Part shown: positions 1 through 64,000 of the stretch, in pieces | Position numbering within the stretch: position 1 is the stretch's first letter | How the letters are laid out: every line of letters starts with the position of its first letter | Virus record (IMG/VR): IMGVR_UViG_3300050120_000230 | Span: 1-64,000 of that record | Source of the DNA: a virus | Length of the DNA stretch: 64,000 nucleotides | Reading direction: 5' to 3' (one strand) | The notes under the pieces: model-generated | Database searches by the model: none | The model's input: only the letters and a program-made list of their open reading frames with translations | Told to the model about the DNA's origin: nothing | Program-made: the position numbers and the translations under genes

Positions 1-2093
1 GTGCTGGCGATAGCTCCATCAAGTCGCTCTATGCGACACTCGATCAAATTCCGACCGTGACGATTGCTGAGAGCGGTGTCACGGCTGGCTTCAACATCAA
101 CAGCGTCGAGATCGACCAGTCGTGTGGACCGGGTTGGCGGAATGCCAGTTCGTATATGACTGGGATCAACATGACGATCACCGAACCGTTGGGTTCGAGC
201 CTCGTCGAAGCGATGATGAACGCCGCTATCGCGCTGAATGTCCAAGACTTCGGGAAGATGTGGTATTTCCTCGAACTCGTTTTCCAAGGCTACGACGAAG
301 ACGGAGACATCGAAACGACGCCGTTGTCTTCCTTGAACTTGGAGAACGGTGGCCGGTGGGTCTATCAGATCGCCATCACCAACATGGAAGTCAACATGAA
401 TGAGAGCGGGGCGAGCTACAAGCTCACCTGTATGCCTTATTCCATGCACGCTTTCGACGATCAGACCTGTGGCCGTGTGCCTGAAGTTCTCAGCGTCAAC
501 GGTGGAACCATCCAAGATTTCTGCAACGACTTCGCGACCAAATTGACCAAGTCTTGGACGGATCGCTATCTCGGCGAAATCTACACGTTCAAAATCAACA
601 TTCGCCCGCTGGTCGATGACAATCGGATTGCCGGTGGGTTCAAGCTCGCGCAAGGCGATTACGACCCGATCCGCAACCTGTCTCTAGACGCTGGTGACGG
701 CAAGACTCCGCACGCCCAAATTCCCGCCGGAACGACGATCAGCGATCTGATTATGTTCCTCTACTGCCACTGCGAAGACGCGCAGAAAATGATGCTGGAC
801 ACCACATCGCCACAGAACCTCGAAGACGGCGATGGCGAGACGGTCACCTACAACAAGAAGCAATATCGCGTGCCCATCGTTCCGCACGTCGAAGCGGACG
901 TGAAAGTCACCGGCTACGACCCGATCACCGGGCTCTACATGAAGGAAATTACCTACCACGTCTGGGGGTATCGTTCCTACACGACCAATCTCTCGAACAA
1001 ACAATACACGACGATGAAGGCCGATCCTTCGATCTCGGTGAAGATCGCGGATGAGCTTCGCACCCGAGGTTATCTCCGCAAGCGTTACGAGCACCGGTTC
1101 ACCGGTCTCAACACCGAAGTGCTGCGTTTCGACCTCGACTACAACTTCGCCTTCTCCACAGTCCTTCCGAAAATCACCGGCTGGCGCGAAGGGATCAACC
1201 AGACTTCAGATCATGCCAAACGTAACCCGGCGCTGACCGCGAACGCCGCGATGAATACGGCCGCTTTCCCGAACGAGACCACTGCCGGGACACCCGATGG
1301 CGATCCGCTCACGCAAGCACAATCAACGTTGGTCGCGGCGAACGATGGCATTTCGGAAGCCGAAGGCGTTGTGAACGATGAAACGGCCACTCCGGCTCAG
1401 AAGAATGCTGCGAACTCCGTGATCGCGGCGGCTAATCGTTCGAAGCAGGCAATTCAAGAACAGGTCGGTCGCATCCGTGCGAACGATCTTGCTGCACAGA
1501 AAGCATCTCGCGAACAGATCGAAGCTCAGGGTCCGGTCAACATCTATGCCGAAGACGCCGTCGTCGGCGACTCTCCGTTCAAACTGACCTACGTCCAAGG
1601 CCACGGCGAAGCATCGTCTGCTGCCGGAACGGGCTTCTTGGGTCAATGGCACCGTGGCGCCAGTCTGGCGGGGGCTGTGCTCAACCAGTTGCACGAGCCG
1701 CTCACCGAATCTCTCGCGAACATCACTCTCGAAATTCGCGGCGATCCCTACTGGATCGGATATTCGCACCTCGAACGCCGGTCCATCCTAAACGACGGTC
1801 TGAAGCACAACGCAGACTCACCGATGCCCAACTACACGGAAGGTGACTCGACGCTCGCTTTGATCCTGCGTTTCCCAAGCGGCATTGACCCAACGAGTGG
1901 CGCTCCGATCATCCGCGAAGACGATGTCTTCAACGGTCTCTATCGCGTGACTTCGATCAAGAGCGCGTTCAGCGGCGGTGAGTTCAAGCAGACGCTCGAA
2001 GCTTTCAAGCTCGAACTCATCACGATGATCCAGTCGAACAACAAGACAGGCGCCCAGCCTGCTCCCGGCGATGGGAGCACAGGCCAGCAATGA
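1..2093 (+). CDS. Tail/baseplate hub protein, 5' end outside window
   Basis: The frame is open to the first base with no stop, so the N-terminus lies outside the window; a GTG at 57 is merely internal. At least 690 residues are visible. The last 120 residues look like the hub domain of gp27/GpD-type proteins: a strand pattern ITLEIRGDPYWIGY, then GLYRVTSIKSAFSGGEFKQT near the C-terminus, the usual ending of hub proteins. It overlaps the gp5-like spike gene by four bases (ATGA), which fits hub and spike being made together. A helical Ala/Gln-rich stretch at about residues 420-510 may be an insertion. Family assignment to gp27 is by context and C-terminal motif; confidence in a structural hub role is good. 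Confidence 0.75.
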   Translation, partial: AGDSSIKSLYATLDQIPTVTIAESGVTAGFNINSVEIDQSCGPGWRNASSYMTGINMTITEPLGSSLVEAMMNAAIALNVQDFGKMWYFLELVFQGYDEDGDIETTPLSSLNLENGGRWVYQIAITNMEVNMNESGASYKLTCMPYSMHAFDDQTCGRVPEVLSVNGGTIQDFCNDFATKLTKSWTDRYLGEIYTFKINIRPLVDDNRIAGGFKLAQGDYDPIRNLSLDAGDGKTPHAQIPAGTTISDLIMFLYCHCEDAQKMMLDTTSPQNLEDGDGETVTYNKKQYRVPIVPHVEADVKVTGYDPITGLYMKEITYHVWGYRSYTTNLSNKQYTTMKADPSISVKIADELRTRGYLRKRYEHRFTGLNTEVLRFDLDYNFAFSTVLPKITGWREGINQTSDHAKRNPALTANAAMNTAAFPNETTAGTPDGDPLTQAQSTLVAANDGISEAEGVVNDETATPAQKNAANSVIAAANRSKQAIQEQVGRIRANDLAAQKASREQIEAQGPVNIYAEDAVVGDSPFKLTYVQGHGEASSAAGTGFLGQWHRGASLAGAVLNQLHEPLTESLANITLEIRGDPYWIGYSHLERRSILNDGLKHNADSPMPNYTEGDSTLALILRFPSGIDPTSGAPIIREDDVFNGLYRVTSIKSAFSGGEFKQTLEAFKLELITMIQSNNKTGAQPAPGDGSTGQQ

Positions 2094-4036
2094 AGCCGTC
2101 GTTCAACCCCAAAGTCTTGCCGCGTGGCTATCGCCGCGACTCGCACATGGGTCGCGTGCGGGACAGCAACATCTATGTCGGCGTAGTCAAGCGCAACGAC
2201 GACGGACAACGCATGGGCCGTCTGGCCGTGTGGATTCCAGAAATCGGCGGCGATCCGAACAATCCGCAGAACTGGTTCATCGTCAGTTACGCGAGCCCGT
2301 TCGCCGGTGTGACGAACCCCAACGCTCTCGTCGAAGATGCCACGAACCTCGACGGCACCCAGCAGTCGTATGGCTTCTGGATGAATCCGCCGGACCTTGA
2401 GAACCAAGTTCTGGTGTGCTTCGCCAATGGCGACACCGCCTTGGGATTCTGGTTCGCCTGCCTCTATCAGCAGAACATGAACCACATGGTGCCCGGCATC
2501 GCGACCGGCACTCCGACCGAAGATGGCAACTACTGTTCCAGTCAGCCGCCGGTGGCGGAATACAACAAGTGGAGCAAAGAGAACCCAGACAAGCCGAAGA
2601 GGGCTGCCTACACACCTCTGGCCAATGGTCTATCCGAACAAGGTCTTTTCTCTGATCCTGAACGTGGCCCGGCCGATTCGTCTGCTCGCCGCGAAGCACC
2701 GTCGAAGGTCTACGGCTGGCTGACGCCGCGTGGCAATCAAGTCTACGTCGATGACAACCCGGCCAACGAGTTCATCCGTATGCGAACTCGTTCCGGCGCC
2801 CAAGTGCTGGTCAACGAAACGACGGGCTTCGTCTACATCAACTCGAAGAACGGCAACTCGTGGGTCGAGATTTCCGACAAGGGTGTGGACATCTATTCCA
2901 AGGGTGCAGTCAGCCTGCGCTCTGAAGGTTCGCTGAACCTGCACGCCGATGGCTCCCTGAACATCGAAGCCGATGGTAACCTGAACCTGCGCGCCGGAGG
3001 CAACCTGACCCTTCAGAGCGCCCACCATTCGCACTTCGCGGGCAACGGCGATCTCGTTCTCGATTTCGGTGGAACTGCCAGCACCAAGGCTGGCGGAAAC
3101 ATTTTGCTGGCGGCTACTGGCGCTGTGCGCTCTGGCGCCGGTGGCGACATCACGGCTTCGTCCGGTGGTTCGAACATCCGCTCCGCTTCGGTCATCTTCG
3201 ACAATGCTTCGACAGCGGCCCCGCCTGCGAACGCTCCGTCTGCCAAGGTTGAGCAGCCGCGCGATCTACCGGAAGTGAACGGTTCGGCTCCCTGCTACCA
3301 ACAGAGCACGCGTAAAACGATCACGCGCCGGATGCCGACGCATGAACCGTTCGTCAACCACCCGAAGGCTGGGGGCTCTGGCGATCAATCGAACAACCCG
3401 GACCTTAAGAAATCCGACGAATACGCTTCAGCGGCGGACGCCAATTCGGTCGCCAATTCGAGCACCGTTCCGAACGACGACAACACGAGCTTCACGGATG
3501 ACGACGTGTCGTGGCTGACGGTCTGCCTGCTCACCGAAGCCGGTGGTCTTGGCGATGACATGCTGGCCGCTGTTGGACAGGTAGTGATGAACCGTTCTTC
3601 AGTCGGCTTCGCAGGCAATGTGCGAAACGATGCGTGGTCGGGCATCAAGAAATACGTGCTGGCCTATGCCGCATTCTCGTTTTTCTGGTCATCCAATGGC
3701 CGTAGCCTCGACGTGGGCGGTGGCAAGCCTGCTCGCTCTGGTTCGCCGCCCCGCCTGACGATCCCGCCCGCATTGTTCGCGGCCGGTGAGAAGAAGGGCA
3801 TCGATAAGATCAAGTCGTCGCAGGGCTCAACCGAATGGAACCACTGCAAGCAGATCGCGACGCAGCTTCTCGCAGGCACCTACAACGCCAGCACGGCTGT
3901 GGCGCCGATCAAAGCCAACAAACGGTGCACGATGTATGTGAACGCTAGCACGGCTTCGCCGGTGTGGGCTGTGCCGAGCAAGTTCGTCACTCAGGTCGGC
4001 CATCCGCGTCTGTCACACAGTTTCTACCTGCAATAA
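2090..4036 (+). CDS. 5: gp5-like central spike with C-terminal SleB-type cell wall hydrolase
   Basis: Protein of 648 residues. The N-terminal 120 residues form a gp5-type OB domain (SNIYVGVVKRNDDGQRMGRL, then WFIVSYASPFAGV). Residues about 215-370 contain short repeats such as GSLNLHADGSLNIEADGNLN, typical of the triple-stranded beta-helix needle. After a Ser/Asn-rich linker, residues about 470-648 resemble the SleB/Hydrolase_2 family: SWLTVCLLTEAGG with the likely catalytic Glu, AAVGQVVMNR, and the ending GHPRLSHSFYLQ. T4 gp5 instead has a T4-lysozyme domain between OB fold and needle. Here the enzyme is at the tip side after the needle. Role: puncture the outer membrane and cut peptidoglycan. 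Overlaps the hub gene by four bases. Confidence 0.88.
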   Translation: MKPSFNPKVLPRGYRRDSHMGRVRDSNIYVGVVKRNDDGQRMGRLAVWIPEIGGDPNNPQNWFIVSYASPFAGVTNPNALVEDATNLDGTQQSYGFWMNPPDLENQVLVCFANGDTALGFWFACLYQQNMNHMVPGIATGTPTEDGNYCSSQPPVAEYNKWSKENPDKPKRAAYTPLANGLSEQGLFSDPERGPADSSARREAPSKVYGWLTPRGNQVYVDDNPANEFIRMRTRSGAQVLVNETTGFVYINSKNGNSWVEISDKGVDIYSKGAVSLRSEGSLNLHADGSLNIEADGNLNLRAGGNLTLQSAHHSHFAGNGDLVLDFGGTASTKAGGNILLAATGAVRSGAGGDITASSGGSNIRSASVIFDNASTAAPPANAPSAKVEQPRDLPEVNGSAPCYQQSTRKTITRRMPTHEPFVNHPKAGGSGDQSNNPDLKKSDEYASAADANSVANSSTVPNDDNTSFTDDDVSWLTVCLLTEAGGLGDDMLAAVGQVVMNRSSVGFAGNVRNDAWSGIKKYVLAYAAFSFFWSSNGRSLDVGGGKPARSGSPPRLTIPPALFAAGEKKGIDKIKSSQGSTEWNHCKQIATQLLAGTYNASTAVAPIKANKRCTMYVNASTASPVWAVPSKFVTQVGHPRLSHSFYLQ

Positions 4037-4072
4037 TCGACTCGGTAATTGCGGTGCGGTATAAGCACTGTA

Positions 4073-4396
4073 GTGAAAATCTTCACCAATCATTCGGGGA
4101 CGACGCAGGATACGTTCAGTATCGGCAAGCGTGGGGTCGAGCTTATTCGTGGCTATGGTTCGCCACATCAGCACCATGCTCACGCTACGGTCGGCAGTCT
4201 CTACTTCCAGACCGAACTAGGTATCTTGTTGGTGAAACGCCCATCCGGTGAATGGGACGCCATGGCCACCCAAGCGTCAGTTCAGCTTTCGATGGTCATG
4301 GTCTCGCAGACCATCGAGCGATGCGTTCGCATGGCACTCTGGACCATGGCAGGACTGGTGGTCTTCGTGACGCTGATGCTCGTGTTTACTCGGTGA
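4073..4396 (+). CDS. Small protein with C-terminal membrane segment
   Basis: Not recognised. From a GTG at 4073 it encodes 107 residues starting MKIFTNHSGTTQDTFSIGKR; an in-frame TTG at 4049 would add eight residues. A hydrophobic helix ends the protein (MALWTMAGLVVFVTLMLVF), so it is probably tail-anchored in the membrane. It follows the spike gene by 36 bases and overlaps the convergent gene on the other strand by 11 bases. The start has no clear ribosome binding site, which lowers confidence. Confidence 0.5.
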   Translation: MKIFTNHSGTTQDTFSIGKRGVELIRGYGSPHQHHAHATVGSLYFQTELGILLVKRPSGEWDAMATQASVQLSMVMVSQTIERCVRMALWTMAGLVVFVTLMLVFTR

Positions 4397-4790
4397 ACTC
4401 GTGCTGGAACAGAAGTAGCAGCACCCAGTCTTTTTGGAACTGGCCGAGATCGCCGCTCACTTTCTTGATCTGGAAGATGCCCGCACGCACATGGTCCTTG
4501 AAATCGACGGCTCCCCACCCACCGGCATGAACTTGCGGGTGATAGTCGCAGATCAGCGTGTCGGTCGAGAGTTGGATGTGCTGCGGGGCAAGCCAACGAC
4601 TGTGGACAAGATGAAACTCCAAACTCCACATGACGCCCTCGGAGAGATGCTCTCCGAGTAGGCGTTCGAGTTTGAAATTGTTCGCGTGATGGGCCGTGAG
4701 CCTCAGACCGGCGATCATACCGGTCTGACGAGGTTGCTTCCAGACGTGGTTGTAGATAGCCGCTACGTCTTTCGAAGTGGCGGCGACCAT
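4386..4790 (-). CDS. Hypothetical protein, last gene of four-gene minus-strand operon
   Basis: Not recognised; 134 residues starting MVAATSKDVAAIYNHVWKQP. The start at 4790 overlaps the stop of the upstream gene (ATGA), which fixes the start over longer in-frame ATGs. Contains many His and Trp residues (TAHHANNFKLERLLGEH, LVHSRWLAPQHIQL) and a hydrophobic LLLLF near the C-terminus, but no recognisable motif. Likely co-transcribed from the promoter upstream of 5564. Confidence 0.65.
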   Translation of the reverse strand: MVAATSKDVAAIYNHVWKQPRQTGMIAGLRLTAHHANNFKLERLLGEHLSEGVMWSLEFHLVHSRWLAPQHIQLSTDTLICDYHPQVHAGGWGAVDFKDHVRAGIFQIKKVSGDLGQFQKDWVLLLLFQHEFTE

Positions 4791-5002
4791 CAGACCAGAT
4801 CGTGCTTCCGCAGCGCCGGGCGAATGACGAGGAAGTAGATCGGCATCAGCGAGAAACCGACGAACTGGTAGGTCCCGGCCATGTCGCCAGCCATGTATTT
4901 GTGGTCGGCGCCGATGACGAAGAACGCGAACACGGCGACTTGAATCAGCGGGAACGCCCAGAAATCGCACGCCTTGTTGAAGAGTCGTTGGAAGGTGCTC
5001 AT
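4790..5002 (-). CDS. Small two-helix membrane protein
   Basis: 70 residues with two predicted membrane helices (about 15-31, WAFPLIQVAVFAFFVIGA; and 44-60, YQFVGFSLMPIYFLVI) and a basic C-terminus. The start at 5002 has a good AGGAG ribosome binding site, so a longer Arg-rich upstream extension is rejected. Size and topology would suit a holin or superinfection-exclusion protein, but nothing in the sequence decides this. It sits between two soluble hypothetical genes with start/stop overlaps. Confidence 0.65.
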   Translation of the reverse strand: MSTFQRLFNKACDFWAFPLIQVAVFAFFVIGADHKYMAGDMAGTYQFVGFSLMPIYFLVIRPALRKHDLV

Positions 5003-5013
5003 GGTTTGTGCTC

Positions 5014-5355
5014 CTAGTTTTCGGATTGCCAAATCAGGTCTTCGTATTTCTCGATGAGATCGGGATTTCCCAGACGCATCATCTGCACGAGCTTGCGGAG
5101 GCGAACGATGTCGTCGTCGGTGTCGATCATTTCGAACTCGGCCCACCCCACGGTATTGCCCGCTTCGTCGGTGAGGCGCTTCATCGGCCACTTGCCCTTG
5201 ACCAGTAGATTGGTCGGGCTCAGCGGAAGTTGATCGTCCCCCAGACGACGGAGGATGCGGCCGACTTCCATGCCCGCGATATCAACGCCGTTGGCGTTCT
5301 TGAAGGCCGGGCTCTCGCATTCGATGCTGAGCGTGAAGGTAAGGCGCTTGCCCAT
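5014..5355 (-). CDS. Hypothetical soluble protein
   Basis: Not recognised; 113 residues starting MGKRLTFTLSIECESPAFKN. The beta-rich N-terminus is followed by a charged helical C-terminus (DTDDDIVRLRKLVQMMRLGN). The start codon overlaps the stop of the upstream gene (TGATG), supporting translation coupling in the operon 5564 to 4386. Confidence 0.65.
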   Translation of the reverse strand: MGKRLTFTLSIECESPAFKNANGVDIAGMEVGRILRRLGDDQLPLSPTNLLVKGKWPMKRLTDEAGNTVGWAEFEMIDTDDDIVRLRKLVQMMRLGNPDLIEKYEDLIWQSEN

Positions 5356-5564
5356 CAGTTCACCTTGGGGAGGATTTGCGAGCCGTCTTCCGGCACGGGG
5401 ACGATTTGCAGGAGACCTTTGGCGTGCAGGCGGCCGAACATGCCGCCCGTGCCACCGCTCTCGGCCCACGTATCGGCGTCGATCTGCTGGACAGCGAAGG
5501 TCTGACCACGGCCAGCGGCGCCGAGGGCTACAGCGGCGATGAAGCCTTTGCGTTGACGAGCCAT
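5355..5564 (-). CDS. Hypothetical small protein, first gene of minus-strand operon
   Basis: 69 residues starting MARQRKGFIAAVALGAAGRG, with a short hydrophobic stretch after a basic N-terminus, possibly a weak signal anchor. A ribosome binding site (AGGAG) lies eight bases before the ATG. A sigma70-like promoter and a palindromic operator-like site lie just upstream. No homologous family recognised. Confidence 0.6.
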   Translation of the reverse strand: MARQRKGFIAAVALGAAGRGQTFAVQQIDADTWAESGGTGGMFGRLHAKGLLQIVPVPEDGSQILPKVN

Positions 5565-5593
5565 GCGTGATCTCCTGTGCAGTTCAGAATGTC

Positions 5594-5621
5594 ATTCTCT
5601 CATCAAAGTCGAATCCGTCAA
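5594..5621 (-). promoter_or_regulatory. Sigma70-like promoter for the 5564-4386 operon
   Basis: On the minus strand TTGACG (5621-5616) is followed after 16 bases by GAGAAT (5599-5594). It reads towards the gene starting at 5564, leaving a short leader with a ribosome binding site. Box matches are four or five of six each. Confidence 0.5.
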
Positions 5622-5632
5622 CAATACTTTAG

Positions 5633-5648
5633 TGCATGGGTCCATGCA
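5633..5648. promoter_or_regulatory. Operator-like palindrome
   Basis: TGCATGGGTCCATGCA is a perfect inverted repeat with 7-base arms and a 2-base centre, 11 bases upstream of the -35 box of the minus-strand promoter. The arm length and spacing resemble a dimeric regulator site, and match the arrangement of the palindrome at 13655. The regulator is unknown. Confidence 0.5.
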
Positions 5649-5736
5649 TTAGGCTACGGTGCGGAAATGAGAACCAATTACCCCATCCCGCCCGCACCGA
5701 AGCCCGGCATGTCCGACCCCCGTTCGACTGGGCGGC

Positions 5737-5868
5737 CTACGCCGACTCGGATTCGCCGACCGCAAATGTCTGACCCTCGGAGCACGCGTTAAGCTCGTCG
5801 AGGATGTCCTGAAAGTCGTTGTTCGTCCAATCGAGTGGTTGGTAGTAGCGAAGGTAATTGTTCGTCAC
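5737..5868 (-). CDS. Small hypothetical protein, 43 residues
   Basis: From GTG at 5868 the minus strand encodes MTNNYLRYYQPLDWTNNDFQ and continues through an acidic helix to QTFAVGESESA. Composition is far more protein-like than the overlapping plus-strand readings. A weak GGTGGG lies upstream. It follows the gene 6090-5920 by about 50 bases in the same direction. Function unknown. Confidence 0.45.
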   Translation of the reverse strand: MTNNYLRYYQPLDWTNNDFQDILDELNACSEGQTFAVGESESA

Positions 5869-5919
5869 GTCGAACCCACCACGGCGGGGCCAAGGGCGAA
5901 GGCTACACCCTTGAGCACT

Positions 5920-6090
5920 TCAAGGAGCTAAAGAGCCGCCCGCCGGGCCTGATGGCCGAGTTGGATCGCCTTCACAGAGTGTTTTCCACTCTGCGTCGGT
6001 TAGTCGCCAGAAATATCCGAACTGCCCAACGTATACGTATCTGCTCTGAGTCTGCTTGGGCTCGGTGTATCGCCTGCGTCTGCGTGTCAT
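5920..6090 (-). CDS. Small basic hypothetical protein, 56 residues
   Basis: The ATG at 6090 is preceded by a strong ribosome binding site (TAGGAGG, nine bases upstream). The product starts MTRRRRRYTEPKQTQSRYVY and continues VGQFGYFWRLTDAEWKTLCE, so a basic N-terminus precedes an aromatic core. Ends at 5920. Function not recognised. Plus-strand readings through the same bases lack such a site. Confidence 0.6.
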   Translation of the reverse strand: MTRRRRRYTEPKQTQSRYVYVGQFGYFWRLTDAEWKTLCEGDPTRPSGPAGGSLAP

Positions 6091-6193
6091 GAGAAAGTGC
6101 CTCCTACCTATAATGGGGTCGCGAGAAGGCCATTATGTGCAGGCCATTTTTCAACTTTCTCGGAGTGTGGATTTTTCGTCACAGTATTTTTGG

Positions 6194-6221
6194 TTGACCA
6201 AAATCTCGAAATCACTACAAA
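6194..6221 (+). promoter_or_regulatory. Sigma70-like promoter with palindromic GGTTGACC
   Basis: TTGACC at 6194-6199, a 16-base spacer and TACAAA at 6216-6221, immediately before the L,D-transpeptidase gene. The -35 box lies inside the near-palindrome TTTGGTTGACCAAA, a motif that recurs upstream of other early-looking genes. The expected transcription start falls close to the ATG, so the leader would be very short or absent. Confidence 0.55.
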
Positions 6222-6228
6222 GGCGATG

Positions 6229-7260
6229 ATGAACAGTGTTGTCAAACCCGCGAAGTTTCTGATCGCTATAGTGACGCTTTGCTTCGCGACGATGGCGGCT
6301 GCTCAGAACACTCCGAGGGCTACAGCGTCACAAGGACAGTGGGCTCACTATTCGTCGGCTCAACCATTGATCGCCGTGGCGCCCACGCCAGAGGTCCCCA
6401 AGCCCGTTCCGGTGGTAGTTCCCGCACCTCACATCCAAAATCCCATCGAGCACGCGTTGCAAGTGGCCTTGGACGATTATCGCGCTGGCAAAACCAGTGA
6501 CGACGTGATCGCACGATATGGCGGAACACCATCCGCTTATGGCCACATGCTGGAATTGAACGTCGCCCGCGCACGGGCGCTGCCTTCGGTGTTCCCAGAA
6601 CGCTACGTCGTGGTGAACATCCCCTCGCAAACACTTGATCTTTACGTCGATGGCAAACGTGCCTTGACCATGCGGGTCATCACTGGTCGGCCGGATGCTC
6701 CTACGCCCACGATGGTGACCAACATCACCACGGCCATCTACAATCCCTACTGGAACGTCCCGTGGGAAATGGTGCGTGACACCTATTCGAAACGGGCCAT
6801 GGCCAACTCGCATTACCTGAAGTTGATGCACATGGAAGCACTCGACGGTTGGGGCGCGGACGCCAAGGTCATCCCAGAATCACAGGTTCCGTGGAAGGAC
6901 GTGGCGGCGGGGACGATCTACCAACGCGTTCGGCAGCGTCCGGGTGACGATAACATGATGGGCATCGTCAAGTTCGAGTTGGCGGACAACAGCAAGGGCA
7001 TCTATCTTCACGACACCCCGTTGCGGAAAAACTTCAACGGCACATGGGTTGTGCTTCACGCGATGAGTTCCGGTTGCATCCGTCTCTTCGACGCCAAGAC
7101 ACTCGCCAATGCCTTGATGGGAACGCAGCCCGCGTTTGCCGACACGGAACATCGCGTTCTGCTGACGAAGCCGGTGCCGATTTTCATCACCTATTTCACA
7201 GCGATGCCCAGTGAAACAGGATTGGTCTTCTACCATGACGGCTACGACGCCGATAAATAA
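6229..7260 (+). CDS. Secreted L,D-transpeptidase (YkuD family)
   Basis: 343 residues; an ATG at 6226 is an alternative start one codon earlier, but AAGG spacing favours 6229. The N-terminus is a signal peptide (KFLIAIVTLCFATMAAAQ). After a Pro-rich linker, residues about 125-330 are a YkuD catalytic domain: ERYVVVNIPSQTLDLYVDGK, YNPYWNVPWEM, KGIYLHDTPLRKNF and the active site SSGCIRLFDA with the nucleophilic Cys. The family makes 3-3 cross-links in peptidoglycan or attaches proteins to it, in the periplasm. A phage copy could reshape the wall during infection or lysis. Expressed from the promoter at 6194. Family call is firm; role is inference. Confidence 0.88.
   Translation: MNSVVKPAKFLIAIVTLCFATMAAAQNTPRATASQGQWAHYSSAQPLIAVAPTPEVPKPVPVVVPAPHIQNPIEHALQVALDDYRAGKTSDDVIARYGGTPSAYGHMLELNVARARALPSVFPERYVVVNIPSQTLDLYVDGKRALTMRVITGRPDAPTPTMVTNITTAIYNPYWNVPWEMVRDTYSKRAMANSHYLKLMHMEALDGWGADAKVIPESQVPWKDVAAGTIYQRVRQRPGDDNMMGIVKFELADNSKGIYLHDTPLRKNFNGTWVVLHAMSSGCIRLFDAKTLANALMGTQPAFADTEHRVLLTKPVPIFITYFTAMPSETGLVFYHDGYDADK
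7253..7259 (+). promoter_or_regulatory. T4-type late promoter motif (ATAAATA)
   Basis: The motif overlaps the stop codon of the L,D-transpeptidase gene. Four bases separate it from the GTG start at 7264. Confidence 0.6.
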
Positions 7261-7263
7261 TCA

Positions 7264-7737
7264 GTGCGCGAATACATCGACATTCTGGCCGAAGCTCAGA
7301 GCCAAATCCCACCCGAGCTTGCTGCCCAAATCCTTTCAGACCGGCTTTGCAAGCACGGGGTGAAACTGGCGCCGAGCGCACGTCTGTGGCGTGGCGAGGG
7401 TTCTGAAGGCGGAAGCGGGTTCGCCACCTATGGCCGAGGGCTCTACTTCACCGCTGATCGCAAAGTCGCGGCCGAATATGCCGGAGACGATGGCGAGATC
7501 GTCGAAATCGCTCGGGCCTATCTTCCCGACAATGCGCTGCGTTTCGACACCACAAATGATTTCCAGATTTGGAAGCAGAGGGCTTACACGCTGCTGGGCT
7601 TCAGAGGCCCGCAGGAGTTCGCAGCCGCATACGATGATCTTGGCGTTTTCATCCGCACCCTTGATCCGACCATCGACGGCATCCAGATGTTCACGGGCAA
7701 AGACTCCGTCTTCGTCCTCTACGGAATGGACGAGTAA
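7264..7737 (+). CDS. ADP-ribosyltransferase-like protein with capsid targeting sequence
   Basis: 157 residues starting MREYIDILAEAQSQIPPELA. The first ten residues match the capsid targeting sequence of T4 internal proteins (T4 IPII/IPIII begin MKTYQEFIAEA), with a prohead-protease-type site LAE/A at 10/11. The rest resembles the ART/PARP fold: LWRG at 42-44 as the first NAD-binding strand, YGRGLYFTADRKVAAEYA at 56-73 as in the G-x-G-[IL]-Y-F segment of PARP-like enzymes, and acidic residues near 79-81. No helical domain or other module. Prediction: packed in the head and injected, then modifying a host target, as T4 Alt does. The GTG start and late promoter fix this N-terminus. ART assignment is from motifs only. 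Confidence 0.65.
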   Translation: MREYIDILAEAQSQIPPELAAQILSDRLCKHGVKLAPSARLWRGEGSEGGSGFATYGRGLYFTADRKVAAEYAGDDGEIVEIARAYLPDNALRFDTTNDFQIWKQRAYTLLGFRGPQEFAAAYDDLGVFIRTLDPTIDGIQMFTGKDSVFVLYGMDE

Positions 7738-7794
7738 TATCCTTGACCGGATAGCGTTCCGTGGGATCATGCCTCAACAGTTATGGAGGCTCCT

Positions 7795-8052
7795 ATGTGG
7801 TTCATGAAGCCGAAGGTCGTGCCGGTTCCTCCGCGTCGAGTTGAACTGCGTCCCGAAGAGAAGACCGTCATCGCGAAGTTCGCCGAAGGCGATGAAGACA
7901 TGAAGCCCCACGCCATTGCGTGCTATCGTCGCAACATCGGCCGGGTGCCGAAGACGACTGCCGAGATGGGCTTCATGGCTGAAATCGATACGCGTTCGCC
8001 CGATCTGGCGATGCGTTCGTATTTCCGCCGCCGGGTGCTCGGCCAAGCATGA
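7795..8052 (+). CDS. Hypothetical protein, 85 residues
   Basis: Starts MWFMKPKVVPVPPRRVELRP; the ATG at 7795 has a GGAGG ribosome binding site, better placed than the ATG at 7783. Basic C-terminus with a helical SYFRRRVLGQA. First of three overlapping genes (7795, 8049, 8282), so probably one operon. Function not recognised. Confidence 0.65.
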   Translation: MWFMKPKVVPVPPRRVELRPEEKTVIAKFAEGDEDMKPHAIACYRRNIGRVPKTTAEMGFMAEIDTRSPDLAMRSYFRRRVLGQA

Positions 8053-8285
8053 AATCATCTCGTCCCAAGATCGCCCGAATGACCGGAGACGAATTTCGCG
8101 ATTTCAACGCGGAGTTTCCTTATCGTGCTCGCATCCCTATGGGCGAACACGGGACCGACCCGGAACGGGGGCTGATCGAACGCTTTTTTCGAAGCATCAA
8201 TTCGCCCGTGGCGACCAGCACTAATCTCGTCTATCTGACAACGGTCTCCGATCTCACGCTCCTGAAACTGGGAATGTATCGGTGA
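8049..8285 (+). CDS. Hypothetical protein, 78 residues
   Basis: Overlaps the previous gene by ATGA and the next by GTGA, so translation is likely coupled. Starts MKSSRPKIARMTGDEFRDFN. No recognised motif. Confidence 0.6.
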   Translation: MKSSRPKIARMTGDEFRDFNAEFPYRARIPMGEHGTDPERGLIERFFRSINSPVATSTNLVYLTTVSDLTLLKLGMYR

Positions 8286-8548
8286 TCCTTCGTGATGTCC
8301 CATGGTCTGATCTGAAGATCGGCCAAGGGGTTTCCGTCACGAGCACCACCGATGTGATGCTCGGCACCATCGTCCGACTCGAACGCGAACCCATGATCTG
8401 GATCGCGTGGAAAGACGGCAACCACCAAGAATATCACCAATCAGTTCTTCCGCATGTGGAATTGCTGGATGAAGTTGAACACGCCGGATCGCACGATTTT
8501 GATAAAATCTTGACCGACCGCGAATTTATTGACGCCGAAGGGGAATAA
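8282..8548 (+). CDS. Small SH3-like hypothetical protein
   Basis: 88 residues from a GTG overlapping the previous stop. The N-terminal half (SDLKIGQGVSVTSTTDVMLG, then IWIAWKDGNHQEY) has the pattern of small SH3-like barrel proteins found in T4-like phages; the C-terminus is acidic. Family link is tentative. Confidence 0.6.
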   Translation: MILRDVPWSDLKIGQGVSVTSTTDVMLGTIVRLEREPMIWIAWKDGNHQEYHQSVLPHVELLDEVEHAGSHDFDKILTDREFIDAEGE

Positions 8549-8568
8549 ATCTCGGGCGAGGCGGGTCA

Positions 8569-8576
8569 TATAAATA
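8569..8576 (+). promoter_or_regulatory. T4-type late promoter TATAAATA
   Basis: Exact match to the T4 late consensus octamer. Its last A is also the A of an in-frame ATG, so that ATG cannot be the start on a transcript from here; the start at 8603 lies 26 bases downstream with a GGAG site. Confidence 0.65.
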
Positions 8577-8602
8577 TGAAGTCTGTTCGGAGCCCCCGCC
8601 CC

Positions 8603-9160
8603 ATGGAAATGCGTCGCCTCATTGACCTGTCCACCCCGAGAAAACTCACCGAGAGTGAGCAACGAACCATTTTGAAACCCAAGCGCGGTAAAAATGGTCT
8701 TTTCATCGAAGTGAAAGATGCCAGCGCGGAGCGCGAGACGATTGAAAATCACAATCGCGAACGGTTCGCCAATCACTTCCACTACGCAGACAAATTCGCA
8801 GGGAATACGAACACCTTCGATGCCGAGGGCGACTACAACTGCGGGCGCTGCAACCAAGCGGACGACAAATATTGCCTGCTGCTGGATATCAAGTCCATCG
8901 ACCCGGCGGCTGGTAGCTGCGGAGATTGGGAGAACATCGACGCGGGCGATCCCGAGATGATGCTCAATGAGAAATCCCCGGAAGAAGCCGCCTATGGTGT
9001 TGCCGCGAACGGCAAGGGATTCGGATGCCATCGGTGCCCGTTCGCCAGTCGCGCGTTCGAACCCGACAGCCGAGGCCGGGACAAATATTGCGGCAAGGGC
9101 GATTTCCGGGTGTTCGACAATGCGTGCTGCTCTCTGAATGGCGCCGAACTCAAGAAATAA
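8603..9160 (+). CDS. Cys-rich protein, possible head-packaged protein
   Basis: 185 residues from ATG 8603 (GGAG ten bases upstream). Two Cys clusters, YNCGRCNQADDKYCLLL with a following GSCGDW, and GFGCHRCPFASRAFE followed by DKYCGKG and DNACC, suggest a zinc- or iron-sulfur-binding fold. The N-terminus MEMRRLIDLSTPRKLTESEQ resembles the capsid targeting sequences of its neighbours, with a possible cleavage site LTE/S, but the match is weaker. Driven by an exact late promoter. Function otherwise unknown; high-potential iron-sulfur-type proteins are one possibility. Confidence 0.6.
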   Translation: MEMRRLIDLSTPRKLTESEQRTILKPKRGKNGLFIEVKDASAERETIENHNRERFANHFHYADKFAGNTNTFDAEGDYNCGRCNQADDKYCLLLDIKSIDPAAGSCGDWENIDAGDPEMMLNEKSPEEAAYGVAANGKGFGCHRCPFASRAFEPDSRGRDKYCGKGDFRVFDNACCSLNGAELKK

Positions 9161-9230
9161 GTCGTTGACCAAATCCTTGACTTTCTAGCGATCACCGATA
9201 GGTTGCCCCTACACTATGTCGCGGGGTATC

Positions 9231-9596
9231 ATGTCCAAAATCGGTTTCGCCACTGTCGCTCTCGCCGCCTTGCTGCTCACAAGCTGTGAGGCCCCGGACA
9301 ACGGCCCGGAGAATGCCATGGGGCGAGCCAAAGGCTTCGTTGAAGGCATGGGTTGGAAGCCCACTCAAGTCGAGGTGCTCGCCGAGGGCAAGCCCTGCGC
9401 GAAAGCCGAATATGGCGTTCTGGTTCGCGAAGAGAAAGCCCCCATCGACCGGGTCGCGCTGGTGTGCGTGCCGCAAGCGTCCTACACGGTGACCACGGAC
9501 GGTGGTGTGCCGGTGCCCCGCGCGGTGCAATTCTCCGTCCCGGCGAACGTGGCTCCCGCGCCGCCGGAACCGGCTCCGGCCGAAGTCAGCAAGTAA
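9231..9596 (+). CDS. Predicted lipoprotein, 121 residues
   Basis: Signal sequence MSKIGFATVALAALLLTSCE with lipobox LTSC, so likely lipid-anchored and periplasm-facing. Pro/Ala-rich C-terminal tail. The ATG at 9231 has GGGG upstream; the in-frame ATG at 9216 would add five residues. The intergenic bases 9161-9230 hold TTGACC (9165) and TTGACT (9178) but no clear -10. One base separates it from the aminotransferase gene, so it heads that operon. Confidence 0.7.
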   Translation: MSKIGFATVALAALLLTSCEAPDNGPENAMGRAKGFVEGMGWKPTQVEVLAEGKPCAKAEYGVLVREEKAPIDRVALVCVPQASYTVTTDGGVPVPRAVQFSVPANVAPAPPEPAPAEVSK

Positions 9597-9597
9597 G

Positions 9598-10671
9598 ATG
9601 GCCACATCCACCCAATACAACCCGCAAGTCGAACTCAACAAGGTGCTGCTGAGCGCCGGGGTGAGCAAGACCGTCTACGCTCTCGTCACGCCGGAAACGG
9701 AAGCGACGAAGGCCGTGGCGTTCGGGGATGCGGGTAGCGCCGAGCGCGAGGAATATCTCGACCAGTTTCGGGATGCGTGGACCGGCAAGCAGGATCGTTT
9801 CCACGAAGAGTTCTTCGAAACTTGGGCCGAATGGTCGAAGCCGATGGTCGATCTCGACCGCAAGCTGTTCCCGTTCTTCTATCCGACCGCTGGGGCCAGC
9901 GAGCCGCTTCGTCATCTGATCTACGAGTTCGCCGCCCGGCGATACAAGCAGGGTGCTCTCGAACCGTTCATTCACGTCTTCGAGGGTGAATACGAAGGCT
10001 ACAAGGCTATGGCCGAAGCCGCCGGGCTCGAAGTGATCGAACATGATCGCGCCGACTGGGAAAATGTCGCCGATATTATGGGGCGGGCTGACGACAACCA
10101 CCTCTTCTTCCTGAGCCAGCCGTCCGCCATCGACGGCAACATCTGGGAAGACGCCCCGAAGTTTCTGGCGAAGATTTCCGAGCACATGGCGTGGAGCCAA
10201 TGGCCGGTCGATCCGAGGGTCGTGATGGACCTGACCTATGTCGGCGCCGTCGCCGATGTGAAGATGAAGTTCAACATGAACGAACCCTGCGTCCGCAACG
10301 TGGTGTTCAGTCTCTCCAAGCCGTTCGGCACCTATTACGACCGCATCGGCGGCGTGTTCTGCCGGTGGGAAGACGCGGGTCTGTTCGGCAACAAGTGGTT
10401 CAAAGGTCTCACCGGCCTTCGGATCGGCACGCTGATGATGCAGCGCCATCATGTGTTCGAACTGCCGCGCAAATATCTGCACTATCAGCACCTCGCCGCC
10501 GCGCACGCGAGCAAGGCTCTGGGATTTGAGTTCACCCCGGCCGATGTGTATCTTCTGGCCACGGCGCCTGCCGGAGGCGACTTGCCAATGGCCAACTACC
10601 TTCGACGGGCGGGAAAACTTCGAGTGTGTGTCACGCCCGCGATGGCCAAGATGATCGCGGAGAACGCGTAA
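9598..10671 (+). CDS. PLP-dependent aminotransferase-like enzyme (fold type I)
   Basis: 357 residues. Fold type I features in order: PTAGASEPLRHLIYEF (96-111) as the cofactor phosphate-binding turn, FEGEYEGYKAMAEAAG (128-143), LSQPSAIDGNIW (172-183) in place of the usual N-P-x-G segment, VVMDLTYVGA (208-217) with the Asp that holds the pyridine ring, and SLSKPFGTYYDRIGG (238-252) with K241 as the likely Schiff-base Lys. Arg in GLRIG (273-277) may bind the substrate carboxylate. Substrate unknown; amino acid or sugar transamination are possible. The gene overlaps the next by one base and sits in a packed operon with an HExxH protein, suggesting one pathway. Phage copies are uncommon; a role in nucleotide or surface modification is speculation. 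Confidence 0.75.
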   Translation: MATSTQYNPQVELNKVLLSAGVSKTVYALVTPETEATKAVAFGDAGSAEREEYLDQFRDAWTGKQDRFHEEFFETWAEWSKPMVDLDRKLFPFFYPTAGASEPLRHLIYEFAARRYKQGALEPFIHVFEGEYEGYKAMAEAAGLEVIEHDRADWENVADIMGRADDNHLFFLSQPSAIDGNIWEDAPKFLAKISEHMAWSQWPVDPRVVMDLTYVGAVADVKMKFNMNEPCVRNVVFSLSKPFGTYYDRIGGVFCRWEDAGLFGNKWFKGLTGLRIGTLMMQRHHVFELPRKYLHYQHLAAAHASKALGFEFTPADVYLLATAPAGGDLPMANYLRRAGKLRVCVTPAMAKMIAENA

Positions 10672-11012
10672 TGGCTTGGCTCCTGACCGCCGACATGGAC
10701 ACCGAAGGCCACGGACGAGAAGGCTTCTTGGACGGATGGCATGTCGTTGCCTTCAGCCGGAAACCGGCCGCGCTCAAAGCCAAGGCGAAAATCGAGGCGC
10801 TGATTTCTGAGATCAATGCAGCGGTTCACGATCTACAACCCTATGAGCGCGGAGAGGCAGTCGTCGAAACTCCGCAGTGGCGTGAACTCGTCGCCTCGTT
10901 CCCGAAAGCGTTCGGAGAATATCCCACCGCCTATTTCAATGAACACGATTTTTCGACGGACAGGGACTTCAACGTCCTGCTCGATGTCGTCCCCTTGGAG
11001 GTTCGTCGATGA
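10671..11012 (+). CDS. Hypothetical protein between aminotransferase and HExxH genes
   Basis: 113 residues starting MAWLLTADMDTEGHGREGFL. Start overlaps the aminotransferase stop (TAATG) and the end overlaps the next gene (ATGA). Mixed alpha/beta composition, no recognised motif. Tight coupling implies a shared function with its neighbours. Confidence 0.65.
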   Translation: MAWLLTADMDTEGHGREGFLDGWHVVAFSRKPAALKAKAKIEALISEINAAVHDLQPYERGEAVVETPQWRELVASFPKAFGEYPTAYFNEHDFSTDRDFNVLLDVVPLEVRR

Positions 11013-11845
11013 AGAACATTCAGTGCATCGCCGACAAGGCGGAAATCCACACGTTCGTCATGCGCTTGTGGAAAACGGATATGTTCCGTGAGTCTCATAG
11101 GGCTGGCGGGTTCATCTTCCGAGCCGTCGAGCGGTTCGCATGGCTTCCGCGCGTGTTCGCGGAGATGTCGAACGATCATCTGGAACGGGCTCACTTCTCG
11201 TCATGGTGGGGCGTGACGATGCTGCGCGAGGATTACACCAACCCGGTCATCCACGATCTCTATCTTCTGCACGAATTCTACCACGCCGCCCACATGCCCT
11301 ACATCCCGAACATCGGGAAGGCGGCCTTCGACGACAAGATGCAACGCAACGAACTCGAAGCGAGCGTCCTGTCCGAAATCGCGGTCTACTTCGAGATGCC
11401 CGGCCTACGCGAAGTGTCCTTCGATCACGACATCTACGCGGATCGGTTCCTCAACGACCCGGTCATGAACGTGCTCTGGAAGACCAACAAGGACGTGGCC
11501 GTCGAGACCATTCGCTCGATGCGTCGGGACGTGATGGTCAGCAAGCCCGAACACCTCATGGACCTGACGGAAAGCTGGATTCGTCGGTTTGCCGAGCAGA
11601 ACGCCATCTACTCGATTACGTGGTCGGATCGCTATCTGGAAGTCGAACGCCGGATGGCGGACTTGCAGACGCAGGCCGCCGCCGACCGGAACGATGCCCT
11701 GAAGTACCACGTCGATTGGATCATTCGCGAAGCCGAACGTGATCCACTGGACAACGTGCCTTTCCGTCAAGAGGCCGAACTGTTCGCTACGTTCTATTGG
11801 GCGAACAAGGAAAAATATTCGGTGGCAATGGCGAAGAACAAATGA
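11009..11845 (+). CDS. HExxH-containing protein, putative metallohydrolase
   Basis: 278 residues starting MKNIQCIADKAEIHTFVMRL. LLHEFYHAAHMPY (87-98) contains HEFYH, the zincin-type zinc-binding motif, and NELEASVLSEIAVYFEMP downstream offers a third Glu ligand, as in gluzincins. The remaining sequence is helical and unfamiliar. No signal peptide, so it acts in the cytoplasm. Coupled by overlaps to the aminotransferase cluster. It could be a peptidase or another metal-dependent enzyme; HExxH alone can occur by chance. Confidence 0.55.
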   Translation: MKNIQCIADKAEIHTFVMRLWKTDMFRESHRAGGFIFRAVERFAWLPRVFAEMSNDHLERAHFSSWWGVTMLREDYTNPVIHDLYLLHEFYHAAHMPYIPNIGKAAFDDKMQRNELEASVLSEIAVYFEMPGLREVSFDHDIYADRFLNDPVMNVLWKTNKDVAVETIRSMRRDVMVSKPEHLMDLTESWIRRFAEQNAIYSITWSDRYLEVERRMADLQTQAAADRNDALKYHVDWIIREAERDPLDNVPFRQEAELFATFYWANKEKYSVAMAKNK

Positions 11846-12033
11846 CCCGTTCCGAGGAATACCGCGCCAAGGCGGCCGAGATGCGCGACGAGGCGGCGAA
11901 GACGAACCTGCCGCTGGTGCGTCAACAGCATCTCATTGCCGCCAAGGTGTGGGACAGCATGGCCGACCGCGAAGATCATGCGATCCGCCAAGCCGACGAC
12001 CGTCGCGCGAGCATTCAAAAGGAACCGGGATGA
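11842..12033 (+). CDS. Small helical protein of a type common in Rhizobiales
   Basis: 63 residues: MTRSEEYRAKAAEMRDEAAK followed by a helix with ...HLIAAKVWDSMADRED. The ATG overlaps the previous stop (ATGA). Small proteins with this YRAKAAE...MA-R pattern are widespread in alphaproteobacterial chromosomes, so this is a hint to the host and perhaps to transfer from it. Function unknown. Confidence 0.65.
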   Translation: MTRSEEYRAKAAEMRDEAAKTNLPLVRQQHLIAAKVWDSMADREDHAIRQADDRRASIQKEPG

Positions 12034-12052
12034 CGTTTATGGTCACCGTCTG

Positions 12053-12514
12053 ATGGGAATGCCCTACGCCCTTCTGAAGCAAGACAAGCCCGAGGTTTTC
12101 GACCTTGGGAAGGGCGTTCGCATGGTCGGTTGGACCGAAGTGTTCGAACGCCGCTACGGGCCTCCCTTCAGCAATACCCCGGCGGACATTTTCAACATCT
12201 TCGGGTCGGACGACAAGGGCAATTTCTTGGAGCCGTTGCAGTCGCTCGATTTGGCGCTCCTGACCAAACGTCTCGAAAAATTCGATCACGGATATTCGGG
12301 CGAGGCGGCGGTTGTCGCCAAGCGGATCATCGACTGGATGGGTGACGATGTCTGCTATCTTTGCAACTACTGGGAAGAGCTTTCCGGCTGCATCGAGAGC
12401 CGCATGAGCGCGAAGAAAATCGCTGCCGAGTTCAACGATCTCGCCGTGAAACTTTCGGTCCCCATGGCCAAATACAAGGAAACCGGCGACGTGTGGGGCT
12501 CGGACCATGACTGA
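12053..12514 (+). CDS. Hypothetical protein, 153 residues
   Basis: Starts MGMPYALLKQDKPEVFDLGK (ATG 12053, in TGATG; ATG 12059 is an alternative). Contains RYGPPFSNTPADIFNIFGSD and a helical C-terminal half with two Cys (VCYLCNYWEELSGC). Not recognised. Overlaps the next gene by eight bases. Confidence 0.6.
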   Translation: MGMPYALLKQDKPEVFDLGKGVRMVGWTEVFERRYGPPFSNTPADIFNIFGSDDKGNFLEPLQSLDLALLTKRLEKFDHGYSGEAAVVAKRIIDWMGDDVCYLCNYWEELSGCIESRMSAKKIAAEFNDLAVKLSVPMAKYKETGDVWGSDHD

Positions 12515-12902
12515 AAAACTTCAGCGCACAAAATTCGCGATCTATGATCCCACGACGAAGCTCTTCGTTTCGAAGAAACGTGGCTATCTCCAAAACATTT
12601 GGACTGACCAGTTCGAAAACATTCAGAGCTATGCCATTCCGAGCAACGCACTCGAAATACAGCAGTGGGCGAAGTCCATGGCGCCTGCGGCCGAGATCAT
12701 CGAATTGACGATCACACTGGAATGGACCACTGCAAAGTCCGACTTCTCAATCGAAGACACGTCACAGTTCAAGAAGCACAAGGCGTTCTACGACAAGTTC
12801 CTTCCGGCGGTTGAGAAGGACGTGGACTCGCTGAGTGACGCCGACTGGAAGCGTTTCAAAAACGCTCGATATTTCCTTCAACGGGCAAAGGTCATCCCAT
12901 GA
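12507..12902 (+). CDS. Hypothetical protein, 131 residues
   Basis: Starts MTEKLQRTKFAIYDPTTKLF; reads as a small alpha/beta protein with a lysine-rich, acidic helical C-terminus. Overlaps both neighbours (eight and four bases). No recognised family. Confidence 0.6.
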   Translation: MTEKLQRTKFAIYDPTTKLFVSKKRGYLQNIWTDQFENIQSYAIPSNALEIQQWAKSMAPAAEIIELTITLEWTTAKSDFSIEDTSQFKKHKAFYDKFLPAVEKDVDSLSDADWKRFKNARYFLQRAKVIP

Positions 12903-13276
12903 GTTTCGCATCCGTGGCCTGTCCCGAGACCGATAAACCGTGTTCGGCTATCTCATGCGTAAATGCGGGAATTCCACTCTCGACGTGCATTCACCGTGGT
13001 GTCGAGCAGTTCGTCGGCCGCTCGCACGGTGATCCCCGGACGGAGATCATCTGGAAGAGCCTGCCCTACTATCCGCACGGCTTCATCGTGCCCGCGCTGA
13101 ACACACAGAATACGCCAACAGCGATCCTGAACTGGCTGGACGAAAACTGCGAGTTCGGCGACTGGGTGCGCTATTTCGGGACGTTCCGTTTCAAGTCGAA
13201 ACAAACGTCCGACTCGTTTCGTCTCTGGCTTCTCGAACAAGCTCGCCCTGACTTGAAGAAAGTTCTCGCAGCCTGA
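12899..13276 (+). CDS. Hypothetical Cys-containing protein with FKL-type C-terminus
   Basis: 125 residues starting MSFASVACPETDKPCSAISC; four or five Cys lie in the first 35 residues, possibly a metal site. The C-terminal part (NWLDENCEFGDWVRYFGTFR, then SDSFRLWLLEQ) resembles the ends of the small proteins at 18529, 40871 and 56450. Ends in TGATG shared with the next gene. Confidence 0.6.
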   Translation: MSFASVACPETDKPCSAISCVNAGIPLSTCIHRGVEQFVGRSHGDPRTEIIWKSLPYYPHGFIVPALNTQNTPTAILNWLDENCEFGDWVRYFGTFRFKSKQTSDSFRLWLLEQARPDLKKVLAA

Positions 13277-13428
13277 TGTTCATGCGCTGGCGCCTTCCCA
13301 AGCGGTTCTGGGGTCATCCTGACAACTGGAACGATGCGGCGTGGGACGAATACATGGATCGCGGCATGAGCGGTCACTGGTATGATCGGCTCGTATGCTG
13401 GTGGAGAGGGTGGGAAAAGAGTGTCTAG
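13276..13428 (+). CDS. Trp-rich small protein, 50 residues
   Basis: From the ATG in TGATG: MFMRWRLPKRFWGHPDNWND, then AAWDEYMDRGMSGHWYDRLV and CWWRGWEKSV. Eight Trp in 50 residues. Strong coupling to the previous stop supports expression. Function unknown. Confidence 0.55.
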   Translation: MFMRWRLPKRFWGHPDNWNDAAWDEYMDRGMSGHWYDRLVCWWRGWEKSV

Positions 13429-13630
13429 GCCAGAACTGCATCTGCAAGTCGTTCGCGAAGCGGTTGTCGAGAAACTGTCGCTGGGCGGCGAAGTAGTATC
13501 CGACGCGGGCGTTGATCGGATCGTCGATCAAGTGATGACAATGCTGGAAAGCAAAGCTATCGGGACCATTGCCGAGTTGCACGCCGGTATTGACGCAGCC
13601 ATCGCGAAAGAACTCGGGCGCGGCAACTGA
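13421..13630 (+). CDS. Hypothetical helical protein, 69 residues
   Basis: GTG at 13421 starts MSRPELHLQVVREAVVEKLS, overlapping the previous gene by eight bases; a longer start at 13382 is inside that gene and has no binding site. Helix-rich, acidic. Not recognised. Last gene before a promoter. Confidence 0.55.
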   Translation: MSRPELHLQVVREAVVEKLSLGGEVVSDAGVDRIVDQVMTMLESKAIGTIAELHAGIDAAIAKELGRGN

Positions 13631-13635
13631 TATTG

Positions 13636-13663
13636 TTGACAGCATGGAAACCTGTGAGATCAT
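13636..13663 (+). promoter_or_regulatory. Sigma70-like promoter
   Basis: TTGACA (13636-13641), 16-base spacer, GATCAT (13658-13663), reading into the gene at 13687. The -10 box lies within a perfect palindrome, which suggests repression by a dimeric regulator. Confidence 0.6.
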
Positions 13664-13672
13664 CTGATCTCA
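13655..13672. promoter_or_regulatory. Operator-like palindrome over the -10 box
   Basis: TGAGATCATCTGATCTCA: perfect 8-base arms with a TC centre. It covers the -10 box of the 13636 promoter; as RNA it could also form a short hairpin just upstream of the AGGAG ribosome binding site at 13676. Confidence 0.6.
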
Positions 13673-13686
13673 CATAGGAGCCCTGC

Positions 13687-13956
13687 ATGACCAAATCCGT
13701 TTCTTACATGCCGAGCGTTTTCTGGGTCGCCACGGTTCACCGCGACTCCGAGACGATTCCGATGAGCCTCTGTTCGATGATTTCTGATCTTTGGGGCCGA
13801 GACATCGAAACGGTGAAAACGGACGTGGCCGAGCGGATCGTCATTCTCCGTAAGCGCCACCGCGCGGTGGAAATCGCCCATCATGAAGAAATCTCGTTCG
13901 GTGTTGCCGAACGGCGTGCGGAGCAGGAAGCCAACACGAAGGTCGAATTCGCATGA
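13687..13956 (+). CDS. Hypothetical protein, 89 residues
   Basis: Starts MTKSVSYMPSVFWVATVHRD; good AGGAG site upstream. Charged helical C-terminus. First of three overlapping genes (13687, 13953, 14243) under the operator-bearing promoter. Not recognised. Confidence 0.65.
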   Translation: MTKSVSYMPSVFWVATVHRDSETIPMSLCSMISDLWGRDIETVKTDVAERIVILRKRHRAVEIAHHEEISFGVAERRAEQEANTKVEFA

Positions 13957-14243
13957 ATACCTGCAACATTGAGCAAGGCGCCGAAGGTCCGGTGTTCGCC
14001 TGTGCCTATGAGAACATGGGCAAGGCGCTCTATGAGACTTCGAGCCGACTGACGCCGCGCATCGTGGTCGCCGACAAGATCGGCGACGGTAGTGCTGGTG
14101 TCGAGATCGCCATCGAGTATTCGGAAAGGTCCGATCACACCAACAAGCACATCGTCTTGGCACCGGTTTTCACCCCCGCCATGGCCCGGCAATTCGCAGC
14201 GCGCCTGATGGAAGCTGCCAATGAAGCTGAACAGGTGGTCTGA
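13953..14243 (+). CDS. Hypothetical protein, 96 residues
   Basis: ATGA overlap with the previous gene; starts MNTCNIEQGAEGPVFACAYE. C-terminal helix MARQFAARLMEAANEAEQVV. Reads like a small alpha/beta protein; no family recognised. Confidence 0.6.
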   Translation: MNTCNIEQGAEGPVFACAYENMGKALYETSSRLTPRIVVADKIGDGSAGVEIAIEYSERSDHTNKHIVLAPVFTPAMARQFAARLMEAANEAEQVV

Positions 14244-14656
14244 TGATCGTATGCGTAGAAGAATGCACCGAAACTAAGATCGGCCAAACCCCCGGCACGC
14301 CCGAGGGCTGGCGTGACTCGCGCGACTATGCGCGAGACTCTTCCACTAGTTTCATCCGCGTTGATCGGCTTGCCGCCAACAACCCGCTGCGTGTGGCTAT
14401 CGAACACGCCATTGCATGGCAACGGGAGATGGGTGACGAGCGGATGAACTACGACTATGACGGCGAACTGCCGTATCCCTATTCGTCTTCAATTTACGCG
14501 AACACCAACGGCGCGAGCGACTCCGAGGTGTTCGTGGAAGACCACGAGTTTCCCCTGATGGTGGAAGCCAGCATTCGTCTCTGCATCGAGGAAGATGGGG
14601 CAGTCGTTCGCCAGTTGCGCGAAGCTGACGTTCGCAAGTGCATCGAGAACGGTTGA
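14243..14656 (+). CDS. Hypothetical protein, 137 residues
   Basis: Starts MIVCVEECTETKIGQTPGTP, sharing one base with the previous stop. Tyr/Asp-rich middle (MNYDYDGELPYPYSSSIYAN). No recognised motif. Confidence 0.6.
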   Translation: MIVCVEECTETKIGQTPGTPEGWRDSRDYARDSSTSFIRVDRLAANNPLRVAIEHAIAWQREMGDERMNYDYDGELPYPYSSSIYANTNGASDSEVFVEDHEFPLMVEASIRLCIEEDGAVVRQLREADVRKCIENG

Positions 14657-14681
14657 CTTAATCTCTTTGGTCAACCATTCT
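14653..14681 (+). promoter_or_regulatory. Possible sigma70-like promoter with GGTCAACC
   Basis: TTGACT (14653-14658), 17-base spacer, CATTCT (14676-14681). The spacer contains the recurring palindrome TGGTCAACCA (14668-14677). The -10 is poor, so this is tentative. Confidence 0.35.
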
Positions 14682-14706
14682 CCCATAGCTTAGCTTGGGG
14701 GTTCAA

Positions 14707-14979
14707 ATGGCTAAATGGCGGGATATTTTCAAAGGCATCGGAACATGTATTCTACTGCTTTTCGCTTTCCTGATACTTCGGTCGTGTGATCCAGACGTAG
14801 AGATCAAGCGGGCACAGGCACGAGCCGATGATGCATATGCCCTAGCGGACGAAGCACGAGTAAAGCAAGAAGACGCTGAAAATCGGTTGGCTGATACTGA
14901 GACAAAGCTAAAGGATGCAGATGACCGATTAACGGCTATCGAGCAAAAAATCTGCGGAGGGAGCACCTGTGATGAGTAA
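14707..14979 (+). CDS. Membrane-anchored coiled-coil protein, spanin-like
   Basis: 90 residues from ATG 14707 (GGGGGT site). An N-terminal membrane helix (GTCILLLFAFLILRSC) is followed by a long coiled coil (AQARADDAYALADEARVKQE and on to about residue 82) and a Cys-containing tail. This is the layout of inner-membrane spanins (Rz type), and the next overlapping gene is exported. But the partner lacks a lipobox, so the spanin reading is only a possibility. Confidence 0.6.
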   Translation: MAKWRDIFKGIGTCILLLFAFLILRSCDPDVEIKRAQARADDAYALADEARVKQEDAENRLADTETKLKDADDRLTAIEQKICGGSTCDE

Positions 14980-15502
14980 TCGGATGTTCAAGACAATTCT
15001 CATCGCCGGTGCGGTTCTGATGCTCGCGGCCCCAGTCCATGCGTTAGAACGCGATGGCTTCCGTGTCGGAATGACGTTTGACGAGGCCCAAAAAACTGTG
15101 CCGCTTGGCTACTCTCTCAAGCTTCTTCCGAATGCCACTTCTATTTTCCAAGCCTACATTCCCATAAATGATAGGCAAGACGTGTTTGGTAGCCTCGCGT
15201 TTTGTCGTGGCCATTTGATTTCCTATGCCAGCCCAAATATTAACGTGGACGGCGAATACATCAACGAAGTTGAGAGGGCGATTTCTATCTATGGCTCCCA
15301 GCCCAGAACAAAAGTAATTAGTTCTTCGTGGTCTGGTAGAGGCGGCGGCACGATCCAAACTATGTCGTTGACTTGGACTCTGGTTTCCGGCGAGCAATAT
15401 GAAATTGATCTACTTCCCCAAGGCCACGATTCATATGGTAACGTTAGTCACATAGCGTCGGCCTTCGTCCGCATCGCTGCACAAAATACCCGTTGTAGCT
15501 GA
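14972..15502 (+). CDS. Exported protein with signal peptide, 176 residues
   Basis: ATG at 14972 (GGAGGG upstream) overlaps the coiled-coil gene by eight bases. Signal peptide MFKTILIAGAVLMLAAPVHA cleaved by signal peptidase I; the mature part is beta-rich with two Cys that could form a disulfide. Pairing with a membrane coiled-coil protein suggests a periplasmic complex. Not recognised. Confidence 0.65.
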   Translation: MSNRMFKTILIAGAVLMLAAPVHALERDGFRVGMTFDEAQKTVPLGYSLKLLPNATSIFQAYIPINDRQDVFGSLAFCRGHLISYASPNINVDGEYINEVERAISIYGSQPRTKVISSSWSGRGGGTIQTMSLTWTLVSGEQYEIDLLPQGHDSYGNVSHIASAFVRIAAQNTRCS

Positions 15503-15507
15503 AAATA

Positions 15508-15536
15508 TTGACCACGGTTGGGCGAACAGGTAACTT
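15508..15536 (+). promoter_or_regulatory. Sigma70-like promoter
   Basis: TTGACC (15508-15513), 17-base spacer, TAACTT (15531-15536), reading into the small basic gene at 15567. Confidence 0.5.
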
Positions 15537-15566
15537 GAGAGCATAGCTCATCAAGGATATATTCAA

Positions 15567-15698
15567 ATGACTACCTCTAAAAAAGATGCCAGCAAAGCTG
15601 GCAAAATCCTGCGCGAAAGCAAGGATAAAGACATGAAGAGCGTCGCGGCTTCTGATTTGGCCCAGACGAAACGAAATACCACGAAGAAAAAGAAATGA
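15567..15698 (+). CDS. Small lysine-rich protein, 43 residues
   Basis: MTTSKKDASKAGKILRESKD, then KDMKSVAASDLAQTKRNTTK and KKK. Very basic and hydrophilic, like small nucleic-acid-binding or AT-hook-free DNA-associated proteins. AAGGA lies 13-9 bases upstream and the stop overlaps the next start (ATGA). Function inferred only from charge. Confidence 0.6.
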   Translation: MTTSKKDASKAGKILRESKDKDMKSVAASDLAQTKRNTTKKKK

Positions 15699-15952
15699 TC
15701 GGTTCGCGCATCACAACTCTCTTGGGTGTGGGTTCCATCCAAAAGATTAACGGAAGCATCGCAACCGTGAAATTGGACGAAGCCATGAAAGTCATGGCGA
15801 CCCAAGAAATCTTTGACACGGTTGATGTGAATACCGCCGAAGAACCTCGTGTGGGAATTTATATGGCCGTGCTACCGGTCTTAAATAATCCGCCGCCCGG
15901 TGACCTTGGCGATCAACTCTATCATAAGGCCAGTCTCCGGCGTCTCGCGTAA
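15695..15952 (+). CDS. Hypothetical protein, 85 residues
   Basis: Starts MIGSRITTLLGVGSIQKING; overlaps the lysine-rich gene by four bases. Mostly beta with a C-terminal basic tail. Not recognised. Confidence 0.6.
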   Translation: MIGSRITTLLGVGSIQKINGSIATVKLDEAMKVMATQEIFDTVDVNTAEEPRVGIYMAVLPVLNNPPPGDLGDQLYHKASLRRLA

Positions 15953-15966
15953 GGAAACCCCTTTTC

Positions 15967-15973
15967 ATAAATA
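15967..15973 (+). promoter_or_regulatory. T4-type late promoter motif (ATAAATA)
   Basis: Five bases before the ATG at 15979, i.e. exactly where a T4-like late promoter would place transcription start on the A of the start codon. Confidence 0.6.
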
Positions 15974-15978
15974 CTCGT

Positions 15979-16473
15979 ATGCGCGAGTTCATGAATATCG
16001 TCAACGAAGGTCTGGCCGGAGAGGACGAGATGCTCAGTGAGGCAACACCGCGAAACTTCGGAAAATGGGCGGCGAGCATGGCCGGAGCAGCCGCGCTGGC
16101 GGCGGGGCTCAGTGGCTGCTCTGACACAACGTCTGGCAGTCCTACACCGGTTGTGAGCAAGGCAGATTGCGAGAGTGATGGCGGTGCCGGGTGCGAAACG
16201 GAAGCCGACAGTCCAGAAGGCGCCGAGGCTATCGACTATAAGAACGAGTGGAACAGGCGCCTTTGCCTTGCACAAGGTGGTGACTGGGACTCAAGTTCCA
16301 TGATACCCACCAAAATTGCCGATCACCCGCTCCGTGGGATGTGTAGCAATATAAGACAAAGAGATGCTTGTGCCGATGTTGGGGCCTGTCCCGAACTGGA
16401 TGATAAGGGCATGAAACAATGGGACAGGGATTGGTGGAAAGCGCACCCGAATCTCATCCAACCGAAACCGTGA
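15979..16473 (+). CDS. Capsid-targeted protein with internal lipobox-like segment
   Basis: 164 residues. The N-terminus MREFMNIVNEGLAGEDEMLS matches the capsid targeting sequence pattern, with possible prohead-protease sites VNE/G (10/11) and LSE/A (21/22). Next comes a hydrophobic segment ending in a lipobox-like AGLSGC (MAGAAALAAGLSGCSD), then a hydrophilic region with eight Cys. Known T4 internal proteins enter the cell with the DNA. A trimmed form exposing a lipoprotein-type signal would be a new twist, but lipid attachment of an injected protein is speculation. Late promoter directly upstream. Confidence 0.6.
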   Translation: MREFMNIVNEGLAGEDEMLSEATPRNFGKWAASMAGAAALAAGLSGCSDTTSGSPTPVVSKADCESDGGAGCETEADSPEGAEAIDYKNEWNRRLCLAQGGDWDSSSMIPTKIADHPLRGMCSNIRQRDACADVGACPELDDKGMKQWDRDWWKAHPNLIQPKP

Positions 16474-16514
16474 CCAATTTCCGATAATGCATCATGTGCG
16501 CGTAAGGGATCGCG

Positions 16515-16718
16515 ATGGAACCTAAACTGACCGTGAAATTCTACGTTTCGGCATATGACGAAAGCGGCTACGGGGACAATCGATCAAAAGATTTCGACAG
16601 TGGTGACGCCGCCGTAGCGTATGCCGAATCTTTGGAGGCCCGGTTCCACGCGTCGGTCTATAAGCGGATCACGATGGAGCCCATGAGCATCCAAATTTGG
16701 CCGATCCGCGAACCTTGA
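16515..16718 (+). CDS. Hypothetical protein, 67 residues
   Basis: Starts MEPKLTVKFYVSAYDESGYG; small alpha/beta protein with AAVAYAESLEARFHASVYKR. Its last 50 bases overlap the convergent gene 17025-16669, so one of the two ends is embedded in the other. A GGGATCG precedes the ATG. Confidence 0.55.
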   Translation: MEPKLTVKFYVSAYDESGYGDNRSKDFDSGDAAVAYAESLEARFHASVYKRITMEPMSIQIWPIREP

Positions 16719-17025
16719 TGTCCACTGCGCGAGCTTCTCGCGCATCGTATGCATTCCATCGCATCCGGGCGATCACGATGTTCGCGTCGGTGACTGATCC
16801 AAGTTCGAAATGCTGGGTCACTGGTTGGTTCGGCCAATGCACAGCGTGGCCCAATCTCTGCAACTTATAAACCTCGTTGCGTTCCGGCATAGGCTTGGCA
16901 TCGAACTCCTGCCAATCGGATTGGTAGAACTGCGAGCCGAGATAGTGCCAACCGGGATGATGCTCGTCCAACCAGTCGTGAACCTCTGCCGTTTGACGGT
17001 AGAGGATCGGAAACGTCATAATCAT
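16669..17025 (-). CDS. Hypothetical protein downstream of the lipid desaturase
   Basis: 118 residues starting MIMTFPILYRQTAEVHDWLD, ATGA overlap with the gene upstream. Contains EHHPGWHYLGSQFYQSDWQE; the C-terminal 17 residues overlap the convergent gene 16515-16718. Third gene of the run 17707, 17183, 17025. No recognised family. Confidence 0.6.
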   Translation of the reverse strand: MIMTFPILYRQTAEVHDWLDEHHPGWHYLGSQFYQSDWQEFDAKPMPERNEVYKLQRLGHAVHWPNQPVTQHFELGSVTDANIVIARMRWNAYDAREARAVDIKVRGSAKFGCSWAPS

Positions 17026-17183
17026 TTGGCGCGCAGACGTTCGATCTCGTCGGCCGCTTCGTCCAGTAGATCGGCGATACGATCCCGCTGGCCTTCCTGA
17101 ACGGATTTTCGACTCGGTATTTGGCGCCTGATTTCCGCACGTTTGCGGAGCCGGTAGACCAGATCGGTTTCATCCTCAATCAT
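17022..17183 (-). CDS. Small helical protein, 53 residues
   Basis: MIEDETDLVYRLRKRAEIRR then IPSRKSVQEGQRDRIADLLD and EAADEIERLRAK. The C-terminal LLDEAADEIERLR pattern is frequent in small phage and bacterial proteins of unknown role. Four-base overlaps with both neighbours (ATGA) show translation coupling to the desaturase. Confidence 0.65.
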   Translation of the reverse strand: MIEDETDLVYRLRKRAEIRRQIPSRKSVQEGQRDRIADLLDEAADEIERLRAK

Positions 17184-17707
17184 TTCGTTCCACGATTTGG
17201 CTCAAGGCCAACCCACGTCAAAATTGTTTCCAGCCCGGCCCAGAAGCCGATCCCGTCGAGGATCGGGTTCAGGATGTTCGTCAACGGGCAGTAGCGACGA
17301 TCCTCATGCCTGTGATGACCATTGTGGTGGTTCGGAGACTGGATGATCCCGATCTCCTGCAACATCAAAAATCTGCCCGGCCGGTGCGTGAGAACATGCA
17401 CTTCGTTCAACAGCAGGCCACCCAAAGTGGCGAAGAACCATACGAACGACGGACCCGCGAGACCAAACCAAACGGCGCTCACGATGCTGACGGCAACCCA
17501 CGTTTCGATATTGCGATAGATCAGAGAGTTCCCGAGGAAAGACTGTGGATCAGAATGATGTAGGCGATTGGCCTTGATGACCATCGGCCCGATCAGCGGC
17601 ATGTCTTCTCGTCCCACACGGTCTTCCCACCAGTGAAAAACGCCACCCGCAAAATCTGCGATGAGCCAACCGAGCAATGATTGGCCAAAAATTCGGAAAT
17701 CGTCCAT
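17180..17707 (-). CDS. CarF/TMEM189-like lipid desaturase (plasmanylethanolamine desaturase family)
   Basis: 175 residues; family members are about 270. All signature elements align by eye: WLIADFAGGVFHWWEDRVG (14-32, compare ADFASGLVHW in TMEM189), NRLHHSDP (47-54), NEVHVLTH (101-108), LQEIGIIQSPNHHNGHHRHE (116-135), then YCPLTNILNPILDGIGFW and LE (139-160). That gives ten His, H25, H50, H51, H104, H108, H127, H128, H131, H132 and H134, able to bind a di-iron centre. The helices WVAVSIVSAVWFGLAG and FVWFFATLGGLLL place it in the membrane. CarF makes the vinyl-ether bond of plasmalogens; the phage enzyme may use another lipid. Late motif plus TAGGAG precede it. Family call is firm by motif; substrate is inference. 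Confidence 0.85.
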   Translation of the reverse strand: MDDFRIFGQSLLGWLIADFAGGVFHWWEDRVGREDMPLIGPMVIKANRLHHSDPQSFLGNSLIYRNIETWVAVSIVSAVWFGLAGPSFVWFFATLGGLLLNEVHVLTHRPGRFLMLQEIGIIQSPNHHNGHHRHEDRRYCPLTNILNPILDGIGFWAGLETILTWVGLEPNRGTK

Positions 17708-17713
17708 GTCTCC

Positions 17714-17720
17714 TATTTAT
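17714..17720 (-). promoter_or_regulatory. T4-type late promoter motif (ATAAATA)
   Basis: Six bases before the desaturase ATG; the motif runs into the ribosome binding site TAGGAG. Confidence 0.55.
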
Positions 17721-17723
17721 GGG

Positions 17724-18062
17724 TCAGACCATCTTTAACATCAGAGCGAACTTCTCGCGGGCTGCGACAAGCTCAGCCGAGAGTCCTTTGATCTGTTCGA
17801 CCAATTCTTCGGCTTCTTCCAGAGTTTCGACCCGTTTCACGACATGCTTCATCTCGACTTCGTATTGGCCGGGGTTTCGAGATTGAAGGACCGCCGGATG
17901 AATAGCGCGCGTCCAAGTGTATTGCGGAACAGTGACCAGCCCTCGTCCCAAGGACGCCAGACTTCGGCCGATATAATTGCCGTTGTTCGATTCCCGCCAA
18001 AAGCTCCGAACCTCGAAGACATTCCACACGCCGTTTTCGTCGGAGACGAGGACGTAGCTCAC
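17724..18062 (-). CDS. Hypothetical protein with C-terminal coiled coil
   Basis: 112 residues from GTG 18062 (MSYVLVSDENGVWNVFEVRS), overlapping the stop of the upstream gene (GTGA). Beta-rich N-terminal half, then a helix VKRVETLEEAEELVEQIKGL that could form a coiled coil. Not recognised. Confidence 0.6.
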   Translation of the reverse strand: MSYVLVSDENGVWNVFEVRSFWRESNNGNYIGRSLASLGRGLVTVPQYTWTRAIHPAVLQSRNPGQYEVEMKHVVKRVETLEEAEELVEQIKGLSAELVAAREKFALMLKMV

Positions 18063-18247
18063 TGGTAGTCTTCCGGGTAGAGATGCATCACCGCGCCGTT
18101 GTAGCGCGACAGCCACGTCATGAGCGCCTTATCCATGGCTACGGCACGAACAGAGTTGCCATGATGCAAGGCAACTCGCTTGGCGCGGCCGTAACGGCGC
18201 CATTTGCGTTCGCACTTTCGCATAAACTTGTAGAGCTTGTGATCCAT
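18059..18247 (-). CDS. Small basic protein, 62 residues
   Basis: MDHKLYKFMRKCERKWRRYG and on to a C-terminus AVMHLYPEDYQ. Strongly basic N-terminal helix, possibly nucleic-acid binding. Coupled to the following gene by overlap. Confidence 0.6.
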   Translation of the reverse strand: MDHKLYKFMRKCERKWRRYGRAKRVALHHGNSVRAVAMDKALMTWLSRYNGAVMHLYPEDYQ

Positions 18248-18265
18248 TGGACCACCGTATCGTAA

Positions 18266-18529
18266 TCAGATGCCGAAGAACATTTTGAAAAGCGTCGCTG
18301 CTTCCTGATCCTTGAAGAACGCGCACTTCATGCTCGGGTGCGGGGCCTCGTTCGGAGCACAGATCGTATACCATCCATCGCCTCGCCCGTTTTCACAGAC
18401 GCCGACGTTCTCTCGCAACCATTTGAAGCCTTCTCTACTCAGCCAATGGCCTTCGAGATGATCCGGTGATATTGCAACCCGGTAGGGATGATACCCGGAA
18501 CTGTCTTTCTTTGTCGAAGTAGGATGCAT
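18266..18529 (-). CDS. Small protein of the FKL-motif family
   Basis: 87 residues starting MHPTSTKKDSSGYHPYRVAI and ending MKCAFFKDQEAATLFKMFFG plus I. The ending F-x-F-x-D-x-x-x-A-x-x-F-K-x-F recurs in the genes at 40871 and 56450. A CATAAT box lies just upstream on the minus strand. Function unknown. Confidence 0.6.
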   Translation of the reverse strand: MHPTSTKKDSSGYHPYRVAISPDHLEGHWLSREGFKWLRENVGVCENGRGDGWYTICAPNEAPHPSMKCAFFKDQEAATLFKMFFGI

Positions 18530-18566
18530 CCCACATTATGCCCTCTAATGCTGCATGGGTCCAACA

Positions 18567-18950
18567 ATGACGTTCTATCACGCCACCTATCGACATCGTC
18601 TGGATTCCATCCGCCGACATGGGCTGACGCCCACGGTGGCTGATCCCAATTTCCCCGGCGCGGAGCCCGGCGTCTATTTGGCGTCCGATCCGATGATTCC
18701 GGTGGCGTTTTTGCTCGAACACAGCATCGAAAACGCAAATGAGAAGGATAATCCGAGCCAAATCGTCGAAAACTTCGTGGTTATCGTCATCGACGACTCG
18801 CGGCTGGACAAACGGAAGCTAGGTCCCGACCCACAACTGTCAGAGCAAGAAGGCTTGTGGTGCTATCGCGGTGTGATCGATGTGACGAACATGCCAATAT
18901 TGGATATCGCGACCTTGCAACTATCCCACTTGCCTGCCGACCACAGTTGA
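18567..18950 (+). CDS. Second ADP-ribosyltransferase-like (Tpt1/DarT-type fold) protein
   Basis: 127 residues from ATG 18567; ATG 18555 would add four. TFYHATYRHRLDSIRRHGL (2-20) has the H-x-T strand followed by a helix and GL turn typical of KptA/Tpt1, DarT and related ART-fold proteins, and GAEPGVYLASDPMIPVAFLL (31-50) carries the G-V-Y-L strand with the second catalytic position (Y37). Acidic candidates near 93-95 precede LWCYRGVIDV. No capsid targeting sequence. It could modify nucleic acid or protein, or be inactive. Divergent from the gene 18529 by 37 bases. Confidence 0.6.
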   Translation: MTFYHATYRHRLDSIRRHGLTPTVADPNFPGAEPGVYLASDPMIPVAFLLEHSIENANEKDNPSQIVENFVVIVIDDSRLDKRKLGPDPQLSEQEGLWCYRGVIDVTNMPILDIATLQLSHLPADHS

Positions 18951-18980
18951 GCTACGGATTGGGTGAGCAGGAGAACCCTC

Positions 18981-19382
18981 ATGAAGACTTTCTACACCTC
19001 GAACTATGAACGCAGCAGCACGAGCCCCCTCGCCGTGTCCATCAGCAACCCCGCCGATGTGCCCGCGACCTACGAAGGCGCCCGCGATGCCGACCTGTCG
19101 CCGACCGACGACCTTCTGGAACGCTACCACGCCCGCGACGTGAGCCATGAAGGCTACGCCGCCGCCTACATCGCGCTGCTCGGCGAGCGCGGCATCACGC
19201 CGCAAAGCATCGCCGACAAGTTCGAGGAAGGCACGATCTTCGTGTGCTACGACTACGAGGACGGCGCCAGCGGTTCGGAAGATGCCGACACCGGCACGGC
19301 CGACGACCTGAGCATCTGCCACCGGGTGTTCCTGTCCAAGTGGCTGAACGATTCCGGCGTGGTCACGATCTCCGAAATCTAA
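18981..19382 (+). CDS. DUF488-like protein
   Basis: 133 residues, ATG 18981 with AGGAG. TFYTSNYERSS at the N-terminus and FVCYDYED, then ICHRVFLSKWLNDSG near the C-terminus, match the DUF488 pattern (a Y-T-S start, a Cys strand and C-H-R-x-x-L-x-x-W-L). DUF488 function is unknown, though conserved Cys/His suggest an enzyme or metal site. It follows the ART-like gene by 30 bases in the same direction, so the two may be co-expressed. High Ala/Asp content. Confidence 0.55.
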   Translation: MKTFYTSNYERSSTSPLAVSISNPADVPATYEGARDADLSPTDDLLERYHARDVSHEGYAAAYIALLGERGITPQSIADKFEEGTIFVCYDYEDGASGSEDADTGTADDLSICHRVFLSKWLNDSGVVTISEI

Positions 19383-19392
19383 CGCTCCGAGA

Positions 19393-19445
19393 GGGCTCTG
19401 TGAGGCTGTCAGGACGTTTGTTCTGAGAATAGCACCACGGAGCCC
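19393..19445. terminator. Nested hairpin between convergent genes, probable bidirectional terminator
   Basis: GGGCTCTGTG (19393-19402) pairs with CACGGAGCCC (19436-19445), ten pairs including one G-U. Its loop holds a second hairpin CAGGAC/GTTCTG. It lies between the stop of the DUF488-like gene and the end of the kinase-like gene on the other strand. There is no U-run, so termination is inferred from position. Confidence 0.5.
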
Positions 19446-19486
19446 CCGGTAGTGCTAAGAGCCGCCCACGGCCCGGAAAATGGCCT

Positions 19487-20131
19487 CTACGCGGCCATTG
19501 ACGCGCGCTTGGCGCCTGTCATCAGATCGGCGATCTGTTTCGTGAGAACCGGATCGAGCACGACTATGCTGCCGTCTGCCTTTTGCATGAAGTTCGACAG
19601 GCCGAGATCGAAGTGGAAATCTTCGGGATCGGGGTCCTTCTTCTTCACGAACTGCATCAAGTCGTAGAGGATGTGGCCCTCGAAGTCGCCGAACGAGCGC
19701 ACGAACGCTTGCAGCGACATTTTCTCCATGAAGAAACCGCGTTTCTCGGAGTGGGTCAGGAACTTGTGGTAAATTTGGTTGAAGGTCGTGATGATCTTCT
19801 TGACCATGCGCTCGTTGTCTTGATCGAGCCGTTCGTATTTCGGCATCTCGAAGATGTAGATCGGGAGCGCCTTGAACTTTGCGATCTTGTGCGAGCCTGA
19901 CTGGTATTCTCCCAGACGCTTTGCGATACCGAGGTGATCCAGCCATTCACCCTTCATCTTGTCGCGAGTGAGCAGGATGACGTTGCCGTCACCTTTGTCC
20001 AGCGCCAGACTGCTGACGCCTTGGCCAAGCACCCGCAATCCCTTGAACTGCTCTGGTACTTCGTCCTGCTGAACGCCGACCCATTGATGTTCCGGCGCCT
20101 CGCGGAGAATGGCGAAATCGCTGATCTTCAT
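19487..20131 (-). CDS. Protein-kinase-like protein with capsid targeting sequence
   Basis: 214 residues. N-terminus MKISDFAILREAPEHQW fits the capsid targeting pattern with protease site LRE/A (11/12). The rest has kinase landmarks: glycine-rich loop VLGQGVSS (34-41), Lys in NVILLTRDKMKGEW (50-63), a hinge-like IYIFEMPKYERLD (91-103), the catalytic loop HFDLGLSN (173-180) with D175 and N180, and LDP (192-194) with D193 in the place of the DFG Asp, as in aminoglycoside-phosphotransferase-like kinases. The fold is smaller than a full kinase (about 200 residues). Predicted to be injected and to phosphorylate a host or phage target. Its ATG is five bases after the stop of the upstream capsid-targeted gene. 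Confidence 0.68.
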   Translation of the reverse strand: MKISDFAILREAPEHQWVGVQQDEVPEQFKGLRVLGQGVSSLALDKGDGNVILLTRDKMKGEWLDHLGIAKRLGEYQSGSHKIAKFKALPIYIFEMPKYERLDQDNERMVKKIITTFNQIYHKFLTHSEKRGFFMEKMSLQAFVRSFGDFEGHILYDLMQFVKKKDPDPEDFHFDLGLSNFMQKADGSIVVLDPVLTKQIADLMTGAKRASMAA

Positions 20132-20135
20132 AGAA

Positions 20136-20702
20136 TCAGGGGCGGGGAATACGGGGCGACGCGGGGGCTGCTTGCGGAGTTTGCTGCTGTTGAGCCGCAG
20201 CGCGAGCGGCTGCACGTTCTGCATCGGCCTTGCGCTGCTCGATAGCGTCCCATGCTTCTTCTTCGGCTTCGTCTTCGCTGTGCCATGCACCCGACCACGT
20301 CTCTTCACCGGTCAGACGGAAGTAGTAGCCTTCGCCAGCACGATCTTCTTCACCGTCCGGGTCATCGTAGAAGAACTCGATCTCGAAAGGATCGTCTTCC
20401 ATCTTGGAAGGCCAGCCGGTGTTGGATTCGGTCATGACGGGCTCGATGTCGTCGAGGGTGAGGCGTGCAACATATTGCTCGCGACCATCTTCCTGTTCGT
20501 CATCGAATGCAACGAACACGTCAGGAGCATAGTCACTGCCGTGGTGACTGGGTTCGGAGCCGACCATGACACCTTCGCGGCCGGTCGCAGTTTCGCGAAC
20601 ACGCGCACCGTCTTCAGGGGCATCGTATTCGGTGTGGTGCACTTCGCCGTTGGGGTAACGAAGCTCGTTCGCTTCGTTGATGATGTCGATATACTTACGC
20701 AT
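20136..20702 (-). CDS. Acidic capsid-targeted protein
   Basis: 188 residues starting MRKYIDIINEANELRYPNGE, a capsid targeting sequence with site INE/A (10/11). The remainder is very acidic (FEIEFFYDDPDGEEDRAGEG) with a Gln/Ala/Pro tail. Residues 30-80 look beta-rich (ATGREGVMVGSEPSHHG). No enzyme motif. AAGGAG upstream. It sits between a virion fibre gene and the kinase-like gene and is probably transcribed with them. Likely an internal head protein. Confidence 0.65.
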   Translation of the reverse strand: MRKYIDIINEANELRYPNGEVHHTEYDAPEDGARVRETATGREGVMVGSEPSHHGSDYAPDVFVAFDDEQEDGREQYVARLTLDDIEPVMTESNTGWPSKMEDDPFEIEFFYDDPDGEEDRAGEGYYFRLTGEETWSGAWHSEDEAEEEAWDAIEQRKADAERAAARAAAQQQQTPQAAPASPRIPRP

Positions 20703-20711
20703 GGTGTCTCC

Positions 20712-21968
20712 TTAGAGCTTCATGATGTAGGCGAGGGCGTAGAACGCGGGCCGATTGTCGAACGACAATGCGTGGCTGTGCGTCGTCGCGTTCGCGGCGG
20801 TCACGACGTGAGTGTGAACCCCGTCAGCAGAAATTGGGTGGGTGTGGGCAACACTGTTGCCGATAGGATCGGTCGCCGTCAGCGCGACGCCTGTGACGCC
20901 AGCGGTGCTTCCAGAAGCATAGCCAAAACCGGTGCCGATGCGCGGCACGCCGCCAGAGGATGCGGCCAGACCGTGGGTGTGGGGCGGAAGTTCAGCGACC
21001 GACAACGAATGGCCGCCGGTGCCGCCGTGATTGTGCCCACCAGCCGTGGCGGCGGTGATGACGTGAGTGTGGCCGCCGTCTTGAGCAGTTGAAATGTTGA
21101 GCGTGTTGTTGCCGCCGCTGAGACCATCGGTCATGTCGCCGAAGCCAGACGATGCGACGACGAAACGTCCGCGCAGATTGGGGGTGCTGTTGGTGCCGTC
21201 GCAGATCGCCCAGCCGCCGGGGACAGCCGTCGAGTTACCGCTCCACATCACGATGACGCCGCGCGGGATCAGATCGAATCCACCTTCTTTGAGCTTACCG
21301 GAACCCGTGACGTTCACGTTGGCATTGGCTACCAACAGGGCGCCGGTCATCGTGCCACCAGTGTTCTGCACCGAGTTGGCGAGATTGGCCGGGACATAAC
21401 CCAACGCGGCGATCACCGCAGCTTGGTCAGCCGTCGAAGCCGGGGAAGGATTAGCAGCCGAGGAAATGCGGCCGGAACCATCCACGACGATGATCGGGGC
21501 AAAGTACGTGCCAGCCGCAACGCCGGTGTTGGATAGTGAAACGGGGATCGAGATGTTGGCGGTGCCGTCGAAGGGCGCGGTGCCAGTCGCATCGCCGGAC
21601 ACGGCGATATTCACGGCATTGGCGAGGCCAACCGCAAGTCCAGTGCCGCCGACGTTGTAGAAGCCTTGCGGATTGCTGCCGATAGTCGGCTGGAAGACCT
21701 TCATCGTGTTGGAGGTCTTGTCGTACCAGAGTTGGCCGATCAGCGCGTTCGCCGGAGCCGAATCGTCAGCGAAGTTTTCCAGAAGATGAACGAAGTTTTC
21801 GGAGGTCGCCTCGGAATACGAACGCGCACCACGACGCAGAAGTTGGAGAGAAGTCAGGGACGTATCAACAATCGAGTTGGACACTTGTCCGACATCCAGC
21901 ACCAAAGTGCCATCGCCGCCAAGAACAACGTCGTTTGTCAGCCTGATTTCATAACCGTTCTGGGCCAT
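20712..21968 (-). CDS. Short tail fibre with collar domain
   Basis: 418 residues. N-terminal region shares NFVHLLENFADDSAPANALI and GQLWYD with the fibre at 23919, as does LANAVNIAVSGDATGTAPFD. A phage tail collar domain (PF07484 type) follows at about 240-290: IPRGVIVMWSGNSTAVPGGW, then CDGTNSTPNLRGRFV. The C-terminus has repeated H-x-H motifs (GGHTHVITAATAGGHNHGGT), as in the iron-binding needle of T4 gp12. Role: host receptor binding. A late motif overlaps the upstream gene's stop codon. Confidence 0.85.
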   Translation of the reverse strand: MAQNGYEIRLTNDVVLGGDGTLVLDVGQVSNSIVDTSLTSLQLLRRGARSYSEATSENFVHLLENFADDSAPANALIGQLWYDKTSNTMKVFQPTIGSNPQGFYNVGGTGLAVGLANAVNIAVSGDATGTAPFDGTANISIPVSLSNTGVAAGTYFAPIIVVDGSGRISSAANPSPASTADQAAVIAALGYVPANLANSVQNTGGTMTGALLVANANVNVTGSGKLKEGGFDLIPRGVIVMWSGNSTAVPGGWAICDGTNSTPNLRGRFVVASSGFGDMTDGLSGGNNTLNISTAQDGGHTHVITAATAGGHNHGGTGGHSLSVAELPPHTHGLAASSGGVPRIGTGFGYASGSTAGVTGVALTATDPIGNSVAHTHPISADGVHTHVVTAANATTHSHALSFDNRPAFYALAYIMKL

Positions 21969-21996
21969 CGGGGGTTACTTTCCAGCGAGTGTCCAG

Positions 21997-22003
21997 TATT
22001 TAT
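21997..22003 (-). promoter_or_regulatory. T4-type late promoter motif (ATAAATA)
   Basis: Overlaps the TAA stop of the adhesin gene and lies 28 bases before the collar-fibre ATG. Confidence 0.5.
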
Positions 22004-23022
22004 GCGAGGGGTCCGCGCACATCTCCGTAAACTTGCCACGTCACGAAGCTCGCGCCTTCCACGGCAGAGCCCGCAGGACCACCGTTTAGACCCGGTCCAC
22101 CAGCACTTGCGGTGCTCGCCAAGCCCGGTTGGCCTTCATCGCCACCGGCGCCACCAGCGGTGGCTTGAGCCCATTCCTTGGAGCCTTGGTTCGAAAGCGT
22201 CCCCGCCGCACCACCGTGACCGATGCTTCCCGGCTGACCGAGAAACGATCCAGAACGGAAGCTGCCGCCACCCGGACCTTGCGTGATGCCCGCGCCGCCG
22301 CCGCCACCGGTGCCGGGGTCATCGAAGCCTTGCGACGGTCCAGCGCCAGCACCGCCGCCGCCACCACCACCACCGCCGCCGATAATGCCGTTGTTGTAGA
22401 TCGTGGTCGCGACTCGCGCCTTGACAGCCACGCCACCAATGGAACCCGGCGTCGGAGCATCGACGGCCGCGTGTGAGTCGTCGTAGAGCCCGCCGTAGCC
22501 ACCGGCGCCACCTGAACCGATGATACCGGTTCCTGAGTTGACGAAGAGGTTGACCACGGAGCCCAAAGGCAACAGGCCCGTGTCGAACGATGGGAGGGCC
22601 AGATTGTAATCGAGGATGCGGCCTTCGGCTTGGCCACCATGCGAATAGTGCCACTGGGCGTAGGAGATCAAGCCCCTAGCCCAACCTGCTCCGGCCGAGA
22701 CCACGTCCGGGTAACGGTCGAGGTAGGCTTGCCAATTGATGGTAGATGCCGTCGAGGACCCGAGATTGCCGACGACGGTGATGTTGGCCACGACAGGCGT
22801 CAGCCCATCCCATTGGCCGGTAGCCGTTACCGAGTTGAAGACGTTGTAGTTGAAACCCGAAATGTTGTCGGTGAACTGGAAGCTCTTGCTGAAGACAAGA
22901 CGCCAGACGCCTTGGTCCTTGACCCACACTTCTTTCGAATCCACCCAGCTACCGCCGTTGTGGATGAAAATTTGTTTGGCCTTACGCCACTGGCCGGAGA
23001 ATGCATATGTCTCAGCGACCAT
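22000..23022 (-). CDS. Glycine-rich tail fibre adhesin
   Basis: 340 residues. Residues 1-60 contain strands rich in W/V (IFIHNGGSWVDSKEVWVKDQ), then a globular part with a DRYPDVVSAG motif, then poly-Gly segments (IYNNGIIGGGGGGGGGGAGA, TGGGGGAGITQGPGGGS). Such domains, in T2/S16 gp38-type adhesins, form packed polyglycine helices with receptor-binding loops at the tip. The gene sits between two fibre genes. Role in host recognition is likely; the gp38 link is by composition only. Confidence 0.75.
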   Translation of the reverse strand: MVAETYAFSGQWRKAKQIFIHNGGSWVDSKEVWVKDQGVWRLVFSKSFQFTDNISGFNYNVFNSVTATGQWDGLTPVVANITVVGNLGSSTASTINWQAYLDRYPDVVSAGAGWARGLISYAQWHYSHGGQAEGRILDYNLALPSFDTGLLPLGSVVNLFVNSGTGIIGSGGAGGYGGLYDDSHAAVDAPTPGSIGGVAVKARVATTIYNNGIIGGGGGGGGGGAGAGPSQGFDDPGTGGGGGAGITQGPGGGSFRSGSFLGQPGSIGHGGAAGTLSNQGSKEWAQATAGGAGGDEGQPGLASTASAGGPGLNGGPAGSAVEGASFVTWQVYGDVRGPLA

Positions 23023-23025
23023 GGA

Positions 23026-23919
23026 TCAGTACCTATACCAGACATCCCCGTCTTGGCCGCCGGACGGTGCGAAGGACGAAACAGTCACGTTGCGCGACGC
23101 GGGCAGGACGCCTTGCAAATAGGAGAGATTGACCGGGTCACCACCAGAAATTGGCGACTGAAGACCGGTGATGCGGTTGCCGTTCATGTTGAGCGTGCCG
23201 GACATCGTGTCACCAGCCTTGTGCACGACGGCCGCATCGTTGGCCGGGGTGTAGCCCAGCGCCGAAGTGATCTGCGAAGAATTGATCCCGGTGATGCCGT
23301 TGGCCGTAGGCGTGAAGCCAAGCGCCGCAACAACATCGGCCGAGGTGAGCGTGACGGCGCCCGAGCGAGTGACCGCACCGGTGAAAGAACTGACGTACTG
23401 CGACGGACCAGCGCCATCGCCGCCCGAGTTCGTGAGGCTGGTGATCCGACCTTTGGAGTCCACGACGATTGCGGGAGAGTTGTAGACAACACCCGGAATG
23501 TTCGCGGCGCTGTTGGCCGTCGAGCCGACGCCGGTCATCAGGGTTGCGAGCGTTACAGCGATGCTGACGTTCGTCGAACCATCGAACGAAGTCGTGCCGG
23601 TGGCGTCACCGCTGATTGCAATGTTTACCGCATTGGCGAGCTTCTTCGCGCTCTGACCAATGGCGGTCCACGCGGAGTCACGCGTGTCCCAAACCTTGAT
23701 GACTTTGTTGGCCGTGTCATACCACACTTGGCCAGTGCGTCGCTTCGAAGGTTGGGTATCTGATGCGAAATTTTCGAGAAGGTGCGTGAAGTTGTTGGCG
23801 TAGGGTTCGCCCCAACCCATGAAGTTCTTACCAGCCAGCGCAAGCGCGGTATTGGCGGTGTTGATTGTCTGTGCGTCGATGGTGAAATTGCCATCGAAGG
23901 AGGTAACTGTATAGGGCAT
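23026..23919 (-). CDS. Tail fibre protein, paralogue of the collar fibre
   Basis: 297 residues starting MPYTVTSFDGNFTIDAQTIN. Shares NFTHLLENFASDTQPSKRRT, GQVWYD and LANAVNIAISGDATGTTSFD with the 20712-21968 product, and a trailing motif AGDTMSGTLNMNGNRITGLQ used by many fibres before trimerisation. It has no collar domain, so the two genes share a stalk but differ at the tip. Confidence 0.8.
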   Translation of the reverse strand: MPYTVTSFDGNFTIDAQTINTANTALALAGKNFMGWGEPYANNFTHLLENFASDTQPSKRRTGQVWYDTANKVIKVWDTRDSAWTAIGQSAKKLANAVNIAISGDATGTTSFDGSTNVSIAVTLATLMTGVGSTANSAANIPGVVYNSPAIVVDSKGRITSLTNSGGDGAGPSQYVSSFTGAVTRSGAVTLTSADVVAALGFTPTANGITGINSSQITSALGYTPANDAAVVHKAGDTMSGTLNMNGNRITGLQSPISGGDPVNLSYLQGVLPASRNVTVSSFAPSGGQDGDVWYRY

Positions 23920-23933
23920 ACTCTAGTCCTCCC

Positions 23934-24521
23934 TTACGACATGAAAATACGGATCGTGTAGACGATCTCGATTGTGCGGTTCAGGGACTTTTGGACCGGG
24001 TGGAAGATGACGTGCGTCAACAGCTTCCCGGTGCCTTCGATGGGCGAGAACGCCTTCAGGCCGATTTCGTCGAACACGAATGTGCCTTCGACATCGGTCG
24101 TGTTGTCGAACGACAACTGGCCGGGCGGCTCGCTCGTTTCGAGTGTGCAAGTCACGACGATGTCGGTGTAGGTGGCGTTCTGTGTGTGCTGGACGCGCAG
24201 ATTGTTGTCCACGACGTTGACGTTCAACGGGGACATGTCGTCCACCACCTTGGCGTAGGTCTGGTTGTAGAGTTGAGCGGACTGGCCGGTAGCGTTCGGC
24301 GGGAAGTAGGTCACAGCACCGGTGCCGGAAACGGTCGATGCACCGTTGCCGAAGACCATCTGGTGAATGTGGCCAGTCGGGCGGTTCGACAGGCTCAGAG
24401 CGAGAGCTTCGGACATGTTCTCGAAGTGAATCGCGTTGTTCTTGTCCACGAGCACTTCGCCGGTGTCGCGGTCGCGAACCAGAACGTGTCCAACAAATTT
24501 GGCTCCAAGCTTATCGTGCAT
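23934..24521 (-). CDS. Virion-associated beta-rich protein
   Basis: 195 residues from ATG 24521: MHDKLGAKFVGHVLVRDRDT, GEVLVDKNNAIHFENMSEAL, and a jelly-roll-like remainder. Position in the fibre cluster suggests a virion or fibre-attachment protein. The G-H-x-L-x-R-D-x-D-T segment is repeated in the short gene just upstream. An in-frame ATG at 24557 lies inside that gene. Confidence 0.65.
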   Translation of the reverse strand: MHDKLGAKFVGHVLVRDRDTGEVLVDKNNAIHFENMSEALALSLSNRPTGHIHQMVFGNGASTVSGTGAVTYFPPNATGQSAQLYNQTYAKVVDDMSPLNVNVVDNNLRVQHTQNATYTDIVVTCTLETSEPPGQLSFDNTTDVEGTFVFDEIGLKAFSPIEGTGKLLTHVIFHPVQKSLNRTIEIVYTIRIFMS

Positions 24522-24666
24522 TTTTGTTTCCCAAAGTATCCTGTTGAACAAAATCATCGCGCTGATTAAGTAGAACCTCCTGTGTATCCTTGTCTCGGAT
24601 CAGCATATGGCCAATCATGTTGACTTGAGACTTGTCATCTACAGGTGGTTTTTCTTCGCGTTCCAT
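24511..24666 (-). CDS. Short partial paralogue of the next gene, 51 residues
   Basis: MEREEKPPVDDKSQVNMIGH, then MLIRDKDTQEVLLNQRDDFV and QQDTLGNKNAR. The segment MIGHMLIRDKDTQEVLLN aligns with FVGHVLVRDRDTGEVLVD of the downstream protein. It overlaps that gene by 11 bases, has its own late motifs, and ends in a clean stop. Could be a functional small protein or a relic of a tandem duplication. Confidence 0.55.
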   Translation of the reverse strand: MEREEKPPVDDKSQVNMIGHMLIRDKDTQEVLLNQRDDFVQQDTLGNKNAR

Positions 24667-24689
24667 AATTCTGCCCGTATTTACTGTCG

Positions 24690-24696
24690 TATTTAT
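24690..24696 (-). promoter_or_regulatory. T4-type late promoter motif (ATAAATA), second copy nearby
   Basis: ATAAATA at 24696-24690 and a GTAAATA at 24684-24678, reading towards the gene at 24666. Confidence 0.5.
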
Positions 24697-24705
24697 CTGC
24701 TGACA

Positions 24706-27700
24706 TTACGAGTAGAAGGTCTCGCCTCCGAACACGCGATCCGGTCGAATATCCAGTTTGCGGCGGCCGTCGTGCACATCGCTGCCGTTCGGGTGGATGA
24801 GACCCTTGGATGTGGATAGGTAGACAGTGGCGCCAGCGGGCGGCGGGACTGCGAATGTCGCGATCAGATTCCCGTTGACCACAGTCGGCGTATAGTCGTG
24901 CTGGATCGTGCCCAGAGTATTCGTCTGACCGCTGCTGAACTTCGGAACGAGCACGCTGTAGCCGGTGTAGCCGTCGCTGCGAATCGGCTGCCCATCGGCA
25001 TAGGAGAGCGGTTCAAACACACTGACCGACAAGTCGTTGACCACCGTCTCGCCGGGCAGAGCGAATGCAGTCGCAGAACCATCGGCGGTGTAAGAAACGA
25101 GGTGACGTTGTTCCGTGCAAATGCGGGTATTATGCGTTCCGCGACGAAGCTCACTCAACACGACATTGGTGTTGCCGACGATCTCATAGGCGAAGAACTC
25201 GATGCGCTCATCGTTCAACCAGATCACACCGGGCTTGGTGATGATCCTGTGGTGATCGCTGGCGTCAAACTCGCTCAGCGTGACTGCGGAATTGGTGCTC
25301 AGTTCTTCGGCCACTGGCAGGCTGAACGGCATGACACCGAGTGTGCTCGGAACCACGGTGATGGTGTTGCTGGTCGGTGTCAGATCGCCGACCAATGTCG
25401 CATCCGGCACACCCCAAGTGACGAACTCGTAGGCGTCGCTGCGGATGACGAAGATGTCGCGGGTTTCGCTTTCGGGATCGATCCCCGTGTCGCCAACGCG
25501 ACCCACGTCATAGAGCGTGGTGTCGTGCGGCCGGGCGTCGTAGTCGCCGACTTCTTTCGGCGCCATGAGATCGGTCGAGGGCCGATTCATCGAGATGAGC
25601 CACGAGGCACGCGACAACGGTTGGCCACGGAAATTGGTGATGACGACCTTCTCTTGTCCGGTAGGCAGGGTCTTCGGAGCCGGGATGGTCGGATCGTGAT
25701 AGACGCCGTTGACGGTCATCCACACGTAGCTGAGACCGAACGGGCTATCGAAGGTGTAGAGACCATTGACGGTCGCATTCACGATGCTGGTTTCGAGGCC
25801 GAGTTGGTCCTTGTCACTGAACGTGGTTGCAGCGATCCGCGAGTTCGCGTCCACCGTTTTGGTGATGTGCAAGACACCGTTCGAGATGCTGTAGTCAGTG
25901 GTCGGGAGCAGACGCAGGCCATCGACTTCGATGATCGAAGATTCGTCTTCATCGGTGAACGGCTTGGACGGATTTGTGAGCGTCCAAATCTGCGAACCAT
26001 TGTAGGTCAACGTTTCGTTGAACACCTTCGAGCCCATCGGCTGGCCCATGACCGAGGGATTGCCTTGAGCCAGTAGGACGATGCGCGACGGTTGCGACGG
26101 CGTGTTCGCCAACGTCAGCGAATTGGCTGTGAGGGTGTAGTCGCTCGACTGAAGGAACTCACCGTTCAGCGTGATCGAGATGACGTAGGGAGTGACATCC
26201 TTCAGCAACGTGAACGTCGGGGTTCCCGTGGTGTATTCTAGGACTTCCAAATCTTCGACGGAGGTATACGAAGAGATGCCGAAAGCCTTGACGATGACTT
26301 CGTTCACTTGCACGCTATTTGCGACAAGCTGCACGGTCACTTCGTTGGTTTCCAGATTGACGGTGTAGTCAGTGCCTTCTTCAGCGCGGACACCATCGCG
26401 GAACACAGCGACCCCGTCGTTGTATTGCATCAGGATGTCGCCGAAGTAGAGAACGGCTGCCGACGTAGCGGTGTTGGACGTGTCGAACTTACGGAAAGAC
26501 TCCGGCGGGGTGCCGAGGTTGAAGTTCGTCTGCACGACCATCTTCAACGATTCGCCTGTGCCGGTGACGACCAGTTCTTGCGGTCGCCCAGCATCAAGCT
26601 CCGGGTCAGCAAAGCCGAAGTAACGTTCGTTCGGATTGATCGTCTCAACGTCTTCCGCAGCGTTGCTCAGCGGAGCGTTTCCATCGATGTCGTAGTCACG
26701 ATTGGTGTTGTCGCCGAGCGACCCACCATCCATCACGTTGCCCTTGAATTGGAGGCCCATGAGGACTTCCAAGTTCTTCTCGGCCGCCTCCGCATTTTCG
26801 GGATCGTAGAACCGCTGGATGCGATCTCCCGCGAGCCCGGAGGTGAGGTTCTGCTTGACGTTGATAGTGACGATGTCGCCATCGTTCGGCATCACGTCGA
26901 TGGTTACCGAGTCGGTGTCGGAGGTGAACTGCGCGTCGGTCAGCCGTGTAGAATTGACGAACACTTCTACGATTTCTTCACGCATGTCGATGATGCTGGG
27001 ATCGATACCCGCCATCACGAAACCAAGCGGGTTCGGACGGTCGGAGATGAATGTGAATTGTTGGCTTGCCAGCAACGGCATGTGGTCAACACGGTCGAAG
27101 TTCAGACCGATGTTCATGTGGCGAACACCGTTCCAGCCAGACGCGATGTAGAGGTCAGGATCGCTGATCGGATTCTGATAGTTGGCGAACCATTCTTTCC
27201 ACGGCGACTGCGTCGTGATGATGCTCATGTCCAGCGCGCTGGTCAGATCGAGATTGCGGTAGCGGCCGGTGGTCGGGTCCAGATAGACCGGGAAATCGAA
27301 GTCAGTGGACGACGCGTTCGCGATATCGGTTTGCGGTGTGACGAGGCGTGTAAACTCGCGCGTCTTGACGCGATAAGGCTTCACCTCATCCAGATAGTTG
27401 AGCAGGTTTTGCGTGTTGTCGATGGGCTGCACGGGCGTCTGCGTGAGCGCCTCATTGTATCCACCAACGTTCAGGAACGATGTCTTGAACGCCCACGGCA
27501 CTTGGTCCTGTTGGGCGTGCACAAAGTGCATGATGCTGAAGAAGAGTTCGTTGACTTCGAGGGGCTCCAACGCCGGTGCATCTTGCAACAAGTTGAAGAG
27601 AACTTGGAACTCCCAACTGCCGTCACGATTGCCGATCTTGGCGAGATCGTTCGCGCTGATGGGATCGAGGCCGATGGTCGGGCGAGACGGATCATCGTAG

Positions 27701-28653
27701 AACGATGAGGAGAAGGCGATGGTCCCGTTCTGCCGTGCGACCACGTTCCAAGCACCATCGGTATATGCGGTCCACACCCACGAGCCGGTGCCGTCGTCAT
27801 CGACGCGCACGAAGGTTGTCGTGGGATTGGGGTTCTCGGCGAGGTCACGGGCTTTGGCCGTGGCGTAGCGAACGACGGGCGGGTTGGTCGCGATGTAGCC
27901 GGTCGCATACCAGTCGATGTAGTCCCAAAAATCTCGCGTGCGATAGGTCTGATAGCGAAGCAGTTTGAAGCCTGCTGCATCCACGTCCGCGTCGCTGGAA
28001 ATACCGACGAACTCCCAGACGGTCCAGAAGCCAGAAGTCGTGCTCACGCCGTCCACGAGCACACGGGTGCCCACGGCAATCGGCGTAGAGCCTTGGGTCA
28101 GAAGATCGCGATCATGGAAAGACGTGACGTGGTGATCGTAGCCGGATGCGATGCTGAAAACTTCTTGCGGATTGGCGGCGATATGTTCGGGGGTCGGACC
28201 ACCGGCCGGGATGCTCGCGACGTAGACGCTCCATTGAGGGCCTTCTTGGTTTCCGAGACCGTTGACGAGAACGCTGGGATGTCCGCCAGCCAAAATCTCG
28301 GCAACGAACGCCGGATCGACCAACAGGCTGTCACGCTCTTGCAGCGAAAAAACTTGATAGTCCCACATGGTATTGGGTGGGGTGGCTTCGATCTGCGTCG
28401 TGCCCGGAGCCACGCGCCAGATGAGCGATTCTTGGACGGGAGTCTGTGCATCCATCAGGGCAACTGCCGAGGCGCGTTCGAGCGCCACCGGATTACGAGC
28501 AAAGATGATGTTGAGCATTCGCACAAAGGACGACCGCGCATCGAACAAGCCGGTGCGTGTGGAGTCCGTCACGAACATATTTTGGCCCGGCATGATACCA
28601 ACCGGGCCACCCTTGTAATATTTCGCGAGGGTGCCTGAAGAAGACTGCGTCAT
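24706..28653 (-). CDS. Large virion structural protein (1315 residues)
   Basis: Starts MTQSSSGTLAKYYKGGPVGI. Segments such as MWDYQVFSLQERDSLLVDPA and YLDEVKPYRVKTREFTR, and a Val/Asp/Thr-rich beta C-terminal half, resemble the very large structural proteins of T4-like phages of marine and soil alphaproteobacteria and cyanobacteria. No catalytic motif seen. Gene neighbours are fibres, so it is probably part of the baseplate periphery or fibre network. Exact T4 counterpart not identified. Confidence 0.75.
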   Translation of the reverse strand: MTQSSSGTLAKYYKGGPVGIMPGQNMFVTDSTRTGLFDARSSFVRMLNIIFARNPVALERASAVALMDAQTPVQESLIWRVAPGTTQIEATPPNTMWDYQVFSLQERDSLLVDPAFVAEILAGGHPSVLVNGLGNQEGPQWSVYVASIPAGGPTPEHIAANPQEVFSIASGYDHHVTSFHDRDLLTQGSTPIAVGTRVLVDGVSTTSGFWTVWEFVGISSDADVDAAGFKLLRYQTYRTRDFWDYIDWYATGYIATNPPVVRYATAKARDLAENPNPTTTFVRVDDDGTGSWVWTAYTDGAWNVVARQNGTIAFSSSFYDDPSRPTIGLDPISANDLAKIGNRDGSWEFQVLFNLLQDAPALEPLEVNELFFSIMHFVHAQQDQVPWAFKTSFLNVGGYNEALTQTPVQPIDNTQNLLNYLDEVKPYRVKTREFTRLVTPQTDIANASSTDFDFPVYLDPTTGRYRNLDLTSALDMSIITTQSPWKEWFANYQNPISDPDLYIASGWNGVRHMNIGLNFDRVDHMPLLASQQFTFISDRPNPLGFVMAGIDPSIIDMREEIVEVFVNSTRLTDAQFTSDTDSVTIDVMPNDGDIVTINVKQNLTSGLAGDRIQRFYDPENAEAAEKNLEVLMGLQFKGNVMDGGSLGDNTNRDYDIDGNAPLSNAAEDVETINPNERYFGFADPELDAGRPQELVVTGTGESLKMVVQTNFNLGTPPESFRKFDTSNTATSAAVLYFGDILMQYNDGVAVFRDGVRAEEGTDYTVNLETNEVTVQLVANSVQVNEVIVKAFGISSYTSVEDLEVLEYTTGTPTFTLLKDVTPYVISITLNGEFLQSSDYTLTANSLTLANTPSQPSRIVLLAQGNPSVMGQPMGSKVFNETLTYNGSQIWTLTNPSKPFTDEDESSIIEVDGLRLLPTTDYSISNGVLHITKTVDANSRIAATTFSDKDQLGLETSIVNATVNGLYTFDSPFGLSYVWMTVNGVYHDPTIPAPKTLPTGQEKVVITNFRGQPLSRASWLISMNRPSTDLMAPKEVGDYDARPHDTTLYDVGRVGDTGIDPESETRDIFVIRSDAYEFVTWGVPDATLVGDLTPTSNTITVVPSTLGVMPFSLPVAEELSTNSAVTLSEFDASDHHRIITKPGVIWLNDERIEFFAYEIVGNTNVVLSELRRGTHNTRICTEQRHLVSYTADGSATAFALPGETVVNDLSVSVFEPLSYADGQPIRSDGYTGYSVLVPKFSSGQTNTLGTIQHDYTPTVVNGNLIATFAVPPPAGATVYLSTSKGLIHPNGSDVHDGRRKLDIRPDRVFGGETFYS

Positions 28654-28658
28654 GATCC

Positions 28659-28665
28659 TATTTAT
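28659..28665 (-). promoter_or_regulatory. T4-type late promoter motif (ATAAATA)
   Basis: Five bases before the ATG of the 1315-residue protein. Confidence 0.6.
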
Positions 28666-28693
28666 GAGCCGCCATAACTGCGGGTTTTACTCA

Positions 28694-29446
28694 TCAGTAG
28701 GAGATTTGCACGAAGCCTTGAACGCCAGAGCCGCCGACGAACCAGCTTGGGCCGGATCGATCATAAGAACCGCCACCGCCCCCGCCGGAACCATAGCCTG
28801 TGCCATCTTGGCCAGTGGTGCCGGGGCCAGCGTTGCCACCAGCGCCGCCAGCCGCACCGGCCAGAGGACCAGCGCCGCCCGGTGCACCCGGTGTGCTTGC
28901 AAAGTCGCTTGTGCCTGCCGGGCCGGTCTGTCCTGCATTGCCGTTAGGAGACCCGGAGAGGCCACCGGGAGCGGTGAGGCTGCCGTGGTTCACATTGGGG
29001 CTGCCGGAGCCTCCTTGGCCCCCAGAGGCCGTATAAACGTCGCTTCCGTGGGTGATAGTCGTGTCCCCGCCCGGATTGCCGTTTCCATCGACCGGATTGT
29101 GGTCGCTATTACCCGGAAGGTTGCCCGAACCGGGAAGGCCGATGTGAATAGTCAGCACGTCGCCGGGCGCGCAGGCGATGGGCACATTCTGTTGCCAGCC
29201 GCCGGAGCCGCCGCCGCCGCCGCCACCACCGGAACCGATCTGCGTCCCAGCGCCACCACCGGCGCCAGCACCAATCAGCCAGTCGATATTGACCGAGAAA
29301 ACACCGGGAGGAACGGTGAAGGAACCATCCGCAGTGAATTGCAGAGTGCCGGATGCAGCACTCGTCGTCGTGATAGAGAAAATTCGTTCGACGGGCGGGT
29401 TGACGCCATCCGATACCGAGACCGTAAACGAGGAGACTTGATCCAT
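28694..29446 (-). CDS. Glycine-rich adhesin-like virion protein
   Basis: 250 residues. A short N-terminal segment FTVSVSDGVNPPVERIFSIT looks like the end of an Ig-like repeat, followed by LQFTADGSFTVPPGVFSVNI and a long Gly-rich region (TQIGSGGGGGGGGSGGWQQN). Same type as the adhesin at 22000-23022. Probably carries a receptor-binding tip. Located between two giant virion genes. Confidence 0.7.
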   Translation of the reverse strand: MDQVSSFTVSVSDGVNPPVERIFSITTTSAASGTLQFTADGSFTVPPGVFSVNIDWLIGAGAGGGAGTQIGSGGGGGGGGSGGWQQNVPIACAPGDVLTIHIGLPGSGNLPGNSDHNPVDGNGNPGGDTTITHGSDVYTASGGQGGSGSPNVNHGSLTAPGGLSGSPNGNAGQTGPAGTSDFASTPGAPGGAGPLAGAAGGAGGNAGPGTTGQDGTGYGSGGGGGGSYDRSGPSWFVGGSGVQGFVQISY

Positions 29447-29450
29447 CCTC

Positions 29451-29457
29451 TATTTAC
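29451..29457 (-). promoter_or_regulatory. Late promoter-like motif (GTAAATA)
   Basis: Four bases before the start of the Gly-rich gene at 29446, overlapping the TAA stop of the 937-residue gene. Confidence 0.5.
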
Positions 29458-32267
29458 GTTTTCGTCAACGACGAGTTGAACGTATCGAGGACCGCACTAC
29501 CATCCGAGGTATTGATGACCGTGAATACAACGCTGGTGGTATGGTAACCACCGAAACGGAAGAGCACGACATCGCCGTTGACCACGTCGAAGCTTACATT
29601 AGTGCCACCTTGGATGATGCTCGCCGTTGAGAGTGTGCCGTTGATGTAAACCGCCAGATTTTCCCCGGCAGCCAACGTGCGATTACACGCAATATTCAAC
29701 GTGATGTGGGTGTTGATCCCAGTGATGCCTTGGGTGTTCGTGTTGCCACCAATGGACACGCCGGGGATGAAGCTATCGTCAGTCGGGCCGGTCGCGGAAG
29801 TGTCCGTCCAGTTCACTGGATCGGGTGTGCGGTCAAACTGGTGCGTTCCGGTAATCAGGCCGCCAGAGGTCATCGAGAAACCGGCCGGAAGAGCCGTGTT
29901 CGCAAAGAAGGTCAACGGATCGCCTTCGGGGTCGTGTGCGACCAATTGGAAGCTATTCGTATCGCCGGGGAAACCGGTCAGGGCCGGAATATCACCTGCG
30001 GGAGTGTCCCACACTGGCGGTAGATTGGCGGCTGCCGCGATGACGTTCATCTGGAACGAACGGTCAGTGGTTTTCGCACCGTCGCTCGCCGTGACCGAGA
30101 ACACAGTGTTCGTTGCGATATTCGCGATGTTGCCCGTGATGAGACCGCCGCCTGTCAGAGACAAACCGACCGGAAGCGTGGTCGAGTTGGCCAACGAATA
30201 GGTGACCGGCTTACCCTCTGGATCGTGAGCCAAGAGTTGTTGGTGAGCGGCAGTGTTGCCGACAAACGTTCCGAGCGATCCGGCGGGCGTGTCCCAAACC
30301 GGAGGAGCATCGACATGCTGAATCGTCAGATTGAAGTCACGCGATACGGTGTATTGACCATCCGACGCATTGACCGTGAAATCGTAAACCGAGAGATCGT
30401 TCTGTTGAAGAAGCGTGCCACGCATCTCGTAGATGGAGTTCGAATACGGCGGGCCATCCTTACGGCGGGTGAGATCGGAATAGGGTGGGCCACCATTGTC
30501 GAAGGCGGCGCGGTTCAAACGAATGCGGCCACGGATTGCGACGTAGGGAGAAGGGTCGGGGAGCGTGAACTCTGCGCTGATCGTATACCATTGGTTCAGC
30601 GTCCACAGCGACGTGTCGAAGAGATCGTAGCCGACATTATTCGGATCAGAGACATACCCGGCGCCGGAGCGTTGGCCTTGAATGGTGATGACGCCGTTGG
30701 CGAAGAAACAGTCGAACGCCGGGCGAACGAAACCCTTCTGTGAGTTGTCGTCTTGAGTCTTGCGAATGGAATATTTGATGACGTAGCGCGCACCCGGCAT
30801 CGGGGTGGTTTCTTGGTTGTCGGAGACGAATGTCGTCTGTGCAGCTTTCGACCGGAAAACGTGCGTGCCGTCGCTATCGACAGCCAGATAAGAAGGCCCG
30901 GCAAGGGTGGAATTAAGGCCAGTCGGATCGACGATATACCAAACTGTGTTGGCGTTCGCGATCTCTTCGTCACCAACAGAGAAAGCCTGTGGAATGCCGG
31001 TGAGCACACCGGTGTTTGAGACCGACGAAATTGACATGCCGATAACGTCAATGCCCGACAATGCGATACCGTTTGCGGACACGTTGGAGATCGAATAGGT
31101 CAACGGGTCTTGGTCTACGTCCGTCGCAATGAACGTGATCGGAGACATGGACGTGTTCTCAAGGAACAGACCGACGTTGCCTGTCGCCGGAGACTGGAAG
31201 ATCGGGGGAACGTTGACGTTCTTGACGCGCAGACTGAACGTGCGCGGAACATCGAACTCACCATCGTAGGCGAACACTTGGAACGGGAAATCTCGGTGCA
31301 TGTTGCGCGCCGATCCCACAAAGGGACTTTCCGGCACGATCTGGTCGGCGACAGGCGGAAGGCTGCCGGTCAGCACGCCGTTCGCGTTCAGGGCGAGCGT
31401 CGAGTTGGCGATCTCGCCATTGAACAGCGAACCGTTGGCGCGGAACACGAGTGGTGCATTGACTTCCGGGTTGGGGTTGAAGTCGATCTCGGGGTCGTCC
31501 ACGCCGAGGACTTTGTAGCCCACAGCATTGTTTCCCACGGCCGGGTTGCCGAACGAGTCAACGGCTTCAATCGACGTGATGCCAGAGACACGCAGCGTGC
31601 GAATATCACCGGTGGTGATGCTGTGCAGTGCAGGCGTGCCAGCCGGGGACGTGATCTTGAAATACGCCCCGCCTTCGTAGGATGCCCCGTAGTCCACCGG
31701 GCTGCTGTGAAAGGTATTGACCGAGGCAATGATATCTTGCGTCGTCTGGGCGATGGAATTGTTGAACGGAATCGTCGCGGAGATCAGGATACCGTTGGCC
31801 ACCAGCGTCGCGTTGCCGGTGGTTCCGGTGAACATCCACAGGTCGGTGACCGTCGCTTGCGCGATGTCTTGACCCTCGAACATTTCAAGGATCAGGCCAC
31901 CACTGGAAACAGACCAGACCGGCGGCAAGTTGATGTGTTTGACAGTGATCGAGAACGGCTGGTCCTTGATGTTCACACCGTCGAAGGCGCCGACGTTGAA
32001 ATACCAAGTGTGGTCGCCTTTGAGCGTTTCGCCGGTGTCGTAATGCTTGAGGTCCAGAGTTCCCGTGATCGTGCCTTCGGACGGATCAAGGAAAGCGCCA
32101 TCAGGCAGGCTGCCACTCGTCAACAGATAGGTGACATCCTGCATTTCAGGGTCACGAGCGGACAGCCGGGCGAGGAACGAATCACCTTCGTAGCAGACAC
32201 CATTGGTCATATCCGGCCGGTGCTTGCTCTGGATTTCGTTCAGTAGAGGGAAAGCATTGTCGATCAT
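29454..32267 (-). CDS. Virion protein with tandem putative-Ig (He_PIG) domains, 937 residues
   Basis: Contains at least five Ig-like repeats of the He_PIG/cadherin-like type, each beginning PPVW or similar and containing DP-E-G-x-P-x-T-Y and LP-x-G-x-x-L; examples are PPVWDTPAGSLGTFVGNTAA and AHDPEGDPLTFFANTALPAG. Residues about 465-615 hold a different beta-sandwich module (GTHVFRSKAAQTTFVSDNQE to RIRLNRAAF) also found in the 2495-residue protein. Such modules decorate phage surfaces and bind carbohydrates weakly. Start overlaps the stop of the giant gene by four bases. Confidence 0.78.
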   Translation of the reverse strand: MIDNAFPLLNEIQSKHRPDMTNGVCYEGDSFLARLSARDPEMQDVTYLLTSGSLPDGAFLDPSEGTITGTLDLKHYDTGETLKGDHTWYFNVGAFDGVNIKDQPFSITVKHINLPPVWSVSSGGLILEMFEGQDIAQATVTDLWMFTGTTGNATLVANGILISATIPFNNSIAQTTQDIIASVNTFHSSPVDYGASYEGGAYFKITSPAGTPALHSITTGDIRTLRVSGITSIEAVDSFGNPAVGNNAVGYKVLGVDDPEIDFNPNPEVNAPLVFRANGSLFNGEIANSTLALNANGVLTGSLPPVADQIVPESPFVGSARNMHRDFPFQVFAYDGEFDVPRTFSLRVKNVNVPPIFQSPATGNVGLFLENTSMSPITFIATDVDQDPLTYSISNVSANGIALSGIDVIGMSISSVSNTGVLTGIPQAFSVGDEEIANANTVWYIVDPTGLNSTLAGPSYLAVDSDGTHVFRSKAAQTTFVSDNQETTPMPGARYVIKYSIRKTQDDNSQKGFVRPAFDCFFANGVITIQGQRSGAGYVSDPNNVGYDLFDTSLWTLNQWYTISAEFTLPDPSPYVAIRGRIRLNRAAFDNGGPPYSDLTRRKDGPPYSNSIYEMRGTLLQQNDLSVYDFTVNASDGQYTVSRDFNLTIQHVDAPPVWDTPAGSLGTFVGNTAAHQQLLAHDPEGKPVTYSLANSTTLPVGLSLTGGGLITGNIANIATNTVFSVTASDGAKTTDRSFQMNVIAAAANLPPVWDTPAGDIPALTGFPGDTNSFQLVAHDPEGDPLTFFANTALPAGFSMTSGGLITGTHQFDRTPDPVNWTDTSATGPTDDSFIPGVSIGGNTNTQGITGINTHITLNIACNRTLAAGENLAVYINGTLSTASIIQGGTNVSFDVVNGDVVLFRFGGYHTTSVVFTVINTSDGSAVLDTFNSSLTKT

Positions 32268-35200
32268 CGAAGACTCGGGTCAATAGGAACATCATCAGCA
32301 TCGGGGCCAGTATACCAAACCGGTGGCTTATTTACCGAGGTAACAGCCGAAGGCAGAACAAGCACAGGCGGGAGCAACATCTTCGTTTGGTCGAAACCAA
32401 CCAAACTGTCGCGCAGCTTCTCCCACAGCCATTCCGGCGGCAGGGAGCGTTCGTCTTGCGGACGAAGCAGGAGCCATTGATCGTGCACGACGCCTTCGTC
32501 ATCATCGCTGACTTCGATTTGCAGCACGGTGCCGGACGATGCAGACTCCGTGGACTCGTCAAACGTGTCGTCCAAGAACGGATTGACACCGCCGACCAGC
32601 ACACCGTTCGGCATGACCGGAGCGATCCACGGCTGATCTTCGATCATCGGATTGGTGATGAAGTTCGAAACCGTGGCGACCGACATCTGACGGCCAACGT
32701 TGGCCGGGATGTTCAGGCGGTTTTTGACCCAGAAATAGAAGTAGGTGGCGATCACACCGCCCACGGACTCTTCTGCCTCAACCCAGCTAGGATTTTCGGA
32801 GTTGTAGACAACACCGTCGATGGTGCCGGTGGTGTCCGTCAGAACAGCGGCTTCATACTCAAGCGGATGCAGAGTGGAACGCGTCCATTCGTAAACATCG
32901 ACTGACGTGCTTGGGGCGATCTGACCCCAGTGCCCGATACGGTATTGGACTTCTTGGTTGTAGCGGCTGCTGCTGGTCAGACCAAAGCTGACGTTGTCGG
33001 TTTCGGTCTCAAGGAAGCGAACCGTCTTGAGGTCCCACCACACGCGGCCGACTTGTGCCGGACCCCAAGGTCCAACAGCTTGACCGGTGGACGAGAACGA
33101 CGGCGTGCCATCTTCGTCGAAGGAACTCGGTACGACGTTATAGTTCGCCGGATCGTAGTCCACGATGTAGTCAATCTCGGCCTTTGCGCGGCCGGGAATG
33201 ATGCCGGTCAACGGCGTCACGACGGTCAGGTGGTCGAGCGACAGAGGCTCGGGTTCCAACGACGTGGTGGTGACTTTGGTCTTCAGGTTGTAGATCAGCG
33301 ACGACGCAATTCGAGCGCCATCCATGCGGGTCGGTTGTGACCGCACGACGTTCCAGAACTTGAAGGTATCCGTCCGGCGATTGTTGTCGTCGGCGATGGT
33401 GATTTGGTTGTCCGGCTGCACTTCGCCGTCTGCATAGTCGTCAAGAATTTCGGTGATCGAACCACGCTGATAGACACGCCACGGCGAGCCATCGACGTAG
33501 GCGATGTCCCCATCCAAAACGCCGACACGATTCTTGAAGGAATTGAACTCGTCGAGATTGGTGAAGTGGATCGTGCGGAGCACACGCAGCGCCGGGCCGA
33601 TCTGACCTTTGGAGACGAACTCGTAGCCCTTCTTGCCGGTGGTCAGGATGTCGATCCAGTTATCGCCGAGGTCCCAAACACGCTGCACACCTTGCAACAG
33701 AGGATCAGAGAAAGTGTCGCCGTCGATGACGATGAACAGGCCGCGATCCGTGCTGACCAACCCGTGAGGATTGACCGTGTAGATGCGAGTCGTCGTGTTC
33801 GACAACGTAATGTCTTCGGCGTTGGTCACCACGTTGGCGACGGTGTTCGTGTTGCCGTCTGCGCTGAGATTGTAGACTTTCAACGCATCCCAAACCGGAC
33901 GCTTGGAAACGACCATTTCCTGAGACATGACTTCGAAGATCGCATCGGAATACGGGGTCGTGACCAAGTCATCGGGATAGGAGCGATTGACGCGCAGACG
34001 CGAGCGAGCTTCGGTGAACGGTGGGGAGATCGGAACCGTCCATTCGCACTCGACATCATACCAACGGTCGAGCACCCAATTCGAAGTGTCGATCATATCC
34101 GTCTGCTTCGTGAAGCCGAAGCCAGACTTCGTTCCAAGCGCCGGAGCATCGGAGCCATCGGCCTTGAAGGCGTCGAACGCCGGGCGAACGAATGCCTTGA
34201 TGCCGTTAGTCTCGCGCAGAGTTTTACGCACGCTGAACGACACATTGTAGGTCTCGCCGGGAACCGGCACGAAACTATCGTCGCTGCTGATGTAGGGCGC
34301 TTCGCCAGCCGTAGATTGGAAGACCCGCGTACCATCGTCGAGGACCGTTGTTTGGTCGTTGGCGAGCGTCCGGGCGTTAGACGTTCCGTCCCAGTGGCCG
34401 GAGCCTAGAGCGATACCGAGTTCATACCAGTCGGTCGCACTGACCTGAGAGATTTCACGGCTCTCAAGATTGTTGTGAACCCACACGACTTCGCCGAGCG
34501 GCAAGGTCACGCCAGCGTTTGCATCGTAGACCGTGAGCACGTCATCGACCGAAAAGACAGTATGATCGACTTCGGTCAGACGCACATAGCCGGAGACCGG
34601 AAGATCGCCCGGCAACGGCTTTGCGTTCGGCCGCTGCGGGAAAGTGCTGAGCGGATTGTTCGGACGTTCGACCCATTTCGAATCGACGCCAGTGATCGTG
34701 CTGTCCGCCAGTTCGATCCAGTCCGGCTGTTGAGAAACGACCGGAGAGTTTGCGTCAGTGACGCGGAATTCGATGTATTGCGGATCGCGTTTGACGGTCG
34801 ATTGACCGAACAGGAATGCGACACGGTTGCGGTTTTGAATCGCACCATATTCATCGATCTTGATCGCCCACTCTTCGAAGAATTGTAGGTCGCGGCTTTG
34901 CTCGATGAAGTCGGAGCGCAGCAGCTTGTTGAAGGCGCCGGGCGCCCCCTTCTGGTGGATCAAGCCTTGGTAGAACTCGAACTGTTCCACTTCCGAAAGC
35001 ACGAGGCTGGCCAGATAGTCTCGGCTATCGTAACCGATGCTATGACGAGCGTGATCGCGTAGTGTTGCGTTGTCCGCCTTTTCGATGTCCCACATCGTCA
35101 GAAGATCAGTCGCAGCCTTGTCGAAGTTCGACTTGATGACGTTGTCGATGAGCACGTAGCCCGGAATGTCGAGGCGGCCGTTCCAGTCCATGGCGCGGTT

Positions 35201-38200
35201 GCCAATCAGACGAAGACGAGGCTGACGCAGATTGAACAGCGGCGCGTAAATGATGTCGTTGAAAATCGTCGTATTGTTGAAGATCAAGACGTGCTCGATC
35301 TCACCGATGTTCACGCGCGAACCGAACACATCGGAGTTCTTCGACAACAGCATGGCTTCACCGTCGATACGGTTAACCACGACGTTCTCACGCTTGATCG
35401 GCATACCCGCGCGATCTAGCATTCCGTAGACGCCGTTGATCGGGCTGAGAACGTCCAGAACCATACCGTGATCGGTGTTGAATTTCAGGCCACTAGCGCC
35501 GGGCGACAGGGCGATGAAGTTGCCGGGCTGCCAGTTGACCTGAGACCACGCGAGGAACTCGCGTACAGCCAAGGACCAGTCGAGCGGCTCTTGGGTGTCG
35601 GGATTGACCTGATCGAACACCCAGCCGTGGGCCACGAGGTAACGCTCGTAGCTGAGCAGGAAATCGGCAACTTGTTGGAAGGTCGCGAAGACCGTTCCGT
35701 AGGCAACTTGCTGCGTGTCGGGGCCGCCACGTCCGTAGGTGACAACGCGCGGCGCCTGTTGCGGAATGGCAGAGACCACCGACCAGAAAGTCTGATCGAA
35801 AACCGCACTGCTGGTGTGCCCCTTGATCGCCGAATAGACTGTGCTCTGGTAGGCAACGTTCGTGCCGCTCGGATAATAGGTATTCGGTCGCCATGTGTTG
35901 ATGACGGGCTCCGGCGTTGAGGCCAGACTGATGAGACCCTTCGGGCCATTTTCGAGGCCGGGGATCGTCGTGAAGAACGGTGTGCGAGTGTCGTAACCGA
36001 TCACGCGCCAGCCTTGGCCCGTCCATTCGATGACAACGCCGCTATAGACTTCTTCGCGTGTCGAAGGCGAATGATAGAGTTGCACGTCAACGTCTTCGGC
36101 CGGGAGCAGACCGAAGTTGTCGGCGAGCACGCGCAGGTTGTCAGACGTGGTGAAACCCGCCACCTTGTGGGCGAGCTTGACAGTGAGGCCACGGATAGCC
36201 GAACCGAAGTTCGACGGTGCTTGACCACGCGAAACCATGTAGTCGCTGATCCACTGCTGAACGCCTTCGGCGACGACCTTCGTGCCGGTCAGATCGAGTT
36301 CGCCATGCACGTAGATCGTGCTGTCCAAAGGACGGTTGCCGGTGGGTCCGTAAATCCATTGGCCGGTGTCGTCTTGAATCAGATTAGTGGTGTCCCAACC
36401 TTGCTCAACGAAACGAGCGGGCTTGATGAGGAAACCGATCTGAGCTTGCGCGAAGCAGAACGATTGCGACAGACGCCACAGGGCTTCCACGGGACCGATG
36501 TCTCCGGCCTGCCAAGGTGCAGTCGCCTGCTGATAGGTCGGTGCGTCGGGGATGATGCCACACTGGATGGGATCAAGCAGATTGCCTTCTTCATCGACCG
36601 GAAGAACGAGGTCGAGATCGGCGCGTGCATAACGCACATCGGTGCCAGCACGAGGTCCGCCACGGATCAAACCGTCGCGCAAATCTTCCCACAGTTTGGT
36701 GTTGCCGCTCGTGTAAGGAGCCGGGCCATATTCACCCTGCCACCACGTCGGCTTATCCACAAAGCCGAGCATCTCCCACGGCGCCACATGCGGTCGGAAG
36801 GTATCGTAGTAGAGGATGTAGATGCCGCGCCAATTACCCGGAACCGGGTTAGATTCCCGATCCACGCTGGACGAGAAATTCCATGTGAACGGGTTGGATG
36901 GATCGTAGCTATTATTCGCTCGATAATCGAGACGATTGATCTGAGCCCAGCGTTGGAAATAGGGCGAATACATCGCGTCGATTTCGGCGCTGGTATAGTT
37001 CAGATCGGTAGCCGTTACGAACTTCGTGGCCACGTAATGTTGGAGATCGAACAACGGGCGAGCTTCGGTCTTGAAGCGGGCGTTGATGTTGTCGAAAATG
37101 CGCTGTTCGAGCGCCAGCATGATCGGATCACGCATGTCGCCAAACGCGGGGACTGCACTGCCATCGTGGCCGCGAACCAACGTCACCGGTGAACTGAAAC
37201 TATTGTCCACATAGATGACCGGCTGGCTTACCGAGGCCAGACCCATTGATGCCGGGGTGGGCGGAATGAAGAACTGGCCACCAGCCATCGTGCTCCCCGA
37301 GAACGGGAAGTCACTGGTCTTGTTGAGACGCAGTTGATTGAGGATTGCGGTGACCCACAGTTCAGGAGCGTCGGTGTCCACCAACGTGCCAGCCGCACGG
37401 AAATCGAGGATCGTTTGAACGAATTTGTTGCGGAAACGTGAGTATTCTTGCTCGGCGTAGCGCAGAGAAGACGGTAGATCGTAGTTCGCATTCGCAGAGA
37501 TCAACATCGTCTTCAGGAGCGGAGAACGGTGTTGGAGAATCTTGTTGCCGTTACCCAGAACCTTGGCGGTGTCGCGCCAGTTGTTCACACTGTAGGGGTG
37601 GCCGGTGAACCCAACCTGTTGGGTCATGATCTCGCTAAAATGGTCGAACCATTCGTTGCGGCTGATCGTATCGACTTGCAGATTGCCGGGGTTGGCTTGC
37701 AGGTTCAACGGGATTTCGTAGACACCATTGACCAACGCCTGTGTGCTCGGTGTCGCCACCGGGAACCAGTTGTTGGAGAACGAGCCATTGTCGGTCTCCG
37801 ACAGGAAGTGGTGATAGTAGAAACCACTGACGGTCCCACCAACGTAAGTGACCCGATTGACGACGGGGTCGATCTCGAAGAGCGGCTGTGCAAACGAATT
37901 GACGATGATCGGGAAACCGAGCACTGCGTCCGGTGTGCCCGTGCCAATCTTGTAACCGAACAGACGGCTGCCAGCGAAGTCAGTACCTTGGTAGACGTTG
38001 TCGTCGTTGAGCGCATTCTCCGACGAATCGTAGAGCATGAACAACGGATTTGAAGCGCCAGTCTGAGCGATCTGCCATTCGATACCGTCGAACCAATATT
38101 CCACGGGATCGGTGAACACGCTGTCGGTCGGGTGACCCACGCGAATGATGTCGCCACGTACCGGCTGACCTTCGAGCACGAGTTCGATCACGTCGGCTGT

Positions 38201-39751
38201 GGCGCCGGACGGAAGCGGGGTGTCGGGGTTCGACACGACGCGATAGATGAGGTTGTTCAGCGCGGGTTCGGTCGAGTTGGATTGATGCACGAACAGGCGG
38301 TCGTTTGGTTGCAGAACATAACCATCGTCAACGACCACAGAGCCCACGATGGTGCCGTCCGGCATGTGTGCGAAGAACTGCCCGTTGACCCGCGATAGCG
38401 CGATCTTACCGGTGTCCCAGACGTTGTCGTCGTTGGGGTTCAGGTCCCAATTGTCGATGACATCGACGGTCGAGTTCGAGAGCACGCCTTGCACGTCCGC
38501 AAGACGGCGGGTGCCATAGTTGAACAGTTCGATGTTCGGAAGGAACTCGATGATCGGCCGGGTGGCGCGACGAGAGGCGAAATCTTGACCGGTCCAATCG
38601 AGAGAAGCTTCGTGGACCCAGAGGTTGCGGCGTGTCCACGGGCTATCGTCGCGCGAACGGCGGTCGATCACCACGTATTGGGGCGTAGAACCGCCTGTGT
38701 CGCCCGAGTAGTCGGGTGTTAGATTGATTGCTTGCCCAACGCCGTCGAGGATGAAAGGCCGCCCAGTGGCCACGGTAGTGCCGATTCCGTCGATCAGACG
38801 CACGCGCGAACCCGATGTCGCCATCTGGGCATTGATCGCAGGTTCCCACTTCAGGATGTCGAGCAGGAACCGCACCGATGCGGTGTGTGCGGTGACACAG
38901 GTCCAGACCATCGGGCTGCCGTGCTCATCTTCCGCGAAGGTGAGTTCGCCCACTTCGTAGGTGCGCGGCAGGTTCACATAATCGTTGCTGTCGTTGAGAC
39001 CCGGAAACACCGATTGCCATGCCAAGAACGGCGAGTAATCCAGCGTGACCAGACCGTCGAGAACGGCGGTCATATCGCCATAGCGAATGGTTTCGATGTA
39101 GTCGCCCACCGACAGGCCAGAGGTCGAGATGACCGCATCGCCGTGCGTGGTGACGTTGTTCGCGACTGGCACACCATTGACGAGGACGACCGGCACTTCA
39201 CCTTCGCCGACGAACACGGGATCGGCGGGCGGCAGAGCGTAGGCCGTGGTGGCGGCGTTGCCGTCGTAAACGTAGACCGCGCGTTCAGCGCGCAGGTTGA
39301 TGATCGAGTTCGCAGTCTCGTCGTCGGTGAGCGAACCCATCCAGACGTATTGCAGATAGTTGTTCAGCTTATCGAGATCGACCGGCGGCGCCCACGAGTA
39401 GTAGTCGCCTTCGAACATACGGCTGTGGTTGTTCACGGCCGCGCCCTGCGAACGCAGGTAGTTGATGAGATCGTCGTAGCACAGGCTGTCCGTCAGAACG
39501 CCACCTGTGTTCGACGAGATCATCGCGGGTTCAAGCTGATAGGCAGTGCGCGACGGAGACGGTTCGGCAAGGTAAAAATCCTTGTCCGGGTTGTAGTAAA
39601 CGGGCTTTTGGCCGACGTAACCACTAATCGCTTCCGACTCACCCGGCTGGAACAGTTGATCGACTGTCGCAGCAAAGAAGTTCTTCAGCGTATCCGTTTG
39701 CAGGACAGCCGGAAGCTGGGTGATTAGACGACGCTTGGGAGTCTTGGCCAT
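32264..39751 (-). CDS. Giant virion structural protein (2495 residues)
   Basis: Starts MAKTPKRRLITQLPAVLQTD, LKNFFAATVDQLFQPGESEA. Mostly beta-rich with repeated phrases on wording like V-x-x-N-D-x-x-F-V-x-x and many Trp/Tyr. A module near residues 1800-1930 (GTRVFQSTAGEAPYISSDDS to LRVNRSY) matches one in the 937-residue neighbour. The C-terminus is Pro/Asp-rich and overlaps the next gene. Proteins of this size and N-terminus occur in T4-like phages outside enterobacteria, probably as baseplate or fibre-network components. GTAAATA lies four bases upstream of the start; another GTAAATA at 32335-32329, inside this gene, may serve the gene at 32267. Confidence 0.75.
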   Translation of the reverse strand: MAKTPKRRLITQLPAVLQTDTLKNFFAATVDQLFQPGESEAISGYVGQKPVYYNPDKDFYLAEPSPSRTAYQLEPAMISSNTGGVLTDSLCYDDLINYLRSQGAAVNNHSRMFEGDYYSWAPPVDLDKLNNYLQYVWMGSLTDDETANSIINLRAERAVYVYDGNAATTAYALPPADPVFVGEGEVPVVLVNGVPVANNVTTHGDAVISTSGLSVGDYIETIRYGDMTAVLDGLVTLDYSPFLAWQSVFPGLNDSNDYVNLPRTYEVGELTFAEDEHGSPMVWTCVTAHTASVRFLLDILKWEPAINAQMATSGSRVRLIDGIGTTVATGRPFILDGVGQAINLTPDYSGDTGGSTPQYVVIDRRSRDDSPWTRRNLWVHEASLDWTGQDFASRRATRPIIEFLPNIELFNYGTRRLADVQGVLSNSTVDVIDNWDLNPNDDNVWDTGKIALSRVNGQFFAHMPDGTIVGSVVVDDGYVLQPNDRLFVHQSNSTEPALNNLIYRVVSNPDTPLPSGATADVIELVLEGQPVRGDIIRVGHPTDSVFTDPVEYWFDGIEWQIAQTGASNPLFMLYDSSENALNDDNVYQGTDFAGSRLFGYKIGTGTPDAVLGFPIIVNSFAQPLFEIDPVVNRVTYVGGTVSGFYYHHFLSETDNGSFSNNWFPVATPSTQALVNGVYEIPLNLQANPGNLQVDTISRNEWFDHFSEIMTQQVGFTGHPYSVNNWRDTAKVLGNGNKILQHRSPLLKTMLISANANYDLPSSLRYAEQEYSRFRNKFVQTILDFRAAGTLVDTDAPELWVTAILNQLRLNKTSDFPFSGSTMAGGQFFIPPTPASMGLASVSQPVIYVDNSFSSPVTLVRGHDGSAVPAFGDMRDPIMLALEQRIFDNINARFKTEARPLFDLQHYVATKFVTATDLNYTSAEIDAMYSPYFQRWAQINRLDYRANNSYDPSNPFTWNFSSSVDRESNPVPGNWRGIYILYYDTFRPHVAPWEMLGFVDKPTWWQGEYGPAPYTSGNTKLWEDLRDGLIRGGPRAGTDVRYARADLDLVLPVDEEGNLLDPIQCGIIPDAPTYQQATAPWQAGDIGPVEALWRLSQSFCFAQAQIGFLIKPARFVEQGWDTTNLIQDDTGQWIYGPTGNRPLDSTIYVHGELDLTGTKVVAEGVQQWISDYMVSRGQAPSNFGSAIRGLTVKLAHKVAGFTTSDNLRVLADNFGLLPAEDVDVQLYHSPSTREEVYSGVVIEWTGQGWRVIGYDTRTPFFTTIPGLENGPKGLISLASTPEPVINTWRPNTYYPSGTNVAYQSTVYSAIKGHTSSAVFDQTFWSVVSAIPQQAPRVVTYGRGGPDTQQVAYGTVFATFQQVADFLLSYERYLVAHGWVFDQVNPDTQEPLDWSLAVREFLAWSQVNWQPGNFIALSPGASGLKFNTDHGMVLDVLSPINGVYGMLDRAGMPIKRENVVVNRIDGEAMLLSKNSDVFGSRVNIGEIEHVLIFNNTTIFNDIIYAPLFNLRQPRLRLIGNRAMDWNGRLDIPGYVLIDNVIKSNFDKAATDLLTMWDIEKADNATLRDHARHSIGYDSRDYLASLVLSEVEQFEFYQGLIHQKGAPGAFNKLLRSDFIEQSRDLQFFEEWAIKIDEYGAIQNRNRVAFLFGQSTVKRDPQYIEFRVTDANSPVVSQQPDWIELADSTITGVDSKWVERPNNPLSTFPQRPNAKPLPGDLPVSGYVRLTEVDHTVFSVDDVLTVYDANAGVTLPLGEVVWVHNNLESREISQVSATDWYELGIALGSGHWDGTSNARTLANDQTTVLDDGTRVFQSTAGEAPYISSDDSFVPVPGETYNVSFSVRKTLRETNGIKAFVRPAFDAFKADGSDAPALGTKSGFGFTKQTDMIDTSNWVLDRWYDVECEWTVPISPPFTEARSRLRVNRSYPDDLVTTPYSDAIFEVMSQEMVVSKRPVWDALKVYNLSADGNTNTVANVVTNAEDITLSNTTTRIYTVNPHGLVSTDRGLFIVIDGDTFSDPLLQGVQRVWDLGDNWIDILTTGKKGYEFVSKGQIGPALRVLRTIHFTNLDEFNSFKNRVGVLDGDIAYVDGSPWRVYQRGSITEILDDYADGEVQPDNQITIADDNNRRTDTFKFWNVVRSQPTRMDGARIASSLIYNLKTKVTTTSLEPEPLSLDHLTVVTPLTGIIPGRAKAEIDYIVDYDPANYNVVPSSFDEDGTPSFSSTGQAVGPWGPAQVGRVWWDLKTVRFLETETDNVSFGLTSSSRYNQEVQYRIGHWGQIAPSTSVDVYEWTRSTLHPLEYEAAVLTDTTGTIDGVVYNSENPSWVEAEESVGGVIATYFYFWVKNRLNIPANVGRQMSVATVSNFITNPMIEDQPWIAPVMPNGVLVGGVNPFLDDTFDESTESASSGTVLQIEVSDDDEGVVHDQWLLLRPQDERSLPPEWLWEKLRDSLVGFDQTKMLLPPVLVLPSAVTSVNKPPVWYTGPDADDVPIDPSLR

Positions 39752-39755
39752 ACTG

Positions 39756-39762
39756 TATTTAC
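39756..39762 (-). promoter_or_regulatory. Late promoter-like motif (GTAAATA)
   Basis: Four bases before the ATG of the 2495-residue protein. Confidence 0.5.
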
Positions 39763-39843
39763 TAGCTCGATAAAGGTCGTATATTTAGCTTGACGAAAAA
39801 CACGTTCATGAGAAACTTCAGCTAACAACGCAGGAGGTTTTCG

Positions 39844-40302
39844 ATGAATGCTCTCGTTCTTACCGCCGTGCTCATCACGCAGACCTTCGGTGGTCAGATG
39901 CACGTTCAGGAAAACCTCAGCGAGGGCGCCTGCATTCAAGCTTCCTGCCTCGCCACCGAGCAAATGACGTGTGAAGCGGCCGACAAGCGCGATGCCGAAC
40001 TCGTTCGACAGAACGTCATTCGCATCCAGCAGCACAATCTCGCCGTCGCCCAATGGCGGGTGATCCATCCCAAGGAAGCCGCCAACTGCGACGCCCTCTG
40101 GGATCGTGAAGTCGCCGAATTCCGCGCCGCACAGACGAAAGATCATTCTGGTCCGACCGTGAACGTGGTCGAACTGCCGGAAGTCTGCTCCAACAACCGG
40201 GAAGAATCCCCCAACTCGAACTCGAATACCAGCCGCCAAGTCTCCAACAACGACATCCGCGAAGCGTTCTGCGTCAGCGGCGGCATCATTCATCGTCGGT
40301 AA
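39844..40302 (+). CDS. Predicted exported Cys-containing protein, 152 residues
   Basis: AGGAGG site before ATG. Short hydrophobic N-terminus MNALVLTAVLITQTFGGQMH, then seven Cys and an Asn/Ser-rich stretch near the C-terminus. N-terminus is shared with the next gene (40306). Signal peptide lacks an N-terminal Lys/Arg, so export is uncertain. A TTGACG at 39790 is the only promoter hint. Lies between the two blocks of minus-strand virion genes. Confidence 0.6.
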   Translation: MNALVLTAVLITQTFGGQMHVQENLSEGACIQASCLATEQMTCEAADKRDAELVRQNVIRIQQHNLAVAQWRVIHPKEAANCDALWDREVAEFRAAQTKDHSGPTVNVVELPEVCSNNREESPNSNSNTSRQVSNNDIREAFCVSGGIIHRR

Positions 40303-40305
40303 ACG

Positions 40306-40572
40306 ATGAACGCCGTTGTCATCGCCACGGTCTTGCTCATTCAAACGCTGGATGGGCAGACCCACACGGTTTCCATGCTCGACAACAAGTCATGCGTGGC
40401 CGTCGTGTGCGACGGCGCCGACAGTTGCGGGATCATCGCCAAAGGTCTGGATTTTTTCCCGATGGGCGCGCAGTCAGCGAAGTGCGTCGCGGTCGCTGAC
40501 AACGATCAGAACGACGTTCCGAAGTTCTTCACGTTCAATCGGCCGCACGGTCGCACCAAGCACCGGCGTTAG
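40306..40572 (+). CDS. Tandem partner with related N-terminus, 88 residues
   Basis: MNAVVIATVLLIQTLDGQTH matches the start of the previous product (MNALVLTAVLITQTFGGQ), so the two arose by duplication of at least the N-terminal region. Five Cys in LDNKSCVAVVCDGADSC and further on; basic C-terminus. Three-base gap to the previous stop. Confidence 0.6.
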   Translation: MNAVVIATVLLIQTLDGQTHTVSMLDNKSCVAVVCDGADSCGIIAKGLDFFPMGAQSAKCVAVADNDQNDVPKFFTFNRPHGRTKHRR

Positions 40573-40871
40573 CCGAAGCGGAGCTTGAAGACCAAGGCTT
40601 CACCGGGCGTCTTGAAGAAAAACTCCCAGACGAAATTATCCGTCTTCTGTCCAAGCTGATAGGTCACATGGCGAACGGTGCCGGTGCAATCGCTCGCGAT
40701 CCATTCGCGGATTTCTTTCTTCAGCGGAGCATCGAGCACGCGGTGGACTGGCTTATCCCAACCGGTGATCCCGAATCGGCGGAAAAACAACCATTGGTCG
40801 TGGCTGAATTTCAGCGCAACTCGGCGATCACCGAAAACGCCGTTGGGTATTCCATGTCGTAGAGTGGCCAT
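40569..40871 (-). CDS. FKL-motif family protein, 100 residues
   Basis: Starts MATLRHGIPNGVFGDRRVAL and ends DNFVWEFFFKTPGEALVFKL plus RFG, the same ending pattern as the products of 18529 and 56450. SDH-like or catalytic residues are absent. Start overlaps the stop of the membrane protein gene (TGATG); the 3' end overlaps the convergent gene by four bases. Confidence 0.6.
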   Translation of the reverse strand: MATLRHGIPNGVFGDRRVALKFSHDQWLFFRRFGITGWDKPVHRVLDAPLKKEIREWIASDCTGTVRHVTYQLGQKTDNFVWEFFFKTPGEALVFKLRFG

Positions 40872-41077
40872 CAGAGTAACAACACAATCCAAAAAATGAT
40901 GCACATGAACAGCATCGCGATGGCCAAGACCACAATGATGACGCTCAACACCATCATTAATACCAGTGGATCGACGAAACGTTCTAATTGTTTCGCGCGC
41001 GCATCTGCACGGGCATGACGCCTTACTGTCTGAATGAGTGGCGATTCACGGTATGTATACTCATCGAACCTACGCAT
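40871..41077 (-). CDS. Small tail-anchored membrane protein, 68 residues
   Basis: Basic N-terminal half (MRRFDEYTYRESPLIQTVRR) and a C-terminal membrane helix (LVLMMVLSVIIVVLAIAMLF and on). Between virion genes and a FKL-family gene. Could be a lysis or exclusion protein; nothing decides. Confidence 0.6.
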   Translation of the reverse strand: MRRFDEYTYRESPLIQTVRRHARADARAKQLERFVDPLVLMMVLSVIIVVLAIAMLFMCIIFWIVLLL

Positions 41078-41084
41078 AACCGCA

Positions 41085-41843
41085 TCAGCGGATACGGAGG
41101 TTTGTCGCCGTGTTCGAGAGGATGATGTTCACGTCCGTGACTTGTGCCGTGGAAATGAAAATCTCATCCGAGCGTGACCGGACTTCGAATCCGTCACCGA
41201 AATTGGAATCGCCGAACGTCGGCACTACAACGACTGAGGCCACGATGTTCGCAAGCTGCTGGTGAATGTAGGCGGCCAGTTCTGTGTAATAAAAAGTCTC
41301 GCCAAAATCCCAGTTTTTCACGTCGAAATAGTTGTTCACGGCACGAATGACTTGGCTGCTGATTTCACCATCGCTGAGCGTCGAGTTCGCGACCTTGACG
41401 ACCTTGAACTTGGCCTTCAGTTGGTCGTCCGCTCCGTTGCCGAACAGGAACTTGTATTTCGCAGGGCGCCAGACGATCTGATCGCTGAACATGCGGAACT
41501 CTTCGAACTGTTCGAAAGCTAGACGAAGGTCCAGTTCGGTCGGGGGAGTCGGCAGGTTGGCAGGATCAGCGCCGCTCTTGATCCACAGGCGGGTGAGATA
41601 GTCGTATTCGGACGTGAGGACGAAGAGATCATGCACGTTGGTCCGCGCCGGGTCGATGCGTTCATCGTTTGAAGCGTAGTGCTTCCACTGGAACTTGAGC
41701 GGAGGCACAGAGGTAGGAGACGTGGTTTCAACGCCGTCAGCCGGGGACGTTCCGGTGACTTTCAGACGATAATACCGGCCGTTGCTGGTCACGATGGTGC
41801 CAACCGGAGAGTATTGCGATGCGGGAGTCCAAGCAGCGACCAT
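41085..41843 (-). CDS. Baseplate wedge-associated protein, 252 residues
   Basis: Starts MVAAWTPASQYSPVGTIVTS. The C-terminal half NNYFDVKNWDFGETFYYTEL then IHQQLANIVASVVVVP and SRSDEIFISTAQVTDVNII has the form of C-terminal beta-domains of gp6/GpJ-type wedge proteins. It directly follows the gp6-like gene by seven bases, so the two are probably one assembly unit. Exact T4 counterpart not certain. Confidence 0.65.
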   Translation of the reverse strand: MVAAWTPASQYSPVGTIVTSNGRYYRLKVTGTSPADGVETTSPTSVPPLKFQWKHYASNDERIDPARTNVHDLFVLTSEYDYLTRLWIKSGADPANLPTPPTELDLRLAFEQFEEFRMFSDQIVWRPAKYKFLFGNGADDQLKAKFKVVKVANSTLSDGEISSQVIRAVNNYFDVKNWDFGETFYYTELAAYIHQQLANIVASVVVVPTFGDSNFGDGFEVRSRSDEIFISTAQVTDVNIILSNTATNLRIR

Positions 41844-41850
41844 GAATGCC

Positions 41851-44800
41851 TTAAGTTACTATAGTGATTGAGAAATCTTGATCGGTGTGATTGTCGGAAG
41901 TAGGCGATCCATACGACGCCCGAAGGGTGTAATGGATGACTGTGCCGTTCGACACACCGGTAACGACCGGCGAGAACAGCACACCTTCGGTAACCAATGT
42001 CGGAGGCGAAGACGGCAGCGTCACGGTGTTTCCGCTATTGAACATGCCGTTCGCGAAATAGATGTTCGCGGCAGCCAAAGCAGATTGCCCAGCAACAATA
42101 GTCTGGTAGATGCCGTTGAATGAACCATCCGAACTGGCCAATGTGACCGCCGGACCAAGCGACGTTCCCAGTCGCGGATTGTATCCGATACCGGCCACGC
42201 CGTTGGCTGTCACGACTTGCCAGACCGGCGGGGAGTGCGCGGTCAGCACGAGTGTGAATGCACGATCTTCGAAGGACAGGCCATTAGATGCACGCAGAGT
42301 GAACGCGTAGTTTTGCGGGTCCTGTGCCGGATCGACCGGCGGGAAGGTGCCGGAAAGCACGCCATCCGGGGTGAGGAAAATACCAGACGGGAAGCTCCCA
42401 GACGATTTCGTATAGGTGATCGGGAAACTGCTGGGGTCGATAGCCGTGAACTGCTTCGAGATGACCGTACCGGGGACATACGCGCCCAAGGAGCCCGGAT
42501 TGGTAGTCCACTCCGGCGCCGGGGTTGCGTCTGTGCCGCGCATCGTAAAGTTGCGAGGAGAGGACAACACGCCGTTTGTAGCCACAACGTCGAACGACCA
42601 AATCTGTTCGCCGAGCACTTCGGGCATCCGGCCGGAGAACACACCCGTGTTCGCGTCGAGGATGATGCCGTTGCCGACATCGCCACCCGGAAGGAGAGCC
42701 GCGTTCGTTTGATAAGTGAGCGGGAGCCCTTGGGGATCGGTTGCGAACAACGTCCCATAGATGAGAGTGCCTTCGTTGACGTTGGCCAACGAGCCGCCGG
42801 GCGTAATCCACACCGGCGGGAGAATTTCTTCCCACGTCTGTTCCCAATCGGGGCTGTTACCCAGCGGGTTACCCGGTTGTTGGGTGTTCGGGGCTCCGGT
42901 CCAAGTAGCCGCAACGTTGGGGCCTCGACCGATGCCATAGGTATAGGCGCCCTGACGTTGGATGACCCAGCCGTTTTCTTCGTCTGTGGCGTCTTCTGTC
43001 GTCTTCACCCAGAAAGTATTTTCGCGGGTGGCGATGGCGTTTGCCGAAATCTGGAACGCGACGGCGCCGAGATCGTAGCTATCGCCACCGAGTTCACGAC
43101 GCAGAGCTTCGGTTTCGAAGACGTTCACCGCGCCGACCAGCGGCACGTAACCAACGTCGCTGTTCTGCCAGAACAAATATCGGCCTTGGTCACGCGGATC
43201 GGTCACGGACTCAAAAGTCGTCGGATCGTCGGGGAAACCATTCAGATTGTAGTCTGCGAAACTAACGGTGACGCGGGTCGGGTCGGCCGAACCGTCGCGG
43301 TTGATGTAGATGCGATTGACCGCGAGGTCGTAGTCCTTCGGCAGGGCTTGGCCTTCTTCGCCCGCCGCCAAGTTTTCGTTGATCTTCAAGACGCGGACGT
43401 AATCCATCGTCTCGACACCGGTTTCGGAATCGACAGTCTTGCGGCCGTCGTTATACCACTGAACTTTCTTCAGGCTCTCGAAGACATAGCGCAATCCATT
43501 GGCGATGATCGACCACACGCCACCGGCGCCATAGGTCACGGTCATGACTTCGAAACTGGTCGCAGTCGGTGTCTCCGGGCTCAACACCCAAGACGGAACG
43601 TTGGTGGACGGATCGATGGCGTAGTCGAACCACAGCGTGAACGATTGATTGTTGCGGATGAAAGTCTGCATCGCCGTCGAGGTCGCGGCATCCAAGCCGG
43701 AATTGAACCTCGGGATGACGCGAGAGATGGTCGCACCGTCCGGCACGCTCAACGACAAGGTCACAGGACCAGCCGTTCCGGCCGGGGGCGGATCGGTTTC
43801 AGTGCCGGTGATGTTGGAGATTGTGGCCCACAGAAGGGTGCCGTTCGAGTCGAACTCGACGATGGCGCCTTCCACGAGATACAGGTTGGCATCCGAGAAA
43901 TAGCCGGTGCTGCTGAAGCTTACGTCAGAGTCCGCCCGGTTCCAGATGATCCCGAACGGTGCATTCACGTCGGCCATGATGGCGTCGGACTGGTGCAACA
44001 AATAGTCCTGCGCGTAATTCAGCACCTCTTGACGAGTGAGCACGGGCTGAATGTAGAGCGAGACGATATCTCCCGCCGAGGGCGCGAGCGACATGGGAAC
44101 TTCAGTGTAGATGTCGTAGGGTTCACGGAAGAAAAGGCCGTCATCAGCGAAGACATCCACGTCCTGATAGGTGCCGGTCGGGTCGTTGAGATCGATGAAG
44201 CGAGAATGGCCGGAATAGATGCGGTTGATCGCCTTCAGCTTCACAGCCAAATTGCTTTGCAGCGGGAACGTGTTGTAGTCCTCGCCGGAGACCATGCGGT
44301 TCTGCGTCGCGTAGACGGACGGGGCGCGAGCCTTGATCTGATCGTCGGTTTCGCGCGGAGTCGAGTTCGAGACGGCTGATTGCAGCGAGAACGTGAGGGT
44401 GAGGGTCTTCTTGACGCCTGCACGATTGTAGTAGGGCAACGACAGTTTCACCCGGTTCATGTCGGTCGGGCGAATCTGATATTGCTGCCCGTTGGACACA
44501 CGATAGAAGACGCGGATGTTGCCGGTCGGAACGGTGCCGAAGCGGCCATCCGAGAAGCGCACGCTGATTGCATCGTCGGTGCGGGTGATGACCGAGAAAA
44601 TGTCTCGGATCGTCGGGTCAAAGTTGTTGTAGGTGATGTTCTCGTTGAACAGCGCCGGGACCTTACTCCACGATTGCAGGACATTGCCGCTATCGGTGAC
44701 GGTCTGCACCCACACGTCGGTGTCGTTGACGTTCAGTGCGTCGATGTCGAGGACGTTGTTTTCGACGGGCGTGGGCAGGCTGAACACGTTCCGCTGAAGC

Positions 44801-45582
44801 GTGCCCTGCTTGAACATCATGAAGAAACCGGTCTGGCCGCTCGAATTGCCGTTGCCGTCATTCCGGTAGAACATGTGGAAAGCGTTTTGATAGTCGGGTT
44901 CGCGCTCCGAGAAACCACCGCCATCGTCGAAATCACCGTTGACGACTTCGAAGTCCATCGACGAACCATTGACCTTGGCCGCGAAGCCTAGGTTGGCTTC
45001 GGACATCAGGTTGTTCACGCGATAGAGTTGGGTATCGATGCCACTCACGTCGCCGTCTTTGAGCGGCACACCGAATGGATTGGTCGAGATGTAGGCGCTG
45101 TTGAGCACGAGCACGAAGCGTTCGAACCAATCCGGGTCATCCGGGTTGTCCCACTGAATCGTGCTGCCGTTGAGGTTCGTGCCAAAACCGTCGAGCACAT
45201 CATCGTCGGTCATCACTTCGACCAGCTTGACGAGGCCCTGTGCGGTTTGGTTGCGGCGCGGGTTGTAGGAGATGAAACGAGCAAGACGAAGGATGCTCAG
45301 GCGGCTTTCGGCCGTCTCAAGGAAGCTCTCACGAGCATTGAGGTCAGTCTTGAACGCCAGCGTACCCGCGAGCCACGACAACAGGTCAATGAGCGCCACG
45401 AACTCAGACGACTCGATCCAGTCGTTGAAGTTTTCCGGGTAGTTCTGTTGGATATAGTCGCGCAGAGCACGGTTGATCGACGGCGGATCACTCGCGTTGA
45501 AGTTCACATCGGTGAATGCACGGTAGAGAACCTGCCAGTCTTGACCGGCAAACAACTCACTCTGGCGGATACTCTGCGACAA
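41851..45582 (-). CDS. 6: Baseplate wedge subunit gp6-like with C-terminal Ig-like domains
   Basis: 1243 residues; T4 gp6 is 660. N-terminal 120 residues (DWQVLYRAFTDVNFNASDPP, FNDWIESSEFVALIDLLSWL) match the helical region of gp6-like proteins in T4-like phages. The wedge part runs to about residue 900. From about 930 to the end come putative Ig (He_PIG) repeats such as PPVWITPGGSLANVNEGTLI and PEWTTNPGSLGAYVPGTVIS, absent from T4 gp6. Start codon is TTG at 45582 with GAGGATA upstream. The extension may display Ig-like domains around the baseplate. Confidence 0.82.
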   Translation of the reverse strand: MSQSIRQSELFAGQDWQVLYRAFTDVNFNASDPPSINRALRDYIQQNYPENFNDWIESSEFVALIDLLSWLAGTLAFKTDLNARESFLETAESRLSILRLARFISYNPRRNQTAQGLVKLVEVMTDDDVLDGFGTNLNGSTIQWDNPDDPDWFERFVLVLNSAYISTNPFGVPLKDGDVSGIDTQLYRVNNLMSEANLGFAAKVNGSSMDFEVVNGDFDDGGGFSEREPDYQNAFHMFYRNDGNGNSSGQTGFFMMFKQGTLQRNVFSLPTPVENNVLDIDALNVNDTDVWVQTVTDSGNVLQSWSKVPALFNENITYNNFDPTIRDIFSVITRTDDAISVRFSDGRFGTVPTGNIRVFYRVSNGQQYQIRPTDMNRVKLSLPYYNRAGVKKTLTLTFSLQSAVSNSTPRETDDQIKARAPSVYATQNRMVSGEDYNTFPLQSNLAVKLKAINRIYSGHSRFIDLNDPTGTYQDVDVFADDGLFFREPYDIYTEVPMSLAPSAGDIVSLYIQPVLTRQEVLNYAQDYLLHQSDAIMADVNAPFGIIWNRADSDVSFSSTGYFSDANLYLVEGAIVEFDSNGTLLWATISNITGTETDPPPAGTAGPVTLSLSVPDGATISRVIPRFNSGLDAATSTAMQTFIRNNQSFTLWFDYAIDPSTNVPSWVLSPETPTATSFEVMTVTYGAGGVWSIIANGLRYVFESLKKVQWYNDGRKTVDSETGVETMDYVRVLKINENLAAGEEGQALPKDYDLAVNRIYINRDGSADPTRVTVSFADYNLNGFPDDPTTFESVTDPRDQGRYLFWQNSDVGYVPLVGAVNVFETEALRRELGGDSYDLGAVAFQISANAIATRENTFWVKTTEDATDEENGWVIQRQGAYTYGIGRGPNVAATWTGAPNTQQPGNPLGNSPDWEQTWEEILPPVWITPGGSLANVNEGTLIYGTLFATDPQGLPLTYQTNAALLPGGDVGNGIILDANTGVFSGRMPEVLGEQIWSFDVVATNGVLSSPRNFTMRGTDATPAPEWTTNPGSLGAYVPGTVISKQFTAIDPSSFPITYTKSSGSFPSGIFLTPDGVLSGTFPPVDPAQDPQNYAFTLRASNGLSFEDRAFTLVLTAHSPPVWQVVTANGVAGIGYNPRLGTSLGPAVTLASSDGSFNGIYQTIVAGQSALAAANIYFANGMFNSGNTVTLPSSPPTLVTEGVLFSPVVTGVSNGTVIHYTLRASYGSPTSDNHTDQDFSITIVT

Positions 45583-45595
45583 TTTCTATATCCTC

Positions 45596-45997
45596 TTACT
45601 GGAAGCCGAGTTCGGCATCTTGGCGAGCATCAAAGTCAACGTAGAAAGTCTCCGACACGGAGAATGGATCGTAATTCAGAGTCATTTCGACCCGAATACC
45701 AGACCCCATCTGGAAGACTTGAACATCGTTGACGCTAACTCGACTATCCATTTCACAAATTCTCATGGTTTCCGCGACGATGAGGTCACGAATTCCAGTC
45801 GTAAGGGGCTCCATCATGTAATCCCAGATTTTGCACCCAAAATCAGGACGCATTACCCGTTCACCCACCCGAGTATTGAAGTGGTTCATCAAGTCCCGCT
45901 TGATGAGTTCAATATCGTAGTAGGTCCAGTCTTTCGTCAGGGACTCACCAGCGGTGCTGAACCCTTTGAAAATATTTTGACTATCACCGGTGGCCAT
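45596..45997 (-). CDS. 25: Baseplate wedge subunit gp25-like
   Basis: 133 residues. DWTYYDIELIKRDLMNHFNT, RVGERVMRPDFGCKIWDYMM and EP match the gp25/GPW family, the sheath-initiating wedge protein conserved in contractile systems. The arrangement gp25 then gp6 is also found in T4 and in type VI systems. 13 bases separate it from the gp6 gene. Confidence 0.9.
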   Translation of the reverse strand: MATGDSQNIFKGFSTAGESLTKDWTYYDIELIKRDLMNHFNTRVGERVMRPDFGCKIWDYMMEPLTTGIRDLIVAETMRICEMDSRVSVNDVQVFQMGSGIRVEMTLNYDPFSVSETFYVDFDARQDAELGFQ

Positions 45998-46017
45998 GAG
46001 AAACCTTACTTTAGATG

Positions 46018-46024
46018 TATTTAT
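46018..46024 (-). promoter_or_regulatory. T4-type late promoter motif (ATAAATA)
   Basis: 20 bases before the gp25 ATG, probably driving 25, 6 and the wedge-associated gene. Confidence 0.6.
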
Positions 46025-46060
46025 TTGAGCAATAACTCCCGCCTTTATTGAGACGAACCT

Positions 46061-46444
46061 ATGAAGTTACAGTCCTATGTCGTATCTATTCTGAAGAGGG
46101 ACGGTTCTATGTCTTTCTTGCGGTGGATGGCGACTTCCACGAAGCGCACAACCAGCAACAGTGGTCTCACGCACGACCCGTCCATGGCCCGGCGGTTCGA
46201 ATTGGATATCGACAAGGCAGAGGTTCTCGAATGGATCGAGTCGGAGCGTGGCAAGATCGCCCGCTATGCTGATCCCGACACCATGAAGATCATGATCTTC
46301 GAGCAAACGCTCATTCCCGTGCCCGACAACGACATCGAATGGAAAACGAGCCTTCAACGCAGTGGCGTTGCGAAGCTTTCTAAGCTAGAGATCGAAGCTC
46401 TTGGCTTGGAGAAATATGAAATTGAGCGCCGCCTCAGTAAATGA
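46061..46444 (+). CDS. Hypothetical protein, 127 residues
   Basis: Starts MKLQSYVVSILKRDGSMSFL; helical, charged C-terminus (LEIEALGLEKYEIERRLSK). Overlaps the next gene by 29 bases in a different frame. One of two plus-strand genes inserted among minus-strand virion genes. Not recognised. Confidence 0.6.
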   Translation: MKLQSYVVSILKRDGSMSFLRWMATSTKRTTSNSGLTHDPSMARRFELDIDKAEVLEWIESERGKIARYADPDTMKIMIFEQTLIPVPDNDIEWKTSLQRSGVAKLSKLEIEALGLEKYEIERRLSK

Positions 46445-46604
46445 ACTCGATGCTCTGATCTATTTTGAAGATCGCAACGGCTACCCTTACTACATAGTGA
46501 CGGGGCCGGATGGGCAGAGTCATGGCTTCTGGCATCGCGAACTTGCGAGGGCGGTGGCTCAGACGGTAATAGACCTTAAGACTTCGGCGGAAGACGATCT
46601 TTGA
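46416..46604 (+). CDS. Small hypothetical protein, 62 residues
   Basis: ATG 46416 with GGAG five bases upstream: MKLSAASVNELDALIYFEDR then NGYPYYIVTGPDGQSHGFWH. Its 3' end overlaps the convergent fibre gene by 29 bases. Not recognised. Confidence 0.55.
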   Translation: MKLSAASVNELDALIYFEDRNGYPYYIVTGPDGQSHGFWHRELARAVAQTVIDLKTSAEDDL

Positions 46605-47880
46605 TGTCTTCGATTTCAGCGCGCAGTTCTTTGACGGCTTCGATCAACAATGCCGCGAGGTTGCCGTAGGCGACCGACAGCAAGCCGTTCGTTTGTTCGT
46701 GAACGACTTGCGGCATGATTTCCTGCATTTCTTGCGCGATAACACCGATTTGCTCGGGGTTGCCAGCAATATCAGCGCGCTTGAAGTAAGTGCCGCGCAG
46801 CATATCGACCTTGTCGAGAGCATTCTCGATAGTGCGGATGTCATACTTGATGGTCACGTCGGACAAGCTGGTGATTTCACCCACGGCCGTGATCTGGCCG
46901 CCGACGAACAGATCACCGCCAATGTTGGCATTGTCTGCGACGATCAAATTGTTGTTGATCGTCAGTTGGCCCGACATCGTGTCGCCGGTCTTCTGAACAG
47001 CGTTGGCGTCAGAGCCGGTGGCATTGGCCAACAGGGCGGACAGGCCGACGACGTTGTTTGCGACGGTGTAGACATTGGAGACACCACCGTGGTCGGTGAT
47101 GCTCGTGTTCGAGATAGCGTATGCGAAATCGGAGCGGATCATGGCATCGTTGGCGATGCGATCCGTGATTTCCTGATTGAGTGCATTGGCCGTGAACGTT
47201 GCGGTCGTCAGCGCATTCGCGGCATCGGCGGAAGCATTTGCTGAATCGGCCACGGCGTTGTCGATCAAGCTGCCGAACATACCCACGGTGTTCGCGAGGT
47301 CGTTCAAGGCGTCTTGGTTGACGAAAATGTTGTCGATCTCAGCTTGCAGCGCGGTATCTGCGTTCGCACGCAGGGTTTCTTCGGTGCTCAGTGCACCCGC
47401 AAGTGACGACAGAGCCGAGTTGGCGATGGCAAACTGTCCAGTGACGTAGCTCAACGGCACGGCATCGGTAGGCAGAGTCGGAGAATAGCCCAGTGTCAGC
47501 TTCGTGGTGATCGTCATGGTTGAGAGCGTGACGAGACCGGCCGCATCCTTAAAAATGCCCGAACGCCAGCCAGAACCATTGTAGAATTGAATGCCGGTAG
47601 ACGGATCGTAGCGGATCATGCCGGTGAGCGGCGTGCCGGGATCACCGATGGGCAAAACCAGTCCGTTGTCCTTGTAGGACCCGGTCAGGATGACATCGGC
47701 GCCGGACATCGTGGCCGCCAGTGCAACGATGCTGTTCGCATCGCTGTGCATGATTTGCAGACGTTCGACAGCGGTTTTGATGATCGCGAAGTTGTCGCGG
47801 AACTGCTGTGACGACTGATCCACGTTCGGCAGGGGGAAACCTGCGCTGAAAACAATATTTTGGCCGCTGTCGATACCCAT
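46576..47880 (-). CDS. Tail fibre with C-terminal S74 chaperone domain
   Basis: 434 residues. A long coiled-coil stalk (many A/N/T) precedes LTINNNLIVADNANIGGDLF and the intramolecular chaperone: SDVTIKYDIRTIENALDKVD, then IGVIAQEMQEIMPQVVHE and LIEAVKEL (about 345-430). The S74/endosialidase chaperone trimerises the fibre and then cuts itself off, with a Ser-Asp at the cleavage site (LSDVTIKYDI). Host-recognition fibre. Confidence 0.85.
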   Translation of the reverse strand: MGIDSGQNIVFSAGFPLPNVDQSSQQFRDNFAIIKTAVERLQIMHSDANSIVALAATMSGADVILTGSYKDNGLVLPIGDPGTPLTGMIRYDPSTGIQFYNGSGWRSGIFKDAAGLVTLSTMTITTKLTLGYSPTLPTDAVPLSYVTGQFAIANSALSSLAGALSTEETLRANADTALQAEIDNIFVNQDALNDLANTVGMFGSLIDNAVADSANASADAANALTTATFTANALNQEITDRIANDAMIRSDFAYAISNTSITDHGGVSNVYTVANNVVGLSALLANATGSDANAVQKTGDTMSGQLTINNNLIVADNANIGGDLFVGGQITAVGEITSLSDVTIKYDIRTIENALDKVDMLRGTYFKRADIAGNPEQIGVIAQEMQEIMPQVVHEQTNGLLSVAYGNLAALLIEAVKELRAEIEDIKDRLPPKS

Positions 47881-47885
47881 GAGGA

Positions 47886-47892
47886 TATTTAT
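47886..47892 (-). promoter_or_regulatory. T4-type late promoter motif (ATAAATA)
   Basis: Five bases before the fibre ATG at 47880. Confidence 0.6.
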
Positions 47893-47902
47893 CCGCGACG
47901 GG

Positions 47903-49987
47903 TCAGGTGCTCGTGGTGTTGAACTTCGCTCTATTCATGCGGAAGAACTTGCCTTCGGTGAACACCAGCGTGTCGAGACGAACCGTGTTCTGATCGAACG
48001 TGGTAGTTGCACCATCAAACGTCGTCTGGATGCCCATGGTCTGGAAAATCATGAAATATTGGTCGAACTCAACTTCGTGACCATCGCGAACTGGATCGCT
48101 GCTGTCAGTTGCCCGTGCGGCCGGAACTGAACGCAGGGAGATACGGTCGAGCACGCCTTGCCCGGTTCCCGGTTGCAGATAAGCCAGCACCACAGCCGGA
48201 ATGTAGCCTAGAGCCGTGGACGCATCGGTTCCGGTCTGCGGGCACGTCATCCACAGCGGGAGGTTCTCAGGGCCTTTGAGGCTCATGTCGTGAGTTTCAG
48301 TCGGATCGAGCGCCGGGAAGCCCAATGCATTCACGAACTCGGCGCGGATGTTGTTGATGCTGGACGGATGAATGAACGTCGTATTCGACGGCGTAGATTG
48401 CGGGTAGCGAACAGGAGACTCGACGGGCACACCGTCTGTCACGGTCCAACCGCCAGCGTGTTCCAGAGGATCAACCACTTCGCGATAGAGCACCTCGTAA
48501 ATCACCACGCCGTCGATCTTGGCAAATGCGATCTTGTGATCTCCCAGTCGAAGTTTGACCGGACCATCGAGATTTGACGCACGAACTGTCTGCTCAAGCA
48601 CGGAAGCATTTCCTTGCAGGCCACCGGCCAAGAAAATGCTCATGCTCGAAGTCACACCGGCCGGGCCGTAGTTCGGGTCCTGCTGGCGGAAATATTCTTC
48701 TGCGTTGATGACCGACGAATAGTAGGTCGTCAGCGGTGTGGTCGTCTTCACACGGACCTTGAACGTCATGTTGAAGAAGGTCTCAACGCTGTAGCGGCTC
48801 AGAACCTTGATCGAGAATTGGCGATCTTGGAACGTGTCGCTCACCTGTGCGCGGATCGTGAACGTAAACGTCTGGTCAGCCGGGATATGGGCCAAAATGC
48901 CTTCGATGTCGCCGGTTGCCGTATTCAACGACAAGCCGGGCGGCAAGGGAGAATTGTTGGAGGCCAGTGAATAGACCACAGGTTCGCCGGTGGTGCAGGT
49001 TGCCCGCACACCAATCGGAAACGCTTGTGCTTCGGGCAATGTGGCCAGCAGCCCGGCAGGCGTGACCCACAGGATGAAGCGCAGCGGCTCCAAGGCGCTG
49101 AAGGGCGGCGAAATCTCGATCATGAACGTCTTCGGCGTGGCGCCGGAACCCGTCGTGATCGGGTTGCCCCGGTTGTCGAGCATTTCAATCGTGAAGAAGT
49201 ATTTCCCAAGCTGGGCATCGGCCGCGATGGTGCCGCTCACGACTCCCGTGTGCGGATCGACGCTCAAGCCCGGAGGAAGCGTGTTGAACGGCGAAACGAT
49301 GTCGGTCGCACCGATGAACGTTTCGACAACCAACGTAGGCGGCAGGCCGCCCGGTTGAGAGATTGCGATCTGATATACAAAGGGCGTTCCACGGGTCGTT
49401 GCACCAATTGGAACGAAATCAAACGCCGATGGTTGTGCTTGTTGAGTCTGCTCCGGCGGCAGGCTGCCCCATGACGGGGGCGCCGCTTGAACCGTAGCCG
49501 GGTCAGCTTCGATGGAGAAACTGCGATCTCGCGAGTAGGTTCCATCGGAAATACGCACGGCAAAGCTATAGGTCAGAGACGGACCATCTGTCGGAAGCAC
49601 ACCGACTTTACCCGAAATCTCACCCGTCGAAGACAACGACAGGCCGGGCGGCAAATTGTCGTGCAGCATGGAATACGAGATGGGCTCCGACGTGGTCAGG
49701 TCAACGACATCGGTGTTGCTCAGAGCATTATGAAACTCAATCGCATTGGCGATCAAGGTATAGGCAGTATTTGCCAAAGACTGACTGTTGAGTTGCACCT
49801 CGGTGAGGAAGGACACACTTGGGCCAATGTGAACGATGGTGTTACCAAATGCTAGGATAGCATCGGAATCATCGCCCATGAACTTAGCTTTACGGGAGGC
49901 CGCAAGCGTTTGGGACACCAAATCGTTCTCGGTAACGGGAGTCAAAGCGCCCGCAAGTGTCGTCCAAACAGGGTAAAAGGTGACCAT
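47903..49987 (-). CDS. Virion protein with putative-Ig domains, 694 residues
   Basis: Starts MVTFYPVWTTLAGALTPVTE. Several He_PIG-type repeats: ISYSMLHDNLPPGLSLSSTG, VYSLASNNSPLPPGLSLNTA and others. A beta-rich C-terminal domain follows. Third protein in the window with such repeats. Probably a surface-exposed tail or baseplate decoration. Confidence 0.7.
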   Translation of the reverse strand: MVTFYPVWTTLAGALTPVTENDLVSQTLAASRKAKFMGDDSDAILAFGNTIVHIGPSVSFLTEVQLNSQSLANTAYTLIANAIEFHNALSNTDVVDLTTSEPISYSMLHDNLPPGLSLSSTGEISGKVGVLPTDGPSLTYSFAVRISDGTYSRDRSFSIEADPATVQAAPPSWGSLPPEQTQQAQPSAFDFVPIGATTRGTPFVYQIAISQPGGLPPTLVVETFIGATDIVSPFNTLPPGLSVDPHTGVVSGTIAADAQLGKYFFTIEMLDNRGNPITTGSGATPKTFMIEISPPFSALEPLRFILWVTPAGLLATLPEAQAFPIGVRATCTTGEPVVYSLASNNSPLPPGLSLNTATGDIEGILAHIPADQTFTFTIRAQVSDTFQDRQFSIKVLSRYSVETFFNMTFKVRVKTTTPLTTYYSSVINAEEYFRQQDPNYGPAGVTSSMSIFLAGGLQGNASVLEQTVRASNLDGPVKLRLGDHKIAFAKIDGVVIYEVLYREVVDPLEHAGGWTVTDGVPVESPVRYPQSTPSNTTFIHPSSINNIRAEFVNALGFPALDPTETHDMSLKGPENLPLWMTCPQTGTDASTALGYIPAVVLAYLQPGTGQGVLDRISLRSVPAARATDSSDPVRDGHEVEFDQYFMIFQTMGIQTTFDGATTTFDQNTVRLDTLVFTEGKFFRMNRAKFNTTST

Positions 49988-49992
49988 GCCCT

Positions 49993-49999
49993 TATTTAT
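49993..49999 (-). promoter_or_regulatory. T4-type late promoter motif (ATAAATA)
   Basis: Five bases before the ATG of the 694-residue protein. Confidence 0.6.
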
Positions 50000-50092
50000 G
50001 GAACTGGAAAAATCCTCGTATTCCTAATTTTGGTTTCCCACTTGCTCGTAAACCAAATTAGGCGTAAACAGTCCCGTTGCTCCAAGGTAACT

Positions 50093-50174
50093 CCATCTTG
50101 GATGGCTATAATGAATGCATTTTCACCACTCGCTTTATCCAAGATGGAAAACCCCGCTGTGGGGCTTTCTCGGC
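50093..50174 (+). promoter_or_regulatory. Structured leader region with inverted repeat and hairpin
   Basis: CCATCTTGGAT (50093-50103) and ATCCAAGATGG (50137-50147) are perfect 11-base inverted arms enclosing TATAAT at 50107-50112. Just after comes CCCCGCTGTGGGG with CTTTCT, a terminator-like hairpin. No -35 box is seen before the TATAAT. Either a regulated promoter between operator halves, or a folded leader for the gene at 50221. The rest of 49988-50220 shows nothing else. Confidence 0.4.
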
Positions 50175-50220
50175 ACCCCCGATGCCTAAAGGCACGGGCA
50201 AGAAAGGATGAGGTTCAGCG

Positions 50221-51123
50221 ATGAATTTCAAACTGACGTTCAATAGGCCAGCCGTCCGGCAATTCATCGAAGGTGGTGAAGGGCGAGGGCTGAAGATCAA
50301 GATCGAGAACGGCACCGTGATGTTCATGCCGTCGAATGTCGATGGCGATGACACTGCCTCTCTCAACCCTCGAACACGCGGTGGATATGAGTCCATCGTG
50401 GAAGGTTCCGGCGCTGACGAGGTGCTCAAGCATCTCAACAACCCCTCCGGTCCCTTCTTCGTCCTTCGCCGCGTCGGCAAGGACTGGGTCGCCGCCGAGC
50501 CGTATCACGGCAAGGACGCTCCCCCGAAGTTCGAACCCCACGTCCGGGTTTGGCACTCTTCTCAACCCAAGCACGTCACCAAGAAGACTTCGGCTCCCAA
50601 ACGAGCCACCCCGAAAGCTCAAGTCGTCGCTGCCGAGCCGATGGACATCGCCGACCGCGTTCGGTGGGCCTACACCAAGCTCGGCGAAGAACGCCGCCCC
50701 GGCCGCCCTTCCCGCGAGTTCATGGAAGCCCGGCAGATCAAAGACTCTTTCGAAGCTGTCGCCGTGGAGTTCATCTCCGATCTCGGCACGAAGATCGACG
50801 TGAAGGCGGCTGTCGAAGCTCACCGTCAACTCACGGCTTTCCTCGCCATCGCGGCGCCGGAAGCCTTGCTGCAAGGTGATGCTCCGATCAAGAAGCGCGC
50901 GCCTCGCAAGGCGAAAGTCGTCGAGGAAGCCAAGATCGTCGAACCGGCGGCCGAGATGGTCCGCACCAACGGCAAGACCGACGACGAAGAATCGGAAGGT
51001 CAAATCCGCGAAGCCTTGCAGAAGCTCGGCCTCGAAGAAAAGCCCGGCCCGCGTTCCAAGCGTATCCGTGGCCGCGTCCAAGTCGATGCGTTCAACGGCG
51101 TCCACGATCTGGCCACCGCTTAG
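50221..51123 (+). CDS. Hypothetical protein with basic linkers, 300 residues
   Basis: Starts MNFKLTFNRPAVRQFIEGGE. N-terminal 95 residues are beta-rich; then a Lys/Pro-rich linker (PKHVTKKTSAPKRATPKAQ), a helical domain (DIADRVRWAYTKLGEERRPG), another basic linker and a last helical part. The two helical parts each have a LGEE/LGLEEKPG turn followed by R-x-x-R, suggesting a repeated small module, possibly nucleic-acid binding. A clear terminator follows. Function unknown. Confidence 0.6.
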   Translation: MNFKLTFNRPAVRQFIEGGEGRGLKIKIENGTVMFMPSNVDGDDTASLNPRTRGGYESIVEGSGADEVLKHLNNPSGPFFVLRRVGKDWVAAEPYHGKDAPPKFEPHVRVWHSSQPKHVTKKTSAPKRATPKAQVVAAEPMDIADRVRWAYTKLGEERRPGRPSREFMEARQIKDSFEAVAVEFISDLGTKIDVKAAVEAHRQLTAFLAIAAPEALLQGDAPIKKRAPRKAKVVEEAKIVEPAAEMVRTNGKTDDEESEGQIREALQKLGLEEKPGPRSKRIRGRVQVDAFNGVHDLATA

Positions 51124-51147
51124 TCTTCTCTACCCTGCGAACGGATG

Positions 51148-51174
51148 CGGCGTCCCATCACGGGGCGCCGTTTT
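51148..51174 (+). terminator. Rho-independent terminator
   Basis: CGGCG...CCC loop GGG...CGCCG stem followed by TTTT, 25 bases after the stop at 51123. It separates this gene from the promoter at 51178. Confidence 0.75.
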
Positions 51175-51177
51175 CGT

Positions 51178-51205
51178 TTGACCAAGACTCGTCACTGCCT
51201 ATATT
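51178..51205 (+). promoter_or_regulatory. Strong sigma70-like promoter
   Basis: TTGACC (51178-51183), 16-base spacer, TATATT (51200-51205). The best host-type promoter in the window. It is followed by TTTGGTTTCCCAAATT and a GGAG site before the ATG at 51230. Confidence 0.65.
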
Positions 51206-51229
51206 TGGTTTCCCAAATTGGAGCCTGTT

Positions 51230-51937
51230 ATGAGTCACGCCTTTTACAACGTCGGCGGCCTACGTTTTTGGACGGAGCGGGAAATCCGCGTCCGCGAGCA
51301 AGCAATCGCCACGCTGCACGGGGAACTTAGTGCTGCGCTCCTGTCGCTGAACTCGGCTTGGACCTTTCATCGCATGGAAGGCCCTTTGCTGACCCCCAGA
51401 TCGTTCATAAGCCCTGCTTACGACGATAGTGACATCTTCCTGCTCGAAGCCAAGTTGGGCGACCAGCAAGGCTCCCTGCGTGCGGAGACGACTGCATCGA
51501 GCTATCTCTACGCCGAACATCTCCTGAAGACCGGCACCCGGCCGCCGGTGTGCGTCTGGCAGGCGGGCAAGTCCTTCCGCCGGGAAACCAACGACGGTGC
51601 GCGAGCGTCCGAACTTCGGTTCAACGAGTTCTACCAGATCGAGTTTCAGTGCATCTACAAGGTGGACACTAAGGCCGACGTGCGCGGCTGTGCTGAAGAG
51701 GCGGTCAGCAAGGCGATCAAGAACATTACGCGGGCTAGCTATCTCCGAATGGTGGACAGTGACCGACTTCCTGCCTACTCGCAGAAAACCAACGACGTGG
51801 AAGTGCTCTACGGCGACAAGTGGAAAGAGATGTGTTCGATCTCCACCCGCACAGACTTCCCGGTCGAAAATATGTTGGTGCTCGAAGTCGCCGTTGGCCT
51901 TGATCGGCTGGTGGTCGTGGAGAGTGAGGCGGCCTGA
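51230..51937 (+). CDS. Class II aminoacyl-tRNA-synthetase-like protein
   Basis: 235 residues from ATG 51230 (GGAG six bases upstream). Class II motifs in order: motif 1-like MEGPLLTPRSFI (49-60), then LRAETTASSYLYAEHLL (83-99, like the R-P-E-T-A strand of GlyRS/ThrRS), motif 2 GKSFRRETNDGARASELRFN (113-132) with EF at 133-134, and motif 3 LEVAVGLDRLVVVE (218-231) with the Arg that binds ATP. Only the catalytic core is present; there is no anticodon-binding domain. It could charge a tRNA or protein, or make an aminoacyl-adenylate. The two Arg tRNA genes lie 550 bases downstream, but arginyl-tRNA synthetase is class I, so it is not expected to charge them. Confidence 0.72.
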   Translation: MSHAFYNVGGLRFWTEREIRVREQAIATLHGELSAALLSLNSAWTFHRMEGPLLTPRSFISPAYDDSDIFLLEAKLGDQQGSLRAETTASSYLYAEHLLKTGTRPPVCVWQAGKSFRRETNDGARASELRFNEFYQIEFQCIYKVDTKADVRGCAEEAVSKAIKNITRASYLRMVDSDRLPAYSQKTNDVEVLYGDKWKEMCSISTRTDFPVENMLVLEVAVGLDRLVVVESEAA

Positions 51938-52230
51938 TGGCCTATGGTGAATTGAAGCAGAACCTTGCAGTCGGCCAGTTTGTTCGAATTGGCCAGACTG
52001 GGAGCCCAGAACTCGATGGGATGATCTGCCGAGTTCTCGGGATATCGAACAGCGAAGCTACCTGCGATTTCTATATCGTGCTGTTTTCGAAGAAACTCTC
52101 ATTCACGAATGACATGGCCGGTGTCATCATTGAAAGCTGTTTGGAGCCTGCGGATGTTGAATGCCGGAGAATGGGTGCGGCTGGAACAGGCCCTCTCGGA
52201 AGTGACTGTGCATCACGAGCATTTTCCTGA
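51937..52230 (+). CDS. Hypothetical protein, 97 residues
   Basis: Starts MAYGELKQNLAVGQFVRIGQ, sharing one base with the synthetase-like stop. N-terminal half is SH3-like (VRIGQTGSPELDGMICRVLG). Its last 77 bases overlap the next gene in another frame. Not recognised. Confidence 0.55.
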   Translation: MAYGELKQNLAVGQFVRIGQTGSPELDGMICRVLGISNSEATCDFYIVLFSKKLSFTNDMAGVIIESCLEPADVECRRMGAAGTGPLGSDCASRAFS

Positions 52231-52393
52231 ATGCTTGCGCTACCGGAAACAGTTCAGTGCCATGGTATGGGATCAACTTTCTCTCAATGATCGCGTGGGA
52301 CTTGCGGCAGAGCATCTCTTCCATTGCGGGGTGATGGGCGGCGCGGCCAAAATCATCCACCAAGCCTACATTAAACTTTGCACTGGCCGGTGA
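52154..52393 (+). CDS. Hypothetical protein, 79 residues
   Basis: ATG 52154 with GGAG eight bases before: MLNAGEWVRLEQALSEVTVH, three His and Cys at FPECL and FHCG. Possibly metal-binding. Starts inside the previous gene. Not recognised. Confidence 0.55.
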   Translation: MLNAGEWVRLEQALSEVTVHHEHFPECLRYRKQFSAMVWDQLSLNDRVGLAAEHLFHCGVMGGAAKIIHQAYIKLCTGR

Positions 52394-52400
52394 GTAGTGC

Positions 52401-52406
52401 TAAATA
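52401..52406 (+). promoter_or_regulatory. Late promoter-like motif (CTAAATA)
   Basis: TAAATA preceded by C, five bases before the short open frame at 52412 and upstream of both tRNAs. Only six of seven bases match the other motifs. Confidence 0.35.
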
Positions 52407-52411
52407 GAGGC

Positions 52412-52459
52412 ATGTCCCACTCGGTGCACATTTCGAGACGCAACAGGCGAAGAGCCTAA
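52412..52459 (+). CDS. Arg-rich 15-residue leader-like peptide
   Basis: ATG with GAGG upstream encodes MSHSVHISRRNRRRA. Five Arg, three of which use AGA, AGG and AGA, the very codons read by the two downstream tRNAs. It may be a leader peptide sensing those tRNAs, or chance. Very short, so confidence is low. Confidence 0.3.
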   Translation: MSHSVHISRRNRRRA

Positions 52460-52466
52460 CTTGCTT

Positions 52467-52482
52467 GACGCCGCAAGGCGTC
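52467..52482 (+). terminator. GNRA-capped hairpin upstream of tRNA genes
   Basis: GACGCC GCAA GGCGTC: six perfect pairs with a GCAA tetraloop, six bases before the first tRNA. No U-run follows, so it may be a processing signal rather than a terminator. Confidence 0.4.
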
Positions 52483-52487
52483 CTCAT

Positions 52488-52559
52488 GTGCCCGTAGTTC
52501 AGTGGAAGAACGCCTTTTTTCTAAATTGGTCGTCGCAGGTTCGAACCCTGCCGGGCATT
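52488..52559 (+). tRNA. tRNA-Arg, anticodon TCT
   Basis: Acceptor GTGCCCG/CGGGCAT (closing G-U), D arm GTTC/GAAC, T arm GCAGG-TTCGAAC-CCTGC, anticodon loop TTTCTAA with TCT at 52520-52522, reading AGA. The anticodon stem CCTTT/ATTGG has two T-T mismatches in the middle, so the gene may be decaying or need special folding. No encoded CCA. Confidence 0.75.
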
Positions 52560-52563
52560 CAAT

Positions 52564-52639
52564 GATCCTTTAGCTCAACAGGAAGAGCGCATCTTTCCTA
52601 AAGATGAGGTTGCTGGTTCGAGCCCAGCAAGGGTCGCCA
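52564..52639 (+). tRNA. tRNA-Arg, anticodon CCT
   Basis: Acceptor GATCCTT/AAGGGTC (one wobble pair), D arm GCTC/GAGC, anticodon stem CATCT/AGATG perfect, loop TTCCTAA with CCT at 52597-52599 reading AGG, T arm GCTGG-TTCGAGC-CCAGC, discriminator G and encoded CCA at 52637-52639. All standard elements present. Confidence 0.93.
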
Positions 52640-52849
52640 CTAACTCAGCGGATAGTAGCGCGGAGGATTGTAATCCTTGCCGCCGAATGTTTTGAGAATG
52701 GCTGCCTCATCGGCCGCAAGGCGAAAGACAAATCCCTCGCCGTTGAGACGATGGACATGTTTCTGTTGAAGCTGATCCACCATTGTCCCAAGCGCAGGCG
52801 AAGCATCATATTCTTCAAACGAAACGAAGATGTCGAACTTCTCAGTCAT
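52640..52849 (-). CDS. Hypothetical protein abutting the tRNA gene
   Basis: 69 residues from ATG 52849: MTEKFDIFVSFEEYDASPAL then GTMVDQLQQKHVHRLNGEGF. Ends one base after the tRNA on the opposite strand. Start overlaps the upstream gene by eight bases. Not recognised. Confidence 0.6.
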   Translation of the reverse strand: MTEKFDIFVSFEEYDASPALGTMVDQLQQKHVHRLNGEGFVFRLAADEAAILKTFGGKDYNPPRYYPLS

Positions 52850-52997
52850 AGTCGAAGGGATTCCAACCACCACGAATACGGTCGCGCTCGGCGTCCTCGT
52901 GATTGTCCTGACAACCTATGCACCGGCTATCGACCAGCAAGTCTGGATCGAAAGTTTCGAAATCACAATCGACACAGTAGTAAGTCAGACCGAGCAT
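52842..52997 (-). CDS. Zinc-ribbon-like small protein, 51 residues
   Basis: MLGLTYYCVDCDFETFDPDL, then LVDSRCIGCQDNHEDAERDR. C-x2-C...C-x2-C spaced 17 apart is typical of a zinc ribbon. Start overlaps the upstream stop (TGATG). Possibly nucleic-acid or protein binding. Confidence 0.65.
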   Translation of the reverse strand: MLGLTYYCVDCDFETFDPDLLVDSRCIGCQDNHEDAERDRIRGGWNPFDYD

Positions 52998-53317
52998 CAG
53001 ACGCTTTCGAGCTTGACCCCAAGGATCATGGCCATGGCCTGCATGATGTCGCCGCCATAGCAATGACCGCTACCGTAGCCACCATCACCGAGCTTGGGAG
53101 AGAACGTGTCGCTCGAACTAGCGAGTTCGTTCTTCTTCTCCCACTTGTCGTAGTTCTTCCAGAGCTTTTCCTGCTCACGCTCCGGCACGTCCGTATCGTC
53201 GATGTCGAAAGGATTTTCTGACGGATGCACTCGGTAGAGCCGCCAGTAGTCGTTATCGATGATGGCGACGCAACCGGGGTTGTCCTTCAGAATCTTGATG
53301 AGATTCCGCTTAGCCAT
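52997..53317 (-). CDS. Hypothetical protein downstream of the M16 peptidase
   Basis: 106 residues: MAKRNLIKILKDNPGCVAII then DNDYWRLYRVHPSENPFDID. Acidic and helical middle, Gly-rich C-terminal part (LGDGGYGSGHCYGG). Overlaps the peptidase end by eight bases. Not recognised. Confidence 0.6.
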   Translation of the reverse strand: MAKRNLIKILKDNPGCVAIIDNDYWRLYRVHPSENPFDIDDTDVPEREQEKLWKNYDKWEKKNELASSSDTFSPKLGDGGYGSGHCYGGDIMQAMAMILGVKLESV

Positions 53318-54620
53318 TGAGTGCAGCCGCCACCAACGAGGTATAGTCCTTGGGGGCGGCGTTCCCGGCGACGACCACGGTGGTCTTGCCGGTGACCAGT
53401 TGCTTCGCGGCGGCGATGATATCGTCCTTGGTGAGCGAGGTGTATTTCTGCACCGTTTCGCCCATCGTGATGACATTGCCGTCGTTGAAGAACATGTCGG
53501 TGGCCGCTTGGATGCCGACCGAACGAGTCGCTTCGGAGCGCATGACGATCTGGCGGACGACTTGGTTCTTGGCTCGCGTGAGATCGGTGTCGTCGAGTTC
53601 GCCGTTCGCGACCTTCTTCAGTTCGCCAACCGCGACGGTCAGGAACTCATCGACGTTCTCGGCGGCGGCCGATCCGCCGATCAGGAAAATGCTCCCATCG
53701 GCTTGCGGCGACATTCCGCAGCTAACCGAGTAGCAGAGGCCGCGCTTCTCGCGAACGTTCTGGAAGAGCGGCGAGGACATACCACTGCCGAGAACGTCGC
53801 TCAGCAGATCATAGGCAGCGAAATTGGCGTCGTAGTTGCCCGGCGCCGGGAGGCCGACGTAGAGATGGGCCTGTTCGAAACGACTGTCCTGCACGACGGT
53901 CTCGCCGCCGACGTAGTTCGAGGGCACCGAGGGGATCACGGTCTTGCCTTCGACATCGCTGAAACGCTTGGTGACTTCCGCCAAGAACTCGGCGTGGTCC
54001 ACGGCGCCGACTGCCAGCACGATCATGTTGTTCGCGTGGTAGTGCTTGTCCATGTAGGCGTCGAGGGCTGCCTTGTCGAAGCCCCGGACGTTTTCCTTCG
54101 GGCCGAGGATCGGGCGGCCCAGAGGTTGGTTCGGATAGGCCGTGCGGACCATCGCCTCGTAGGCGATGTCATGGATGTCGTCGTTGCTCTCGTTGATCTC
54201 TTCGACGACCACGCCCTGTTCGCGCTTCAGTTCTTCAGCCGGGAACGTGGAGTTCTTCAGAACGTCCGAGAGAATGTCCAGCGCCGGGACGATGTGATCC
54301 GGCAGGCCCATGACGTAGTAGGCGGTCATGTTGGAACTGGTGAAGGCATTGGGCGCCGCGCCGAGGTATTCCACCTCCAAGCTGATCTGCTTGGTGTTGC
54401 GGCTGGTCGTGCCCTTGAAGGCCATGTGTTCGAGGAAGTGAGAGATGCCGTTCTCCGCTTCGGTCTCGGAACGCGAGCCCACGCGGTTGAAAACGGACAC
54501 CATCACGGTGTGGATCGGACGCTTGACTGTGGCCACCCTCAACCCGTTGGCCAAGGTGGTGATCTCGACTGCTTCTGCGGCCGATTCGGATGCGGTGTGA
54601 TCCAGACTGAAATTGTGCAC
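53310..54620 (-). CDS. M16 family zinc metallopeptidase
   Basis: 436 residues from GTG 54620 with AAAGGAG. Residues 61-65 (HFLEH, in GISHFLEHMAFKGT) are the inverted HxxEH zinc motif; E141 in GVVVEEINES is 76 residues downstream, the usual third ligand. The second half has PLFQNVREKRGLCYSV (Arg and Tyr that complete the active site) and VRQIVMRSEATR. Like M16B processing peptidases (about 420 residues, both halves in one chain). No signal peptide. Phage M16 genes are unusual. Substrate unknown: it may mature phage proteins or degrade host or defence proteins. Transcribed from a TTGACC promoter, divergent from a virion gene. Confidence 0.9.
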   Translation of the reverse strand: MHNFSLDHTASESAAEAVEITTLANGLRVATVKRPIHTVMVSVFNRVGSRSETEAENGISHFLEHMAFKGTTSRNTKQISLEVEYLGAAPNAFTSSNMTAYYVMGLPDHIVPALDILSDVLKNSTFPAEELKREQGVVVEEINESNDDIHDIAYEAMVRTAYPNQPLGRPILGPKENVRGFDKAALDAYMDKHYHANNMIVLAVGAVDHAEFLAEVTKRFSDVEGKTVIPSVPSNYVGGETVVQDSRFEQAHLYVGLPAPGNYDANFAAYDLLSDVLGSGMSSPLFQNVREKRGLCYSVSCGMSPQADGSIFLIGGSAAAENVDEFLTVAVGELKKVANGELDDTDLTRAKNQVVRQIVMRSEATRSVGIQAATDMFFNDGNVITMGETVQKYTSLTKDDIIAAAKQLVTGKTTVVVAGNAAPKDYTSLVAAALNG

Positions 54621-54646
54621 GAAAACTCCTTTAACTGAATGCTCCC

Positions 54647-54675
54647 AAGGTAGGACGGTTAACCATTTTGGTCAA
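54647..54675 (-). promoter_or_regulatory. Promoter with two GGTYRACC palindromes
   Basis: On the minus strand TTGACC (54675-54670), 17-base spacer, TACCTT (54652-54647). The -35 box lies in GGTTGACC (54677-54670) and a second copy GGTTAACC (54665-54658) is in the spacer, 12 bases away. Tandem sites suggest binding by a regulator. Confidence 0.5.
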
Positions 54676-54762
54676 CCAAATTATTTCCGCGCCAAATCCA
54701 TATCTGGATCAGAGATTAAGTCCTACCACCGAAGCGGTATTCGTCAACAAAAAGCGCCCCGC

Positions 54763-54769
54763 ATAAATA
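54763..54769 (+). promoter_or_regulatory. T4-type late promoter motif (ATAAATA)
   Basis: Four bases before the ATG at 54774; AAGGG lies between them. Confidence 0.6.
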
Positions 54770-54773
54770 AGGG

Positions 54774-55373
54774 ATGCCTCTCGATCTCGAAAAAATCCAA
54801 GACAGCCCTCACCTTCTGGACATCTTGCTTCAGATGGAAGACGTGCTCGACTCGCTCGACGTTTACGTCTTCAAGAACTGGTATCTCGGCGAGATCGCCG
54901 AGGGGCCGACTGTTCGCCGTTACTGGCTCGATTTCACGCTGAAATATCCTTACGATAAGATGCCCGACCCGAAAGCGGCCCTGCGGCTGCTCAAGCACGG
55001 CATCCGTGTGGACTTCTGGAAGGCGAAACTCGAAGACGGCGAGTTCAAAGACGCCGATCAGATGGAGAAAGAAGCCACGGCCGAAGAAGGCACTGAATCC
55101 GATCCGGCCAAAGACCCGGTGGAAGACACAGTCTGGATGGTCCGCATCAGCATCCCGCGCCGCCTTGCCGCGCAGATGTCCTCCGAAGAGATGGACTTCT
55201 ACGATGACGAAGTGGACGTGGACGACGTTGAAGACGCCAAGGACACCGGCATCGACGACGAGAGCGCCTACATGTCGGGTGAAGATGGTCAGCAGGCTCC
55301 GGGTGACCCGAATGCCCCGCCGCCGGGATCGCCTGACGATCAGCAGCAACCGCCGCCCGGAGGCCCCGCCTAA
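54774..55373 (+). CDS. Virion-type structural protein, 199 residues
   Basis: Starts MPLDLEKIQDSPHLLDILLQ, then LDVYVFKNWYLGEIAEGPTV and ALRLLKHGIRVDFWKAKL. The N-terminal domain (about 115 residues) resembles a conserved, uncharacterised protein of T4-like phages of cyanobacteria and marine bacteria. The C-terminal third is Asp/Pro/Gln-rich and probably disordered. Late motif upstream and overlap with the next virion-type gene support expression late in infection. Confidence 0.7.
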   Translation: MPLDLEKIQDSPHLLDILLQMEDVLDSLDVYVFKNWYLGEIAEGPTVRRYWLDFTLKYPYDKMPDPKAALRLLKHGIRVDFWKAKLEDGEFKDADQMEKEATAEEGTESDPAKDPVEDTVWMVRISIPRRLAAQMSSEEMDFYDDEVDVDDVEDAKDTGIDDESAYMSGEDGQQAPGDPNAPPPGSPDDQQQPPPGGPA

Positions 55374-56149
55374 TGGCTACGCTCAACGAGGGTATGCGGC
55401 CCGGTGACCTTGAGGACTTGGTCCTACCGATGCTCACCATCGACGAATATGAGAGCAAGCTCGATGACGACGCCATCGTGATGGGCTTCTACGTCAGCGA
55501 CAAGGATGCCGCTGGTGATCTGAATCGTTACATCCAAAAATCGCCTGTGCAGATGTTGGACACCGAGGTCTCCCCGGCGCCGGATCAGCACGGCTACTAT
55601 ATCGTGTTCATCGAACTCCTCAACGACATTCGTATCGTGGACAACATGGAGGCCATCCTCGAAGAGGTGAGCCCGCTCACGGCCACTGAAGAATGGCAGA
55701 TGCGTCTACGCGGGAATGAAGAAGGCGTGATGCCTTTTTCGTCCAAAGTTCTGAGCCATCGGTTCGCTGAACTCCGTTCGGAAAACGTGGATGGCGAACC
55801 GGGCGGCGGACACGCCGAACACCCTGAGACAGAAAGTCGCGTAATGGAATTCTTCCAACCCAGCGATCTGAAAAACGTGGTCATCGAAGGTCATCGTTTG
55901 GTTCTCACTGGACATGACAGTGAGTTTCGGGCAGAAATTGTTGCGTTCGGTGAAGCAGAATCCCTATTGGATTCATATAACCTCTCCGAGAGTGCATTCT
56001 CTCTGAACCTCACCGACATCGCAAAGTCTCTGAAAATGACGCGTTTGCTCGGTGATGGCTGGATGTCTAGCCGCCTCGGAGAACACTCTATTCTTCAGCA
56101 CGTTGGCTCCGATTCGGCGCTTTTGCTGCGGAACGCGCGCTTCGTTTAA
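55373..56149 (+). CDS. Virion-type structural protein, 258 residues
   Basis: Starts MATLNEGMRPGDLEDLVLPM. TIDEYESKLDDDAIVMGFYV, LNRYIQKSPVQMLDTEVSPA and PDQHGYYIVFIELLND match a conserved T4-like protein family seen beside the previous gene's family in other phages. Role in the virion is assumed from that context. One-base overlap with the previous gene. Confidence 0.7.
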   Translation: MATLNEGMRPGDLEDLVLPMLTIDEYESKLDDDAIVMGFYVSDKDAAGDLNRYIQKSPVQMLDTEVSPAPDQHGYYIVFIELLNDIRIVDNMEAILEEVSPLTATEEWQMRLRGNEEGVMPFSSKVLSHRFAELRSENVDGEPGGGHAEHPETESRVMEFFQPSDLKNVVIEGHRLVLTGHDSEFRAEIVAFGEAESLLDSYNLSESAFSLNLTDIAKSLKMTRLLGDGWMSSRLGEHSILQHVGSDSALLLRNARFV

Positions 56150-56449
56150 GTCAAGTTAGGAATTATGGCCAAGCTCTAATTTTGACGTGGCTGAACTCCG
56201 TGGGCCGTGGTTAGTTCCCTCCATCGACCGGGCGATTACCACCCGGCGACGTTATAAAAGTCGGAGGGGAAATTGGGCGTCGAAGTCTTGGAAATTCTCT
56301 GCAATTGGAGAGGCATCAACAACCTGAGAAGCGCCAAACAGGAGACCCTATGGCCGAGCATCGAAAGCTTGCGTCATCAAGGGGTCGTTCCCTGTGAGAA
56401 GCCTACCAGCGTTTTGCTAGCACTTCCCCAACGAGACGACATTGACATC

Positions 56450-56617
56450 ATGGAACTGCGCGATTGGCTCGACCTGAACGCGAAGGGCCACTTCAAGATG
56501 TTCAATCGTTTCAACTATGACGAGCAACGATATCAGATCAAGCGAGCTTACGTCGGTGTGAACTTCCGTTTCACTGACCCGAAAGAGGCTTGTCTTTTCA
56601 AGTTGTTCTGGACCTGA
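56450..56617 (+). CDS. FKL-motif family protein
   Basis: 55 residues from ATG 56450: MELRDWLDLNAKGHFKMFNR and an ending VNFRFTDPKEACLFKLFWT. The frame is open to a TTG at 56273 that has a strong GGAGGGG site and would give 114 residues; which start is used is uncertain. Same ending as the products of 18529 and 40871. The 300 bases 56150-56449 otherwise hold only a small CCGGG/CCCGG hairpin at about 56227-56246. Confidence 0.5.
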   Translation: MELRDWLDLNAKGHFKMFNRFNYDEQRYQIKRAYVGVNFRFTDPKEACLFKLFWT

Positions 56618-56640
56618 TCGAGTAAAAACCACTCAAGACC

Positions 56641-56681
56641 CCTACTCGGCGCTCGCTAAATATAGCGAGGGTCAGAGTAGG
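56641..56681 (+). repeat. Nested perfect hairpin enclosing a late-promoter-like motif
   Basis: Outer arms CCTACTC (56641-56647) and GAGTAGG (56675-56681); inner arms CTCGCTA (56652-56658) and TAGCGAG (56663-56669); apex AATA. CTAAATA at 56656-56662 spans the apex. The GTG of the holin-like gene follows by seven bases, so the structure could govern both transcription and translation of it, or terminate upstream transcripts. Confidence 0.55.
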
Positions 56682-56688
56682 TGTTCTT

Positions 56689-56937
56689 GTGGACGGAGTA
56701 ATTGGGTCGATTTTGCAAGTTATGACGAGCGGGAATGGAGCGCAAGCTCTCCCGATCATCATGGGCTTGATTATCTGGCATCTGCTAGAAGAGAATAAAA
56801 AACTCAAAGCAGAGAACCAGAAAAAAGATGAACGCATCGACAAAATCGTTGATGACTATCATCGTGGTAATTTGACGCTGACGGAAGCGTTGAACTCGTT
56901 GAAGCTCGTGCTCTTCGAGATCAAGGGCAAAATCTAA
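56689..56937 (+). CDS. Holin-like membrane protein, 82 residues
   Basis: From GTG 56689: MDGVIGSILQVMTSGNGAQA, one membrane helix LPIIMGLIIWHLLEENKKLK, then a charged coiled coil to the C-terminus. One N-terminal helix plus hydrophilic coiled coil fits small holins and also membrane sensors. Its last base is the first base of the PAS gene, so the two may form a membrane-anchored sensing unit instead. Confidence 0.55.
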   Translation: MDGVIGSILQVMTSGNGAQALPIIMGLIIWHLLEENKKLKAENQKKDERIDKIVDDYHRGNLTLTEALNSLKLVLFEIKGKI

Positions 56938-58151
56938 TGCGTTGGCCGTTTAGCAATAGCAAACGGCTACAAGAAGCGCGTGCCCGAGAGGTCATGCGCG
57001 ACCTGATGGTGCTTGAGAGCCAAGAGGCTCTTCTGGAAGCCGCCGTCACCACCGCCGACGCGGCCAACTTCGTCACCAACCGCCTTCGATCCAAGCTGCA
57101 AGACAGCGTCGATCAGATCGAATCGACGGCGCGCATCCTGAACGACGCACTGGTCATTTGCGACGACAGCGGTCACATTCAAGCGTTCAACCCGGCTGCC
57201 GAGGCCATGTTCAACACCACGGCCGAAGCCGCTATCTCGACCTTTGTCGGTAGCCTGCTTCAGAGCACAAACCACGCGATCACCGAAGCCGATGATATCT
57301 GGACCATGCTCGATCATATCGACGAGGCCGAGGAAGAGCACGATTTGCACGGGCGGCGCGGGGACGTTCTATTCCCACTGGACGTGAACCACACGCGGCT
57401 CGACCGTTCAGATGGCACGACCATCTTCCTGCTCATCATGCGCGACACGTCGCGTGCCCACGACGGAGTGAAGCTGAAAGGCTATCGCTCCATTTTTGAA
57501 TCCAGCTTCGACGGCATCCTTGTCCTTAAGGACGGGGCCATTGTCGCCGCAAATCCGGCCGCTACGACGGTCTTTGGCTACAACGTCGAGGAACTGCTCT
57601 CTAAGAGCCTTGAGGCGCTGTTCATGTGCGGACGCGAACATACGCCGGTCCCGCTGACGGGTGGCGAAGTTGAGGTGATGGTCGAAGGCAAGCACCGCGA
57701 TGGCCACCTCATGGAAATGTTCTTCACCACCACGACGATCTGGTGGAACGGCGAGTCAGCCACGCTCATCACGATCAAGGACATCACGCCCGTCAAGGCG
57801 CTCGGCGCCGAAGATGCCGAAGCGATGATCTGCTGCTTTGACTCCGACTACCGCATCACGTTCGTGAACAGCGCCTACGCCACGTTCTACGGCCAGAAGC
57901 GCGAGAACCTGATCGGCGAAGACATTCGCACGCTGCTCCCGGCAAACGAGTGCAGCCCCTTCCTCATCCACATCAACAGCCTGACACCGACCGAGCCCAC
58001 TCGCCGTATGCAGCTTCGTTCGACAGATGAGAACGGCGAACATCGCCTTCAGGTTTGGACTGACCACGCATCGTTCGATGACGACGTGGTGGAGTATCAG
58101 CGGATCGGCCGCGATATCTCAAATACGATCACGACCACAACCCGGTCCTGA
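56937..58151 (+). CDS. Triple PAS-domain protein without an output domain
   Basis: 404 residues. A basic start (MRWPFSNSKRLQEARAREVM) and a helical segment lead into three PAS domains: about 62-155 (ARILNDALVICDDSGHIQAF, NPAAEAMF), 183-280 (FESSFDGILVLKDGAIVAAN, PAATTVFGYN) and 295-395 (CCFDSDYRITFVNSAYATFY). Each has the N-x-A-x-x-x-x-F/Y and following beta-sheet pattern. No histidine kinase, GGDEF or DNA-binding domain follows. In bacteria PAS domains bind ligands or cofactors and mediate dimers. A phage could use it to interfere with a host PAS kinase or sense redox or oxygen. The upstream overlapping membrane gene may tether it. Confidence 0.8.
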   Translation: MRWPFSNSKRLQEARAREVMRDLMVLESQEALLEAAVTTADAANFVTNRLRSKLQDSVDQIESTARILNDALVICDDSGHIQAFNPAAEAMFNTTAEAAISTFVGSLLQSTNHAITEADDIWTMLDHIDEAEEEHDLHGRRGDVLFPLDVNHTRLDRSDGTTIFLLIMRDTSRAHDGVKLKGYRSIFESSFDGILVLKDGAIVAANPAATTVFGYNVEELLSKSLEALFMCGREHTPVPLTGGEVEVMVEGKHRDGHLMEMFFTTTTIWWNGESATLITIKDITPVKALGAEDAEAMICCFDSDYRITFVNSAYATFYGQKRENLIGEDIRTLLPANECSPFLIHINSLTPTEPTRRMQLRSTDENGEHRLQVWTDHASFDDDVVEYQRIGRDISNTITTTTRS

Positions 58152-58875
58152 TCGTCATCAACCGTTCAAGCATGGCTTGATCCTGAGCATCGTAGAAATC
58201 GGAAGTCTTTCGTATTTTCTCGTGTGCGTCTTTCGTCCCCTGATCTCGTCGGTTCAATATTTGAAGGCCGACGCTCTTATCGACACCTTCCCAGATACGA
58301 TAGTCATGGCCGACATCGCACCGACACGGGCGGTGGTCTTTCCACCAGAGATATAGGTCGCGAGCAATCACCGCTTGCTCGGACTGTTGCGGCGACATCA
58401 TTTGAATCTCGGGATCGGTCGCTTCCCACTCTAGGTAGGCCAATCCCGCGACGCGGCCATGTTTGCGAGGCCAGCGATCAGCGACGAACTTCGGAAGACC
58501 TTTGGGCACACGTTCATCGTGCCATTGCCAGTTACGAGCCGACAGGCCGACTTCGATATGCATGACCAAAAGATCGAAGTTTGCGTAAAGCATGAGGCGG
58601 TCAATGTCATGATTGCCCGGCCCCAACGACTTCACGTTGATGATGTGCGTGCGATTGGTCGTGCGGTTTCGAATCCAATTGACGCCGTTTTTGTAAATCC
58701 TGATCCAGCGACGGATACGGCTAGGCACGGTTTGTTGCAGGAAGACACGCACTGGGAAACGATGGCGCTGGGAGGTTTTGATCCGTTCCCATACTTCCCA
58801 CGTCGCGGCCGTGGGACTGGTCAATAGGAACCAACCAAGCCCTCTCGGCTTGGAACTACGACGAAGGCGGGTCAA
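58129..58875 (-). CDS. Hypothetical protein, 248 residues
   Basis: Starts MTRLRRSSKPRGLGWFLLTS; WNWQWHDERVPKGL-like and RDLYLWWKDHRPCRCDVGHD patterns recur in proteins of unknown function of T4-like phages. Basic N-terminus, acidic middle. Overlaps both neighbours. Convergent with the PAS gene by 23 bases. Confidence 0.6.
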   Translation of the reverse strand: MTRLRRSSKPRGLGWFLLTSPTAATWEVWERIKTSQRHRFPVRVFLQQTVPSRIRRWIRIYKNGVNWIRNRTTNRTHIINVKSLGPGNHDIDRLMLYANFDLLVMHIEVGLSARNWQWHDERVPKGLPKFVADRWPRKHGRVAGLAYLEWEATDPEIQMMSPQQSEQAVIARDLYLWWKDHRPCRCDVGHDYRIWEGVDKSVGLQILNRRDQGTKDAHEKIRKTSDFYDAQDQAMLERLMTIRTGLWS

Positions 58876-59306
58876 AGGATTTCGAAGTCCGGGCCGACCA
58901 CGCGAAGGTTGACGGGTTTACCGCGAAAACGAAAATAATCTCGTCCACCATCGACCATTGCGGATTGGTCGCGGCTCACCCGGCTGTCGTGGCGATACCG
59001 ACTGAAGATGATCTCGCCATCTTCCGCTTCGGCGCCTTCCCAAGTTCCATCAACGACGCTGTGGGCACTGACGATCATGACCGTTCGCATACGAATGAAG
59101 AGGCCAAAATAGTTGCTGAAGTTCGGTTGTGGGGGAGTTTCTTGCCAGAAAACGGAAAAAGGTTCTTCGGAAAAGCCACCATTCGGGCTCTTCAAGCACA
59201 AATCTGCCACATATTCGGCATTATACTGCCGCTCAGCCTTGCTGATATCGATGTGGACGATCTGTTGTCCTTTATTGATCCATCGATTAGGCAAATTTCC
59301 CACCAT
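58872..59306 (-). CDS. Hypothetical protein, 144 residues
   Basis: ATG 59306 (MVGNLPNRWINKGQQIVHID) lies inside the end of the upstream gene. The middle RMRTVMIVSAHSVVDGTWEG and C-terminal PVNLRVVGPDFEIL are beta-rich. GGATGG precedes the start. Not recognised. Confidence 0.55.
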   Translation of the reverse strand: MVGNLPNRWINKGQQIVHIDISKAERQYNAEYVADLCLKSPNGGFSEEPFSVFWQETPPQPNFSNYFGLFIRMRTVMIVSAHSVVDGTWEGAEAEDGEIIFSRYRHDSRVSRDQSAMVDGGRDYFRFRGKPVNLRVVGPDFEIL

Positions 59307-59517
59307 CCACACGTAGACTTGCACCCACGAGCTTCTCCGTCTCGCGGACCTGTTCAACCAGTGCTAGGTTCCTAGCGATGATCTGCCCGATAGCGGCGGC
59401 CAACTCGTAGCCTTCCGGCATCGGGATACGAAGCTCTTTGGAGCCCAAGCGAGACGCCTGTCTAGCACGGGCCATGAAGCTTTCGAGAACTTCAGTGTTG
59501 ATCGTATCCTTGGCCAT
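59287..59517 (-). CDS. Small helical protein, 76 residues
   Basis: MAKDTINTEVLESFMARARQ, then a helix AAAIGQIIARNLALVEQVRE. Eight bases upstream is the stop of the 5' nuclease gene, so it is in the same transcript. Not recognised. Confidence 0.6.
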   Translation of the reverse strand: MAKDTINTEVLESFMARARQASRLGSKELRIPMPEGYELAAAIGQIIARNLALVEQVRETEKLVGASLRVDGGKFA

Positions 59518-59525
59518 GGCAAGTC

Positions 59526-60752
59526 CTAAGCGTAGGCGGCGTTGAGATAGGCTGCGTGATCCGTCGCTTCTTTAGCAAGCGCCGGAAGACCATTTCGATC
59601 ACAGAAGCGAAGAAAATGGATACCGACGTTACCCACCGGCTCTTTTTGAACCGCTTGCACGATCACGGCGTCCATCAAAGCTTTGATGTTTTCCGGTTGC
59701 TGCGTGAGGTCAATGAGGCTCTCGTTGAACTTGTATTCGTCGAGCACCCTCACCTCTTGCGTGATGGCGTTGCCATTGGAATCGGAGCCAGTCAGCTTCT
59801 CCCAACGTTGCAGCATGAAGTTGTTCCAGTTGTAGCCCTGCGTTGCGCGATCTTCCCACGCTTCACTGATGCCGACCTTGTTCTTAGAGCCCTCGTAGCG
59901 CACACCGGGATAGGCCGAGAAAATACCGTCGCCGGTATCACCCCGGACCAGTTTCACGAAGAGAGCTTTTCGCCACCACTCCGGCTCCGGCGTAAATGAA
60001 AACTCTTCCCAAACGTAGTCACAGGCGGCGAACGGGATCGGCTTGTAGCCGGGTTCATCGAGCGCCTTTTGTTTCTGGAATGTTTCGAAAGATTTTTGCC
60101 GGTCGCGCTCAGCCACGTTGTGCTTGCGCTCCTTCTCCTTCTGCTCCTTGTCGTGCTTCACCTTCGCTTCGGCGATGGTCAACCCGACTTTGATCTTGCC
60201 GCTGTCGCCCTTGACGTTGAAGACCAACGGGCGCCCCCGGTCATCGAACACGCCATCGATAGTCAGGAGCCTCATATCCACGCCGTTGTAGATCGAGACG
60301 TTCGGGGCGATCAGTTGGATGAAGTCGGAGTCGCCGGAGAGAATGAAGTGCTCATCGTTCGGGTGAACTTGAATCCAGCGGGCAATGAAATCGTCGCCTT
60401 CGATGCCGGGGCTTTGGAGCACGGTGCAGCGCGTCTTCTCCGACATGTAATCTTGAAAATCGTTCATCACCGCATTGAAGGCTTCTTCCTCTTCCCGATC
60501 AGCGGGCGTTGAAGTGGCCACCATCCGGTCGAGCTTCCGCTTGGCCTTGTATTGCGGGAACACATCGTAGCGCCAGCTTTTGCCTTCGATACAGAGCACG
60601 ACGTGATCGGCCTTGAACTCGCGATGAAGCTTCTTCAGGCTGCGAAAAACGATGGACAGAGCCATACCCGCCTTGGTGTAGGCGTCGCCGCGCACCACAT
60701 GCCGGGCGCGATAAAACAGGTTGGCGACATCAACGATTGCGTAACGGGTCAT
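59526..60752 (-). CDS. rnh: 5'-3' exonuclease / RNase H (FEN-1 family)
   Basis: 408 residues from ATG 60752 with GGAGG; T4 Rnh is 305. Nuclease acidic sites: MTRYAIVDVANLFYRARHVV, VVLCIEGKSWRYDVFPQYKA, SPGIEGDDFIARWI and FILSGDSDFIQLI. A charged insertion (residues about 195-245, KVKHDKEQKEKERKHNVAER) precedes the helix-hairpin region with RGDTGDGIFSAYPGV. Removes RNA primers and flaps during phage replication. Belongs with the clamp gene downstream in the window. Promoter TTGACA at 60799. Confidence 0.87.
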   Translation of the reverse strand: MTRYAIVDVANLFYRARHVVRGDAYTKAGMALSIVFRSLKKLHREFKADHVVLCIEGKSWRYDVFPQYKAKRKLDRMVATSTPADREEEEAFNAVMNDFQDYMSEKTRCTVLQSPGIEGDDFIARWIQVHPNDEHFILSGDSDFIQLIAPNVSIYNGVDMRLLTIDGVFDDRGRPLVFNVKGDSGKIKVGLTIAEAKVKHDKEQKEKERKHNVAERDRQKSFETFQKQKALDEPGYKPIPFAACDYVWEEFSFTPEPEWWRKALFVKLVRGDTGDGIFSAYPGVRYEGSKNKVGISEAWEDRATQGYNWNNFMLQRWEKLTGSDSNGNAITQEVRVLDEYKFNESLIDLTQQPENIKALMDAVIVQAVQKEPVGNVGIHFLRFCDRNGLPALAKEATDHAAYLNAAYA

Positions 60753-60770
60753 GCATCCTCCGAGAAACCC

Positions 60771-60799
60771 ATCATCGCTTTTCACGGAGGCTATGTCAA
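60771..60799 (-). promoter_or_regulatory. Sigma70-like promoter for the 5' nuclease gene
   Basis: TTGACA (60799-60794), 17-base spacer, GATGAT (60776-60771). GGTTAACC lies just upstream (60812-60805), another copy of the recurring palindrome. Confidence 0.55.
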
Positions 60800-60806
60800 A
60801 ATGTGG

Positions 60807-61040
60807 TTAACCAAATTTACTGACGAATGCACGCACCGCATTTAGAAGTTCCGGCGTGAGGCGCGGGTAGCCGTCGAGAATTTCATCGTCGGGGACATTC
60901 GCTTCGATCATCCAGACAATCGTTTCGACTGTCAGGCGCGAATCAGTGAACGTCGGCCGACCGCCGCAGCGGCCGGGAACGCATTCAACTTCTGGGATCG
61001 TCAGAACGATCTCAAGAATATTCTGTGCCACCGTTGTCAC
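60807..61040 (-). CDS. DUF433 family protein (antitoxin-like)
   Basis: About 77 residues from GTG 61040; GTG 61031 is an alternative. After PGRCGGRPTFTDSRLTVETI comes VWMIEANVPDDEILDGYPRL and TPELLNAVRAF, the helix-turn-helix-like DUF433 core. In bacteria DUF433 proteins are often paired with a toxin. No toxin-like partner is visible here, so it may be an orphan antitoxin or a regulator. Overlaps the upstream gene by about 29 bases. Confidence 0.7.
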   Translation of the reverse strand: MTTVAQNILEIVLTIPEVECVPGRCGGRPTFTDSRLTVETIVWMIEANVPDDEILDGYPRLTPELLNAVRAFVSKFG

Positions 61041-61737
61041 GCGGGATGCGGTTGATGACGCGGCCGGAATTGAACGGGACCGGCTGATTATCGTCAACGG
61101 GCGACTCGTCGGCTTGCGAACGACAGACATCAGAGAACCACTGCTCGACGATCTGTTCGTCAGTGGTGCCATGGTAGCCGTTTTTCTTCAGAAACTCGAC
61201 CCATTTTTCGTTCCAGTCGAGTTCGAAGTAGAGGCCGTTGACCCCTTGATCGGAATCAAAACCGTTGTCCACGATGCCGACCCACGGCTCACCTTTGGCG
61301 GTCGCGGCAGTCTTCTCGTATTCGAGAGTTTCGATCTTGCCGTGCTCATGGTCAGCTTGGAGGATAGCCAACTGGCGGTCCAGACTATCGAAGTCGGGAT
61401 AAGCGATCTCGGCGAGCTTCAGATCACGTTCGTAGCCGTCGATTTTCTTGAAGCTGAAATCGATGCGGACCTTGTCCTTCGGATCGAGCACATCATCATT
61501 GAGCAAAGTGGCTTCGGCGATCTCATAGGCATAGTCGTCGATCCGGCCCATGCGTTTCGCCAGCTTCATGTGCTCGTGCTTGTTCTCGATGCCCGTGAAA
61601 TTGATGTCGATCAAACGACGCTCAAGGTCTTCGCCTTCGAGTTCATAGTTCGCCTTGGCCTCGTCAAAGGGGCGGCCCTTGAGCCCCCAGCTTGCCGGAA
61701 GCCATTCGAACGGAATCAAGTTGTTTTTCTTACCCAT
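61012..61737 (-). CDS. Hypothetical protein, 241 residues
   Basis: Starts MGKKNNLIPFEWLPASWGLK with AGGAGG upstream. Highly charged; a coiled-coil middle (DYAYEIAEATLLNDDVLDPK onward) and a C-terminal FELDWNEKWVEFLKKNGYHG. I think it is conserved in T4-like phages but cannot name a function. Follows the SEWERF-family genes. Confidence 0.6.
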   Translation of the reverse strand: MGKKNNLIPFEWLPASWGLKGRPFDEAKANYELEGEDLERRLIDINFTGIENKHEHMKLAKRMGRIDDYAYEIAEATLLNDDVLDPKDKVRIDFSFKKIDGYERDLKLAEIAYPDFDSLDRQLAILQADHEHGKIETLEYEKTAATAKGEPWVGIVDNGFDSDQGVNGLYFELDWNEKWVEFLKKNGYHGTTDEQIVEQWFSDVCRSQADESPVDDNQPVPFNSGRVINRIPRDNGGTEYS

Positions 61738-61738
61738 A

Positions 61739-62098
61739 TCAATCCTCCTGTGCCATTCGAAGCATCATCATGAACCGATCCCACTCACTGGTGAGCATCA
61801 CGTCTGCTTTGATGGCAGTCATTAGTGTGTCAAAATCTTTGCCCATGACCACATACTTGGCGACGAGCTTTTCGATACCGGACCCTGCGGTTGGGACGTA
61901 AGGGATGCTACCATCTCTCTTACGAAGTTCGTTCATTACAGCGCGGCCAACCTCGGCGTAGGCTCTCTCGACGTTGAGTTGCTCTTGGAAACGAACATGC
62001 TGCTGGGCGAGTTTTTCGTCTATCCGGGCTTGGAATTGCGATTCCAATTTGTCGGCGGCGGTCTTCAGCGCACGGTCCATGATGGTGTCCTGAAACAT
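61739..62098 (-). CDS. SEWERF-family protein 1, 119 residues
   Basis: MFQDTIMDRALKTAADKLES, then a coiled-coil stretch, ending DFDTLMTAIKADVMLTSEWD plus RFMMMLRMAQED. The C-terminal segment is shared with the next two genes. ATG overlaps the stop of the next copy upstream by one base. Confidence 0.65.
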   Translation of the reverse strand: MFQDTIMDRALKTAADKLESQFQARIDEKLAQQHVRFQEQLNVERAYAEVGRAVMNELRKRDGSIPYVPTAGSGIEKLVAKYVVMGKDFDTLMTAIKADVMLTSEWDRFMMMLRMAQED

Positions 62099-62559
62099 CA
62101 GTCTGCCTGTGCGAGGCGAAGGCTGAGCATGAAACGCTCCCACTCGCTCATCAGGAGAGGATTCTCCTTGATGGCCTGTAGGATCACTTCGAAATCTCGG
62201 CCCATATGAATGTAGGTGATGGTCGCATCGACGACTTCGGTCACCGCGTTGTCGTCGATGGCGGGCATCGTGGGTATACCGGCCGCAAAGGTTGCGGTGG
62301 CGGCGCCGTAGAGCGATGGGATCACGACGTTCTTGTTGTGCAAAGCACTCTGTGCAGCCTGCCCAATTTTGGCTTGGGCGACTTGCATGGGCTCGCGCGA
62401 CTCGAACTGCAAACGCAGTCGATCTTCTTGTTGGCGGAACTCTTCGAGCCATCGATTTTCGATAGCTTGTTCCCGTTCGAAGATTTGATCTTGGGTCATC
62501 GGGGTAGCGTCAATTTCCAACGCTTCCATGATTTCCTTAGTATAAACAGTCCTGCTCAT
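62098..62559 (-). CDS. SEWERF-family protein 2, 153 residues
   Basis: ATG 62559 with AAAGGA. MSRTVYTKEIMEALEIDATP, a charged helix and the ending DFEVILQAIKENPLLMSEWE plus RFMLSLRLAQAD. Between copies 1 and 3. A CTAAATAA motif at about 62593-62586 could be a late promoter. Function unknown. Confidence 0.65.
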   Translation of the reverse strand: MSRTVYTKEIMEALEIDATPMTQDQIFEREQAIENRWLEEFRQQEDRLRLQFESREPMQVAQAKIGQAAQSALHNKNVVIPSLYGAATATFAAGIPTMPAIDDNAVTEVVDATITYIHMGRDFEVILQAIKENPLLMSEWERFMLSLRLAQAD

Positions 62560-62584
62560 GAGTCCTTTGGGGTAATGTGCGTAG

Positions 62585-62836
62585 TTATTTAGGCTCTTCA
62601 CGCATTTTTAGAGCAATCGTAAACCGTTCCCACTCACTCATGAGGAACGGATCGTCATGAATAGCATCGATAATCACCTTGAAATGCAAGCCGAGTTGAA
62701 AAATATCGGAGGCGTTTTCAATAGAGACCTTGCCTATATTCGTGGGCCGATGCCAGTCGGCCATATTGTTGTGGCCGGAGATGATCCGTTTGAACTCTTG
62801 GGCAAAGAGAAGCTCGGTAAGTTCTTTGTCTTCCAT
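62585..62836 (-). CDS. SEWERF-family protein 3, 83 residues
   Basis: ATG 62836 (AGGAAA upstream): MEDKELTELLFAQEFKRIIS and ending HFKVIIDAIHDDPFLMSEWE plus RFTIALKMREEPK. Shortest copy, without the long coiled-coil of the other two. Just downstream of the clamp terminator. Confidence 0.65.
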   Translation of the reverse strand: MEDKELTELLFAQEFKRIISGHNNMADWHRPTNIGKVSIENASDIFQLGLHFKVIIDAIHDDPFLMSEWERFTIALKMREEPK

Positions 62837-62854
62837 TTTCCTATCCAACGAAAC

Positions 62855-62882
62855 GAGGGGCGAAGCCTCAGCCTCGCCCCTC
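62855..62882 (-). terminator. Rho-independent terminator after the clamp gene
   Basis: Minus-strand hairpin GAGGGGCGA/TCGCCCCTC with nine perfect pairs and a ten-base loop, followed by GTTTCGTT. It lies 100 bases downstream of the clamp stop. Confidence 0.7.
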
Positions 62883-62981
62883 TGGTCGCGTCAGGCCGAC
62901 TGTGAGCCCTCCTGTCGCTACCGCCACCCGCGTGTGATTGCTCACCTCCCTTTTTGGATGCTGGCAGAGCGGCAGATCAGG

Positions 62982-63713
62982 TTATCGGTTGGCCCGAATG
63001 AAATAGTTGTAGATGCCGTGCGGGGTCTCGACGGCGATACCCAGCACGCCTCGGTTGGTGATCTTCAGCGTGGTAGGGTGCTGGCCGGTCAGCTTCATGA
63101 TCGAGAGGAACTGATGGGTGTTCCACGTCAGGTTGCCCTTCAGGTCGCCCTTGACGCCAGCTTCGAAGACCATGCTCACCCGGTGGTTCGCGGACTCTTC
63201 GTCGCCGATGTAGAACTGAAGGTCACCGTTCTTCGTCCGGGCGCCAAAGCACTTGTCAACTTCGGCGTAGAGGCTGGCCAGTTGCGAGAACTCGGTGACC
63301 TTGGACTTGGTCGGAACGACCGTAACGTCCCACGGGATGTTCGGAATGGTGGCCTGATCGGGAATGTGCTTCGGGTCCATCATGCGGAAATCGGCGTCGT
63401 TGCCGGTCACCTTGTTGCGGAACTCGAACTGCTCGACGGTCATGAGACCATCGCGTTCCTTCTTCTTCACGTTGAAGGTCGCGTCGTCGGTCAGATAATT
63501 CGGGAAGTTCAACAGGCCGCTGAGCAGATTGATGTTGGTCACACCAAACTCGCCCTCGAACTCGGCCAACGGTTGCTTCAGCGTGGCTTCGATGAAAAGG
63601 GTCTTGGTTTCATCGCAACCCTTGATGACCGTTTCTTCGTTGGTGCCAGTGACACGCAGCGCCTCAGTCAGGCCGCCAGTCTGCTTGACCAAGTCAAGAA
63701 GAACTTCTCTCAT
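62982..63713 (-). CDS. 45: Sliding clamp (gp45-like)
   Basis: 243 residues from ATG 63713 with GGAG. Repeated alpha/beta topology expected for the clamp: FIEATLKQPLAEFEGEFGVT, NINLLSGLLNFPNYLTDDAT and NLTWNTHQFLSIMKLTGQHP. T4 gp45 (228 residues) likewise has conserved I-x-x-L-x-G-x-L and G-x-x-x-Y segments. Its last residues GIYNYFIRANR fit the clamp C-terminus. Trimeric ring that holds the DNA polymerase and, in T4, activates late transcription, which links it to the late motifs in this window. Confidence 0.82.
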   Translation of the reverse strand: MREVLLDLVKQTGGLTEALRVTGTNEETVIKGCDETKTLFIEATLKQPLAEFEGEFGVTNINLLSGLLNFPNYLTDDATFNVKKKERDGLMTVEQFEFRNKVTGNDADFRMMDPKHIPDQATIPNIPWDVTVVPTKSKVTEFSQLASLYAEVDKCFGARTKNGDLQFYIGDEESANHRVSMVFEAGVKGDLKGNLTWNTHQFLSIMKLTGQHPTTLKITNRGVLGIAVETPHGIYNYFIRANR

Positions 63714-63758
63714 AGGTATCTCCAATCAATATAGACAGTGTAAGGGGGTCAGTAAGGG

Positions 63759-63986
63759 TTAGACAATATCTTCGTGTAGGTCGCAGGTATTAAGTCGAGT
63801 AGTTGCTTTCAGGAAAGTGTGAAGGGCACACTTGCCCAATCCTGAAATAGATTTGTCTTCAGTTTCGCTGAAATGCACGCAGTCACCACAGCTTCCGGGG
63901 ATCACGCCGAAACGAATTGGGTTCTCGTGCTTGCGAAATCCAGCAAGCTTGCCCATGACAATGGAAGTATCGACTTGGACGGTCAT
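63759..63986 (-). CDS. Small Cys-rich protein, possible zinc-binding
   Basis: 75 residues: MTVQVDTSIVMGKLAGFRKH, then GSCGDCVHFSETED and GLGKCALHTFLKATTRLNTC. C-x2-C...C...C pattern like small redox or zinc proteins of T4-like phages. Lies 45 bases upstream of the clamp gene and close to the right edge. Confidence 0.65.
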   Translation of the reverse strand: MTVQVDTSIVMGKLAGFRKHENPIRFGVIPGSCGDCVHFSETEDKSISGLGKCALHTFLKATTRLNTCDLHEDIV

Positions 63987-64000
63987 ATTTGGAACAGCTT

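Follow-up and report, generated by a model that had tools for sequence, protein, structure and literature searches.

A predicted genome-wide expansion of the T4-style internal-protein system in a probable T4-like phage of alphaproteobacteria

In phage T4, four tagged proteins (IPI-IPIII and Alt) share a short N-terminus with a hydrophobic face and a hydrophobic-x-Glu cleavage rule, and their bodies, which include an ADP-ribosyltransferase (ART), are unrelated. Alt and the internal proteins act on the host at the onset of infection. The mapped determinants of the IPIII capsid targeting sequence (CTS) are residues 4, 7, 8, and 10, and gp21 cuts after L/I-X-E (PMC9026906). The inner-body and ejection proteins of phiKZ, 201phi2-1, and SPN3US are numerous head proteins that a gp21 relative cuts after x-x-Glu and that are presumed to be ejected. 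Several of their propeptides exceed 100 residues (PMC5694885). Phage polyvalent proteins carry ART, GNAT, and other domains in one giant polypeptide that is presumed to be delivered together with the DNA (Iyer et al. 2017, PMC5512222). In Agrobacterium phage Atu_ph07, 29 products of the CDS 31-76 cluster were found in virions by MS, a count that applies to the cluster as a whole (PMC6102473).

The window analyzed here is a stretch of 64,000 nucleotides (positions 1 to 64,000 of IMG/VR record IMGVR_UViG_3300050120_000230) from a 415-kb contig that probably belongs to a T4-like phage of alphaproteobacteria. Four of its genes were originally predicted to form a 13-kb toolkit of injected proteins, each with a T4-type CTS on an unrelated body. 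The four N-termini are present at 7264 (MREYIDILAEAQ, behind a GTG start codon), 15979 (MREFMNIVNEGL), and, on the minus strand, 20131 (MKISDFAILREAP) and 20702 (MRKYIDIINEAN); ipII, ipIII, gp2, gp22, and alt in the T4 record have N-termini of the same form. The four agree with the T4 CTS and gp21 pattern at its critical residues. Motif statistics, promoters, and relatives, one of them with the protease, strongly support the CTS on unrelated bodies; the 13-kb extent does not hold, and an ART assignment for 7264 is weak by itself. The sequence itself shows the N-termini, the promoter positions with their statistics and conservation, a number of enzyme domains, and a protease in relatives, and this is very probably a T4-style internal-protein system in expanded form. 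It is quite likely that the four products, probably joined by that of 8603, belong to a genome-wide late set of about 30-38 CTS-tagged proteins that would be packaged, cut by a gp21-type protease, injected, and active in modifying the host.

Table 1. Tagged genes and late promoters in the window.
Feature	Position	Strand	Evidence and remarks
Late promoter core, T4-type (ATAAATA)	7253..7263	+	4 nt ahead of 7264 start codon; leaderless mRNA predicted
CTS-like MREYIDILAE/A and ART-like body	7264..7737	+	Motifs LWRG, GLYFT, DSVFVLY; ART-PolyVal E = 0.041, under Pfam cut-off
Weaker CTS candidate MEMRRLIDLSTPRKLTE/S, Cys-rich body	8603..9160	+	ipI-like spacing
Late promoter core, T4-type (ATAAATA)	15967..15978	+	5 nt ahead of 15979 start codon; leaderless mRNA predicted
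CTS-like MREFMNIVNE/G, hydrophobic segment, LSGC lipobox	15979..16473	+	Sequence alone
CTS-like MKISDFAILRE/A and kinase-like body	19487..20131	-	Motifs GQGVSS, HFDLGLSN, LDP; PHROG matches
CTS-like MRKYIDIINE/A and acidic body	20136..20702	-	Sequence
Collar/tail-fibre-type gene, leadered late promoter CATAAATAC	20712..21968	-	Pfam Collar E = 0.0097, sub-threshold

All start codons of the contig were scanned for further N-termini of this kind, a search that the original prediction had called for, and about 30-38 genes were found. They lie across the whole 415 kb (approximately 30 strong and 8 weaker candidates), and the coordinates first given cover a small part of the tagged set. One strict tag pattern run on the genome returned zero matches because the pattern was too strict. 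A rule derived from T4 was used for the statistics, with a basic residue at positions 2-4 and hydrophobic-x-E ending at residues 7-12. This rule fits 21 of the 50 genes whose start codon follows TAAATA at a distance of 4-6 nt, compared with a mean of 3.5 and a maximum of 11 in 1000 shuffles of the N-termini, and the enrichment of these leaderless-promoter genes over other genes has a Fisher P = 6e-12. In the same 50 genes the rule is specific for Glu (E 21, then L 10 and N 6). Of the leaderless genes that start with MR, 84% have a hydrophobic residue 7, compared with 36% of other MR/MK genes, and 84% have Glu at positions 8-10. The tagged set carries hydrophobic determinants at residues 4 and 7 and the cleavage motif L/I-x-E. 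Genes lacking a leaderless promoter fit the rule slightly above chance (32/567, against 22.5 ± 4.3 in shuffled N-termini), and the motif is therefore weak evidence for any single gene of this type.

These statistics bear on the idea that the four N-termini in the window are chance matches or reflect shared ancestry, with no link to the head. The motif is short, the near-chance fit of promoter-less genes would allow for coincidence, and the 20136 and 19487 genes form an operon pair with no promoter of their own. The promoter class as a whole lies far above the shuffles and is Glu-specific, the bodies are unrelated, and the motif is conserved in relatives. Two of the four genes (7264 and 15979) have their own leaderless-type late promoter and the other two lie downstream of a single leadered late promoter, all of which makes coincidence or common descent highly improbable. 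The collar/tail-fibre-type gene is probably the operon head ahead of this pair. The Shine-Dalgarno AAGGAG of 20136-20702 overlaps its stop codon, and the 19487-20131 start codon is 4 nt beyond the stop of the upstream gene. The 8603 gene has a leadered late promoter, with TATAAATA about 20 nt upstream, and its candidate tag resembles T4 ipI in the longer spacer ahead of L-T-E.

The TAAATA positions are bimodal, with 47 genes at 4-6 nt, about 35-40 genes at 20-37 nt, and few between. Tagged genes have TAAATA at one of these two distances or an operon position behind such a promoter, consistent with late transcription. A TAAATA core 4-6 nt before the start codon predicts a leaderless late mRNA. 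Close relatives also have promoters of this class, which are many here; in the parts of Atu_ph07 and Phosso that were read they are essentially absent, and none was seen in the T4 stretches read. The literature searched contained no description of T4-type late promoters in a leaderless form. The class points to a phage adapted to hosts with efficient translation of leaderless mRNA. The proximity of promoter and tag is the strongest supporting feature, and the original prediction had missed it.

Leaderless translation could itself account for a common N-terminus if selection on the first codons (ATGCG...) acted on the RNA, favouring 70S initiation, and had nothing to do with head targeting. The motif is concentrated where the promoter is 4-6 nt before the start, and 23 of the 50 such genes start with MR. 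However, the motif is absent from leaderless tail and structural genes, which start with MD, MT, MA, MG, MV, or MP, and leaderless translation was ruled out as its sole cause on this ground. The conserved features are at the protein level (hydrophobic residue 7, Glu at 8-10), and the motif persists in leadered genes of relatives (MTGIRKWINIITES in the 457-kb relative G001, MRWEQLTE in Atu_ph07) and in 20136-20702, which has a Shine-Dalgarno sequence. Selection on the first codons is thus a very unlikely origin of the motif, and a CTS function remains the preferred reading. Orthologues keep hydrophobic-x-E and the promoter despite residue changes (MRIFQLFEA/MRLFHLFEG, MREFINLLEQ/MREFINLLER), and an orthologue at 27% identity retains IRKWINIITES. 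Near-DNA and protein searches of phages and viral contigs gave no relatives of the 7264, 19487, and 20136 genes.

The original prediction proposed looking for a gp21-type protease. None is present on the 415-kb contig, which also has no portal, full-length capsid gene, or gp55, most likely because the whole head block is missing from the contig. The non-head genes of the G001 head block are missing as well. The absence of the protease was dropped as a refutation of the CTS reading, the left end of the contig mapping about 20 kb from the G001 head block. In G001, the stretch missing here contains a Peptidase_S77 match (3.8e-26), accompanied by genes for portal, scaffold, and capsid, as well as a gp55 relative. 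The G001 capsid gene is adjoined by a CTS-tagged ART-type gene (MRNYINICEE...VYHGT). Atu_ph07 gp204 also matches Peptidase_S77 (1.4e-21).

The assignments of the bodies vary in strength. At 7264, the ART call depends on visible motifs and a sub-threshold match and is weak alone; a search of PDB sequences was empty, and single-sequence AlphaFold models of the 7264 and 19487 products were poor (pLDDT 36.6 and 38.3). Clear ARTs are found elsewhere in the tagged set. Outside the window, the tagged products of 106555 (2.3e-18) and 267428 (8.7e-12) exceed the curated Pfam cut-off, as does that of 369263, which has a weaker tag (ADPrib_exo_Tox, 1.7e-5). The kinase-like body of 19487-20131 is backed by kinase motifs seen by eye and by matches to PHROG 3809 (E = 1.5e-7) and PHROG 15752, a T7-type protein kinase (E = 6.5e-5); no match was found in Pfam or PDB. 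The 20136-20702 body is acidic as claimed, with 47 D/E and 17 K/R. The lipobox of 15979 is present but lies some 45 residues from the N-terminus, following an internal hydrophobic segment, and a lipoprotein would require a prior cut at LSE/A, a second possible gp21-type site at residue 21 before the hydrophobic segment. Pfam and PHROG comparisons of this product gave no family match. Other tagged bodies match GNAT acetyltransferase and SleB-type peptidoglycan hydrolase families.

Head location could also mean that the tagged proteins serve in the prohead core or in assembly, to be cut and expelled on maturation, and are not injected effectors. Sites of this type are present in T4 gp22, gp67, and gp68, most of which is removed (PMC9026906), and Atu_ph07 gp205 and gp206, which have CTS-like N-termini, are beside the protease gene. 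The bodies here, however, are enzymes for other macromolecules (ART, GNAT, kinase-like) and vary among relatives, and the genes are genome-wide and not restricted to a head block. A core or assembly role for the set is accordingly quite unlikely, and delivery of a large set of host-modifying enzymes with the DNA is probable.

Such delivery would begin late in infection, when host RNA polymerase, directed by a sigma factor of the gp55 type, would transcribe the tagged genes from TAAATA promoters, many of which abut the start codon and would yield leaderless mRNA. Leaderless mRNA is well translated by alphaproteobacterial ribosomes. The N-terminus of 8-12 residues, which has a hydrophobic face, would bind the prohead scaffold core, a gp21-type protease would cut after hydrophobic-x-Glu, and the mature protein would remain beside the DNA inside the head and accompany it into the next host. 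The ARTs, kinase-like proteins, acetyltransferase, and others may then modify host targets before phage gene expression. If this is correct, a T4-type tag with a fixed-distance late promoter predicts injected proteins among hundreds of jumbo-phage unknowns, and uncharacterized genes become testable candidates for host take-over or anti-defence.

This system would exceed the four tagged proteins of T4 in number, its 30-38 members being predicted from genes, and extends to kinase-like, GNAT, hydrolase, and other bodies beyond the T4 set. The N-terminal tags are about 8-20 residues, as in T4 and unlike the longer phiKZ-type propeptides. The domain stock is similar to that of polyvalent proteins, and a 2039-aa polyvalent-type protein of Caulobacter phage Jess A includes a region homologous to the 267428 ART, but the proteins here are mostly single-domain, each with its own tag. 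The same enzyme families would then be delivered by two routes, polyvalent fusion and individual tagging. A tentative extension, possible but on balance doubtful, is that a modular library of at least 30 tagged late genes, many leaderless, took the place of a single multidomain polyvalent protein or of the small T4 complement of internal proteins. New bodies would join through one compact cassette in which a late promoter and start codon precede a targeting-and-cleavage tag of ten codons, and some members (15979, 102294) may be cut in a way that exposes a second, export signal after injection, leading to the host periplasm or membrane.

The gp53-gp62 region of Atu_ph07 resembles this set in its CTS-like MRW(x)QLTE N-termini and ART-like R-S-E motifs. 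It differs in consisting of tandem paralogues and leadered genes whose bodies have no detected similarity to window genes. The ART-like nature of the Atu_ph07 array is seen in motifs only and was unconfirmed by Pfam, PDB sequences, and profile comparison with T4 Alt. Its tandem paralogues gp54-gp62 have invariant M1, W3, Q5, L6, and E8 and sit within the MS-rich CDS 31-76 virion cluster.

The virus record totals 415,409 bases, and its first 64 kb make up the window. The phage is kin to Agrobacterium phage Atu_ph07 and Sinorhizobium phage Phosso by its tail, terminase, and sheath genes, and single-gene relatives also occur in Caulobacter and Erythrobacter phages; its host is therefore likely alphaproteobacterial. 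All start codons were read for tags, N-termini of the T4 capsid targeting type ending in hydrophobic-x-Glu. The four predicted tags are present at 7264 (GTG start) and 15979 and, on the minus strand, at 20131 and 20702, and others occur throughout the record, with ~30 strong and ~8 weaker cases in a hand count from the start-codon lists. The window's five tagged genes are about the average density, so the original prediction of an injected toolkit within 13 kb stands for its tags and not for its local extent. Judged from sequence, the tagged genes, a real, genome-wide, and strongly patterned feature, most plausibly form an enlarged internal-protein system of the T4 kind. Their products would be packaged via the scaffold, cut by a gp21-type protease, and injected, and may modify host proteins early.

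In 47 called genes the T4 late promoter core, TAAATA, lies 4–6 nt upstream of the start codon; in ~35–40 others it lies 20–37 nt upstream, with few at intermediate distances. The T4 late genes checked have the 20–37 nt spacing only. The short spacing has no room for a leader, and the resulting mRNAs should therefore be leaderless. The gene caller that preceded the promoter and tag counts favoured starts behind TAAATA with a bonus; the same peak appears without gene calling in a count of ATG distances (22 ATGs at 4 nt and 30 at 5 nt). Close relatives share the short spacing (17 cases over 128 kb), which is almost absent from the stretches read of Atu_ph07, Phosso, and T4; of the phages compared, only this one (window and loci L003–L021 of the record) and its close relatives have the leaderless class. 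Both Caulobacter and Sinorhizobium commonly make leaderless mRNAs, which Caulobacter translates as well as other mRNAs (PMC4117421). The promoter is of the leaderless type before 7264 and 15979 and of the leadered form before 8603 and 20712, the latter probably heading an operon with 20136–20702 and 19487–20131.

The tag rule was taken from T4, and shuffling of each N-terminus (1000 rounds) served as the null. The rule fits 21 of 50 leaderless-promoter genes (shuffled mean 3.5, maximum 11), and its final residue is specific for Glu (21, then Leu 10 and Asn 6). Frequencies are near chance in leadered genes (2 of 37) and in promoter-less genes (32 of 567 versus 22.5 shuffled). Leaderless genes starting with MR have a hydrophobic residue 7 in 84% and Glu at 8–10 in 84%. 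T4 IPIII is targeted by residues 4 and 7, its cutting is governed by residues 8 and 10, and gp21 cleaves after L/I-X-E (PMC9026906). Tail genes with leaderless-type promoters carry no such motif, so leaderless initiation alone does not account for the tag.

Across relatives, orthologues conserve hydrophobic-x-E but differ at other positions (MRIFQLFEA/MRLFHLFEG, MREFINLLEQ/MREFINLLER, MRWFEIINEA/MRWTEIFEA, MPTLLEMFGITEA/MPTLLELFDVNEA), and most pairs keep the promoter too. The IRKWINIITES tag is kept in a 27%-identical orthologue in the 457-kb relative G001. In the cultured relative Atu_ph07, gp54–gp62 form a tandem set invariant in alignment at M1, W3, Q5, L6, and E8 with ART-like YRG, S, and E positions; family, PDB, and profile searches did not confirm an ART identity. 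The set lies within CDS 31–76, a region for which mass spectrometry identified 29 products in virions (PMC6102473), a cluster-level figure that makes the location supportive of head packaging, not proof.

For the tagged proteins, the Pfam cut-off separates firm body assignments from sub-threshold or motif-only ones. The predicted ART-like nature of 7264 belongs to the second group, and clear ARTs occur elsewhere in the set. The 267428 ART shares homology with one part of a 2039-aa Caulobacter phage Jess A protein of the polyvalent type, a class proposed to be injected. ARTs packaged in heads are an established phage theme (PMC9503650); T4-type tagging on a comparable scale was not found in the literature searched. 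The 19487–20131 product matched two phage protein families, one a T7-type kinase. In 15979, a putative second cut (LSE/A, residue 21) would uncover a signal peptide with LSGC at its end; a similar hydrophobic segment precedes the 102294 hydrolase domain, and two-step cutting and export of both is a speculative idea. The three large GINP-motif proteins had no Pfam match.

Features of the record by position
Position (strand)	Strong tag (examples)	Feature	Basis or remark
6229–7260 (+)		L,D-transpeptidase	YkuD, E = 6.8e-22; signal-peptide-like start; immediately upstream of 7264
7264		ART-like	sub-threshold or motif only
17180–17707 (−)		Lipid desaturase domain (plasmanylethanolamine desaturase/CarF family)	Lipid_desat, E = 2.4e-30
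53310–54620 (−)		M16 (insulinase-type) peptidase	both domains, E = 2e-39
56937–58151 (+)		several PAS domains	
99136		ART-like	sub-threshold or motif only
102294		SleB-type hydrolase	above cut-off; weaker tag
106555		ART-PolyVal	above cut-off
152724	MREWINLVE		
162172	MRDLMNLVES		
172769	MRDWIKLFED		
196781		GNAT	above cut-off
248514	MREFINLLEQ	ART-like	sub-threshold or motif only
249665		ART-like	sub-threshold or motif only
252116–252265 (L013:4533–5084, −)		gp23-type fragment	short piece, Gp23 model positions 3–45; ORF otherwise unrelated
260938	MRDFINLVEN		
267428	MRIFQLFEA	ART-PolyVal	above cut-off
270000–271760 (−)		large, tagged or near-tagged	GINPxxxYxTPxGIYxYP-like motif
309657		ART-like	sub-threshold or motif only
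313545–315077 (+)		large, tagged or near-tagged	variant of GINP motif
354921–356267 (−)		large, tagged or near-tagged	variant of GINP motif
358481	MRYWEIISE		
369263		ADP-ribosyltransferase exoenzyme	above cut-off; tag ends in Asp, not Glu
396617–397375 (L021:1118–1876, +)		gp23-type fragment	compact gp23-like protein

A gp21-type protease had been proposed as a check, and no Peptidase_S77, portal, full capsid gene, or gp55 was found over the record. The contig's first genes are the counterpart of G001 248.3–252.7 kb, and just before that stretch (~211–245 kb) G001 carries clamp loader, PhoH, scaffold, protease (Peptidase_S77, 3.8e-26), portal, capsid, and a gp55 relative. The absence is best explained by contig truncation because nearly all genes of this block are missing here. 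A tagged ART-type gene (MRNYINICEE...VYHGT) adjoins the G001 capsid gene. The two gp23-type fragments are possibly decoys, remnants, or minor head proteins.

The lipid desaturase gene, unusual in a phage, has a leaderless-type late promoter and is related to genes of an Erythrobacter phage and of a single uncultured giant phage. An Atu_ph07 protein with weak similarity to the PAS protein bears the annotation sensor histidine kinase.

What the first reader, a model, noticed from the sequence alone, without database searches (positions are those of the whole stretch)
7264..7737. Minimal 147-residue ADP-ribosyltransferase as an Alt analogue
LWRG at 42-44 and YGRGLYFT...AAEYA match the NAD-binding core of ART/PARP-like enzymes; the whole protein is a small fraction of T4 Alt (682 residues).
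Basis: inference. Interest (0 to 1): 0.8.

Follow-up and report, generated by a model that had tools for sequence, protein, structure and literature searches.

The report
Capsid-tagged phage ADP-ribosyltransferase, one of many
A giant bacterial virus encodes a small toxin-like enzyme carrying what looks like the same short "load me into the virus particle" tag that phage T4 uses, and some two dozen other proteins of the same virus carry the tag too, so the virus probably injects a whole set of host-disarming proteins along with its DNA.

Summary
The ORF is real: 7264-7737 +, GTG start, 157 aa (not 147). It is very probably an ADP-ribosyltransferase (ART). Orthologs at 51% and 46-47% identity keep LWRG and YGxGxYFT; an AlphaFold model (pLDDT 82) matches only ART-superfamily folds in the rows shown, at modest Z (up to 5.4). 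It is not an Alt-family protein.

Its first 11 residues, MREYIDILAEA, match in register the capsid targeting sequence (CTS) of T4 internal protein III, MKTYQEFIAEA; 1 of 1651 control ORFs scores as well. A T4-late-type box, TAAATA, ends 4 nt before the start codon. The same box-plus-tag arrangement precedes about two dozen dispersed genes of this 415-kb record; the box pattern is likewise enriched in seven related records. The tagged proteins include further ARTs, a GNAT acetyltransferase, a kinase-like protein, a cell-wall hydrolase and, in one relative, the anti-CBASS protein Acb1.

Best reading: a late-made, capsid-packaged, protease-trimmed, DNA-co-injected ART, one of a large arsenal of T4-internal-protein-like effectors. 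Enzyme activity, packaging and target are inferred. Head-packaged ARTs and T4 CTS are known; a sequence-readable arsenal of this size in Atu_ph07-related jumbo phages looks new.

The parts
7254..7259 (+). TAAATA box (T4-late-promoter-like -10), 4 nt before the start codon; overlaps the stop codon of the upstream gene
   Evidence: in the window TAAATA-N2-6-RTG occurs 10 times, 0.80 expected in dinucleotide shuffles (0 of 100 reach 10)
7264..7737 (+). ART-A: 157-aa ADP-ribosyltransferase-fold protein, GTG start
7264..7293 (+). capsid-targeting-like leader MREYIDILAE, predicted prohead-protease cut after E10
   Evidence: score to the T4 IPIII leader reached by 1 of 1651 control ORFs; residues 1-12 are the only segment with pLDDT < 50 in the model
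7384..7395 (+). motif I, LWRG (R43), invariant in 3 of 3 orthologs
7429..7482 (+). motif II, YGRGLYFTADRKVAAEYA (56-73)
   Evidence: the part that scores against Pfam ART-PolyVal
7675..7722 (+). candidate motif III region, DGIQMFTGKDSVFVLY (138-153); D147 and Q141 invariant in 3 of 3
   Evidence: catalytic role inferred
15968..16473 (+). second TAAATA + CTS gene in the window: 164 aa, MREFMNIVNE..., function unknown
20136..20702 (-). CTS-like gene without TAAATA (Shine-Dalgarno-like AAGGAG instead): 188 aa, MRKYIDIINEANE..., function unknown
28651..28664 (-). TAAATA box + ATG of the 1315-aa virion structural gene (same promoter type)
47878..47891 (-). TAAATA box + ATG of the 434-aa tail fibre gene (same promoter type)

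Best explanation
ORF 7264-7737 encodes a stand-alone ART that is made late in infection from a T4-type late promoter lying directly on its start codon, is drawn into the prohead core by an N-terminal capsid targeting sequence (MREYIDILAE), is cut after E10 by the phage's gp21-like head maturation protease, stays in the capsid with the DNA, and is injected into the next host, where it uses NAD+ to modify a host macromolecule (RNA polymerase, or a component of a defence system) before phage genes are expressed. It is one item of a large set of tagged, injected effectors. Shown here: ORF, orthologs, motifs, predicted fold, tag, promoter, the wider tagged set, and the protease in relatives. Inferred: catalysis, cleavage, packaging, injection, target.
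For: ART: three-ortholog alignment with invariant R43, YGxGxYFT, D147. The model from the three orthologs alone (pLDDT 62) already gave ART-superfamily chains in most of the 8 VIA rows; the nine-sequence model (pLDDT 82.3, pTM 0.78) gave ART-superfamily chains in 50 of 50 rows shown (diphtheria-toxin group, MbcT, PARP1/2; best Z 5.4) and several ART-PolyVal phage proteins in BFVD. Profile match to a sister tagged ART group, E 6.9e-7. Tag: in register with T4 IPIII and IPII leaders read from NC_000866; ART-A score reached by 1 of 1651 controls; kept in the G015 ortholog, MRKFINLIEEA. Of 98 TAAATA-led ORFs with R at position 2, 88 carry hydrophobic-x(1,2)-E at residues 5-14, against 32 of 150 MR ORFs without the box (Fisher p 4.6e-28). 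Promoter: 10 against 0.80 expected in the window, including virion structural genes; box-to-start spacing 4-5 nt in 85 of 88. Protease: head maturation protease (phrog_207) in 6 of 8 records. Literature: gp21 cuts after L/I-X-E, CTS residues 4 and 7 target, 8 and 10 govern cleavage, and CTS fusions package foreign proteins (PMC9026906, passages).
Against: No enzyme assay or virion proteome exists for this phage. The protease and the late sigma factor were not found in this 415-kb record, which may be incomplete. Fold Z-scores stay under 8, and the better model used other ART-like proteins in its alignment. Pfam ART-PolyVal is below its cut-off for ART-A (15.1 against 31.2 bits). The first catalytic residue is R, not H, and the third is uncertain, so activity could be altered or lost. 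The promoter pattern is not enriched in Atu_ph07, Phosso and several more distant relatives. 10 of 98 boxed ORFs lack the motif and some of the 88 are chance (for example a metallophosphoesterase, L236:3068).
Confidence: 0.78

Rival explanations
1. Injected NAD+-degrading enzyme (RES/MbcT-like NADase or phosphorylase) rather than a transferase: it lowers or diverts host NAD+, for example against NAD-signalling defences.
For: M. tuberculosis MbcT, a RES-domain NAD+-degrading toxin (recalled), is the top Foldseek hit of both models and aligns over 112 residues at Z 5.1. The first catalytic position is R.
Against: No RES family match in Pfam; Foldseek E-values 0.25 and 0.09 are weak; motif II is of the YGxGxYFT type seen in ART-PolyVal proteins.
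Confidence: 0.2
2. The N-terminal motif is not a capsid targeting sequence but another sorting or regulatory peptide (membrane association, partner binding) shared by accessory proteins.
For: Nothing in sequence alone proves packaging; the leader is short, amphipathic-looking and variable; the T4 comparison is across very distant phages.
Against: In-register identity with T4 IPIII at Y4, A9, E10, A11; shared late promoter with virion genes; Atu_ph07 gp206, beside the protease gene, begins MSIRKFLNIINES and G000 has MSIRQFMNIIVES on an ART-like protein; relatives also use MKTYADILVES and MKTYFEIVAES.
Confidence: 0.12
3. Decayed, catalytically dead ART kept as a structural or binding domain.
For: R instead of H at the first site, no obvious catalytic glutamate, weak Pfam score.
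Against: R43, YGxGxYFT and D147 are invariant at about 50% identity; the sister tagged ART group also has R, with LYRGD invariant in 5 of 5.
Confidence: 0.12
4. Ordinary early host-takeover ART (ModA/ModB-like), made after infection and not packaged.
For: T4 has such enzymes (PMC9503650, passage); ARTs are common in jumbo phages (same paper).
Against: Late-type promoter on the start codon and CTS-like leader, the leader conserved in an ortholog.
Confidence: 0.07

Closest known systems
T4 internal proteins IPI, IPII, IPIII
   Same: Short N-terminal leader ending in hydrophobic-x-E before a small residue, same register as IPII/IPIII; diverse cargo behind a common leader; counter-defence role shown for Ip1-3 (PMC12373910, passages)
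   Different: Here about two dozen tagged proteins per genome rather than a few; many are enzymes; most of the genes have a promoter box on the start codon, whereas no TAAATA box was seen in the 60 nt upstream of ipI, ipII or ipIII
T4 Alt (phrog_802)
   Same: ART delivered in the capsid (Alt: PMC9026906, passages); N-terminus MELITE and T4 late promoter TATAAATA upstream
   Different: No detectable sequence relation; 157 against 682 aa; Alt family not found in this group
ART-PolyVal (PF18760) of polyvalent and MuF-fusion phage proteins
   Same: YGxGxYFT motif II; sister genes ART-B and ART-C of the same genome exceed the Pfam cut-off; virion delivery proposed for this class (PMC9503650, passages)
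   Different: ART-A is below the cut-off, has R at motif I instead of H, stands alone and carries a CTS-like leader instead of a fusion to a head protein
Rak2-like / Atu_ph07 jumbo phages
   Same: Baseplate hub 42% identical to Atu_ph07; Atu_ph07 also has CTS-like genes and 131 virion proteins, 78% without assigned function (PMC6102473, section 29)
   Different: Atu_ph07 shows no enrichment of the TAAATA-start arrangement

Membership tests
ADP-ribosyltransferase superfamily | ART fold | tested here: met
   Model pLDDT 82.3; 50 of 50 VIA rows shown are ART-superfamily chains by title and family knowledge, best Z 5.4, under the tool's caution level of 8; the ortholog-only model agrees
ADP-ribosyltransferase superfamily | conserved catalytic triad in three strand motifs | tested here: inconclusive
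   R43 and YGxGxYFT invariant in 3 of 3; third residue (D147 or Q141) only inferred
ADP-ribosyltransferase superfamily | NAD+-dependent activity | not testable with these tools
   no assay
Pfam ART-PolyVal PF18760 | score over the gathering cut-off | tested here: not met
   15.1 bits against 31.2
T4 Alt family (phrog_802) | sequence homology to Alt | tested here: not met
   no PHROG match up to E 1; hhalign probability 0.2% against T4 Alt, three-sequence profile
T4 Alt family (phrog_802) | in the virion and injected | not testable with these tools
   only the leader and promoter suggest it
CTS-bearing internal proteins (T4 IP type) | N-terminal leader of about 10 residues, aromatic at 4, hydrophobic at 7, L/I-x-E at 8-10 | tested here: met
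   MREYIDILAE|A: Y4, I7, L8-A9-E10; site roles from PMC9026906
CTS-bearing internal proteins (T4 IP type) | late expression | tested here: inconclusive
   by sequence only: TAAATA box as on virion structural genes; no transcript data
CTS-bearing internal proteins (T4 IP type) | gp21-type protease encoded by the phage | tested here: inconclusive
   not found in this record, present in 6 of 8 records searched
CTS-bearing internal proteins (T4 IP type) | cleaved form in capsids, injection | not testable with these tools
   needs virion proteomics

The most novel reading that the evidence does not exclude
A clade of jumbo phages has turned the T4 internal-protein device into an open delivery platform: a promoter box set on the start codon (so that the mRNA is probably leaderless) plus a tag of about 10 codons makes any acquired gene a capsid-loaded, protease-trimmed, injected effector. 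Each genome then carries roughly 20-50 such cassettes (ARTs, acetyltransferase, kinase, nucleases, peptidases, Acb1), sometimes fused in series with an internal tag as a cleavable polyprotein, and the injected proteome can be read directly from sequence.
Probability: 0.6. Interest if true: 0.86.

Novelty: new variant of a known kind. Interest (0 to 1): 0.74.

Why it matters
What giant phages inject at the moment of entry is largely unknown: most virion proteins of Atu_ph07 have no function (PMC6102473, section 29) and a 2026 review calls Tad1 the only anti-defence protein described in jumbo phages (PMC13282480, passage). If the tag means packaging, sequence alone lists the injected effectors of a whole phage group, including an Acb1 positioned to act before CBASS signalling builds up, and many ARTs of unknown target. 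The tag is also a short, testable device for loading proteins into very large capsids.

Tried and rejected
Close relatives by peptide patterns: the first viral-contig scan with ART-A alone gave no relative, nor did phage and plasmid tblastn at any meaningful E-value or the genome-contig scan. Orthologs came only from records chosen by a baseplate protein; 18 of the 79 loci were taken on. A later scan with the three-sequence alignment returned the two known orthologs and three motif-only matches. YGRGLYFT pattern scans returned mainly large polyvalent proteins and chance frames; later HMM hits among those loci are circular and were not counted as evidence.

Alt homology: tested and rejected. 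NCBIfam: no match for ART-A. Pfam Peptidase_S77 in this record: nothing rang, controls included, so uninformative; Atu_ph07 late sigma as query: nothing, no positive control.

Counting limits: ORFs under 60 aa or cut by a stretch end were dropped. The stretches were picked by a pattern that demands R or S at position 2, so the excess of R is not evidence; the hydrophobic-x-E motif was not part of the selection. Only one G015 stretch was in the set, so its 49 pattern sites were counted but not translated; G008 was counted only. Controls are first-ATG ORFs, many not genes, and a few may be true CTS genes. In one search, 23 G000 proteins pass; I judge L078 (MREG..., tail-type) a false positive; 20136-20702 lacks the box and 271760(-) (MRLVELFNN...) misses the filter. 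In one search I judged 11 of 24 Atu_ph07 rows CTS-like by eye. ART-superfamily membership of PARP, RES and diphtheria-toxin-type rows in the fold lists is assigned from titles and recalled knowledge; the SAIP row is not clearly an ART by title and one row (1wot) is not an ART.

Full report
Observation. The window is bases 1-64000 of a 415,409-base virus record. The ORF 7264-7737 on the + strand is present, GTG start, 157 residues, with LWRG at 41-44, YGRGLYFT at 56-63 and AAEYA at 69-73. The phage is related to Agrobacterium phage Atu_ph07 and Sinorhizobium phage Phosso: the baseplate hub at 2090-4033 is 42% and 40% identical to theirs over 64% of its length, and other window genes match tail, baseplate and virion structural PHROGs.

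Is it an ART? Sequence searches alone are weak: Pfam ART-PolyVal at 15.1 bits against a cut-off of 31.2, no PHROG, no NCBIfam, no PDB sequence match, no meaningful phage or plasmid match. Among 18 related virus records, two hold clear orthologs (G015, 51% identity; G007, 47%); three others gave only weak partial matches. In the three-sequence alignment R43 of LWRG, Y56-G57-x-G59-x-Y61-F62-T63, D138-G139-x-Q141 and D147 are invariant. An AlphaFold model from these three alone has pLDDT 62, and its 8 VIA rows are led by diphtheria toxin (Z 4.9) and MbcT (4.3), with KptA, RES and Pseudomonas exotoxin A rows and one unrelated row. Adding six ART-like proteins of the same phage group (A3) raises the model to pLDDT 82.3, pTM 0.78; 50 of 50 VIA rows shown are then diphtheria-toxin-group, MbcT or PARP1/2 chains, best Z 5.4, and BFVD gives several ART-PolyVal phage proteins. 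These Z values are modest and no Foldseek PDB match reaches E 0.001, but the superfamily is consistent in both models. A profile of the three orthologs also matches a profile of five larger tagged ART proteins (ART-D group) through motifs I and II, E 6.9e-7, part of the alignment being the leader itself. I take the ART fold as very likely; activity is untested, and a NADase is a live rival.

It is not Alt by descent. Alt (682 aa, NC_000866) matches phrog_802; ART-A does not, hhalign gives 0.2% probability, and phrog_802 is found in T4 but in none of 8 records of this group.

The leader. ART-A begins MREYIDILAEA. T4 IPIII and IPII, read from NC_000866, begin MKTYQEFIAEA. Positions 1, 4, 9, 10 and 11 are identical and 2, 7 and 8 similar. 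According to a review (PMC9026906, passages), gp21 cuts after L/I-X-E, residues 4 and 7 of the IPIII leader direct capsid targeting, residues 8 and 10 govern cleavage, and the leader packages foreign proteins. Leaving out the first two residues, ART-A scores 20 against the IPIII leader; 1 of 1651 control ORFs reaches that. The G015 ortholog keeps the leader, MRKFINLIEEA. In the model residues 1-12 are the only stretch under pLDDT 50.

The promoter. TAAATA lies at 7254-7259, 4 nt before the start. In the window TAAATA-N2-6-RTG occurs 10 times against 0.80 expected, 0 of 100 shuffles reaching 10, and these sites include the starts of the 2495-, 1315-, 937-, 694- and 434-aa genes on the - strand, two of which have virion PHROG matches among those scanned. 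T4 late promoters are an 8-bp TATA box about one helical turn before the transcription start (PMC2988020, passage). With the box ending 4-5 nt before the start codon in 85 of 88 tagged genes, transcripts would start at or beside the start codon, so leaderless mRNAs are likely (inference).

The set. The pattern TAAATA-N2-10-RTG-MGN has 29 matches in this record against 2 in the reversed control. Among 18 related records the tighter pattern is clearly enriched in G002 (28 against 0), G003 (32 against 4), G005 (26 against 2), G007 (29 against 5), G008 (22 against 0), G015 (49 against 1) and the 79-kb G018 (7 against 0); the other 11 are short fragments or show little or no enrichment. It is not enriched in Atu_ph07 (6 against 8) or Phosso (8 against 5), but Atu_ph07 does have CTS-like genes, most without the box (11 of 24 rows by my judgement), among them gp206 close to the head maturation protease gene gp204. 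In translated stretches of this record and relatives, 98 boxed ORFs of 60 aa or more have R at position 2, and 88 of them carry hydrophobic-x(1,2)-E at residues 5-14; in first-ATG ORFs without the box it is 32 of 150 (MR) and 264 of 1535 (others) (Fisher p 4.6e-28 for the former). For this record alone it is 21 of 23. Orthologs among the records make these not fully independent.

The cargo. Of 20 further proteins of the set in this record scanned against Pfam, two exceed the ART-PolyVal cut-off and one falls below it; one is a cell-wall hydrolase, one a GNAT acetyltransferase, one a weak HNH; the rest have no convincing family. PHROGs add a kinase (E 2.8e-5) and ParB-like matches. By eye, four more carry ART-like motifs (99136, 208250, 249674, 261543); this is a lead, not a test. 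Of 77 proteins of the set from relatives, 10 match ART-PolyVal at E 0.01 or better; others match Acb1 (1.4e-37, leader MRAFELFEE), SprT, GNAT, cell-wall hydrolase and T5orf172. The G007 ortholog of ART-A lies inside a 598-aa protein that starts with MREFMKIVESAEYD and has a second, internal leader, MRNFMNILEGDMP, after the ART part, as if tagged genes were fused in series.

The protease. Atu_ph07 gp204 is a head maturation protease (phrog_207). Homologs occur in 6 of 8 records searched, not in this record or in the 240-kb G005. The major capsid proteins of four relatives and Atu_ph07 share an L-(L/C)-E-G or C-E-G site near residue 20, compatible with the same specificity. The gap in this record is best explained by incompleteness, which I could not prove.

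How it most likely works. Late transcription, targeting into the prohead core by the leader, cut after E10, retention with DNA, injection, NAD+-dependent modification of a host target at once on entry. T4 precedent: Alt modifies host RNA polymerase (PMC9026906, passage); Ip1, Ip2 and Ip3 each block a GmrSD restriction enzyme (PMC12373910, passages). Acb1 in the same tagged set argues for counter-defence as a major purpose.

Novelty. That phage ARTs are often packaged in heads was argued before from fusions and gene neighbourhood (PMC9503650, abstract and passages), and T4-type CTS leaders are classical. Searches of the paper library with capsid-targeting, internal-protein, jumbo, Rak2, Atu_ph07 and ART terms listed no paper whose title or abstract start describes such a tagged arsenal in this phage group; the library lacks most subscription journals and preprints, and I read only passages. 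I call it a new variant of a known kind.

Noticed in passing
6097-7260 (+): L,D-transpeptidase (YkuD, Pfam E 9.2e-22) with a signal-like N-terminal stretch, directly upstream of ART-A; its stop codon is part of the TAAATA box.
   Followed up: no
28651-28664, 29444-29456, 39749-39761, 47878-47891, 49985-49998 (-): The same TAAATA box sits 4-5 nt before the start codons of large - strand genes, some with virion PHROG matches, suggesting leaderless late mRNAs across the phage.
   Followed up: partly
L250:13116-14192 (G007): Anti-CBASS protein Acb1 (Pfam E 1.4e-37) with a CTS-like leader and TAAATA box: a candidate virion-delivered anti-CBASS enzyme.
   Followed up: partly
L257:1700-3496 (G007): 598-aa protein with a CTS at the start and a second CTS-like leader inside, around an ART-A-like domain: a possible cleavable effector polyprotein.
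   Followed up: partly
L073:924-1505 (-), G000 near 263 kb: CTS-tagged kinase-like protein matching phrog_15752 (host-transcription-inhibiting kinase, E 2.8e-5).
   Followed up: no
15979-16473 (+): CTS-tagged protein with a lipobox-like LSGC about 45 residues in; no Pfam family.
   Followed up: no
L300:1788-2783 (Atu_ph07 303788-304783): Protein of the isolated phage Atu_ph07 beginning MKLINLLE and followed by an ART/DarT-like YHITDYTG motif (by eye; no Pfam match).
   Followed up: no
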